From positions 1 to 38,563 of the forward strand of contig CALKXY010000016.1 in assembly GCA_938003545.1 (NCBI GenBank): a stretch of 38,563 nt of DNA, written 5' to 3'. The notes below the pieces were generated by a model, which worked only from the letters and a program-made list of their open reading frames with translations, searched no databases and was not told the DNA's origin. The DNA comes from an uncultured Caulobacterales bacterium. Lineage in GTDB: Bacteria > Pseudomonadota > Alphaproteobacteria > Caulobacterales > Maricaulaceae. This document shows positions 1 through 38,563 of this stretch, piece by piece; the first letter of the stretch is position 1, and every line of letters begins with the position of its first letter. A program made the translations under genes and the position numbers.

Positions 1-50
1 CACGCCACCAGCAATGAAGTACCGAGAAGCGACACCACTATACGGGACAT
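1..50 (-). CDS. 5' end of an exported protein, cut by window edge
   Basis: Reading leftward from an ATG at 50-48, the 16 visible codons give MSRIVVSLLGTSLLVA, one basic residue followed by a hydrophobic stretch, which is the start of a signal peptide or membrane anchor. A purine-rich GGGGAAA lies just before the ATG. The gene follows the TonB-dependent receptor on the same strand, but a strong terminator lies between them, so it may be separately expressed. The function cannot be known from 16 residues. Confidence 0.45.
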   Translation of the reverse strand, partial: MSRIVVSLLGTSLLVA

Positions 51-102
51 TTTCCCCACTGTTTTTGACCGAAACATGAATCGCCTTTACCTAAATTAAA
101 TA

Positions 103-130
103 CAAAACGAGCGGGCCTAACCCGCTCGTT
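103..130 (-). terminator. Rho-independent terminator after the TonB receptor
   Basis: A perfect 10-bp stem (AACGAGCGGG at 106-115 with CCCGCTCGTT at 121-130) encloses a 5-nt loop. On the minus strand it is followed by TTTTGTATTT. It lies 23 bp past the stop of the receptor gene. Confidence 0.85.
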
Positions 131-152
131 ATTTCTATCAATTTTCAAGAAA

Positions 153-3100
153 CTAGAATGAGAAGCGAGCTCCAACACGGAATATACGACCCGTGTTACG
201 TACGAGAGAGAACCGATCTTCAGGCTGGCTTCCAAGCGAGAGAGATTCTTCAGCAATACGAGTTCCATCTTGACCAGGATTCGAAGCATCACGATCAACA
301 ACTTCAAATTGACGACGCTTGGTATCAAGCACATTCACCGCTTGGAAGTTCAAAGAGAAGTTAGGCGTGAAATTATACCCCCCTGAAAAGTCCAGATTTC
401 CAGACGAACCAACGAAAGTACGAAGCCCAGAATTATCAGCCCCTGAATCAAGCAAGTAATCAGACCTCCAGTTATAGGCCGCCCGCAGTGCTAGCTTATC
501 CTTTTCATAAAACACCGTGGTGTTAAACGTGTGGTTGGACGTGTTAGGTAACGGCGCCGCGCGGAACGACTGTTCATTCCCAATCTCATCAACAAATAAC
601 TGCGCCTCAATCTCGGAGTCTGCGTAGGTGTAGTTTGCAACAAAACCAACACCACTCAAAAGACCCGGAAGATATGTAAAGTTATGCTGCAGGGACGTTT
701 CTATACCCCGCACATAGCCATCAGCTGTGTTAATGGGACGACTAAAGTTAAACGCCTCACACCGCCGCTCAATCGTATCTGGCGTAAACTCTGACCCCTC
801 AAGGTTCGTGAAACGCTCCGGCAAGCAAATGTCAGTCGGCTGATTATTTGTCGAAAACGGTAAAATGAAATCATTCAAATTTACCTCAGCCCCAGCAATG
901 GCCGCACCATTTGCATCAAATGTTATTCCGCGCGGATCACGAATAAAAATTGGATTAGCCACAATTCTCTCAGCATCGCTCAAGTCTTTATTAAAAAACG
1001 CAATTGAGAATAAAGAGTTATCATCGAAGTACCACTCTGCAGAGAAATCAAGGTTAGTTGATTTAAAAGGCAGCAACTGTGGATTACCCGCATTCGCATT
1101 ACTTGGGCCAAATACCACCTCGTTAATAGCACCATTTGCTCGATGACTATCTATATTAGGGCGCGCAATCGTTTTAGACGCCGCAAATCTAAGCAGCAAG
1201 TCGTCTTGCGCAAGCCAATTGACATTCAGAGACGGCAACCAATTGCTGTACTTATTCTCACCCGACACAGGAGATCCACCTAATTCAGCAGCCTCCTCAT
1301 TAAATCCTGGCTGACCTTGAGCGATGATATCCGGACCAAACAAATCGATCAAATTCGCCTGAGCCTCTTCAAAAGTAGCCGTATTAGCAGGATCACCCGG
1401 CTCAGGGTCAGGCGTAAAGCCGAAGAAGGGTAAGTTAGTGTTGAAAGCGGTAAAAGGAAGCTCGTTCAACTGGATGTTAGCTCCTCCCGCCACATCTACC
1501 CGAGTTTCCGCGTAACGCAAACCGATGTCACCAAAGACTTTACCTTCTAAGAACTCAAAATTGGATTTTACATATCCACCAAAAATCTCCAGCTCGAGGT
1601 CGCGAGAATTCTGCAAACCTACCCGCTCTGTCCCTGCGTCAGGCACAACCGTTTGAATGAAATCACGCAATACAAAAGGATCATATGTTACAATACCATC
1701 AGTGATATTATCACGCGCGAGACCAATCCTACTGCCGAAATCATCTCTTAGAGCCACACCAGTTTCTTCAAAACCAGTAATAGGGAACTCTAAGAATTCT
1801 TCAAAAAACTGCCCTCTACCCCTAGGCGTTCCTTCTGGATTACGAATAAATCGGCTAAGGCCTGTCGTAACTCCGCCCTGAACGCGGTTACGGTTTTCAT
1901 ACTTGGCACCGAATTCGAAACTCTTGACTGGGCCAAACTCCTGTTCCCAGTCAACATCCAAGAACAATGTGTCAGCCACGTCGTCAATAACAACGTCACG
2001 ACCATTAATTGCCCCAAAAATAAACTCGCCTGGGTCATCAACAATCGCCAAGTCCGGGTTTACAATACCATCAAGCGTTCCACCAGCCGTACGATTTTCA
2101 ACCGTGTCACTTAGGAAAATTTGACAAAGTTCAGATGTACAATCGAACCCTCGCGTGAGACCTGGACGACCGCGAACACCAGGCAAACTCGCAAGGAATG
2201 AAGGGGCCCCAATACCTGCGGGCGCACCACCGTTTAATATTTGAGCATTTGAGTTCGCAAACCTATCAGGCGTAAACTTAGAGTCTGACCGCCCACCCGA
2301 AAGGTTGATATCAAAATCACCGAGCTCCTTCTTAACATTAAATCCGATCGCCAGAGTTTCCTCAGTGTTTTCATCCTCAAGTCGACCAGACCTAACAAAA
2401 CCAATGTTATTTGCGCGCATCGCGCCGCCCGCCGGACGCGGAAAAGTTGTAAGACGATAATTTGTGAGCGTCTGCGTATTAGGATCAAAAACGTTACCAC
2501 CACCATCTTCCGAGATAGCATCAGGACCTGGTGCACCGTTCAAAAGATCAAAACCAGCAAAAGGACGGACACGGAAGTCAAAATTACTTCTATCGCGCTG
2601 CGTCTCAGTATAAGTCGCGTCCACCTGAATATCCCACGTGTCATCAGGCCGCCATTGTATCGTAGAGGTAAGGTTGTTCCGCTTAGTATCAAAGAACCGC
2701 TGACGATACCGCACCTCAAATGGCTGCAAGAACCGAATGCGCTCCTCTGGCGTATCGCCATTGAAAACAACCTCACCCGTTTCGGAGTTGAGAATGCCAC
2801 CCGGCAGAACCCGGCCATTAATATCATTTTGGCCCGGATTAGTTATAGGATTACCAACAAGGTTAAACGCATCATAACGCTCAACACTAACCTCATCAAA
2901 GCGTCCAGAGGTCCTTTCAGATGTCCCAATAAGCGAAAGACCGATCGTATCATTTGCAAATTTCTGAGAAAGCGACAAGTTAATGCGATAATCATCAGTC
3001 AAGTCATCAAAAGACGGAACAGACACATCTTGTGCAAATTCAGAATATCGCGCCTGCAGTGACAAAACACGACGATTCTCTCTAGCATCCAAGGGCTTGA

Positions 3101-3656
3101 AAGTCGTGAGCGTAATAGCCCCGCCAAGACTACCTTCATTTTGATCCGCACTCGCAGTCTTTGCAACCTCAATACGCTGAAGCAAATCAGAAGAAAATGC
3201 TGAAAAGTCAACAGCCTGACCAGCCTGTCCGCCGCCACCGAGAGAGTCCGCGCCCGCCGCATTTGAGAGCGTTACACCATTCAAAGTAACATTATTAAGG
3301 TTCGCATCAATACCGCGCACCGTAACCGTCGACCCTTCACCCTCAGAACGCTCAATAGAGACACCCGTAATACGCGCAAGCGCATCGGCGATATTTGCAT
3401 CTGAAGATTTACCAATATCCTCGGCATTGATACCGTCAACAATCGATTTCGCCGACCGCTTTTCATCAAGCGCATCTTTGATTGATTGACGAATACCAAC
3501 AGCAATAACAGTATCGCCGCCTTCAACCAATTCCGTATCTTGCGCATATGTCGCTGGAGCCGCAGCCATTAAAACGACGACAGACGCCGCACCCATTAGA
3601 GAGGCTGAGAACCACCCTCTTTTTTGATCCCTTAGATCCTTACCCGTAACAGCCAT
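153..3656 (-). CDS. TonB-dependent outer-membrane receptor, Caulobacter/Xanthomonas carbohydrate type
   Basis: This 1167-residue protein has a signal peptide ending near ATYA-QD (about residue 38). A TonB-box-like segment (GDTVIAVGIRQS) and a plug domain (about 60-190) follow, with the hallmark text EDIGKSSDANIADALARITG and VTVRGID. A long beta-barrel ends in aromatic RVGARFSF, the usual barrel-closing C-terminus. This subclass generally imports oligosaccharides too large for porins, using TonB energy. It diverges from the catabolic operon at 4219 and shares the putative GntR operator, so galactan oligosaccharide uptake is the best guess. No SusD-like partner is present. The start is supported by AAGGGAGAG a few bases upstream. 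The family is certain; the substrate is inferred from neighbours. Confidence 0.93.
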   Translation of the reverse strand: MAVTGKDLRDQKRGWFSASLMGAASVVVLMAAAPATYAQDTELVEGGDTVIAVGIRQSIKDALDEKRSAKSIVDGINAEDIGKSSDANIADALARITGVSIERSEGEGSTVTVRGIDANLNNVTLNGVTLSNAAGADSLGGGGQAGQAVDFSAFSSDLLQRIEVAKTASADQNEGSLGGAITLTTFKPLDARENRRVLSLQARYSEFAQDVSVPSFDDLTDDYRINLSLSQKFANDTIGLSLIGTSERTSGRFDEVSVERYDAFNLVGNPITNPGQNDINGRVLPGGILNSETGEVVFNGDTPEERIRFLQPFEVRYRQRFFDTKRNNLTSTIQWRPDDTWDIQVDATYTETQRDRSNFDFRVRPFAGFDLLNGAPGPDAISEDGGGNVFDPNTQTLTNYRLTTFPRPAGGAMRANNIGFVRSGRLEDENTEETLAIGFNVKKELGDFDINLSGGRSDSKFTPDRFANSNAQILNGGAPAGIGAPSFLASLPGVRGRPGLTRGFDCTSELCQIFLSDTVENRTAGGTLDGIVNPDLAIVDDPGEFIFGAINGRDVVIDDVADTLFLDVDWEQEFGPVKSFEFGAKYENRNRVQGGVTTGLSRFIRNPEGTPRGRGQFFEEFLEFPITGFEETGVALRDDFGSRIGLARDNITDGIVTYDPFVLRDFIQTVVPDAGTERVGLQNSRDLELEIFGGYVKSNFEFLEGKVFGDIGLRYAETRVDVAGGANIQLNELPFTAFNTNLPFFGFTPDPEPGDPANTATFEEAQANLIDLFGPDIIAQGQPGFNEEAAELGGSPVSGENKYSNWLPSLNVNWLAQDDLLLRFAASKTIARPNIDSHRANGAINEVVFGPSNANAGNPQLLPFKSTNLDFSAEWYFDDNSLFSIAFFNKDLSDAERIVANPIFIRDPRGITFDANGAAIAGAEVNLNDFILPFSTNNQPTDICLPERFTNLEGSEFTPDTIERRCEAFNFSRPINTADGYVRGIETSLQHNFTYLPGLLSGVGFVANYTYADSEIEAQLFVDEIGNEQSFRAAPLPNTSNHTFNTTVFYEKDKLALRAAYNWRSDYLLDSGADNSGLRTFVGSSGNLDFSGGYNFTPNFSLNFQAVNVLDTKRRQFEVVDRDASNPGQDGTRIAEESLSLGSQPEDRFSLVRNTGRIFRVGARFSF

Positions 3657-3850
3657 GACGCTCTCCCTTTTAACTTCTTTTATTGGTCAGCTTTTTGCGA
3701 CGACCTTAAATGCCTACCTGACGACCCCTTCGAAACACGTGCGATTTACACTGAAGTAAAATGCGGTGTTAACGTTCGATTCCCTCAAGCCCCGTAAGGC
3801 GCACATCAAGCGAAAAACTTTTAGATGATTCACTATCAACACCATCGCTT

Positions 3851-3865
3851 AAACATCATATGTTT
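3851..3865 (-). promoter_or_regulatory. Putative GntR operator, copy 1 (receptor promoter)
   Basis: The sequence AAACATCATATGTTT is a perfect 6-bp inverted repeat with a CAT centre. On the minus strand it lies between a TTGACA box (3875-3870) and a weak -10-like TTTAAG, so a bound protein would block transcription of the receptor gene. The same 15-mer occurs, inverted, at 15030-15044. Confidence 0.65.
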
Positions 3866-4064
3866 ATTCTGTCAACAGAATTGGCCGCCTCAACAATCAA
3901 AACCCTACAGCCGAGACATTTTTGTCACGGTTTTACGTCATAACCCCAGTATATATTGAGAATTAAGCCCGATATTTGACCCAAACATACTCTTTACCCA
4001 CCACGCCAACGGCCAGTAATTTTTCAACTCCGTTAATACAAACAAGATGAAGTCATTAATATTA

Positions 4065-4098
4065 TTGACAGATATGATGTATTGATTAATGCTATTTT
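4065..4098 (+). promoter_or_regulatory. Promoter of the catabolic operon with GntR operator copy 4
   Basis: TTGACA at 4065-4070 is a consensus -35 box, and the region from 4087 (TAATGCTATTTT) supplies a weak -10. The degenerate operator ACAGATATGATGTAT (4068-4082) matches copy 2 at 12 of 15 positions and overlaps the -35 box and spacer, a repressor-like placement. The operon start codon lies about 120 bp downstream. The -10 is not well defined. Confidence 0.5.
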
Positions 4099-4218
4099 AC
4101 GAGCGGAAGAGACTACCAACGCCCATGCGCCTTTGCCTTTCTCAAGTCATTGCGTGTGAGCGTGAACAGCCCGCGAAACCACAGACGCAAGCAAGCCCGC
4201 CGCAAACGGAATGAATAA

Positions 4219-5649
4219 ATGCTACAAAAAAAACTCTATATAAACGGACAATTGCAAAGTACAGGCGAGGCGGTTTCAGTTGTTAACCCTGCCACAGAAG
4301 CCGTTGTAGCGGAAGTTGCAGCGGGTTCAAAAGCTGACGCGCTTGCGGCCCTTGATTCTGCGGCTGCGGCTTTCCCGATGTGGGCGGCGACATCTGTTCA
4401 AGATCGCGCCGAATGGATGCTTAAATTGCGCGACGCTGTTGTTGCAAATGAAGACCATCTACGCGACTGCGTTCATTTGGAAATGGGTAAGCCTTGGGCC
4501 GCGACCGCCGATGATTATCAAATGCTTGTTGATAGTCTCGAGTATTACGCAGGCCTGATTACTGAAATTTCGCCTGAAGCCCTTAAAGACAATGAAGGCA
4601 CGCACGCCCATACGCTTTACAGAGAACCCCTTGGGGTTGTCGGGGCGTTTTTGGCTTGGAATTTTCCTCTGTTAAACCTCGCGTATAAAATTGGTCCCGC
4701 AATGGCGGCGGGTTGCCCCATAATTATTAAGCCGTCATCTTTAACCCCCCTCTCCGCCTATGCCGTTGGTGAGCTTTGTGAAGGCATTGGACTCCCCGCT
4801 GGCGTCGTGAGTATTCTTGCTGGTGACAATAAAGAGGTCGGCGATACGATTAGCGCCTCAACCATTCCATCCATGTTGACACTCATCGGGTCAACGCCTG
4901 TCGGCCTTCATGTCATGCGCACAGGCGCGACATCCATTAAGCGTTACTCGATGGAACTTGGCGGCAATGCTCCAGCCATCATATTCCCCGACGCTGACCT
5001 CGATGTTGCCGCTGACACAATTTGCGGGCTTAAATATGCAAACAGCGGTCAAATTTGCGTAACGCCAAATCGTGTAATCATGCATGAGGACATTGCAGAG
5101 GCCTTGACCCAAAAAATCGTGGAGCGCGCAAACGCTGTTAAAGTCGGCTTCGACAAATCCAGCGATATCGACATGGGTCCGGTTATGGACAAGCGGTCTT
5201 GGGTGCGAATTCACGGATTAGTTCAGGACGCCATTGAAAACGGCGCACAGCTTCTTGCGGGCGGTAATCGACCCGATGCCTTTACGACTGGGCATTACTA
5301 CGCTCCGACGGTCTTAGACAAAGTCACACCGGACATGCGCGTGAGCCAAGAAGAAATTTTTGGCCCCGTTATTGGTCTGCAGACATTTTCAGACAATGCC
5401 GAGGTCCTTGAGAGAGCCAATGATACGGATGCCGGACTAACGGCTTATGTTTTCACCCAAGACACCTATCTCGCGGAAGACTTCGCTCAAAAGCTACGGT
5501 TTGGTGAAATTCAAATTAACGGCGTCAAATATGCGATCCACCTTCCCCATTGCGGCATAAAGCAATCTGGAGTTGGCGCAGATTGTTCTCCGATCGCATT
5601 AGAAGAATATCTTGCTCCGAAACGCGTTTCGCGCGCGATTGGAGCTTAG
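4219..5649 (+). CDS. NAD(P)-dependent aldehyde dehydrogenase, candidate 3,6-anhydrogalactose dehydrogenase
   Basis: This 476-residue protein belongs to the aldehyde dehydrogenase superfamily. Visible are the oxyanion Asn in AWNFP (about N148), the general-base Glu in MELGGNAP (E246), the catalytic Cys in NSGQICVTP (C280) and the EEIFGPV motif. Members of this branch oxidise semialdehydes, lactaldehyde or sugar aldehydes. It heads an operon and lies 9 bp before a cycloisomerase. This is the order expected for oxidation of 3,6-anhydrogalactose to anhydrogalactonate followed by ring opening, as known in marine agar and carrageenan degraders. That assignment is by context; a lactaldehyde or succinate-semialdehyde dehydrogenase role cannot be excluded. 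Confidence 0.85.
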   Translation: MLQKKLYINGQLQSTGEAVSVVNPATEAVVAEVAAGSKADALAALDSAAAAFPMWAATSVQDRAEWMLKLRDAVVANEDHLRDCVHLEMGKPWAATADDYQMLVDSLEYYAGLITEISPEALKDNEGTHAHTLYREPLGVVGAFLAWNFPLLNLAYKIGPAMAAGCPIIIKPSSLTPLSAYAVGELCEGIGLPAGVVSILAGDNKEVGDTISASTIPSMLTLIGSTPVGLHVMRTGATSIKRYSMELGGNAPAIIFPDADLDVAADTICGLKYANSGQICVTPNRVIMHEDIAEALTQKIVERANAVKVGFDKSSDIDMGPVMDKRSWVRIHGLVQDAIENGAQLLAGGNRPDAFTTGHYYAPTVLDKVTPDMRVSQEEIFGPVIGLQTFSDNAEVLERANDTDAGLTAYVFTQDTYLAEDFAQKLRFGEIQINGVKYAIHLPHCGIKQSGVGADCSPIALEEYLAPKRVSRAIGA

Positions 5650-5658
5650 GGGAAAGAT

Positions 5659-6825
5659 ATGAAAATCACAAAAATCATCAGTCATGTTTTACAATATGAC
5701 TTAGAATCCGAGCTTGGTTACTCCCAGCAATATTACAAGCAACGTACCGCCCACATCGTCGAAGTTCAAACGGATGAAGGCATAACGGGCTGGGGCGAAT
5801 GTTTTGGTGGCGGCGCAATCGCGCTTGCCAATAAAACCATCGTGGAAAAAGTTATTCAGCCCATGATTTTAGGGATGGATCCACTCGACCGTGAGGTCAT
5901 ATGGCACAAAGCCTATAATCTCATGCGTGATCACGGCCAAAAAGGTATGCCGATACAATCACTTTCTGGCATTGATATTGCGCTCTGGGATATTGCTGGC
6001 AAATATTTCAACGTACCTGTCTATAAATTGCTAGGCGGCGCATTCCGCGAACGCATTCCTGTCTATGGTTATGGGATGATGCTGCAGCGTAAGCCGAATT
6101 TAGTCGAGAGCTTTGCCCAAGAAAGTGCAGAGATCGTTTCTAAAGGCTTCAAAGCCACAAAAATGAAAATCGGGCTTGGTCCAAAGAAAGACCTGGAGCT
6201 TATCTCTGCTGTACGAAAATCTATCGGCGATGATATTGAACTGATGGTTGATGCAAATCATGCTTACACAACGCGTGAAGCCATCCCTATGGGGCGTGAG
6301 ATGGAAAAACTTGGGGTTGCGTGGTTTGAAGAACCCGTCGCACCAGAAGATCGCCAAGGCTATAAAGCCCTATGCGATGCACTTGACCTAAATATTGCTG
6401 GCGGAGAAGCCGAATTTACGGCTTGGGGCTTCCGTGACCTTATCGTAGATCGATGTGTTGACATTTTGCAGCCCGAAGTCTGCGCAATGGGCGGTATCAG
6501 CGAGTATAGAAAAGTACTTGCGATGGCGCGAGCGCACTTCATCCCAATAGTAAATCACGTCTGGGGTTCAGCCGTCGCAGTTGGAACAAATCTTCACCTC
6601 ATTGCAGCCTTGCCTGACCTCCCCGGCGCGGCGCACCCTATTCAGCCTATGTTGGAATATGACACGACGCCAAACCGTTTTCGCGAAGACATTCTAAAAG
6701 AACCTTTGCAAATAAATGAGCAAGTTGCGTCTTCAAACGATGGCACGGTTGCCATTCCAACTAAACCGGGTCTCGGTGTCGATCCTGATCCAGATTTCTT
6801 AAAACATTTCGCTATCGATGCTTAA
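5659..6825 (+). CDS. Enolase-superfamily sugar-acid cycloisomerase or dehydratase, candidate anhydrogalactonate cycloisomerase
   Basis: This 388-residue mandelate-racemase-type enzyme has a capping domain (1-125) and a barrel with the base motif TKMKIG (K168, K170). Putative metal ligands are D198 (VDANH), E224 (FEEPV) and E250 (GGEAEF), and a catalytic His sits at H300 (NHVWGS). From memory it resembles galactarolactone cycloisomerase of Agrobacterium over most of its length (GWGEC, LSGIDIALWDI, HVWG). The anhydrogalactonate cycloisomerases of agar and carrageenan catabolism belong to this superfamily. The expected role is conversion of 3,6-anhydrogalactonate to 2-keto-3-deoxygalactonate. 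The start has AGGGGAAAG upstream. The gene overlaps the next by 8 bp, so the two are probably co-translated. Galactarate- or galactonate-type activity is the main alternative. Confidence 0.82.
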   Translation: MKITKIISHVLQYDLESELGYSQQYYKQRTAHIVEVQTDEGITGWGECFGGGAIALANKTIVEKVIQPMILGMDPLDREVIWHKAYNLMRDHGQKGMPIQSLSGIDIALWDIAGKYFNVPVYKLLGGAFRERIPVYGYGMMLQRKPNLVESFAQESAEIVSKGFKATKMKIGLGPKKDLELISAVRKSIGDDIELMVDANHAYTTREAIPMGREMEKLGVAWFEEPVAPEDRQGYKALCDALDLNIAGGEAEFTAWGFRDLIVDRCVDILQPEVCAMGGISEYRKVLAMARAHFIPIVNHVWGSAVAVGTNLHLIAALPDLPGAAHPIQPMLEYDTTPNRFREDILKEPLQINEQVASSNDGTVAIPTKPGLGVDPDPDFLKHFAIDA

Positions 6826-7744
6826 AACAGCAGGGATATCATCAATTGGCGCTTCAAGCGCCAAATGTGAAATTTATGACGAGGCCATATGCGCCTGTGG
6901 TGAAGCCCCGCTTTGGCACCCGATTAGAGAACAACTCTACTGGGTAGACATAACCCACCATAAAATTTTGACCCGATTGAACGGCGAAACCAGTACAATA
7001 CAGTTTAATGAATTTGTAACGGCTTTGGCGTGGGTGGATAAAGACCATTTATTGGCCGCTACCGAAACATCTCTAACCGTTTTAAATGTGATAACTCAGG
7101 AAAAAAGAGTCTTATGCGCCTTAGAATCTGACAGCCATGAAACGCGCAGCAATGATGGCCGCGCCGATCCATGGGGTGGGTTTTGGATCAGCACCATGGG
7201 GAAAGAGGCGCAAAAAGGATTGGGTAAAATTTATCGCTTTTACGAAGATCAGCTACACGTCGTTGTGCCTTCAATTTCAATACCAAATGCAATCTGTTTT
7301 GATCCTGTCCGTGCGCGCGCATATTTCGCTGATACAATGACCAAGAAGGTCTATGTGATGGAGTTGGACAGCCAAACAGGACAGCCAATTTCTGCCCCCA
7401 CAATCTTCAAAGATTTTTCAAATCTAAACCAAGCCATTGATGGCGGGGTCGTAGATAAAAACGGCGATTTGTGGCTTGGTGTTTGGGATGGAAAACATAT
7501 TTTAAAGGTTAACCCTGAAGGCGAAATCATTGAACGATTCCTAACAGGTGCCGACAGACCAACTTGCCCAGCGTTTGGCGGCCCCTCTCATGCTGATCTA
7601 TTTGTTACAACGGCAGCAATTGGCTTAGAAGACAGTCTCTCCACCACACCAGAGCAAGGTAAAACTCTCATTTTTAGAGATGTTGCTAAAGGCGAACCCG
7701 CCCCCTGCTTCAGTCTCCCCGCGAGCTTTCAGTCTGAGTGTTAG
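6818..7744 (+). CDS. SMP-30/gluconolactonase-family sugar lactonase
   Basis: This 308-residue six-bladed propeller lactonase carries the family metal-site texts: GEAPLWHP (E29), RSNDGRADPWGGFW with the conserved Asn, PNAICFD, and IDGGVVDKNGDLW with the conserved Asp. It has no signal peptide, so it should act in the cytoplasm, opening an aldonolactone such as galactono-1,4-lactone. It overlaps the cycloisomerase gene by 8 bp (ATGCTTAA) and precedes the regulator by 18 bp. Galactonolactone is a good guess because dgoA and dgoK are in the same locus, though SMP-30 enzymes can have broad specificity. Confidence 0.85.
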   Translation: MLKTAGISSIGASSAKCEIYDEAICACGEAPLWHPIREQLYWVDITHHKILTRLNGETSTIQFNEFVTALAWVDKDHLLAATETSLTVLNVITQEKRVLCALESDSHETRSNDGRADPWGGFWISTMGKEAQKGLGKIYRFYEDQLHVVVPSISIPNAICFDPVRARAYFADTMTKKVYVMELDSQTGQPISAPTIFKDFSNLNQAIDGGVVDKNGDLWLGVWDGKHILKVNPEGEIIERFLTGADRPTCPAFGGPSHADLFVTTAAIGLEDSLSTTPEQGKTLIFRDVAKGEPAPCFSLPASFQSEC

Positions 7745-7762
7745 TATGATAGGAAACATATT

Positions 7763-8500
7763 ATGAGTGAACTCGTATATTATGACCTGAAACAAACGGC
7801 GAATATCACGCCTAGCATGCCACAGCAGCTTGCGCGAGAGTTGGGCCGTCGAATAATCGCAGGGTCAATCGAAACGGGAACACTTCTCGACGATGAAAAT
7901 GCACTCGCTGAAAGATATGAAGTGAGTCGCGTTGTCGTTCGCGATGCCGTCAAAATACTCGTTGGAAAAGGCTTACTGGATGTACGCCGAGGTATAGGAA
8001 CACGTGTTCGACCAAGAGACAGGTGGGTTCTACTTGATGATGACGTCTTAGCTTGGCACCTTTCAGCCCCGCCTAGCGCCTCTTTTTTAGCGCAACTCAT
8101 GGAGATTAGGCTCGCCATCGAACCCAAGGCATCACGCTGGGCTGCAGAACGTGCCACAAGTGAAGACATTGAAGCTATTGCTAAAGCCCTCAAGGGCATG
8201 GAAGATGCAACGGGCACAAGTGAGAGCTTTATTATAGCAGATGCTTTGTTCCACAAAGCTATCCTAAAAGCGGCTAGAAACGAGTTTTTATCCGGCCTTG
8301 AAGGCGTGATTTATTCCGCACTCCTCGTCAGTGTCAGAATTACAAACAAAGATCCGCGCGATAATGGAGCTTCAATTCCTTTCCATCGGGACGTTTATAA
8401 TGCGATTGCAAACCACAATGGTGACCTTGCAGAAGCGTTGACACAAAAACTTCTAAGTGATGCAAGCCAGAGGCTTAAATCAAAATTCAACCGGGATTAA
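7763..8500 (+). CDS. FadR-subfamily GntR transcriptional regulator, probable regulator of the galactan locus
   Basis: This 245-residue protein has an N-terminal winged helix-turn-helix (about 18-85; LAERYEVSRVVVRDAVKILVGKGLLDVRRG). A C-terminal FCD ligand domain (about 100-230) has probable metal and ligand His residues in ADALFHKAIL and FHRDVYNAIANH. Regulators of this type, such as DgoR, usually repress sugar-acid operons and release DNA on binding a sugar acid. It lies inside the operon it probably controls, and its likely operator (AAACAT-CAT-ATGTTT) overlaps promoter elements of the locus. AGGAAAC is the ribosome-binding site. The effector is unknown; 2-keto-3-deoxygalactonate or galactonate are candidates. 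Confidence 0.88.
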   Translation: MSELVYYDLKQTANITPSMPQQLARELGRRIIAGSIETGTLLDDENALAERYEVSRVVVRDAVKILVGKGLLDVRRGIGTRVRPRDRWVLLDDDVLAWHLSAPPSASFLAQLMEIRLAIEPKASRWAAERATSEDIEAIAKALKGMEDATGTSESFIIADALFHKAILKAARNEFLSGLEGVIYSALLVSVRITNKDPRDNGASIPFHRDVYNAIANHNGDLAEALTQKLLSDASQRLKSKFNRD

Positions 8501-8514
8501 AGCCCGCGATTACC

Positions 8515-8531
8515 TGACTTAATTAAAGTCA
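8515..8531 (+). repeat. Palindrome upstream of sulfatase 1
   Basis: TGACTT-AATTA-AAGTCA is a perfect 6-bp inverted repeat just after the regulator stop and 35 bp before the sulfatase start. It could be an operator, an mRNA hairpin or chance in AT-rich sequence. No U-run follows, so a terminator is unlikely. Confidence 0.3.
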
Positions 8532-8565
8532 TTTATATAAATTATTTTTCAAAGGATGAACAGCC

Positions 8566-10050
8566 ATGCGCTTGTTTCTGCTTACCCTGACCGCGATGAC
8601 TGCAGGCTTGATTGGCTGCGCCGAGACTAAAAATTCGAACAGTGAATTAGATGAAGCATTGACGGCGAAGACCATTACACAAACGCAAAAAGTCGCACTC
8701 TCAGATTACCGCGGGAAAAAGCCTAACATCGTTCTCTTATTCGCAGATGACGCAGGATATGATGACTTCGGATTTCACGGCAGTAAAGTCATGAAGACCC
8801 CTCACCTCGACAGTATAGCTAAAGATGGCATGATCTTCCGCCAAGCCTATGTTTCTGATCCAACATGTGGACCTTCCAGAGCCGGCTTGCTGACAGGTCG
8901 TTATCAGCAAAAATTTGGCTTCGAAGAGAATAACGTACCTAACTTCATGAGCCCTAATTCCAAATTCTTGGGTGCAGATATGGGAATCCCGCTCTCAGAA
9001 AAAACGATGGGCGATCGACTGCAAGCTTTGGGCTATAAAACGGCGGTCTTTGGAAAATGGCATGTTGGCGGTGCCGACCGATTTCACCCTACAAAACGAG
9101 GCTTTGACGAGTTTTTCGGTTTCCGTGGGGGGCGACGCAGCTATTTCAAACGTAAAGTCGAGGGTACAATAAAAGAAGACCTAGAATACATGGAGCGCGG
9201 CTTCGGTAACCTTGCAGAAACGGACACATACCTAACGGATGCTTTGGGCGAAGCTGCTGTCGACTTTATTGAGGACAATAAAGATAATCCGTTCCTGATA
9301 TTTTTATCTTTCAACGCACCACATACGCCAATGGATGCAAGACCAGAAGATTTAGAGAAATTTCCTGAGTTGGATGGCATTCGAAAAATCAATGCTGCGA
9401 TGACACTCGCCATGGATCGTGCAAGTGGGCAGGTCTTAAACAAACTTGAAGAACTTGGATTGGCTGAGAATACGTTGGTTATTTTCACAAATGATAATGG
9501 CGGACCAACTGATCAAAATGCAGGTAATAATTACCCCTTCAGCGGAACAAAATCTAATCATCTAGAGGGTGGAATTCGAGTGCCATTCGTCGCCAAATGG
9601 CCTGCCGTTATTCCAGCAGGGACTGATTTCGAATATCCCGTCAGTACATTAGATCTTGTGCCAACATTTGTCGCCGCAGGCGGCGGAAAAACAGACGGGT
9701 TAGACAATGTCGATGGCGTAAACTTACTCCCCCATATCGTTGGGGAAGAAACAGAACGTCCACATCAAACACTCTTCTGGAAAAAAGATGCTCGAGCAGC
9801 CGTGCGTGACGGCGACTGGAAACTGATACGTATGCCAGATCGTCCCGCTGAACTTTACGACTTATCCAAGGACACAACTGAGCAAGTTAGCCTTGCGAGC
9901 GAGCACCCTGAAAAAGTGAAAGAACTCTATAAAAAGATTTACAATTGGGAAAAAACACTCGCCCAACCCATGTGGCAACTCGATCGTAAATGGGAAGATT
10001 ATGACATTACCAGAATGGATACTTACCGTTTACCACATGAACAAGATTAA
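8566..10050 (+). CDS. Family S1 (formylglycine-dependent) sulfatase lipoprotein
   Basis: This 494-residue protein has a lipoprotein signal (lipobox LIGC, C18). The alkaline-phosphatase-like sulfatase fold starts at [14 protein letters not shown], whose D61 and D62 are likely calcium ligands. The nucleophile motif C-G-P-S-R (C101) in [15 protein letters not shown] is a canonical formylglycine site, followed by GKWHVGG and [11 protein letters not shown]. It would hydrolyse a sulfate ester on a galactan fragment in the periplasm or on the cell envelope. Activation needs the FGE encoded at 19042-19947. It sits within the galactan operon, with a 65-bp gap on the 5' side and 40 bp before the 2Fe-2S subunit gene. 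The sulfated position cannot be read from sequence. Confidence 0.92.
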
Positions 10051-10090
10051 TTGTCACTAAGCGACAACCAAACAACTTTAGGACTTCAAA

Positions 10091-10549
10091 ATGACCATCT
10101 CATTGAAGATTAATGGCAAAGCCGTTTCAACTGACAAAGACCCGGAAACGCCTTTGCTTTGGTTTATTCGGGATGAAGTCAATTTGGTCGGTACTAAATT
10201 TGGCTGCGGCATCGCCCAGTGTGGAGCCTGTACGGTACATGTTGACGGCGTACCCATACGGTCTTGTATTACAGCCATAGAAGACATCGACGGCAGTGAC
10301 GTCACAACCATTGAAGGCTTAGCTTCAGGCGACAAACTACATGCTCTGCAAAAGGCATGGGTAGAACTAGATGTCCCTCAATGCGGATATTGCCAAGCGG
10401 GACAGTTGATGAGTGCGGCAGCCCTACTCGCGGAAAACCCACGTCCGACAGATGAAGACATTGATGTCGCCATGAATGGGAATTTGTGCCGCTGCGGAAC
10501 ATACCCCCGCATACGCGCCGCCATCCACAAAGCTGCGAAGGAAGGGTAA
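10091..10549 (+). CDS. [2Fe-2S] small subunit of a molybdenum aldehyde/isoquinoline-type oxidoreductase
   Basis: This 152-residue protein of the xanthine oxidase family carries two [2Fe-2S] centres. The N-terminal plant-ferredoxin cluster uses C39, C44, C47 and C59 ([13 protein letters not shown]). The C-terminal helical cluster uses C98, C101, C133 and C135 (CGYC and CRCG). All eight ligands are present. It passes electrons from the molybdenum subunit encoded 4 bp downstream. No FAD or cytochrome c subunit is seen nearby, so the final electron acceptor is open. It resembles the IorA type of two-subunit enzyme. AGGA before the ATG supports the start. Confidence 0.92.
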
Positions 10550-10553
10550 TCGC

Positions 10554-12749
10554 ATGTCACAATTCTCCGCCAGCCTCATCTCCCGCCGCTCCCTTTTGAA
10601 AACAAGCGGCGCACTTGTCATTTCTGCATCATTTATATCCAGCTGCGGAAACGCAGACACTTCGGCACGTCCCAACAATACTCCTGCAGACAACATCGAT
10701 ATAAATGCATTTTTGTCGATTGATACCAATGGCATCGCGACAATCTTTGCTCCGAACCCTGAAATTGGTCAGGGTGTAAAAACGTCACTTCCAATGATCA
10801 TTGCTGAAGAACTCGGCATAGCATGGGAGTCTGTCCGTGTTGAACAATCCGAGATTGACTCGAAATATGGAAACCAATCGGCTGGAGGCTCTATGTCAGT
10901 CAACCGTTTGTTCAATCCATTACGCATTGCCGGCGCAAAAGCGCGCATGATGCTAACCCAAGCCGCGGCAAATAAACTCGGCTTGCCGATTGAAGACGCC
11001 ATAGTTGAAAATGGGTTTGTTACGATTGGCGACTCGAGGCTTTCTTTCGGCGAACTTGTAAAAGACGCAGCCTTGCTCCCAGAACCCGACCCAAAGATGA
11101 TCAAACTCAAGGCGGTCAGTGACTTCACACTTCTGGGCAAACGCGTAGGCGGCGTGGATAATCCTTCGATTGTCACAGGCAAACCATTGTTCGGTATCGA
11201 TCAAAAAATTCCAAACATGCATTATGCAACGTACACAAAAAGCCCCGCATATGGCGGCATTCCAAAGACCGTAAATATAGATGAAATCAAAGCCATGCCG
11301 GGTATAACGCATGCTTTTATTGTCGAAGGAAAAGGCGCTCCGGCGGCTCTCAAACCTGGTGTCGCGATTGTCGGCACCTCAACTTGGGCTGTTATCAAAG
11401 CGAGGCGTTCACTCTCTGTTGAATGGAACACTGAGGCGGCTGAAACCTTAGACTGGGACACGTTTGTAAATGACGCAAAGGAAACAGTTGCCAAGCCAGG
11501 ACCGCAAATACACAGCGATGGAAATGCTGAAAATGCGTTCAAAACCGCATCAAAAATTATTGAGAGCACTTACTCTTACCCTTTCCTCCCACACGCGGCG
11601 CTAGAGCCACAAAACTGCATCGCAAATGTAACAGGCACAGCGGTTGAAATCTGGGCTCCGACACAAACCCCGACACGCGGTAAAAACCAAATCGCGGCAG
11701 TCTTTGGCTTTGAAAAAGAAAACATCACACTTCATCAAACACGGTGTGGTGGTGGTTTTGGACGACGGCTGGAAAATGATTACATCGCGGAAGCCGTCGC
11801 GATTTCCAAAGCGTCAGGCGTTCCAGTAAAAGTGCAATGGACAAGAGAAGACGATTTTGCGGATGATTATTACCGCCCCGGCGGCGTTCACGGCTGCAAA
11901 GCGGCCTTAAATGAAGACGGTAAACTTGTCGGCTTTAGTAATCACTTCGTTACATTCTCCGCCGATGGGAAAAAACCTTTAGGTCCAGCGGTTTACCCCA
12001 ATCAATTTATGCCACGCCATTTAGTTGATAACTTTAAAGTAGATCAATCACTTCAACCTCTGAAAATGCCTGTTGGCTGGTGGCGTGCCCCGGTTAGCAA
12101 TGCCTTTGCCTTTGTTATAAATGGCGTTCTCAGCGAAGCGGCTCATGCCGCAGGCAAAGATTACAAAGATTTCCTCATTGACCTTATGGGTGATGCGCGC
12201 GTGCTCCCCAAAGGATGGGGTGGAGGCATGGATACGGGACGCGCTGTCGGCGTTATTTCGGATGCCGCGCGCCTTGCAAATTGGGGACGAGACATGCCAA
12301 AGGGCCGCGCCCTTGGTTTAGGTTATTGTTACAGTCACAGCAGTTATGTTGCCGAAGTCGTGGATGTCGAAGTCTTTGAAGATAAAACAATCAAAGTTCA
12401 TAATGTCTGGGTCAGCGCAGATGCGGGCCCAATAATGAACCTGAGCGGCGCAGAACATCAATGCGTCGGGTCAGTGATTGATGCCCTAAGCACAATGATG
12501 AACCTTAAAGTCAATATTAAAGATGGAGTTGTTCAAGAGCAAAATTTTGACACTTACCCGCTTATGCGCTCGACGAATGCGCCCAATATTGAAGTTAATT
12601 TCATTGAGACAGCATTGAAACCGACGGGATTGGGAGAGCCCGCATTCCCGCCTCTTGCTCCCGCTGTATGTCATGCGATTTTCAATGTGACGGGGGACCG
12701 AATTTACGACATGCCTCTGTCAAAGTCGGGCTATTCGTTCTCGACTTAG
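10554..12749 (+). CDS. Molybdopterin large subunit of an aldehyde/isoquinoline-type oxidoreductase (Tat-exported)
   Basis: This 731-residue protein opens with a twin-arginine signal (SRRSLLK) and a hydrophobic stretch ending in ISSC, so export in folded form, possibly as a lipoprotein, is expected. It carries the molybdopterin-binding text CGGGFGRRLENDY and, near the C-terminus, GLGEPAFPPLAPAV with the catalytic Glu (about E695). The family hydroxylates aldehydes or N-heterocycles using water. An upstream in-frame ATG at 10476 overlaps the small-subunit gene by 74 bp. The ATG at 10554 is preferred because it places the Tat signal at the N-terminus. A periplasmic aldehyde oxidase in a galactan operon suggests oxidation of a sugar aldehyde, perhaps 3,6-anhydrogalactose, but this is only inference. 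Confidence 0.9.
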   Translation: MSQFSASLISRRSLLKTSGALVISASFISSCGNADTSARPNNTPADNIDINAFLSIDTNGIATIFAPNPEIGQGVKTSLPMIIAEELGIAWESVRVEQSEIDSKYGNQSAGGSMSVNRLFNPLRIAGAKARMMLTQAAANKLGLPIEDAIVENGFVTIGDSRLSFGELVKDAALLPEPDPKMIKLKAVSDFTLLGKRVGGVDNPSIVTGKPLFGIDQKIPNMHYATYTKSPAYGGIPKTVNIDEIKAMPGITHAFIVEGKGAPAALKPGVAIVGTSTWAVIKARRSLSVEWNTEAAETLDWDTFVNDAKETVAKPGPQIHSDGNAENAFKTASKIIESTYSYPFLPHAALEPQNCIANVTGTAVEIWAPTQTPTRGKNQIAAVFGFEKENITLHQTRCGGGFGRRLENDYIAEAVAISKASGVPVKVQWTREDDFADDYYRPGGVHGCKAALNEDGKLVGFSNHFVTFSADGKKPLGPAVYPNQFMPRHLVDNFKVDQSLQPLKMPVGWWRAPVSNAFAFVINGVLSEAAHAAGKDYKDFLIDLMGDARVLPKGWGGGMDTGRAVGVISDAARLANWGRDMPKGRALGLGYCYSHSSYVAEVVDVEVFEDKTIKVHNVWVSADAGPIMNLSGAEHQCVGSVIDALSTMMNLKVNIKDGVVQEQNFDTYPLMRSTNAPNIEVNFIETALKPTGLGEPAFPPLAPAVCHAIFNVTGDRIYDMPLSKSGYSFST

Positions 12750-12775
12750 TCAGGCATCAAGCCAAAACGTAAATC

Positions 12776-13825
12776 TCACTTCAGAATGGCAACGCTAATC
12801 GCGTTGCCTATTCCAGTGTGTTCTGATGAGAGATGAAGTGCACCCGTTTCGGAATCAATTTCCCAGACGCCAATATGACCTTCATCGGATCCTGTAACTA
12901 AAAATCTACCGTCTTCTGACATAGCCCAATCCCGAATTTCACCGAAATCCATTGAGATCATTTGATTGAGTAATAGACGCCGATCCTCCAAGACTTTGAA
13001 GACCGCCATATCTTGTCGATCTCGATTGAATGCGTAGAGCCAACGTCCATCAGGCGTGATGTGTACGTCACTACTTTTATCTTTTGCGCCATCCGATGTA
13101 CTTGCGATAATTTGCTTTGGAACGTCGCTTAACGCGCCGGTCACGGGGTCAATATCGAAAACCGCGACTTCACTCGTGATCTGCAACAAAACGTAAAGTG
13201 ACTGTCCATCTGGATGGAACTCTAAATGCCTAGGTCCGCCTTTAATCATCACTTTCGGCACTGCCATTGGCGTAACATCGGATGCTTCGACATCGAACTG
13301 CATCAACGTATTTTTCATACATGCTGCGTAGGCCCATTTTCCATTTGGATGCGGTCGGAATTGGTGCGCCCATCCACATGCGAAGTCCTGAGGCGTTTCA
13401 AAAACTAAATCATTTAAACGTCTGACTGACAGAATATCATCCGCCCAATGCGCGGTGTAAACTAACTGCCCGTCTGGCGAGACTTCAACGGCGGTTGGGT
13501 CACGTCCGATATCTTGCGTGATTAGGGTATCACTAATACCAGTATTCAACCCGTTGAAGTTCAAAACGGATAACTGCTTTGCCCCTAGGCCATATAAGAA
13601 GCCCTGTTTGGTACCTCTGACATAATTTATAGCGTCCACGTTTATCTGTTTGCTTTCGCCGAGCACCAAATGTTCCGAATCGAGGGAGACCAGCGTCAAC
13701 GGACCGTCCTTCACCCCAATGGCGATGACCGAGTCATAGGAGGTCACATCAAGCGTTTGAGACACGCATCCAATCAGAATCAAGGCCGTAGCCGATGCAC
13801 TAAAAACCTGCCGAAGGTTTACCAA
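12776..13825 (-). CDS. Beta-propeller lactonase-family lipoprotein (Pgl/YVTN type)
   Basis: This 349-residue protein has a short signal with lipobox LIGC (C19). Repeated propeller blades follow, such as VEVSPDGQLVYTAHW, FRPHPNGKWAYAACM, LEFHPDGQSLYVLL and VHITPDGRWLYAFNRD. These are typical of the seven-bladed lactonase family that includes 6-phosphogluconolactonase Pgl. The signal implies an envelope location, so the substrate would be an unphosphorylated lactone, perhaps from extracytoplasmic sugar oxidation. It starts with TTG, overlapping the dehydratase stop by 7 bp, which indicates translational coupling. It converges with the molybdenum subunit gene, 26 bp away. Some proteins of this fold are not lactonases, so the activity is tentative. 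Confidence 0.72.
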   Translation of the reverse strand: MVNLRQVFSASATALILIGCVSQTLDVTSYDSVIAIGVKDGPLTLVSLDSEHLVLGESKQINVDAINYVRGTKQGFLYGLGAKQLSVLNFNGLNTGISDTLITQDIGRDPTAVEVSPDGQLVYTAHWADDILSVRRLNDLVFETPQDFACGWAHQFRPHPNGKWAYAACMKNTLMQFDVEASDVTPMAVPKVMIKGGPRHLEFHPDGQSLYVLLQITSEVAVFDIDPVTGALSDVPKQIIASTSDGAKDKSSDVHITPDGRWLYAFNRDRQDMAVFKVLEDRRLLLNQMISMDFGEIRDWAMSEDGRFLVTGSDEGHIGVWEIDSETGALHLSSEHTGIGNAISVAILK

Positions 13826-14973
13826 TTTGTAAAACTACCATCTGGTTTCTTCATGCGAGGTGGCTCCCATAATTGTAGCTTACTTTTCTTTAGGCGTTCC
13901 TCATTTACAATCACGCCATGACCCGGCGCTTCACTGATTGGGAATTGCCCAGCCGTCGCCACAGGGACGCCTTGGAAAAAATCGCTCACGTCTTGCTCCG
14001 TGCGCCCGTAGGGCGGAACCTCGTAAAATGAGAAGTTCGGTAAAGCTGCAGAAACTTGAAGCGTTGCAGCGGTACAGATGGGTCCTAATGGATCATGCGG
14101 CATAACATCAATATAATGCGCCTCAGCCATCGCAGCCACTTTCATGGCTTCCGTAATCCCTCCAACATTACAAATATCAATCCTTGCGAAATCAGTCAGA
14201 CCCTTCTCGATATATGGCATGAACTGCCACTTGCTTGAGAACTCTTCGCCAATTGCAAAGGGAATATCCGTCATCTTGCGAAGGGCTTCATAGGCTGCTG
14301 GCGCTTCGGCGCGGATCGGTTCCTCAAGAAAATCAATCGTTCCCGGGGGCATTTTTTGACAAAACGAAGCTGCCTCGGCAACCGAAAAACGATGGTGGTA
14401 ATCAATACCCAGCATAATGTCGGGACCAATTTCCTGGCGGATTTCCGTTAAAATACCCGCTGACTTTGATATAGCTTTGCGCACATCCCATGTCGTTGCG
14501 TGTTCAATCGTTCCCAGATCATCAGCAGCCGTTCGGACAACCGTCCAACCCTCTTTGACAAACATCTTCACCTCTTCGATCAAACTCTCGTCGTGAGGTT
14601 TGATTGAGGTAATGAAACAGGGAATATGGTCGCGTTGTTTCCCACCCAAAAGCCGATGAATAGGGACATTCAAGGCTTTGCCTGCAATATCCCATAAAGC
14701 TATATCAATCGCCGAAATCGCAGCCGTAAGGACTCGGCCTCCTTCGAAATATTGCCCACGGTAAAGCTCCTGCCAAATCGCGCCAATATTGACCGCACTT
14801 TTGCCAATTAGGAAATCTTTGAAATGCTCAATCGCACCTGCAACAGCTAACTCACGACTAGAGAGGCCCGATTCCCCCCAACCAAAGATACCTTCATCGG
14901 TTTCGACCTTGACCATGCAAAGATTTCTCTGCCCGACCCAAGCGGGGTAGACCTTAATATCAGTAATCTTCAT
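13819..14973 (-). CDS. dgoD: Galactonate dehydratase family protein (enolase superfamily)
   Basis: This 384-residue protein is close in length to DgoD of E. coli (382). It shows GWGE, the acid/base text GIDYHHRF (D191, H193), metal ligands E217 (LEEP) and E243 (IGEEFS), and H293 in MPHDPLGPI, matching the DgoD pattern. The predicted reaction is D-galactonate to 2-keto-3-deoxy-D-galactonate, the second entry to that pool besides the cycloisomerase at 5659. A longer reading from 15003 exists. The ATG at 14973 is preferred because GGAG lies 7 bases before it and it gives the family N-terminus MKIT. The segment around residues 145-165 departs from E. coli DgoD, with Arg where that enzyme has the KLN lysine. 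A related aldonate could therefore be the substrate. Confidence 0.78.
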   Translation of the reverse strand: MKITDIKVYPAWVGQRNLCMVKVETDEGIFGWGESGLSSRELAVAGAIEHFKDFLIGKSAVNIGAIWQELYRGQYFEGGRVLTAAISAIDIALWDIAGKALNVPIHRLLGGKQRDHIPCFITSIKPHDESLIEEVKMFVKEGWTVVRTAADDLGTIEHATTWDVRKAISKSAGILTEIRQEIGPDIMLGIDYHHRFSVAEAASFCQKMPPGTIDFLEEPIRAEAPAAYEALRKMTDIPFAIGEEFSSKWQFMPYIEKGLTDFARIDICNVGGITEAMKVAAMAEAHYIDVMPHDPLGPICTAATLQVSAALPNFSFYEVPPYGRTEQDVSDFFQGVPVATAGQFPISEAPGHGVIVNEERLKKSKLQLWEPPRMKKPDGSFTNW

Positions 14974-15029
14974 GGATTCTCCAATCGAGATTGAGGTAAA
15001 CACACACCTCGCACTTACTTATGCTTTGC

Positions 15030-15044
15030 AAACATATGATGTTT
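15030..15044 (+). promoter_or_regulatory. Putative GntR operator, copy 2 (dehydratase/transporter divergent promoter)
   Basis: AAACATATGATGTTT is the exact reverse complement of copy 1. It lies between the divergent dehydratase (start 14973) and transporter genes. It overlaps a candidate plus-strand promoter, TTGCAA at 15026-15031 with TATAAA at 15047-15052, whose 15-bp spacer is short. One bound dimer could control both directions. Confidence 0.65.
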
Positions 15045-15106
15045 AGTATAAAACTACGTATAACAAAGCAAGAATTACAAATGAGGCACGGCCTCTGGGG
15101 ATGATG

Positions 15107-16663
15107 ATGAGCCAAACTAGTTTCGCCCGCAATGCAACGATGTTTGCATTCTTCGCTGCTTTTGGAGGGTTTGTCTTCGGATTAGATGCCGCAAACCTTT
15201 CTGGCGCCATTCGATTCGTAAGTGCTGAATATGGCCTGACCAGCTCACAACAAGGGACGGTCGCCTCTTCAGCCCTCTACGGCGTTATTGTCGCTCTCTT
15301 CATTACAGGGATGTTGTGCGAAAAATATGGACGCCGAGCGGTCCTTATCTCAATTGCTTGCACATATGCCATTTCAACCCTCCTCTCCGCCTTTGCGGCG
15401 AACTATCATATGCTTGTCGTCGGACGGTTTATCGGAGGGGTCGCATTCGCATCCCTTACCGTCTCAGCCATGTATATCGGGGAGATCGCACCCGCGGACA
15501 AGCGAGGGAAATATGTTTCGACGGCACAATTGCTTATCGTATTGGGTAGCCTTGTCGCTTTCATCGTCAATTACTTTCTTGTCAAATCTCTACCTACGTC
15601 CACATGGCTAACGGAAAACAACATCTGGCGCTACATGCTCGGATTTGAACTCATCGCGAACGTAATTTGGATTGCGATGCTCATAAAAATTCCAAGATCT
15701 CCACGTTGGTTGATAAAACAAGAGCGCACATCAGAGGCCCAAGCAATCCTATCTGAAATACAGCCCGCTGAAGAAATTGATGCGGCTGTCAGTCAAATTC
15801 AGGCCTCACTAGATAAAGACCCAAAAACAACGCCTTTGGAGCAATTGAAAATTTTGTTCAGCGGGAAGATGAGCTTCGTCGTTTGGATTGCCGTCATATA
15901 TGCCGTTGTCCAAGGTGCGACGGGTATGAATGCCGTAAACTTCTTTGCGCCTATCGTTTTCGAACAAATCGGCATGAGTACGGATGGTGCGTTCTTCCAA
16001 ACAATCATCTTTGGTGCGATCGGCGTTATTTTCACAATTGTAGCTATTCTATTAGTCGAAAAACTAGGGCGTCGGTTCCTAACTCTCGCGGGCCTAACTC
16101 TCGTGGTAATCGCCCATAGTTCTAGCTGGTATGGCTTCAGCAGTGCTACATATGAACTATCCCCGGCCGCTATTACCGAGTTAGCGCAGCAAGATGTGGA
16201 CACATCGAAATTGATCCAATTTAGCGGCAAAACGTATGAATCAGATTTTGCTTTGAAATCAGACTTGGCGTCGATCTACACAGCTCAAGAGCTTCCACTT
16301 GTCAGCGGCCCGATTATCAACGCCACAATCGACATCAACCCTTACCTGGTCCTGTTTGGTATTTTCGCCTTCATGGCCGCGTTTAGTGTTTCGATTGGCC
16401 CCATAATGTGGGTCATATTCTCGGAGATTTTCCCGATCAGCGTTAGAAGTGTCGCCCTTCCCTTTGCTGCCCTTGTTCAAACATTTTCGAGTGTCGCGAT
16501 CACAAAGCTATTCCCATGGCAGTTAGAGACCCTTGGGGCGGCGAATATATTCCTTACCTATGGCATTGTTGGACTATTTGGCCTCATCTTAATGTTCTTC
16601 ATCCTGCCAGAGACTAAGGGTAAATCCATTGAGCAAATTGAACGTGACCTGATTAAGGCGTAA
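15107..16663 (+). CDS. MFS sugar-porter family transporter
   Basis: About 518 residues with roughly 12 membrane segments. Sugar-porter signatures are visible: EKYGRR after helix 2, a GRFIGGVAFASL segment, PRSPRWLI before the central loop, EKLGRR, and PETKGKS after the last helix. It should bring a monosaccharide, probably galactose or anhydrogalactose, across the inner membrane. A polar stretch of about 60 residues in the second half (after SSSWYGF, before INPYLVLFG) is longer than in typical members and may be a periplasmic loop. Three ATG codons are in tandem at 15101, 15104 and 15107. The last has the best spacing from GGGG at 15097-15100. It leads the operon with the SDR, dgoA, dgoK and FGE genes. 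Confidence 0.9.
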   Translation: MSQTSFARNATMFAFFAAFGGFVFGLDAANLSGAIRFVSAEYGLTSSQQGTVASSALYGVIVALFITGMLCEKYGRRAVLISIACTYAISTLLSAFAANYHMLVVGRFIGGVAFASLTVSAMYIGEIAPADKRGKYVSTAQLLIVLGSLVAFIVNYFLVKSLPTSTWLTENNIWRYMLGFELIANVIWIAMLIKIPRSPRWLIKQERTSEAQAILSEIQPAEEIDAAVSQIQASLDKDPKTTPLEQLKILFSGKMSFVVWIAVIYAVVQGATGMNAVNFFAPIVFEQIGMSTDGAFFQTIIFGAIGVIFTIVAILLVEKLGRRFLTLAGLTLVVIAHSSSWYGFSSATYELSPAAITELAQQDVDTSKLIQFSGKTYESDFALKSDLASIYTAQELPLVSGPIINATIDINPYLVLFGIFAFMAAFSVSIGPIMWVIFSEIFPISVRSVALPFAALVQTFSSVAITKLFPWQLETLGAANIFLTYGIVGLFGLILMFFILPETKGKSIEQIERDLIKA

Positions 16664-16693
16664 GGCCTTTTCACGTAAGAAAAAGATCACGAT

Positions 16694-17473
16694 ATGAGTT
16701 CACGTCTTAAAGATGAAATTGCAATTGTTACTGGCGGAGCAGATGGTATCGGCCGTGCAATTGTAGAGATGTTCTGCGCCCAAGGCGCGAAAGTCTGCAT
16801 CGCAGACATCAATGAAGACTTAGGACAAGAACTAGCACGTGACCTGACGGCGAAAGGCTTCGATACTTTTTTTTCAAATGTCGACGTCGGGAATATCAGC
16901 CAAGTCAACGCAATGGTTGAAGCGACAAACACCCGATTTGGCGCACCGTCAATCCTTATCAATAATGCGGGATGGATACCGATGACCGCAGAGCCTTTGG
17001 ATGCGGAAGATGACATGTGGCAGCGTTTATTTAGATGTAATCTTGATGGCATGTGGAATTGCGCTCGTGCAGTCATACCACAAATGAAAGTCGCGAATAA
17101 GGGCAGCATTGTAAATTTAGGTTCTGTCCATTCACATCAAATTGTTAAAGGGCATTTCCCTTATGCTGTTACAAAACATGCGGTCGTAGGGCTTACGCGC
17201 AGTCTTGCAGTTGAATATGCGAAAAACAAAATTCGCGTAAATACGCTCTGCCCCGGCATGGTTGAAACGCCGACGGCCCTGAAAGGCTGGAGTGAAACTG
17301 AGGATCCAGAGGGGCTTCGTCAGGCTGTCGCTAACCTACATCCGCTACAAATGAACGCCGTTCCAAAAGACATGGCCTATGCTGCCGTCTTCCTTGCGAG
17401 CCAAGAGGCACGATTTATGACAGGTCAGAGCCTGATCATTGATGGTGGCCGTTCCATTCTTTACCACGATTAA
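16694..17473 (+). CDS. SDR-family oxidoreductase, candidate galactose dehydrogenase
   Basis: This 259-residue classical short-chain dehydrogenase has the cofactor motif TGGADGIG, the structural NNAG, the catalytic Tyr-Lys pair in YAVTK, and a Ser in NLGSVHS. The C-terminal text FMTGQSLIIDGG is typical. Asp in CIADIN after the second strand favours NAD. Placed 30 bp after the sugar transporter and 13 bp before dgoA, it is a good candidate for galactose 1-dehydrogenase, giving galactonolactone for the lactonase. Alternatives are 2-keto-3-deoxy-L-galactonate 5-dehydrogenase of the L-anhydrogalactose route or another polyol dehydrogenase. SDR substrates cannot be assigned from motifs. Confidence 0.85.
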   Translation: MSSRLKDEIAIVTGGADGIGRAIVEMFCAQGAKVCIADINEDLGQELARDLTAKGFDTFFSNVDVGNISQVNAMVEATNTRFGAPSILINNAGWIPMTAEPLDAEDDMWQRLFRCNLDGMWNCARAVIPQMKVANKGSIVNLGSVHSHQIVKGHFPYAVTKHAVVGLTRSLAVEYAKNKIRVNTLCPGMVETPTALKGWSETEDPEGLRQAVANLHPLQMNAVPKDMAYAAVFLASQEARFMTGQSLIIDGGRSILYHD

Positions 17474-17486
17474 TTTAAGGCACATT

Positions 17487-18134
17487 ATGTCACTGACCGA
17501 AAAATTCCATGCCAGTATGGAAGCCTTCCCCTGCGTGGCAATTCTGCGCGGCTTAGAACCGTCTGATGCCTTAGAGATAGGGCAAGCCTTATTTGATAAT
17601 GGCTTCCGCATGATCGAAGTGCCTTTAAATTCACCCGATCCTTACAAAAGCATCGAAATTCTGGCCAAAGCCTTTGGCGATGAAGCCATCATCGGGGCTG
17701 GCACTGTCCTTACGGAGCAAGCAGTTACCGAAGTTCAAAACGCAGGTGGGGAAATCATTGTCTCGCCCAATATGAATGAAGCGGTCATCAAAGCAACCAA
17801 GGCAAAAGGTATGTTATCTGCGCCAGGCGTACAGACACCATCTGAGGCTTTCGGCGCGATTCAAGCCGGCGCAGATGCCATTAAATTTTTTCCCGGTGAA
17901 GCGATTACGCCTGCGATTTTCAAGGCTATGAAAGCCGTTCTTCCATCAGAATTTCCGACATTGATTGTTGGCGGCATCCGTCCTGAACTGATGGAGAACT
18001 ACCTAAAATCTGGCGCCTCAGGGTTCGGAATTGGGTCTGGCGTTTTTAAAGCTGGTGACAGCGTCAAAACCGTTCAAGAAAAATCAGTTGGCTTCAAATT
18101 AGAACTCATAAAACAAAAGATTATTTCAGCATAA
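17487..18134 (+). CDS. dgoA: 2-dehydro-3-deoxy-6-phosphogalactonate (KDPGal) aldolase
   Basis: This 215-residue class I aldolase is near the E. coli DgoA length of 205. It aligns in text: AILRGLEPSDAL, IEVPLNSP, IIGAGTVLT, IVSPNMNEAVIKA and the Schiff-base lysine in AGADAIKFFPG (K133). It would cleave KDPGal to pyruvate and glyceraldehyde-3-phosphate. An upstream in-frame ATG at 17439 lies inside the SDR gene. The ATG at 17487 is chosen because it gives the family N-terminus and does not overlap. The stop overlaps the dgoK start by one base (TAATG). KDPG aldolase (Eda) is a close relative, but EVPLNSP and the dgoK neighbour favour KDPGal. Confidence 0.92.
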   Translation: MSLTEKFHASMEAFPCVAILRGLEPSDALEIGQALFDNGFRMIEVPLNSPDPYKSIEILAKAFGDEAIIGAGTVLTEQAVTEVQNAGGEIIVSPNMNEAVIKATKAKGMLSAPGVQTPSEAFGAIQAGADAIKFFPGEAITPAIFKAMKAVLPSEFPTLIVGGIRPELMENYLKSGASGFGIGSGVFKAGDSVKTVQEKSVGFKLELIKQKIISA

Positions 18135-19033
18135 TGACCGAAATTACATCTCATCCCATCATTCTTGGTGATTGGGGAACTTCATCTTGCCGCCTTTATC
18201 TGTGTGAAGGGGAGACCATTTTAGACAGTGCCACAGCGCCTGGTATAAAATTCGTTGAAGATCCAGAGGCTACATTTTGCGAAACAATCGAGCCATGGGT
18301 GACGAAATACGGTAAACTGGACGCTGTGCTATGCGGCATGGTGGGCTCTAATATTGGCTGGAAGGATGCAGGCTATATGGACTGCCCTGTGGGCCTGCAG
18401 GACTTTGGCGGCAACCTCATCAATCTCGCAACAGAAACATGTAACGTAAAAATCGTACCCGGCGTTAAAACGCTTTCGGGACTAGCGAAAACACCTGACG
18501 TCATGCGCGGAGAAGAGACACAAATTCTAGGATGGGCTTCATCTCGAAAATCTGATGGTTTGCTTTGCCTGCCAGGAACCCACACAAAATGGGCCCAAAT
18601 TGAAAACGGCAAAATCCAAAATTTCATGACAAGTGTGAATGGTGAACTTTTTGACGTGATTCTTAATCACAGCGTCCTTGTTGGCGGCAGCAACCTACCG
18701 CCAGCCTGTATCGGAGACGAATACCGAAGTGGGATAGAAACCGCCGCAACAGGCATACCCTTGACACAACAACTTATGTCGGTGCGCTCTCATCAGATCA
18801 TGGGAAATTACGATGTCATTCAAGCCAAAAGCTATTTGCTTGGGCTTTTGATTGGGACCGATGTAGCCGGAAGCCTCGAATACGCAAATGGTGCATCTAT
18901 CTCTGTGATTGGAGGCAGTGCTCCTGCTAGCTTTTATGCGGAAGCCATTCGCACCTTAGGCGGTAAAGCGAACATATATGGCGGCCAAGAAGCCTCATTA
19001 ACAGGTTTGCATCATATCATCGAACAAGGCTAA
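18134..19033 (+). CDS. dgoK: 2-dehydro-3-deoxygalactonate (KDGal) kinase
   Basis: This 299-residue protein matches the DgoK family (E. coli about 292). Visible are the ATP-site text LGDWGTSSCRLYL, CGMVGSNIGWK, VMRGEETQILG, PGTHTKWAQ and LLIGTDVAGS. It phosphorylates KDGal at O6 to feed the aldolase. Translation is coupled to dgoA by a TAATG overlap. The pair is the shared lower part of D-galactonate and D-anhydrogalactonate breakdown. Confidence 0.94.
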   Translation: MTEITSHPIILGDWGTSSCRLYLCEGETILDSATAPGIKFVEDPEATFCETIEPWVTKYGKLDAVLCGMVGSNIGWKDAGYMDCPVGLQDFGGNLINLATETCNVKIVPGVKTLSGLAKTPDVMRGEETQILGWASSRKSDGLLCLPGTHTKWAQIENGKIQNFMTSVNGELFDVILNHSVLVGGSNLPPACIGDEYRSGIETAATGIPLTQQLMSVRSHQIMGNYDVIQAKSYLLGLLIGTDVAGSLEYANGASISVIGGSAPASFYAEAIRTLGGKANIYGGQEASLTGLHHIIEQG

Positions 19034-19041
19034 GAGTCCGC

Positions 19042-19947
19042 ATGTCACTAGCCCGTGCACTCAGCGCATCCTTTGTTCTCATCAGCGTCTCCGCCTGTGG
19101 GAATAAATCTACTGTTGCACCTTCGACAGAGAAAGTCGTGGCATGTCTAACCACTATTCCACCCTCTGTTACCGTAAAAAGTGGAACTGCGAGTATCGGA
19201 AATGATCATGCATATCGCGAAGAAGGTCCAAAACGCAGCATAAACATATCTGCATTCGACATAGACGCGACGGAGGTTACGAATGGTGCCTTTCGAGAAT
19301 TTGTTACGGCAACCGGCTATGTAACAGATGCTGAAAAGAAACAGGCTGGCTTCAATGTCCCAGGCGGGGCTGTCTTTAGAACTCCTGACGCCGAGAACAC
19401 GAGCTGGTGGCAGTTCGTAGAAGGCGCAAGTTGGAAACACCCTGAGGGCCCGGAAAGCTCTATAATAGGTCGTGATTACGACCCTGTCGTACAAATCAGC
19501 TTGAAAGATGCAAAGGCCTATGCCGCTTGGTCTGGACGACGCTTGCCTACACAGGATGAATGGGAATACGCAGCCAATGCTGGAAGTGACGACACATACG
19601 TTTGGGGCAGTGAAAGAGCGCCAAATGGCGAAGAACAGGCAAATACATGGCAAGGGGCTTTTCCATTAGAAAATCTTGCCGATGACGGGTATCTTCGTCG
19701 CGCACCTGTCGGCTGCTATACGCCAAATGCTTTCGAACTTTACGACATGATCGGCAATGTTTGGGAATGGACGGATACCCCCTTCTCTCGGCAATCTGGA
19801 ACCATTCAATACGTTATTAAGGGTGGTTCCTTTTTATGCGCACCAAATTATTGTCGAAGATACCGTGCATCGGCCCTACAGCCGCAAGACGCTGATTTCA
19901 CAACGAACCACATAGGCTTTCGAACGGTTGGTGATTTGTCCAACTAA
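19042..19947 (+). CDS. Formylglycine-generating enzyme (SUMF1 family), predicted lipoprotein
   Basis: This 301-residue protein has a signal with lipobox SVSAC (C19). A sulfatase-modifying-factor domain (about 40-297) follows, with DATEVTNGAFREFV, RLPTQDEWEYAA, YDMIGNVWEWTD and GGSFLCAPNYCRRYR. The last segment carries both cysteines of the copper site (C266, C271) in the spacing of true FGEs, and many SUMF1-like proteins lack them. It would oxidise the CxPSR cysteine of sulfatases to formylglycine. The predicted envelope location fits maturation of exported sulfatases after translocation, unlike the cytosolic FGEs of actinobacteria. It is last in the transporter-dgoK operon, 8 bp after dgoK and 8 bp from the convergent GH16 gene. 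Confidence 0.9.
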   Translation: MSLARALSASFVLISVSACGNKSTVAPSTEKVVACLTTIPPSVTVKSGTASIGNDHAYREEGPKRSINISAFDIDATEVTNGAFREFVTATGYVTDAEKKQAGFNVPGGAVFRTPDAENTSWWQFVEGASWKHPEGPESSIIGRDYDPVVQISLKDAKAYAAWSGRRLPTQDEWEYAANAGSDDTYVWGSERAPNGEEQANTWQGAFPLENLADDGYLRRAPVGCYTPNAFELYDMIGNVWEWTDTPFSRQSGTIQYVIKGGSFLCAPNYCRRYRASALQPQDADFTTNHIGFRTVGDLSN

Positions 19948-19955
19948 TCGTGCTG

Positions 19956-21326
19956 TTATGGTGTTACGTGCAACTCGGTTAGCACAAAGTTATCCAAACG
20001 CATGCGGCCACCTTGCGGTGAATTGGTAAAATACACCGTTACTGCGTTCGTATTGGAATTTGTTTTAAATTGAAGGCTCTTTTCTTTCCAAGTCGGAAAA
20101 AAGAAACGGACATCATTTTTTTTAACACCATTTTCGACGACACCCATATAGGCGTTCATCCATTTATCTTTCATATTGGTATCATCCGAAGACACTGCAG
20201 CAGACAAAAGGTAAAGCGTATTCGGTTTCACTTTGATTGTGCGATTGATACGAGCTTCCCCTTCAAAACGCAGCGCATTCTCGCCTTGAAAACTCTCCGT
20301 TGTCAACACACCCTGGTCTTCCCATCCCTTTACCCCACTTTCGAAGTCCCCATTAGGAATGAGGTTTTCTCGCGCTTCGCAGCCCGGGCCGAAACGATCT
20401 CCCTCACGTTTAAAAACGCGTGCATAGTCAACAATGAAGTCAACGCCTTCATCTCCGAAATCCGCTTTGGAAAGTTCATTGGGTGCAACTTCCCAATCAA
20501 AAATTTCAGAATCTATCCAGATTTTATGTTGCGACGTCGCGACCCAACGATCACCTAAATCTTCACGACTCATACATTTTACCAAGCCACCATTTATATA
20601 GATAGACAAGTAGTTCGGGTCCCACTCAAAACCGTAAATATTAAAATCATCGGCCACACGAAAATCTAAAATATGGCTGATGTCCCATATTCTCTTTCCA
20701 TATGTTTCTGACCCCTTGCGCCAATCATGTAGGGATGTGTGGAGCCGTCGCTCTGACCATCTGTTCTTGGGGTTTTTCCCAAAAGATTCAAAGGCATCGG
20801 TTTCTCCGCCCGGCCCTGTGGTCCAAAAGGAACTGGAGATAGGTGCATCTGCCTTTTTAGCGCGCATCTCCATATATCCGAACTTATATGTATTTTTTCC
20901 AAGCAACGCGGCTGTTGTAACAGGGGCAATATCACCATACCCGATATCGCTCGTCGCATTTCCACGTGGACCATCTTCAGCAAAGTCATAGTCTGGCTCC
21001 CAACGGGATGTGAGATAAAGATAGCCATTTTCGACCCGAATATTAGCAGGATTATATTGCGATGGAGCCCGGCCTTTCCACTGGCCTTTAAAGTCGCCGC
21101 CCTCCCCCATATTGTGCCAGACATTACGGTTGAAATCGGTCTCGTTAAATTCATCGCTTAACGCATTTTGATAAACCCATTTCCCAATGTTCTCTGGATC
21201 GGAAACTGGTGATAAATTAACAGGTACTTCGGTATGAACAAAATTTGTATTGGCTGAATTTGCTTTGCTACAAGACGGCATAACAAAAATAGTAGAAAGA
21301 CATAGTAAGACTGATAAAATCTTCAT
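19956..21326 (-). CDS. GH16 endo-galactanase-like lipoprotein with C-terminal carbohydrate-binding-like domain
   Basis: 456 residues. A lipoprotein signal (MPSC, C19) precedes a GH16 domain (about 35-310) with WKGRAPSQY and the catalytic E-x-D-x-x-E (E175, D177, E180 in GGETDAFESFG), nucleophile and acid/base. The C-terminal part from ENLIPNGDFESGVKGWEDQG to the end looks like a CBM4/9-type jelly roll. The family cleaves beta-linked glucans or galactans. The surrounding sulfatase, FGE and dgo genes suggest agarase, porphyranase or carrageenase-type action. As a lipoprotein it may sit on the cell surface. It is last of three GH16 genes, 34 bp after the second, and no strong ribosome-binding site is visible. 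The exact subfamily needs a profile comparison. Confidence 0.9.
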   Translation of the reverse strand: MKILSVLLCLSTIFVMPSCSKANSANTNFVHTEVPVNLSPVSDPENIGKWVYQNALSDEFNETDFNRNVWHNMGEGGDFKGQWKGRAPSQYNPANIRVENGYLYLTSRWEPDYDFAEDGPRGNATSDIGYGDIAPVTTAALLGKNTYKFGYMEMRAKKADAPISSSFWTTGPGGETDAFESFGKNPKNRWSERRLHTSLHDWRKGSETYGKRIWDISHILDFRVADDFNIYGFEWDPNYLSIYINGGLVKCMSREDLGDRWVATSQHKIWIDSEIFDWEVAPNELSKADFGDEGVDFIVDYARVFKREGDRFGPGCEARENLIPNGDFESGVKGWEDQGVLTTESFQGENALRFEGEARINRTIKVKPNTLYLLSAAVSSDDTNMKDKWMNAYMGVVENGVKKNDVRFFFPTWKEKSLQFKTNSNTNAVTVYFTNSPQGGRMRLDNFVLTELHVTP

Positions 21327-21360
21327 GTGAAAGGCTTTCTATATAGCACAAAATGGCATT

Positions 21361-22347
21361 TTAGTTTTTTTGCCAAACTCGAACATAGTCGATTTCAAAA
21401 TCAACAACTCCATCGTCTTTCTTATGGTCAGGACTGTTCAACTCTAAATCTTCTTTGCTGTCGGGCACTCCGTGCCAAGGAAACGTCTCCTGATCCAACC
21501 AAATATAAATTGGTTTTGTGATGACGTAACCTTCGCCATATCCTTTTGCGCTCGCATAAGCATTTATTTGTTCTCTGCTAGCTTCAGTGAAAAGTTTCCC
21601 ATCAACATAATACTTCACACCTGTCTCATCCCACTCAATTCCATAAGTGTGGAAATCATCAGCCACACGAAACCCCAAGTCATGATGTTCTGTATATACA
21701 CTTGGTCCCTTTGGGCGTTGCGTCCAATCATGGATAGACCACCAAAGTTCACGATCTTTGTCTAGTTTTTGAGGTTGTCGATGGTCTCCAAATTGTTCGA
21801 ACATATCAAATTCGGTGCCATTCCCAATTGACCAAAATGAACTTGTAATTTCAGCATCTGCCGCTTTGCTTCGTATTTCCATATATCCGTATTTGAACGC
21901 TTTCCGACCGAGAATACTTGCCGTTGTAATGTTTTCAAATTTACTGCGTGTCTTGTCGTCACCCCATGGTTTATCGAGCTCGTCCGTAAATGGAAAATCA
22001 GGCTCCCACCGAGTTTCCAACTTTAACATACCATCTTCTAATCGGTAATTGCGTCCAGAAAATTGTGAAGGCGCTCGCCCCTTCCATACCTTTTTGTCAG
22101 GGTTATCTGGATGCTTATATACGGGAACACCATCTTCAAACTTACCCGCTACATACCAACGGTTTTCATCAAGGTCTTCATCGTTAAACTCATCACTAAC
22201 CTCAACATTTAGAGACCAACCACTTGTATTATTCGGATCAGATAGAGGGAATATGGTTTCAGTCGAGAGGTCTTCAACCGCGTGAGAACAAGCAACCAAA
22301 AGCCCCAGTGTTAAAAACGAAAAGTATTTATACGCGTTCATCATCAC
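21361..22347 (-). CDS. GH16 endo-galactanase-like lipoprotein, single domain
   Basis: 328 residues. A lipobox LVAC (C20) is followed by one GH16 domain ending in FEIDYVRVWQKN, without the binding domain of its neighbours. The catalytic motif is E179, D181 and E184 in GTEFDMFEQFG. The substrate-cleft texts WKGRAPSQF, RWEPDFPF and IHDW are shared with the flanking GH16 proteins, so the three are paralogues. Three ATG codons are in tandem at the start, with GGAG about 6 bases before the first. A terminator-like hairpin lies directly before this ribosome-binding site, so expression probably depends on read-through from the upstream GH16 gene. Confidence 0.9.
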   Translation of the reverse strand: MMMNAYKYFSFLTLGLLVACSHAVEDLSTETIFPLSDPNNTSGWSLNVEVSDEFNDEDLDENRWYVAGKFEDGVPVYKHPDNPDKKVWKGRAPSQFSGRNYRLEDGMLKLETRWEPDFPFTDELDKPWGDDKTRSKFENITTASILGRKAFKYGYMEIRSKAADAEITSSFWSIGNGTEFDMFEQFGDHRQPQKLDKDRELWWSIHDWTQRPKGPSVYTEHHDLGFRVADDFHTYGIEWDETGVKYYVDGKLFTEASREQINAYASAKGYGEGYVITKPIYIWLDQETFPWHGVPDSKEDLELNSPDHKKDDGVVDFEIDYVRVWQKN

Positions 22348-22358
22348 AGTCTAACTCC

Positions 22359-22392
22359 AAAAAAAACGACCAGATCAATCAAGAAATGGTCG
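22359..22392 (-). terminator. Rho-independent terminator or attenuator between GH16 genes
   Basis: On the minus strand the stem CGACCA/TGGTCG (22392-22387 with 22372-22367) with a 14-nt loop is followed by eight consecutive T (22366-22359). The T-run ends only 11 bp before the next GH16 start, leaving no room for a promoter downstream of it. It therefore probably sets the ratio of the upstream to the downstream GH16 transcripts. Confidence 0.75.
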
Positions 22393-22425
22393 CTATAGTC
22401 GAGGGGAAATTCAATTTACTAAACT

Positions 22426-23925
22426 TTATCGTACAGCTTTGATTTCAATATCATCCAAGTAGAAATCACGTGCGCCTTTTGGAATATCTTTGCCCAATAT
22501 TGAGATAATCATGTGATCATCCACGTTAGACGCTTCGGATTTCGAAAAACGTTTTTTCACTGTCACCCATTTTTCTCGCTCAACCTTGGTTAAATCAAAA
22601 GGTAAATCGACGTGTGGAGATTGCAGATCCAACGACATTTCATTGGGTTGCAATCCGTGATTTAGAAATATCTTAAATGAAATTTCGTATTCGCCAGCTT
22701 CTAGCTTCATAGACCCTTTTGGCGACACAGCGGCCACATCAATCGGGTCACCTTGCGTAACATATTTCAAGCTATTGACACCTGTGTACCAACGGTTCTC
22801 TACAATCTTAAACGCCTTAGAACTTGCTTCACTAATACCCCAGAATTGTTGATAATCATTATTATCATTGTCCTCTGGTAAGAGATCAAAAGGTCGTTGT
22901 GCTGTCTGGAAAAGATACGGACCTTCAAACCCATAAAACTGTCGATCTTGATCAAGAATATTCTCTGATGGCTTCTGCCATACCCGAACATAATCAATTT
23001 CGTAATCTACGGGCAGTTCCGCCTCGTGTGGAATACCCAGCCATTTGAATATTTCGGAATCCAACCAAATTTCCATTGGGTTGTTCAGAACAAAGTCTGT
23101 ACCAATATTTTTTTGCTCAACGTGATGAACTTCCTTACCATCGATAAATATCTTCAAGTAATCTTGGCCCCATTCAGCACCAAAAACACCATATTCATCA
23201 GAAACATTGTAAGGTAATTCTTGAGAATAACCGAAAACGCGAGTCGGGCGAATGGATGGCGGACTCCAATCATGCACAGTCATCTTAAATTTATTTCCGC
23301 TGAGCCCCCCTTTAATAGTAGGGTTCCCCATCTGCTCATAAACATCTAACTCTTGCTGGTATCCAATCGCCCAAAACGCAGCCGTCATGGCGGCATATCC
23401 AGCTTTTGAGCGTACTTCCATGTAGCCATTTAGAAAACGTTGTTTACTCACAACAGCAGCTGTTGTGACAGGCAAAGGCGCCCCTTCAAAAACACCATAT
23501 GTGTCGTTGTTTTGTCCATCTGCATAGGCTTCTTGAGCAAAAGGAAAATCTGGTTCCCATTGCGTTCTAATTTTCAGAAACCCATCCTCAACGATGACAT
23601 TATGCGGTGCAAATTGCGAAGGTGCACGACCTTTCCAAATATAGTAATTCCCCTCATGACCCTGCACGAGCCATTTAGAGTGGTCGATTTCGCCGCCATT
23701 AAATTCATCACTGATATTTGTATTCAAGCGCCAACCCCCAGTATTTAAGGGATCAGAAGCAGGCGTAAGATCAGAACTCACGAGGTGATCTGGAAGGTGC
23801 ATCGCAAATGGCGAATTTGTATCGACAACATTTAACCCAGCATCATGATCTGGCAAATCGGCGTTTGAACATGCTGCGAATACGCCTGCCGCCACCAAAA
23901 AACCAGCTTGTTTCAGAGCTTTCAT
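22426..23925 (-). CDS. GH16 endo-galactanase-like lipoprotein with C-terminal jelly-roll-like domain
   Basis: 499 residues. Lipobox FAAC (C19). The GH16 domain (about 65-320) has WKGRAPSQF, RTQWEPDFPF and the catalytic E192, D194, E197 in QQELDVYEQMG. The C-terminal 170 residues, ending in FYLDDIEIKAVR, look like a beta-sandwich carbohydrate-binding domain. An ATG at 23940 is in frame, but GGAGGG lies between it and the ATG at 23925, making the latter the real start and giving a proper signal peptide. It is the first gene of the GH16 operon and lies about 75 bp downstream of GntR operator copy 3. Confidence 0.91.
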   Translation of the reverse strand: MKALKQAGFLVAAGVFAACSNADLPDHDAGLNVVDTNSPFAMHLPDHLVSSDLTPASDPLNTGGWRLNTNISDEFNGGEIDHSKWLVQGHEGNYYIWKGRAPSQFAPHNVIVEDGFLKIRTQWEPDFPFAQEAYADGQNNDTYGVFEGAPLPVTTAAVVSKQRFLNGYMEVRSKAGYAAMTAAFWAIGYQQELDVYEQMGNPTIKGGLSGNKFKMTVHDWSPPSIRPTRVFGYSQELPYNVSDEYGVFGAEWGQDYLKIFIDGKEVHHVEQKNIGTDFVLNNPMEIWLDSEIFKWLGIPHEAELPVDYEIDYVRVWQKPSENILDQDRQFYGFEGPYLFQTAQRPFDLLPEDNDNNDYQQFWGISEASSKAFKIVENRWYTGVNSLKYVTQGDPIDVAAVSPKGSMKLEAGEYEISFKIFLNHGLQPNEMSLDLQSPHVDLPFDLTKVEREKWVTVKKRFSKSEASNVDDHMIISILGKDIPKGARDFYLDDIEIKAVR

Positions 23926-24235
23926 TCGACTGCCCTCCAATGATAATCAGATTTCAAATTTAGGTATACGTAGGTCAGCCTTTTTCGAAGATCAACACAT
24001 ACATCATATGTTTAGATATATTATATTTTAAATGCAGCTTGATGAACGTCACTCATTGCCAGCCACCACTTTAATTTAGAGGCTCAGGGATTAGCGGGCG
24101 CATACCTTAGGCCTGATTGATTATACTCTCTGTGTCACATATTGATTATCCGCTTTTACAACCACGTCACCTCTTGCGCACAAGGTTTTCTATAAAGTCC
24201 ACGTCATAAATACAGGCTCAGGATTTTAGATAAAA
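23926..24235 (-). promoter_or_regulatory. GH16 operon promoter region with GntR operator copy 3
   Basis: The 310-bp gap between the GH16 operon and the TMADH-like gene contains no gene. Operator copy 3, ATACATCATATGTTT (23999-24013), differs from copy 1 at one base. On the minus strand a perfect TATAAT (24025-24020) lies just upstream of it, so the operator would cover the transcription start. The matching -35 is weak. A 9-bp direct repeat AGGCTCAGG (24080 and 24214) is also present, with no evident role. Confidence 0.62.
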
Positions 24236-26272
24236 TCACATAGCAGGCTTATCCAATTTTATCCCACGTTTGTAATTTTCCATCATGATGCGCCCGACTC
24301 TGTGGCCTGAATGAACGGCGGCCTGTATAATGCCTGGAACAAGACAATCGCCAGTGGCCATTATTTCCGTTTCAGGCAGTGATTTCTGAGCGTCATAGAA
24401 AAGTGAGTTATTCGGCGTTTTCGCGCCTACAAAAACTAAAGTCTCACATCGTAGTTTTTGAGGCCCATCAAGACTATGCACATTTAAAATATCGATATCC
24501 GAAGCCGAGGACGCGACCAAGGATGAATTGACATATAGCGGAACTCTCAATGCCTTTAGACGCGTAATAATTTTTCTTTGCTCAAGCGTGTGCACTGTCC
24601 AAGCCGAAATACTGGCCGCAGGCGTCACATAACTGACCTCGCAGCCTTTTGCTTTGAGCGCCTCAACGATGAGGCTTCCCATGTAGAAATTATCATCATC
24701 GTAAACGACAACAGGACCCTTTGGGATTGCGCCCGACATGATGTCATCGGGCGTCAGGACAGTCATGCCTTCTTCCCATGTCAGGGCATCAAAATTTGTA
24801 CTACCCACACCATCAGCTCGCCAAGTTGAGCCCGTCGCGATAATAATTTTTTCGGCTCCAAACTCCGCCAAATCGTCGACACCTAACGGGCTGGAGGTGT
24901 AGATGTCGACATTGGCCATTTGCTGTAATTGATATTCACGGTAATCGCGGACGCGGCGCCATGCCGCCAAACCTGGCAATGCGCTTTCTTTGTTAATGCG
25001 TCCGCCAACTTCCTCGGATGCCTCAGCCAGAGTGACATGATGCCCCGCCTTGGCTAGCGTTAAGGCACATTCCAACCCAGCAGGACCCGCTCCGACAATA
25101 AGCGTATTATGCTCATGTTTGTCTTTCGGAATAATTTCTGGATGCCAACCTCGTCGCCATTCCTCGCCAATTGTGGGGTTTTGCGTGCAGCGCAACGGGA
25201 CGCCGTAAGAGTCCATACTGACGCAGATATTGCAGCCTATGCACTCGCGGATATCATCAATTTTATTATCGCGAATTTTATTAGGAATGAACGGGTCTGC
25301 AATAGAAGGCCGCGCCGCGCCGATTAAGTCGAGCTTACCAGAACGGATCAAGGAGGCCATTTTATCTGGCGATGTAAACCTCCCAACGCCGACAACAGGT
25401 TTGGTCGTGACCGTTTTGACAAAGGACATAAAGTCCAGCTGATAGCCTTCTTCCGAAAAGCGGGATGTAGAGGAATCCGCTGACCAGCTTGATATGTTTA
25501 CATCCCAAAGATCTGGGAGTTCAGCCAGCATTTCAACGACCTCTCTACCCTCGCCGTCATATGTCATCGCCTTTTTGGCCCCAACTTCGTGGACAGCAAA
25601 TCGCAATGCGACCGCACGTTCTCCACCAGCGACTTCCAACGTATCTTCCAGAACTTCGCGCAAGAGACGGGCGCGGTTTTCAAGGGACCCACCATATTCA
25701 TCATTGCGTTGATTGGTCCGGCGCGACAGAAAATGTGATAAGATTGAAATGTCGTGAGCAGCATAGACATAAAGGATATCATAGCCGGCCGCTTTCGCAT
25801 TTATGGCCGCCTGCTTATGTTTTTGGCGAAAAACTTTGATGTCCGCTTTGTCCATAGCGCGCGCTTGAACGGGGATTTCAGCTCTCAATATGGGTAAATC
25901 TGATGGTCCAATGACAGGAACACCCGTTGAGAAATTTCGTGCCCGCATACCGCCATGCGCCAATTCAATGGCGGCTAAAGCGCCATGTTCTTTAATAGCT
26001 TCTACCTGACGGATATGTTGATCAATATAGACCTCATCCCAAATCCGCTCAATCGGATGATTGGCCATATCAGAATCATTGCTGACCTCGGTGATCTGGA
26101 CTGCGACGGTCCCCCATCCGCCCTCGGCTTTCATGGCACGGAGGGCTTGGGAGCCTTGTGGCAATGCATATCCATGCCCGGTTGCATGAGGTGCAGCATA
26201 AAAGCGATTTGGGGCCGTGACTGGCCCAATTTTCACAGGTTCGAATAAAATATCGTAAGGTGATTTGCTCAT
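24236..26272 (-). CDS. Trimethylamine-dehydrogenase-like FMN/4Fe-4S flavoprotein, probable N-demethylase
   Basis: 678 residues. An Old-Yellow-Enzyme barrel (1-340) is followed by a 4Fe-4S site (C344, C347, C350, C362 in CIGCNICVS...RCTQN) and a nucleotide-binding region (GAGPAGLECALTLAKAG, about 392). From memory it aligns without gaps to the N-terminus of bacterial trimethylamine dehydrogenase. Tyr170, His173 and Asp266 correspond to that enzyme's catalytic triad. The cysteine that covalently holds FMN there (C30) is Ala30 here, and of the three aromatic residues that bind the trimethylammonium, only Trp263 appears kept (position 60 is Ile). A secondary or tertiary N-methylamine other than trimethylamine is therefore likely; dimethylglycine or N-methylproline demethylases are relatives. 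It lies downstream of the aldehyde dehydrogenase, with a palindrome in the gap. Confidence 0.88.
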   Translation of the reverse strand: MSKSPYDILFEPVKIGPVTAPNRFYAAPHATGHGYALPQGSQALRAMKAEGGWGTVAVQITEVSNDSDMANHPIERIWDEVYIDQHIRQVEAIKEHGALAAIELAHGGMRARNFSTGVPVIGPSDLPILRAEIPVQARAMDKADIKVFRQKHKQAAINAKAAGYDILYVYAAHDISILSHFLSRRTNQRNDEYGGSLENRARLLREVLEDTLEVAGGERAVALRFAVHEVGAKKAMTYDGEGREVVEMLAELPDLWDVNISSWSADSSTSRFSEEGYQLDFMSFVKTVTTKPVVGVGRFTSPDKMASLIRSGKLDLIGAARPSIADPFIPNKIRDNKIDDIRECIGCNICVSMDSYGVPLRCTQNPTIGEEWRRGWHPEIIPKDKHEHNTLIVGAGPAGLECALTLAKAGHHVTLAEASEEVGGRINKESALPGLAAWRRVRDYREYQLQQMANVDIYTSSPLGVDDLAEFGAEKIIIATGSTWRADGVGSTNFDALTWEEGMTVLTPDDIMSGAIPKGPVVVYDDDNFYMGSLIVEALKAKGCEVSYVTPAASISAWTVHTLEQRKIITRLKALRVPLYVNSSLVASSASDIDILNVHSLDGPQKLRCETLVFVGAKTPNNSLFYDAQKSLPETEIMATGDCLVPGIIQAAVHSGHRVGRIMMENYKRGIKLDKPAM

Positions 26273-26336
26273 GATGTCCCTCTGACGCGCATAGTCATAT
26301 ATCGCTTAAAAAACGAAGCCTCAGCTAACGCAAAAT

Positions 26337-26357
26337 AGTTTCATTGACAACGAAACT
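26337..26357 (-). promoter_or_regulatory. Palindromic operator candidate upstream of the TMADH-like gene
   Basis: Arms AGTTTCATTG and CAACGAAACT around a central A match at 9 of 10 positions. The site lies 65 bp before the start codon. A similar 21-bp site (17 of 21 identical) is at 36159-36179, before the HAD and FAD-GcvT genes, also 65 bp from the minus-strand start codon. The local IclR regulator is a candidate binder, but this is not shown. Confidence 0.5.
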
Positions 26358-26396
26358 TTATGGCGGCATTTTAGCAATTTCAATAAGAAGTGCCCG

Positions 26397-27881
26397 CTAA
26401 AGCGCAATCCAAGCCGATTTCAGATTCAGATATTTATCAAAAGCATGAAGAGATTTATCGTGCCCATTTCCAGATTGCTTTACTCCGCCCAGCGGCATGG
26501 ATACTTCGGCCCCACCATAAGTATTCACATGAACAACCCCCGCTTTGAGCCTACGCGTGACCCTATGCGCTCGCGATAAATTAGACGTCCACAACGCAGA
26601 CGATAATCCAAAATCAGTGTCATTTGCTTTATGAATGGCCTCGTCTTCAGACGTGAATGTGGAAACGGCCAAGACGGGTCCGAAAACCTCCTTCTGGCAA
26701 AGATCGCTGGTCTGCGACACATGCGTGAAAATCGTCGGTTCCATATAAAAACCGCCGGTATCTTTGTGGAGTTGATGACCGCCTGTAACTAACTCACAGC
26801 CTTGCGTCTTTGCGCCATCCACAAATTCTAAATTCTGTTTGAGTTGAACGGCGGAGGTTACGGCCCCTATATCATTGTTCAAATCAAGCGGGTCTCCGAC
26901 CTTCAACGCCTCTGCGTGTTTGGCAACTTCACTGATAAAATCATCATGTATGCTCGCCTCAACGAGCAAACGGGACGCGGCGATACAAACCTGTCCCGAG
27001 TTCCTAAAGATCGCGCTCGCAGCAGTCTTGGCGGCCAAAGCGAGATTTTCCGTATCAGCAAAGACGACCTGAGGGGATTTCCCGCCAAGCTCTAGATAGA
27101 CACGTTTCAAATTGGACCGCGCAGAATATTCCAGCAATCGCCGACCGACCCCGCCAGACCCCGTAAAGACCAGTACGTCCACATCCATCGACAAAGCAAT
27201 CGCTTCACCGACAACGGAGCCCGCCCCCGTCACGACATTCAATACGCCAGGCGGCATACCTGCTTCGAGGGCAAGCGCAGACAATCGCAGCAATGACAGA
27301 GACGCAACCTCGGCAGGCTTTAATACGACTGTGTTACCTGCCGCCAAAGCAGGCGCTAGTTTCCACGCCCCAATCATCATTGGGAAATTCCACGGAACTA
27401 TAACGCCAACGACGCCTACAGGTTCTTTATGGATTAAGCCCAAACGATTAGGAGCAGTCGGCGCAATTTCGCCGTATAATTTATCTAAGCTTTCCGCGTA
27501 ATAACGGATTGTTCCAGCAGATGATCCTGGCTCTGCCTTTAGCGCCATACCTATCTCAGTCCCATTATCACGAACGCCCAAAACGGCGAGTTTCAGCGCT
27601 TCGGCTTCGACCAACTCCGCCCATTTCAACATAATTTTTTTACGGTCTTTGGGCGCCATGTCAGACCAGACACCTGAGTTAAAAGCCCGCCGTGCCGCGG
27701 AAACAGCTGAATTGGCATCTTCACGCGTACCCGCAGCCATTGTCGTGATTTTCTTGCCGTCAATCGGACTTATAACGTCAATCTCGCCCCCATCAGAGGC
27801 AGGAGCCGCTTTCCCGTCGATCAAATGAAACTGCGGCGAAATCGTTTGCGCTTTGATGTCATCAATAAGATTCTGTTTCAT
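26397..27881 (-). CDS. PuuC-like NAD(P)-dependent aldehyde dehydrogenase
   Basis: This 494-residue aldehyde dehydrogenase has PWNFP, the base Glu in YLELGGKSP (E264), the catalytic Cys in NSGQVCIA (C299) and KEVFGPV. Its C-terminal text (PLGGVKQSGNGHDKSLHAFDKYLNLKSAWIAL, described here by key motif SGNGHDKSLHA) is close to PuuC, the gamma-glutamyl-gamma-aminobutyraldehyde dehydrogenase. Such enzymes oxidise amino-aldehydes made by aminotransferases or amine oxidases. It diverges from the IclR gene and the aminotransferase operon, so the aminotransferase product is the natural substrate. The exact aldehyde is not known. Confidence 0.9.
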   Translation of the reverse strand: MKQNLIDDIKAQTISPQFHLIDGKAAPASDGGEIDVISPIDGKKITTMAAGTREDANSAVSAARRAFNSGVWSDMAPKDRKKIMLKWAELVEAEALKLAVLGVRDNGTEIGMALKAEPGSSAGTIRYYAESLDKLYGEIAPTAPNRLGLIHKEPVGVVGVIVPWNFPMMIGAWKLAPALAAGNTVVLKPAEVASLSLLRLSALALEAGMPPGVLNVVTGAGSVVGEAIALSMDVDVLVFTGSGGVGRRLLEYSARSNLKRVYLELGGKSPQVVFADTENLALAAKTAASAIFRNSGQVCIAASRLLVEASIHDDFISEVAKHAEALKVGDPLDLNNDIGAVTSAVQLKQNLEFVDGAKTQGCELVTGGHQLHKDTGGFYMEPTIFTHVSQTSDLCQKEVFGPVLAVSTFTSEDEAIHKANDTDFGLSSALWTSNLSRAHRVTRRLKAGVVHVNTYGGAEVSMPLGGVKQSGNGHDKSLHAFDKYLNLKSAWIAL

Positions 27882-27897
27882 AAAAATTTGCCTCGTC

Positions 27898-27914
27898 GGT
27901 TTAATTATTGAACC
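27898..27914. promoter_or_regulatory. Inverted repeat in the ALDH/IclR divergent promoter
   Basis: GGTTTAAT-T-ATTGAACC matches at 7 of 8 arm positions and lies 17 bp from the aldehyde dehydrogenase start, in the 106-bp space before the IclR gene. IclR regulators usually control themselves and a divergent operon through such sites. The sequence differs from the palindromes at 26337 and 36159. Confidence 0.45.
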
Positions 27915-27987
27915 AATGGCTCATTATATGATTGACAGGTGACACATAAATCCTCAATCTGCAAGTCAGATCAGAAGGCAAATCTTT

Positions 27988-28773
27988 ATGGGTACTGTTT
28001 CAAAAGCCATGTCTCTGCTGGCTTTATTTAACGAAAGTCGACTTGAGCTTGGCTTGAGTGACATTGCCCGTATTTCCAAAATGGACAAGGCAACCGCCCA
28101 CCGCGCCCTAAATGCGCTGCGTGATGCGGGCCTGCTAGAACAATTTGGCCCAGATAAACTTTACCGTATTGGCCCCGAAGTCCTGCGTCTCGCCAATGTG
28201 CGAGAGGCCGCCGTCCCGTTCCTTGCCAGTGCGCGCACAGCCGTTGAAGCCCTTAGTGATCAAACACATGAAACAGCGCATATCTCTCTTTTACGCGGGA
28301 AGAGCCTCATCAGTGTCGCGCATCACTACAGCCGCAAAAATGCGATTGGCATTATGATGGGGAGTGAAGATAGCCACCCGCTACATGCAACAAGCTCTGG
28401 TCTAGCAGTCTTAGCATTCTCCCCGACCAACTTTGTAAAGACGATCACTTCAAAACCTCTCACACGTCACACAGACCATACGATAACAGACCCAGATATT
28501 ATCAGAGACAGGCTAAGCGCCGTCCAAACTCAAGGTTACGCTGAGTCCGTTGGCGGGTTTGAAGAAGGCGTTCATTCCTTTTCCGCCCCCGTCTTTAATC
28601 GATCGGGGCAAGTCGTTGGCGCGATTTCAATAGCCGCCCCAACAACGCGTATATCCGAAGCGGATTCTCAAACTTTGCCCGCTCTTGTTATGAAGGCTGC
28701 CACTGACCTCACCCACGATACCGGCGGCGTCTTACCGCAGTCATTTTCAAAACTACTCTTAAAGGCGGCTTAA
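27988..28773 (+). CDS. IclR-family transcriptional regulator
   Basis: 261 residues. The N-terminal winged helix (about 1-65; VSKAMSLLALFNES, LSDIARISKMDKATAHRALNALRDAGLLEQ) is followed by the IclR effector domain (about 75-250; HETAHISLLRGKSLISV, LHATSSGLAVLAF, ESVGGFEEGVHSFSAPVFN, GAISIAAP). It probably senses an intermediate of amine breakdown and controls the divergent aldehyde dehydrogenase gene and the co-directional aminotransferase-sulfatase pair, which begins 35 bp downstream. AGAAGG supports the start. Ligand and sign of control are unknown. Confidence 0.93.
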   Translation: MGTVSKAMSLLALFNESRLELGLSDIARISKMDKATAHRALNALRDAGLLEQFGPDKLYRIGPEVLRLANVREAAVPFLASARTAVEALSDQTHETAHISLLRGKSLISVAHHYSRKNAIGIMMGSEDSHPLHATSSGLAVLAFSPTNFVKTITSKPLTRHTDHTITDPDIIRDRLSAVQTQGYAESVGGFEEGVHSFSAPVFNRSGQVVGAISIAAPTTRISEADSQTLPALVMKAATDLTHDTGGVLPQSFSKLLLKAA

Positions 28774-28808
28774 TCCGCATCATAAATACAAACCCTAAGG
28801 ATCGTGCC

Positions 28809-30161
28809 ATGCGAGACAATAATTTCTTAAAAGCCAATAATGCCCGTTCTGTTTGGCACCCAATGGCGCATCCCGGCGACAGTCTGAAAAACCCACCAAC
28901 CATAGTGACGGGCGGACAAGGCGTGCGGATTACGGATATTGATGGCCACGAAGTTGTAGATGGCGTTGGCGGACTTTGGAATGTCAACTTGGGCTATTCC
29001 TGCGACCCAATCAAAGAGGCCATCGCAAAGCAACTGGAATCCCTGCCCTATTATTCCATTTTTCGCGGCACGAGCAATGATGCCGTCATTGAATTGTCAG
29101 AAGAGCTAAGAGACTTCTTTGAGCCAGACGGCCTGTCCCGCGCCTTTTACACCTCTGGCGGCTCGGATAGTGTTGAGACCGCGCTACGTCTCTCTCGGCA
29201 ATATCACAAAATCAAAGGTCATCCGGGACGCGTGAAATTCCTGAGCTTGAAATATGGCTATCACGGCACACATTTTGGCGCGGCTTCGGTCAATGGCAAC
29301 GCTAAATTCCGTACGGCCTATGAGCCACTTATGGCGGGCTGCCATCATATTCCGGCCCCGTTTACATATCATAATCCGTTCAATGAAACCGACCCTGAAA
29401 AACTGGCGCAACTTTGCCTAAACGCCTTAGAGGCTGAAATCGCGTTTCAGGGCGCAAACACAATTGCGGCTTTTGTTATGGAGCCTGTCTTGGGCGCTGG
29501 CGGCGTTATTGTACCTCACAAGAGCTTCATGCCAGGCGTTCGGGAGATATGCTCTAAACACGGCATCTTACTTATCGCCGATGAGGTTATCACAGCTTTT
29601 GGCAGGACAGGCAGTTGGACGGGGTCACGTCACTGGGGCATGAAACCAGATTTCCTATGCTCCGCCAAAGCCATTACAAATGGGTTCTTCCCGTTCGGTG
29701 CTGTGATGATTTCAGATGAAGTCGCGGAGGCTTTTGAAACAGATAAGACAGGAGCCGCCGCAATTGGCCATGGCTATACCTATTCAGGTCACCCGGTTGG
29801 GGCCGCTGCTGCCCTCGCCTGTCTTCGCGAGACAAAGCGCCTGAAGGTCAATGAAAATGCGGCCGCACGCGGTAAAGAATTACTGGCTGGGTTACATACA
29901 CTCTCTGATAAATATGAGATTATTGGGAATGTTCGCGGCGAAGGCTTGATGTGCGCAGCTGAACTCGTGTCAGATCGTGAGACGAAAAAGCCACTCGACA
30001 AACCGACCATCGGGACCATCGCAAAGACAGCCTATGAAACGGGGGCCATGATCCGGGTGTCCGGTAATAATATCATCATCTCGCCGCCTTTGGTTCTCAC
30101 CTCTGCAGATGTCCAAACATTGTTGACCAGCTTAGATGCTGGCTTTGCCGCAGTTCAGTAG
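28809..30161 (+). CDS. Class III (omega-amino acid/amine:pyruvate) aminotransferase
   Basis: 450 residues with fold-type I, class III signatures: DGVGGLWNVNLGY, FYTSGGSDSVETALR, YGYHGTHFGAAS, the PLP-ring Asp in LLIADEVITAFGRTG (D258), and the Schiff-base Lys in CSAKAITNG (K287). TYSGHPVGAAAAL and RVSGNNIIISPPL are close to putrescine/beta-alanine:pyruvate transaminases such as SpuC. It would turn a terminal amine into an aldehyde, then oxidised by the divergent PuuC-like enzyme. It is followed after 12 bp by a sulfatase gene on the same strand, an unusual pairing. AAGGA precedes the start. Confidence 0.92.
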   Translation: MRDNNFLKANNARSVWHPMAHPGDSLKNPPTIVTGGQGVRITDIDGHEVVDGVGGLWNVNLGYSCDPIKEAIAKQLESLPYYSIFRGTSNDAVIELSEELRDFFEPDGLSRAFYTSGGSDSVETALRLSRQYHKIKGHPGRVKFLSLKYGYHGTHFGAASVNGNAKFRTAYEPLMAGCHHIPAPFTYHNPFNETDPEKLAQLCLNALEAEIAFQGANTIAAFVMEPVLGAGGVIVPHKSFMPGVREICSKHGILLIADEVITAFGRTGSWTGSRHWGMKPDFLCSAKAITNGFFPFGAVMISDEVAEAFETDKTGAAAIGHGYTYSGHPVGAAAALACLRETKRLKVNENAAARGKELLAGLHTLSDKYEIIGNVRGEGLMCAAELVSDRETKKPLDKPTIGTIAKTAYETGAMIRVSGNNIIISPPLVLTSADVQTLLTSLDAGFAAVQ

Positions 30162-30173
30162 AGGGCCGAAATC

Positions 30174-31904
30174 ATGGTAAAGCAGATATTTGGTGGAACA
30201 ATAAAGCACTCTCTGACCCTAGCGGTTGCGATGGGCACGGCGGCGTGCGCGCCCAGTGAGAAGACAGATCAAACACCAGTAACATATGCCCCACCCGCAT
30301 CAGCAGAACGTCCCAATATCTTGGTCATCGTCACCGACGACATGGGCATGGCCGACTTGGGCAGTTTTGGGAGCGAAATTGAAACGCCCCATCTGGACAA
30401 GTTGAGCTATGACGGCATTCGGTTGACTAATTTTTACGCGTCTCCAGTTTGTTCAGTGACGCGTGCAAAGCTACTAACAGGAGTAGATTCTCACAAAGCG
30501 GGCCTCGGTAATATGGCGGAAGACATGGCCGACAATCAAAGTGGGCAGCCAGGCTATGAGGGTTACCTGAACACGGATGTCGTGACGATTGCCAGCCTGC
30601 TAAAAGACTCCGGCTACAACACCTATTTATCCGGCAAATGGCATTTGGGCATGACTGCGGAAACAGCACCCTCGCAACGAGGCTTTGAACGCAGCTTCAC
30701 GCTACTCTCTGGCGGAGCCAGCCATTTCAGTGATATGCTGCCCGCCTACCATCCTGACCCAAAAGCCGTAGCACCCTACCGCAGGAATGGCGAGAAACTT
30801 GAAAAACTGCCCGAAGGCTTTGAATATTCAACGCAATTTTATGTCGATGAATTAATCGACCATATCGAAGCAGATGAAGATGAAGACAAACCCTTCTTTG
30901 CGGTCCTAGGCTATACTGCTCCGCATTGGCCGCTACAGGCACCTGACGCCACAATCGCGAAATATAAAGGGCGTTACGACAAAGGCGCGGACCACCTTCG
31001 CAAGGCACGCCTTAAACGCCAAAAACAGCTAGGTATTATGCCGCTAGATGCTGAGGAAAATACGGCGCCCCCCAAAGGTAAGGATTGGACGACATTAAGC
31101 GCATCTGAAAAAGCGACCGAAATTCGCGCCATGGAAATATATGCCGCCATGATTGATGAAATCGATCAGCATACGGGCCGCCTTATCCAAACGTTGAAAA
31201 GTAAAGGCGAATTTGACAATACGATGATCATCTTCCTGTCCGATAATGGGGCGGAAGGTCACGATATGGAAGAAACATGGCCTGCCGATAAATACCCAAA
31301 AATTCGAGCCAATATAGATTCCAAACATGACTTTAGCTTTGAGAATATGGGACGACCTAACTCTTATGTTTTCTACGGCCCCAATTGGGCACGAGCTGGC
31401 GCGCCAAGTTTTCGTATGCATAAGGGCTTCCCGACCGAAGGCGGCATAAGAGTGCCTGCCTTCGTGCATTACAAAGGATTTGAGCAAGAAGTTGTTTCAA
31501 ATCGGTTTTTCAATCTGCAAGATATTGCGCCGACGATTCTGGATGTAGCAAACGTAGATCACCCCGCCCCGATGTATAAAGGCCGCACCGTGCACGCAAT
31601 GACAGGTCAGTCTCTAGTGCCAATTTTCACGGATGCCGAGGCGCTCGTAAAGAACGGACATCGCCTTTACGCGGGTGAAGTCTTGGGAAAATACTTCATC
31701 CGTAAAGGACCTTGGAAGATGGTGAACATGCCTCCACCAGCAGGAACGGGTGAATGGCAACTTTATAATATAGAAACCGACATTTCGGAGAAAAATGATT
31801 TGTCTGCGCAAAGCCCGGAGATCAAAAGCGATCTCATTACAGAATGGGATAACTACGTTAAAGCTAATGGCGTTATCCTACCTGACTGGGTTTCAGGGTA
31901 TTAG
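30174..31904 (+). CDS. Family S1 sulfatase lipoprotein, AtsA-like, with unusual CSVTR site
   Basis: 576 residues. Lipobox TAAC (C25). The fold starts at NILVIVTDDMGMADLGSFG, the metal-ligand text, and continues to SGKWHLGM and LSDNGAEGHDMEE. The text around the nucleophile (SPVCSVTRAKLLTGVDSHKAGLGNMAED) resembles arylsulfatase AtsA. The FGly motif there is normally C-x-P/A-x-R, but here it reads C-S-V-T-R (C93), with Val at the third position. Maturation or activity could be altered. It lies 12 bp after the aminotransferase and so probably belongs to the amine operon, suggesting desulfation of a nitrogen compound rather than of the galactan. Confidence 0.9.
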   Translation: MVKQIFGGTIKHSLTLAVAMGTAACAPSEKTDQTPVTYAPPASAERPNILVIVTDDMGMADLGSFGSEIETPHLDKLSYDGIRLTNFYASPVCSVTRAKLLTGVDSHKAGLGNMAEDMADNQSGQPGYEGYLNTDVVTIASLLKDSGYNTYLSGKWHLGMTAETAPSQRGFERSFTLLSGGASHFSDMLPAYHPDPKAVAPYRRNGEKLEKLPEGFEYSTQFYVDELIDHIEADEDEDKPFFAVLGYTAPHWPLQAPDATIAKYKGRYDKGADHLRKARLKRQKQLGIMPLDAEENTAPPKGKDWTTLSASEKATEIRAMEIYAAMIDEIDQHTGRLIQTLKSKGEFDNTMIIFLSDNGAEGHDMEETWPADKYPKIRANIDSKHDFSFENMGRPNSYVFYGPNWARAGAPSFRMHKGFPTEGGIRVPAFVHYKGFEQEVVSNRFFNLQDIAPTILDVANVDHPAPMYKGRTVHAMTGQSLVPIFTDAEALVKNGHRLYAGEVLGKYFIRKGPWKMVNMPPPAGTGEWQLYNIETDISEKNDLSAQSPEIKSDLITEWDNYVKANGVILPDWVSGY

Positions 31905-31970
31905 TATTAGAGTAACCAAATCGCCGATGAACAGGCGTCACAGAAGATGTTATCGCTGAAACCATAAAAC

Positions 31971-31987
31971 ACCCTCCACAGGGAGGT
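31971..31987 (+). other. Short stem-loop downstream of sulfatase 2
   Basis: ACCCTCC-ACA-GGGAGGT can form a 7-bp stem with a 3-nt loop, 66 bp after the sulfatase stop. No T-run follows, so it is not a classic intrinsic terminator. It may protect the 3' end of the operon mRNA or assist termination. The rest of 31905-32134 shows no gene. Confidence 0.35.
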
Positions 31988-32134
31988 TATACCTGCGTCC
32001 GTCTTGGCGGGGCCTGTGACCGTCACAAATCTTTATTGAAAACTCTACGACTACTTTTTTAAAACGAGTAAGAGGCTGGCAGACCTAAACCCTTTACTGC
32101 TCGCCCACCCTAAAACCAAACCTTCCTTAGGCAT

Positions 32135-32163
32135 AAAAAAACCCAGACATTCGTCTGGGTTTT
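32135..32163 (-). terminator. Rho-independent terminator of the second TonB receptor
   Basis: Stem ACCCAGAC (32141-32148) with GTCTGGGT (32153-32160), loop ATTC, followed on the minus strand by seven T. It lies 24 bp past the receptor stop. Flanking A and T runs could also let it stop transcripts from the convergent sulfatase operon. Confidence 0.9.
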
Positions 32164-32187
32164 CAAAGTTTAAATATCTAAAGCGAT

Positions 32188-34635
32188 TTAGAACTTGCCG
32201 CTTACCGTAATACCATACGTACTTGGGCGAGCATAAACATCATTGATAAAGGGTGCTGGCGCGCCTGCAACGTCAAGCGAGTAAACACGATACTCAGTGT
32301 TCGTCACATTTCGCACCCAACCTGCAACCGTAATGTCATTCTCAAGGGCGTAAGCGATGCGTACATTTCCTACGAAATACCCGTCCTCTTCAGCTGAAGC
32401 AGGGTTCGTTACCTCTAAGAATTGCGACCCATTGTAGTTACCATCGACCTGAAAGGATAATTCACCACTGCCGATTTCAAATCCATATCTCGCAAGACCG
32501 TTTAAAGACACTGAAGGCGCATTTGGAAGCTCTGTATCAATGACGGAGCCATTTGGCGTCACAATCCCTTTGACTTCACTGTCAATGAAAGAACCACCAA
32601 AGAGAAAATCTAAGCCTTCTGCTGGGTTCAAGGCTAATTCGAACTCCGCACCCAATACTGACGCATCATTATTGGTGATGTTTTGTACAAAGTTTGTGAG
32701 AGAGAAGGCCTGGTAATCATCATAGTCATAATAGAAAGCAGCCGCGTTAAACCGACCGATACCATTGGCAAAGGAGTGTTTGAAACCAGCCTCATATGAC
32801 CACAGTGTTTCCTCGGTGTGCGCAAGACTTTCAATACCATTAGCACGTGCCGAATCTGGGAAGTTAGGCGCAGCCCAATTACCACCTTTTGTCCCGCGAT
32901 TAATACCCGCGTATAAGAGAGAGCCAGCATTCGTTGTATATTCTAGCTGCAATTTACCAGCCCAATCCGTGTATTCAAAGTTAGCACTTGGATCAGCTGC
33001 ATCATCGGCGCAGCGCGTGTCTACTTCAACAGAATAGCAAATTGGCGCGAAACCAGACAAGAATGTTGCAGGCACGGGCTGCTCTGGGAAATCCGGGAAA
33101 TCCGATCCATCAGCAATTTGCAGAACATCAATAACTGGAGCATTCGCCCCGCCAACGCCTGAGGCAAGATTTGAAACCGTTGGATCAACCTCTTGATATC
33201 GAATGAATGAGTTGAATGTCTTATCGTCATTTACAATGCGCAAACCTGCAACGAGTTTGAGGTTATCCGAAAGTGCGTAATCACCTTGAGCGAATACCGA
33301 AATTGACTTTGCATCAAGATCAAAGTCGCTTCTTGCTTGCGACGTAAAGCCTTGGCCCACACCAGGGTTAAAGGTGTCTGGATTTGTAAAGAGCGCAGCG
33401 AGTCCCTCAACAAGGGCAAAGTTGTTTTGCTGAATGTCTAAGTAAAAACCACCTGCCTGCCATGACAGTTTTTCGGTATCACCAGAAAACCTTATCTCTT
33501 GCGAGAATTGTTTGAAGTCTGAGTTGGTCGCGAAGTTAAAGACACCGAGTGAATTAAAGTCGTCAAAGGCTGGCCCAAACCCAATGATATCTCCAACTGT
33601 TAAATTCCGCCCTTCTGAATCCTCAAAGTAATACTTATCCATTTCCTGATAATTGGTTATGGACGTTAGCTTAACGGAGTCATTGAAATTATGCTCCACC
33701 TTGGCCGTTAAACCGAATATTTCGCGGTCAAACCGGCCTTGCGCATCTGATGAATGTGAAAATGGATCTGCAGGTGTTCCAACTGCGATACCTAAACCCG
33801 TCGTCGGATCTTGTGCCGCTTCTACACGTACATATGCTCCCGTTGGAACATCACTATCTTTTGACCAATAAGGATTAAGCAAAAGCGTCGTTGAGGCCCC
33901 AGCATCTATTTCCAGAAAGGCCTTAGCCGCGGTTGAGTTCTTACCATAAGCGTCTCTAACATCTGGATTTGTAGACTCCAAATAACCATCCTCTTTGGTG
34001 TCGACAGCCGCAATCCTGGCACGAATATTATCGGTGATAGGGCCACTTATTGACGCCTCGACTTCATGGTAATTGTAAGAGCCAAAAGAAGCTGAACCGC
34101 GAGCTTCAAATTCTTCTGTTGGTTTGCGGCTGATGTAATGGATAAGGCCGCCCGTCGCATTCCGCCCATAAAGCGTGCCCTGCGGACCTTTTAGAACTTC
34201 AACTCTGTCAACATCATAAATCGGCTGATTTTGCGCACCAAGGGCACTGACATAACCGTCGTCAATGTAGACAGCGATAGGACCTTCAAGATTATCAGCA
34301 AAGCTGTTCTGTGAAACGCCACGAATGTTGTAGACTGTGATCGTTGGAGAAAATTCATAAAGCTGCAAGCCAGGCGTCTGATAAACGATGTCAGTGGTGT
34401 TCTGAAATCCTAAAGCTTCAATCTGCTCACCTGAGTATGCCGTAACCGCAATACCGACGCTTTGTAGGCTTTGTTCTTTTTTCTGAGCTGTAACAATGAT
34501 TTCATCCGTTACAATTTGCGCCTGCGCAATCCCGGCACTACCGACCAATGCTGACGTCATCAATAAAGACAAAACTCTTTTTTTATTCAATGACTTAGAT
34601 TGCCTGTAATTGTTATTACTTATTATTGTAGACAT
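32188..34635 (-). CDS. TonB-dependent outer-membrane receptor (siderophore/vitamin-type architecture)
   Basis: 815 residues. Signal peptide ends at IAQA-Q (about residue 39). TonB box DEIIVTAQKKEQSL and a plug with YQTPGLQLYEFSP, YIDDGYVSALGAQNQPIYDVDRVEVLKGPQGTLYGRNATGG (key text VLKGPQGTLYGRN) follow. A 22-strand barrel ends in YGITVSGKF. This shorter class is common in sphingomonads and Hyphomonadales and may take up small hydrophobic or charged organics as well as iron complexes. It stands alone between terminators and is preceded by two inverted repeats, with a MarR gene 150 bp upstream on the same strand. AAGGGG precedes the ATG. The substrate is unknown. Confidence 0.93.
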   Translation of the reverse strand: MSTIISNNNYRQSKSLNKKRVLSLLMTSALVGSAGIAQAQIVTDEIIVTAQKKEQSLQSVGIAVTAYSGEQIEALGFQNTTDIVYQTPGLQLYEFSPTITVYNIRGVSQNSFADNLEGPIAVYIDDGYVSALGAQNQPIYDVDRVEVLKGPQGTLYGRNATGGLIHYISRKPTEEFEARGSASFGSYNYHEVEASISGPITDNIRARIAAVDTKEDGYLESTNPDVRDAYGKNSTAAKAFLEIDAGASTTLLLNPYWSKDSDVPTGAYVRVEAAQDPTTGLGIAVGTPADPFSHSSDAQGRFDREIFGLTAKVEHNFNDSVKLTSITNYQEMDKYYFEDSEGRNLTVGDIIGFGPAFDDFNSLGVFNFATNSDFKQFSQEIRFSGDTEKLSWQAGGFYLDIQQNNFALVEGLAALFTNPDTFNPGVGQGFTSQARSDFDLDAKSISVFAQGDYALSDNLKLVAGLRIVNDDKTFNSFIRYQEVDPTVSNLASGVGGANAPVIDVLQIADGSDFPDFPEQPVPATFLSGFAPICYSVEVDTRCADDAADPSANFEYTDWAGKLQLEYTTNAGSLLYAGINRGTKGGNWAAPNFPDSARANGIESLAHTEETLWSYEAGFKHSFANGIGRFNAAAFYYDYDDYQAFSLTNFVQNITNNDASVLGAEFELALNPAEGLDFLFGGSFIDSEVKGIVTPNGSVIDTELPNAPSVSLNGLARYGFEIGSGELSFQVDGNYNGSQFLEVTNPASAEEDGYFVGNVRIAYALENDITVAGWVRNVTNTEYRVYSLDVAGAPAPFINDVYARPSTYGITVSGKF

Positions 34636-34650
34636 AGCTAATTTCCCCTT

Positions 34651-34692
34651 AGTATTGTTTCACACGATACTAATTAACTTAAAACAAGTTAA
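34651..34692 (-). promoter_or_regulatory. Two inverted repeats in the receptor promoter, candidate MarR operators
   Basis: AGTATTG-7 bp-CGATACT (34651-34671; 6 of 7 match) and a perfect TTAACTT-AAAAC-AAGTTAA (34674-34692) lie side by side, immediately upstream of the receptor ribosome-binding site. MarR proteins bind palindromes of this size, and a MarR gene lies next to them. Binding is not shown. Confidence 0.45.
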
Positions 34693-34784
34693 CACGCAAG
34701 CCCATTGAGGCCTCCATCAGGGAAAATGGAATTACGTTGCAATAATACAACAACAGATCAGATTAGGCCGGAGGCATGTCTCGA

Positions 34785-35261
34785 CTAAAAGTCGATGGAA
34801 TTTTCCGTGCGCGTATGCAGCTTGCTCAATATGCTATGCAGAGCGACCTGTTCCGCCGGACTTAGAGCATCCATAAGCCAGTTTTCCCGGCGTATAGCCT
34901 CAGGTACGATTTCCTCGCACATCTCCCGCCCCTTTTGAGACAGTCCTAGCATTTTGCGACGACCATCATCTGGATTATCCACGACAGTCACAAGCCCCAT
35001 ATCCGATAGGCGCCTTTGCGCTCGACTTACGCGCGCTTTATCCATTGAGGTTTTCGCTACGATTTCATTTGGCGCGAGACTTCCATCTCTTTCCAACGTG
35101 ACCAAAATTCGCCAATCTGGAATTTGGAGTCCATATTTTTCATCAAATATCTTACCGACCATATATGAAACGCGGTTAGCAATAACCGCCAATTCAAAAG
35201 GCAAAAAGGTATCCAAGTTCAGGCTAGGGCTTTTAGACTTAGACTTGTCTTGAAGTGGCAT
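34785..35261 (-). CDS. MarR-family transcriptional regulator
   Basis: 158 residues, the usual MarR length. The winged helix spans about 50-115 (PDWRILVTLERDGSLAPNEIVAKTSMDKARVSRAQRRLSDMGLV, and wing DNPDDGRRKMLGLSQKGREM), flanked by dimerisation helices. MarR proteins usually repress neighbouring genes until a small, often aromatic or carboxylic, ligand binds. It lies upstream of the second TonB receptor on the same strand, which it may control through the repeats at 34651-34692. AAGGAAT precedes the start. Confidence 0.92.
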   Translation of the reverse strand: MPLQDKSKSKSPSLNLDTFLPFELAVIANRVSYMVGKIFDEKYGLQIPDWRILVTLERDGSLAPNEIVAKTSMDKARVSRAQRRLSDMGLVTVVDNPDDGRRKMLGLSQKGREMCEEIVPEAIRRENWLMDALSPAEQVALHSILSKLHTRTENSIDF

Positions 35262-35395
35262 AGATCGGATTCCTTATCAGCCTCACAATCATATCCACTA
35301 GACTAACAAAATCAATATAGCACAATCGCAACAGACAATATGACTATATTTCAAAACATAAAAGACCACACCATCATAAAGACCGTAGTTTTACA

Positions 35396-36094
35396 TCAAG
35401 CTCTAACAAGTAAGTCCCAAGCCTCGTCACATATGGCCTTTGGGATTCTAACATCAAAATAAATCGCCTCCATACCATAGGCTAATGAGCCTTCGACATT
35501 ACGAGGCTGGTCGTCGAGGAAAACAGCCTTGCTTTTGGGCGTATTCAGTAAGGACAACACTTTTTCATAAGCGCGTGGGTCGGGCTTTAAAATTTTCGTG
35601 TGAGTTGCATCCACCATTGCGTCCATCTCCTTTAGGACGCCTACTGAATCCATAGCTTTTTTTCCGTAAAAGAGCTCAAGCTCGTTGGAAAGCACCCCTA
35701 CTTTTGCGCCAGCGGCTTTAACTCGACCAATCAAATTTTTGATTTCAGGACGGATATCATCATTGATGTCATCAGCTCTGGCAGCATTCAAATAATCCAA
35801 TGGTTCCCAATCCTGACCTAACCTACGACCGATATCTTTTGCCATCTCCGCCCAATATTCACGCTCTGTAAGTTTGTCCGCAAGCATATCACGCCAGAGC
35901 TCATCCGTCTCAGGCGCAGTCGGTCCCGCCCACCCAAATGTATCCCGCGGCAACCCTAATTTATCCGCGACCTCCAAACGTTTTTCAAAGATCGAGCGTG
36001 ATATGACAGAACCAAAGTCAAGAACGAGCGCCTTTCCCTTAAGACACACCCCTTGAAATTCTGCTTTTCGTTCAAGTTGATCTATCACACTCAT
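35396..36094 (-). CDS. HAD-superfamily hydrolase
   Basis: 232 residues. Motif I is LVLDFGSV (nucleophile D26), followed by an alpha-helical cap (about 45-110). VGVLSNE is motif II, KILKPDPRAYEKVL is the lysine motif III, and AVFLDDQPRNVEGS is motif IV. DxG in motif I is common in the haloacid-dehalogenase-like branch. The reaction could be phosphate ester cleavage or dehalogenation. A longer reading frame starts at 36175, but GGAG sits 9 bases before the ATG at 36094, and the extension would run through the operator region. It diverges from the FAD-GcvT gene. Its role in amine breakdown is unclear. Confidence 0.85.
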   Translation of the reverse strand: MSVIDQLERKAEFQGVCLKGKALVLDFGSVISRSIFEKRLEVADKLGLPRDTFGWAGPTAPETDELWRDMLADKLTEREYWAEMAKDIGRRLGQDWEPLDYLNAARADDINDDIRPEIKNLIGRVKAAGAKVGVLSNELELFYGKKAMDSVGVLKEMDAMVDATHTKILKPDPRAYEKVLSLLNTPKSKAVFLDDQPRNVEGSLAYGMEAIYFDVRIPKAICDEAWDLLVRA

Positions 36095-36109
36095 AAAATT
36101 CGACTCCAT

Positions 36110-36125
36110 TCTGGATAGATCCAGA
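36110..36125 (-). repeat. Perfect palindrome in the HAD gene leader
   Basis: TCTGGAT-AG-ATCCAGA, with 7-bp perfect arms, lies 16 bp upstream of the HAD start and 72 bp before the divergent FAD-GcvT gene. It may be an operator or a leader hairpin near the ribosome-binding site. Confidence 0.4.
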
Positions 36126-36158
36126 TAATATGTATTGCATAAACACCTAACATCTTTT

Positions 36159-36179
36159 AATTTCGTTGACAACAAAACA
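36159..36179. promoter_or_regulatory. Palindromic operator candidate between HAD and FAD-GcvT genes
   Basis: Core TTTCGTTGACAACAAAAC (36161-36178) matches the site at 26337-26357 at 17 of 21 positions over the full element. It lies 18 bp before the FAD-GcvT start and 65 bp before the HAD start, so it could control one or both genes. Confidence 0.5.
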
Positions 36180-36196
36180 ATATTTTAGGAACAGGC

Positions 36197-38563
36197 ATGT
36201 CTGACAAAAAGAGCCTCCCAGAGAAAGCCAGAATCGTTGTTATCGGCGGCGGGATTGCAGGCTGTTCCATTGCTTATCACCTTACCAAATCAGGCGAGTC
36301 TGATGTTGTTCTGTTGGAACGCAAGACTCTCACATCAGGCACGACTTGGCATGCTGCGGGCATTGTCGGCCAGTTAAGAAGTTCAAAAAACCAAACTGAC
36401 CTCGCTGTTTACACTACAAAACTGTTTCGTGAACTCGAAGAAGAAACCGGACAGCATACAGGTTATATTGAAAACGGCTCCATGGCCTTGGCCCTAACCG
36501 AAGGGCGTCATGAAGATATCAAGCGCACGATTTCACGTTCGCGATATGTCGGCGTGGAGGCCCAATATCTTTCCCCTGAAGACCTTGCAGAGAAACATCC
36601 GTATTTAAAAACTGACGATGTCTTAGGCGCTTATTTCGTACCAGGAAATGGACAAGTGAATCCTGTGGACGTGACCAATGCGATGGCACGCGGCGCACGC
36701 ATGCGTGGAGGAAGAATTTTTGAGAACACCAAAGTCAATGAGCTGATTATCAAAAATGGCAAGGTTCAAGGCGTTAAAACTGAACATGGCGATATTGAAG
36801 CAGAAATAGTCATCATTGCCAGTGGCATGTGGACTCGTGATTTCGGGCGTCGCTACGGCATTAACATCCCACTACAGGCGGCAGAACATTTTTACATTGT
36901 CACAGAGCCCATGAAAAACATGCCTAAAGACATGCCCGTCATCACGGTCACAGATGAGCATAGCTATTATAAAGAAGATGCAGGAAAAGTCTTACTGGGT
37001 GCGTTCGAACCTATCGCGAAGCCTATCTATATGGAGGGCATCCCCGAAGACTTTAACTTCACCACCCTCCCCGATGATTTTGACCACTTCGAGCCAATTT
37101 TAGAAAAAGCCATGGAACGTATGCCAATGCTACAAGAGGCTGGCATACAGCTTTTCTTTAATGGCCCTGAGAGTTTTACGCCCGACAATCGCTATTATCT
37201 CGGTGAAACACCGGAAGTCAAAAACATCTTCGTGGCGGCAGGTTTTAACTCTCAAGGCATATTATCATCAGGCGGCGTCGGGAAAATCACGGCCGAATGG
37301 GTTTTAAACGGGCGTACAAAAACATCTATGCAAAGCGTTGATATTCGCCGCGTTATGCCATTTATGTCCAACCGTGCCTTTTTGGGTGAACGCATCAAGG
37401 AAACCCTCGGTCTTCTGCTGTCGACACATTGGCCGGGCAAGCAAATGAAGACAGCGCGTGGTATCCGCAGACTTGCTCTGCATGATCAGCTCATTGCCGC
37501 AGGGGCCGCGATGGGCGAAAGATCAGGTTGGGAGCAACCCATTTTTTACGGCGCGCCAGGATCAAAGCCTGAGTTCGAATATAGCTTTGGCCGCCCAGGT
37601 TGGTTTGAAAACGCCAAGCGCGAGAGCCTTGCTATTCAAAACGATGTGGCGCTTATTGATAACTCTAACTTCGCCAAATATATCGTGGATGGCCCAGACT
37701 CGGTTGCCGCTCTGAATTACATCTGCGCGGGGAATATTGATAAACCTGTCGGCGCGCTCATCTATACACAATGGCTAAATGATACAGGCGGCATCGAGGC
37801 GGACATTACCGTCACGCGCCTGTCTGAGACGAAATTCATGGTTCTGACGGGCGGCCCAATGCAGGTCCGTGACTTCACGTGGCTCACTAAACATCTGCCA
37901 AAAGACAAATCTGTATGGGCCTATGACGCTACCAATGCCTGGTCCATGCTCTCCATCATGGGACCAAAAAGCCGAGACCTGCTCTCAAAACTAACGCCTG
38001 AAAGTTTGGCGACTGAGGACTTCCCATTCGGCACCAGCCAAGAAATCGACTTCGGGTTTGCGCGCGTTATTGCCAATCGCCTCACCTATGTCGGCGAACT
38101 CGGTTGGGAGCTTCTCATCCCCGTCGAATTTACGGCGCATGTTTACGAGAAGCTGATGGAAGTTGGGCCTGAGTTCAACTTAACCCATGCTGGTCATGCT
38201 GCCGTTGATAGTTGCCGTATGGAAAAAGCCTATCGTCGCTGGGGGCACGATATCGACGAAGAAGGCACACCAATGGAATCGGGCCTTGGCTTTGCTGTAG
38301 ACTACAACAAATCAGACTTTATTGGACGTGACGCCGTTCTCGCTCAAAAAGAGTCGAAGGTCATGAAACAACGTTTGGTCTTGTTTCAACTGGAAGATGA
38401 TAGCGACGACGCCCCTCTTCTCCATCACGGCGAACCCATCTTTGCAAATGGCGAATGTGTTGGCGTCATTACAAGTGGAGCCTGGGGACACCGTATTGGG
38501 AAGTCACTCGGCATTGGTTGGATCAGCGATACGGAAAGCATCACATTGAAGAAGATAAAATCC
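36197..38563 (+). CDS. Dimethylglycine/sarcosine dehydrogenase-like FAD-GcvT oxidoreductase, 3' end outside the window
   Basis: 789 codons are open to the window edge with no stop. An N-terminal FAD domain begins [17 protein letters not shown] (GxGxxG-like) and has [10 protein letters not shown], where H52 is the residue that covalently holds FAD in dimethylglycine dehydrogenase. A GcvT aminomethyltransferase-type part (about 430 onward) has [51 protein letters not shown] and [19 protein letters not shown] (key texts). Such proteins demethylate N-methyl amino acids and pass the methyl to tetrahydrofolate. GGAACAGGC precedes the ATG. The substrate could be dimethylglycine, sarcosine or a related algal N-methyl compound. 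It shares an operator-like palindrome with the TMADH-like gene. Confidence 0.9.

Follow-up and report, generated by a model that had tools for sequence, protein, structure and literature searches.

We present evidence that positions 153-23940 of the window (the whole 38,563-nucleotide stretch of DNA analysed) very probably hold a carrageenan utilisation locus (CarPUL) of the Pseudoalteromonas type. The host is a marine alphaproteobacterium, whose genome is represented by a 2.3 Mb metagenome-assembled genome (MAG) that is 76% complete. The substrate is most likely carrageenan, a gel of red seaweeds and the source of D-anhydrogalactose, because the relatives of the sulfatase, the GH16 enzymes, DauA and DauB all point to that polymer. 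The locus comprises 18 genes, 14 of which have counterparts among the CarPUL proteins of P. carrageenovora by sequence comparison. Its borders fit the regulatory layout, since all three copies of a candidate operator found on the contig (3851, 15030 and 23999) head units within 153-23940. The elements are as follows.

153..3656 (-): TonB-dependent receptor, likely for carrageenan oligosaccharide uptake (TIGR01782, 539 bits; 45-51% identity to receptors of three alphaproteobacterial CarPULs)
3851..3865 (-): candidate operator AAACATATGATGTTT (distance to the receptor start ~202 bp, to dauA ~361 bp)
4219..5649 (+): dauA-like 3,6-anhydro-D-galactose dehydrogenase (Aldedh; 64% to the P. carrageenovora counterpart)
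5659..6825 (+): dauB-like 3,6-anhydro-D-galactonate cycloisomerase (MR_MLE; 5olc, 314 bits; 77% to P. carrageenovora)
6818..7744 (+): SMP-30 sugar lactonase, galactonolactonase candidate (SGL, 210 bits; 43% to the CarPUL lactonase)
7763..8500 (+): GntR/FCD regulator, likely operator-binding (PF00392 and PF07729; 69% to a P. carrageenovora CarPUL GntR)
8566..10050 (+): S1_19 sulfatase, exo-4S-kappa-carrageenan type (6prm, 639 bits; 61% to P. carrageenovora; CGPSR motif; lipobox by eye)
10091..10549 (+): Mo-hydroxylase 2Fe-2S subunit (Fer2/Fer2_2; 60% to a Microbulbifer CarPUL subunit)
10476..12749 (+): Mo-cofactor subunit, true start probably near 10554 (residues 31-749 match 8gy3_C, an aldehyde dehydrogenase large subunit, 235 bits; SRR leader, Tat-like by eye)
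12776..13825 (-): 7-bladed lactonase-type protein (PF10282, 120.6 bits; leader LIGC, lipobox by eye), its gene overlapping the next by 7 bp
13819..15003 (-): D-galactonate dehydratase, GalD, of the De Ley-Doudoroff arm (MR_MLE; PRK14017, 287.5 bits, under the NCBIfam cut-off of 311; 77% to Hirschia, 55% to P. carrageenovora)
15030..15044 (+): candidate operator AAACATATGATGTTT, between dehydratase and sugar porter
15101..16663 (+): sugar porter, MFS (TIGR00879, 271 bits, above cut-off; 61% to the CarPUL MFS)
16694..17473 (+): SDR, galactose dehydrogenase candidate (NF005559, 223 bits, cut-off 215; 54% to the CarPUL SDR)
17439..18134 (+): dgoA/dauD KDPGal aldolase (NF006600, 259.5 bits, cut-off 207)
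18134..19033 (+): dgoK/dauC KDGal kinase (PF05035, 242 bits)
19042..19947 (+): formylglycine-generating enzyme, FGE (PF03781, 222 bits; export/lipoprotein-like leader by eye; LC-x4-C pair in an alignment of four alphaproteobacterial CarPUL FGEs)
19956..21326 (-): GH16 (GH16_13-like) with CBM_4_9, motif ETDAFE (9ijc, E 8e-42)
21361..22347 (-): GH16 (GH16_13), motif EFDMFE (9ijc, E 2e-49; 65% to P. carrageenovora)
22426..23940 (-): GH16 (GH16_13-like), motif ELDVYE (9ijc, E 6e-49)
23999..24013 (-): candidate operator AAACATATGATGTAT, one mismatch, ~66 bp before the GH16 unit

The aldehyde dehydrogenase and cycloisomerase, the SDR, lactonase and galactonate dehydratase, the single dgoK-dgoA pair and the three GH16 genes (19956-23940) with their sulfatase and FGE had all been named in the initial annotation, and each is indeed an intact open reading frame of the expected family, as judged from the ORF list and family profile matches. 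To these we add the TonB receptor, the GntR regulator, the Mo-hydroxylase pair, the lipoprotein lactonase and the sugar porter. Our reasons for assigning the locus to the Pseudoalteromonas type are that: (i) dauA, dauB, dgoK and dgoA homologues are linked within it; (ii) genes of the De Ley-Doudoroff pathway (SDR, lactonase and GalD), recognised by homology only, lie inside the same borders; (iii) the 6prm match identifies a carrageenan S1_19 sulfatase and (iv) the GH16 genes encode GH16_13 relatives with ExDxxE motifs. A SusCD pair of the Bacteroidota type is not seen, as a Pfam scan of the 27 window proteins found no SusD family, in agreement with the initial annotation.

From homology, gene order and the recurrence of the operator word, we infer the following enzymatic steps, cell compartments and pairing of regulator and operator. 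Oligosaccharides would enter through the TonB receptor, and periplasmic S1_19 sulfatases and GH16_13 enzymes would desulfate and cut kappa/beta-type carrageenan. D-anhydrogalactose would then pass through DauA and DauB, and D-galactose through the SDR, lactonase and galactonate dehydratase, both arms yielding 2-keto-3-deoxy-D-galactonate, which DgoK and DgoA would convert to pyruvate and glyceraldehyde 3-phosphate. The gene set would be controlled by the GntR/FCD regulator via the near-palindrome AAACATNNNATGTTT. The idea of a sulfated-galactan system with two branches meeting at 2-keto-3-deoxygalactonate, put forward in the initial annotation, is supported by homology. The junction itself is not new, because it has been printed for gammaproteobacterial CarPULs; the Pseudoalteromonas CarPUL is described as encoding both arms, 'likely converging at 2-keto-3-deoxy-d-galactonate' (Hettle 2019, PMC6923384, citing Gobet 2018, PMC6262041).

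The GH16 enzymes might have placed the locus elsewhere. GH16 is a broad family, and its beta-glucanase or laminarinase entries do turn up in the match lists, with E-values no better than 2.9e-6, 1.6e-9 and 1.7e-6 for the three enzymes, as would be expected of a laminarinase cluster that merely adjoins an unrelated galactonate operon. These matches are, however, 35 to 43 orders of magnitude weaker than those to 9ijc; one operator word stands at the head of the sugar-acid units and of the GH16 unit alike, and in both proteobacterial classes the homologues also form clusters, so that we regard this reading as scarcely credible. The case that all three enzymes are laminarinases had been named as one that would overturn the galactan assignment; instead, the best solved relative of each is 9ijc/9int, a single sequence described as a Wenyingzhuangia GH16_13 beta/kappa-carrageenase (PMC13168452), and all three lie nearest characterised GH16_13 rather than GH16_17 or laminarinases. 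The subfamily is less sure for 19956-21326 and 22426-23940, because these show only 35-37% identity to the P. carrageenovora GH16 adjoining CRTAC1-B, to which 21361-22347 is 63-65% identical. A test of the -1 subsite residue of GH16_13 (CgkA Gly258) was dropped as the alignment was uninformative. Also improbable, if less so, is a locus for agar or porphyran, with L-anhydrogalactose or 6-sulfated L-galactose as the sugar consumed. Porphyranases do occur lower down among the GH16 matches, at E-values of at best 3.5e-17, 2.4e-12 and 1.8e-13 for the three enzymes, but these fall 28 to 37 orders of magnitude behind the GH16_13 match, and the closest relative of the sulfatase is a carrageenan 4S enzyme. 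In structure-sequence matches, the cycloisomerase finds the D-type enzyme 5olc (Zobellia DauB) first at 314 bits and the L-AHG cycloisomerase 5xd7 of the agar pathway at only 127 bits. Moreover, L-KDGal is not an expected substrate of the dgoK and dgoA products, and both genes are in the locus. Both readings were rejected on the closest relatives of the GH16 enzymes, sulfatase and cycloisomerase. DauB homology alone is not diagnostic, since a ~60% homologue is present in 42 of 42 SAR11 loci that gave no matches to DauA, DgoK, DgoA or S1_19, nor to the single GH16 used as a query.

A carrageenan locus could also belong to a scavenger, using oligosaccharides freed by other bacteria and not degrading the polymer itself, and this we consider possible, though doubtful. 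In its favor, the three locus genes were the only GH16 matches in the MAG, they are nearest GH16_13, and a characterised GH16_13 is reported to be inactive on sulfated polymer before sulfatase action (PMC6923384). A search of the MAG, 76% complete, also gave no neocarrabiose-releasing GH167, an enzyme present in 12 of the 19 genomes or records searched. On the other hand, the MAG is incomplete, and its contig C29 encodes a protein 43% related to the second S1_19 sulfatase of P. carrageenovora (S1_19A, assigned by position), which would open the polymer to the GH16_13 enzymes. The GH127 and GH129 anhydrogalactosidases of Bacteroidota-type loci were likewise not found in the MAG. Against the CarPUL reading itself it thus counts that depolymerisation to monosaccharides is incomplete on paper, and the window holds no recognisable gene for splitting the alpha-1,3 bond.

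Our preferred reading, a CarPUL, gains from genes that lie elsewhere in the MAG, namely a counterpart of S1_NC, a further S1_19 and two copies of CRTAC1. It gains also from the operator word, which came from a plain shared-word comparison. The near-palindrome AAACATATGATGTTT precedes all three transcription units here and CarPUL genes in both proteobacterial classes; the linked GntR regulator probably uses it as its operator. The window and 37 chosen loci together contain 77 distinct sites, and for 71 of these a gene of CarPUL class starts no more than 450 bp away, a count drawn from loci picked for holding CarPULs or sites, several of them from near-identical strains. With the pattern reversed as a control, none of 29 genomes or records had more than one match. 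A site stands 19 bp before gntR in the D-AnG loci of Labrenzia, Sulfitobacter and Vibrio penaeicida. One same-genus genome, excluded from the 77, has an exact site with no carrageenan-class gene nearby. The textbook FadR/GntR words are TNGTNNNACNA and TGGT-ACCA; neither matched in the 19 intergenic regions tried, and a promoter scan of 3600-4300 gave no match. The word may serve to find carrageenan genes, lone ones included, in proteobacterial genomes.

Within the MAG, AAACATATGATGTTT also precedes a TonB receptor gene and a lone CRTAC1-type propeller gene (contig C8, exact site ~82 bp upstream). The CRTAC1-type family occurs in 15 of the 16 CarPUL genomes or records examined and GH127 in four, which narrows the published candidates for the missing alpha-1,3-(3,6-anhydro)-D-galactosidase. 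We tentatively suggest, as a conjecture that may well fail, that a single GntR/FCD regulator, with AAACATNNNATGTTT as its operator, is common to alpha- and gammaproteobacterial carrageenan regulons and that the regulon's CRTAC1-type FG-GAP propeller lipoprotein is the missing enzyme. If true, this protein would be the founding member of a new glycoside hydrolase family. The findings also make a published gap testable, namely which enzyme releases D-anhydrogalactose without GH127 and GH129. We make no catalytic claim from the list of invariant CRTAC1 residues, because overlapping copies and Ca-binding motifs are among its 46 rows. The SMP-30 lipoprotein was rejected as the general missing enzyme, having matches with E below 1e-50 in just 4 of the 16.

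Related loci were matched in Hirschia, Sphingopyxis and an Altererythrobacter MAG. As to the host's own affiliation, no 16S gene was found in the MAG; an SdhA-like protein of its contig C4 matched 503 records, and the 12 hits listed all belong to alphaproteobacterial organisms. In trees, GalD groups with three alphaproteobacterial loci (100/100) and the MFS porter with Sphingopyxis/Altererythrobacter (96/93); DauB gives no well-supported grouping with other alphaproteobacterial loci. An apparent lack of DauA from the Sphingopyxis and Altererythrobacter loci proved wrong, as the gene lies beyond the 10 kb flank. Carrageenan loci have been described from four phyla, and the SusCD pair is reported to have been lost in those outside Bacteroidetes (Ficko-Blean 2017, PMC5698469). 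We found no printed description of an alphaproteobacterial CarPUL set or of the shared operator, and the present locus extends proteobacterial carrageenan loci to such a set.

The locus most resembles the CarPUL of P. carrageenovora and P. fuliginea PS47 (PMC6262041, PMC6923384), with which it shares dauA, dauB, dgoK, dgoA, GalD, SMP-30 lactonase, SDR, MFS, GntR, S1_19B, GH16_13 and the TonB receptor; the operator word is also found in the P. carrageenovora CarPUL. In contrast to these, the window is without GH167, S1_NC, S1_19A, CRTAC1 and GH16_17, although S1_NC, an S1_19 and CRTAC1 occur elsewhere in the MAG. The Mo-hydroxylase pair and lipoprotein lactonase are an extra module here and, like the FGE, are without counterpart in the set of P. 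carrageenovora CarPUL proteins used for comparison. With the carrageenan regulon of Zobellia galactanivorans (PMC5698469) the locus shares the dauA-D pathway, and the Fig. 9 legend of that paper also names a Mo-type oxidoreductase subunit (OXR); the locus differs in lacking SusCD and GH127/GH129, in its sulfatases and in having De Ley-Doudoroff galactose genes inside the locus. The ABC-type D-AnG operons of Sulfitobacter SK012 and Labrenzia THAF82 likewise carry DauA, DauB and a related GntR preceded by AAACATCTGATGTTT, and that of SK012 dgoK and dgoA as well; unlike the window, the loci compared gave no GH16 or S1_19 matches and have an ABC transporter and a GMC oxidoreductase instead.

A D-series carrageenan substrate is the best supported reading of the locus, given the matches of its sulfatase, GH16 enzymes and cycloisomerase. 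All genes named in the initial annotation were found intact in the window, which makes up contig C16 of the MAG in its entirety. Residues 47-493 of the sulfatase (8566-10050) align with 6prm, an exo-4S-kappa-carrageenan sulfatase, at 639 bits, against 321 bits for the next enzyme listed. The three GH16 enzymes, the only ones found in the whole MAG (2.3 Mb, 52 contigs, 75.9% complete), all keep the ExDxxE motif, and the best solved relative of each is 9ijc (E 2e-49, 6e-49 and 8e-42), named in PMC13168452 as a Wenyingzhuangia GH16_13 beta/kappa-carrageenase. Far weaker were kappa-carrageenase entries (best E 4e-5 to 8e-5 in two cases and 1.6e-4 in the other) and beta-glucanase/laminarinase entries (2.9e-6, 1.6e-9 and 1.7e-6), so that the alternative raised initially, that all three are laminarinases, was not borne out; 8ep4/8ew1, labelled GH16 and no more, rank second for two of the three. 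Identity to the P. carrageenovora GH16 that adjoins CRTAC1-B, an FG-GAP propeller gene, is 65% for the enzyme at 21361-22347 and 35-36% for the other two. By locus-tag order that GH16 would correspond to GH16B of P. fuliginea PS47, which, according to a passage of PMC6923384, acted on carrageenan only once S1_19A had desulfated the substrate. Among solved relatives of the cycloisomerase, Zobellia DauB 5olc ranks first (314 bits), well ahead of the L-type enzyme 5xd7 (127 bits).

By comparing shared words among intergenic regions we found a candidate operator, AAACATATGATGTTT, with two exact sites in the window and one with one mismatch:

3851, candidate operator preceding a unit start
15030, candidate operator preceding a unit start
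23999, candidate operator preceding a unit start

Its 13-base core occurs three times in the window at up to one mismatch, where 20 Markov simulations averaged 0.05, and five times at up to two (1.3 simulated). Allowing one mismatch, the whole MAG holds seven sites, five of them exact, and the same-genus genomes searched, ten of the 17, hold 0-2 each (11 in total, one exact); a reversed-pattern control gave 0-1 per genome or record (n = 29). Among 77 distinct sites in the window and 37 loci, which were picked for carrageenan utilisation loci (CarPULs), 3,6-anhydro-D-galactose (D-AnG) operons or operator sites and come partly from near-identical strains, 71 have, starting within 450 bp, a gene whose product resembles a protein of the window or of the P. 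carrageenovora CarPUL. Of the other six, two stand before genes that our script overlooked: in Paraglaciecola 20A4 the gene matches GH127, in Sphingopyxis CRTAC1. Outlying sites occur in G063, G067, G070, G071, G075 and same-genus genomes as well; of the places outside the main clusters nine were examined, and of these six precede carrageenan-class genes and three do not:

MAG contig C7, before a TonB receptor gene
MAG contig C8, before a CRTAC1 gene
Paraglaciecola 20A4, three places, before a TonB receptor gene and each of two GH16_13 genes
Hirschia, before one GH16_13 gene
MAG contig C4 and Hirschia contig C3 (one mismatch each), no carrageenan-class gene
Same-genus genome G015, contig C3 (exact), no carrageenan-class gene

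The G015 word (C3:200611), left out of the 77, reflects either chance or another regulon. In the D-AnG loci of Labrenzia, Sulfitobacter and Vibrio penaeicida, as in four CarPUL loci, gntR follows the candidate operator by 19 bp, and from this position we infer that GntR is probably the regulator acting there. Literature searches on carrageenan, GntR and operator, and on the operator sequence itself, returned nothing relevant. Two ABC-type operons with GMC oxidoreductase, DauA and DauB (L112 and L068) carry a AAACATCTGATGTTT site before gntR and are likely scavengers of free D-AnG; the Sulfitobacter ABC-type operon sits on a plasmid typed as conjugative. Outside the operator-marked set lies a second window sulfatase (30174-31904), related to arylsulfatase 1hdh, with the atypical motif CSVTR and with IclR, aminotransferase and aldehyde dehydrogenase genes nearby.

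Other contigs of the MAG hold related genes. Contig C36 (5.9 kb) carries a second, diverged dauA-dauB-SGL-gntR-S1_19-GalD copy (68-92% protein and 72-76% DNA identity) without the Mo-hydroxylase and lactonase, and represents either a genuine second locus or contamination of the bin. Contig C29, with a TonB receptor end, an S1_19 sulfatase (43% identity with the S1_19 adjoining CRTAC1-A in P. carrageenovora), an S1_NC sulfatase (58%), a CRTAC1 propeller and an SDR, is probably a further part of the carrageenan system.

For the missing anhydrogalactosidase step, a passage of PMC6923384 states that GH127/GH129 are absent from Pseudoalteromonas CarPULs and offers the propeller proteins EU509_08830, 08835 and 08875 as candidates; their locus-tag order beside S1_19A and GH16B suggests that they correspond to P. 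carrageenovora CRTAC1-A, an SMP-30 lipoprotein and CRTAC1-B. Across 16 CarPUL genomes or records (this MAG, G060-G073 and the P. carrageenovora plasmid), CRTAC1 homologues (E < 1e-100) occur in 15, the SMP-30 lipoprotein (E < 1e-50) in four, GH127 in four, GH129 in one and GH167 in 12, absences being weak evidence in a 76%-complete MAG and a plasmid-only record. In five of the 12 GH167 genomes (Microbulbifer mangrovi, Microbulbifer elongatus, Sphingopyxis, Altererythrobacter and Hirschia), the GH167 match has a CRTAC1 match no more than 400 bp away. Several points count against CRTAC1 as the anhydrogalactosidase: Microbulbifer thermotolerans has no CRTAC1, GH127, GH129 or GH167 match despite its CarPUL, and the family is a broad one with human CRTAC1 as its solved relative (E 5e-11). 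CRTAC1 is also present in all four GH127 genomes, again counting against the idea, and the two are adjacent in Paraglaciecola; thus neither is a plain substitute for the other. We know of no enzyme activity in the CRTAC1 family.

None of the 41 loci compared, the C36 copy included, gave a match to the Mo-hydroxylase pair and lipoprotein lactonase (10091-13825). Beyond the flanks of that comparison, Microbulbifer CarPULs contain a Mo-hydroxylase operon with XdhC and MobA genes, preceded by the operator in M. elongatus and M. sp. HZ11 and placed by coordinates only in M. mangrovi; the Fig. 9 legend of PMC5698469 names an OXR subunit. Large-subunit homologues are widespread (35 of 48 genomes searched, the MAG included). 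Our guess is that the module might oxidize D-AnG or oligosaccharide ends in the periplasm.

Hirschia maritima, Sphingopyxis jiangsuensis and one Altererythrobacter MAG likewise carry near-complete CarPULs. The window's D-galactonate dehydratase (GalD) groups with those of all three at 100/100, apart from gammaproteobacterial enzymes; its S1_19 groups with them weakly (83/94) and its MFS protein with Sphingopyxis/Altererythrobacter (96/93), and the DauB tree gave no well-supported grouping with the three. Since the top match to the window sulfatase in the 17 same-genus genomes has only 37% identity, the locus was either gained in this MAG's lineage or lost by its kin. For an SdhA-like protein of the MAG, all 12 plasmid matches listed came from alphaproteobacterial organisms. 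All four alphaproteobacterial loci examined have an FGE gene linked to their CarPUL (19042-19947 in the window), and the export or lipoprotein-like leaders of the FGEs, judged by eye, suggest sulfatase maturation outside the cytoplasm. In SAR11 loci, a DauB homologue (about 60%) is present in 42 of 42 without DauA, DgoK or DgoA matches, in one (L070) beside TRAP-transporter-like, SDR and FAH-like genes labelled by eye; a different sugar acid is the probable substrate of this homologue.

Among the papers listed by the literature searches, no title or abstract opening described an alphaproteobacterial CarPUL. Gammaproteobacteria are the sole proteobacterial class in the Fig. 9 legend of PMC5698469, and a passage of PMC10233909 speaks of carrageenan PULs as found via SusC/D only. 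The initial proposal that anhydrogalactose and galactose routes join at 2-keto-3-deoxy-D-galactonate has homology support in that the P. carrageenovora plasmid CarPUL has counterparts of DauA (64% identity), DauB (77%), DgoK (32%), DgoA (48%), the SDR (54%), SMP-30 lactonase (43%) and dehydratase (55%), but it fails as a novelty. In passages of PMC6262041 a CarPUL figure legend lists Gdh, lac, DH, dauA-D and GntR, and the De Ley-Doudoroff route is mentioned; a passage of PMC6923384 has both pathways likely meeting at that intermediate. Passages of PMC5698469 report carrageenan loci from Bacteroidetes, Proteobacteria, Planctomycetes and Firmicutes, with SusCD lost outside Bacteroidetes. The central idea is therefore already known.
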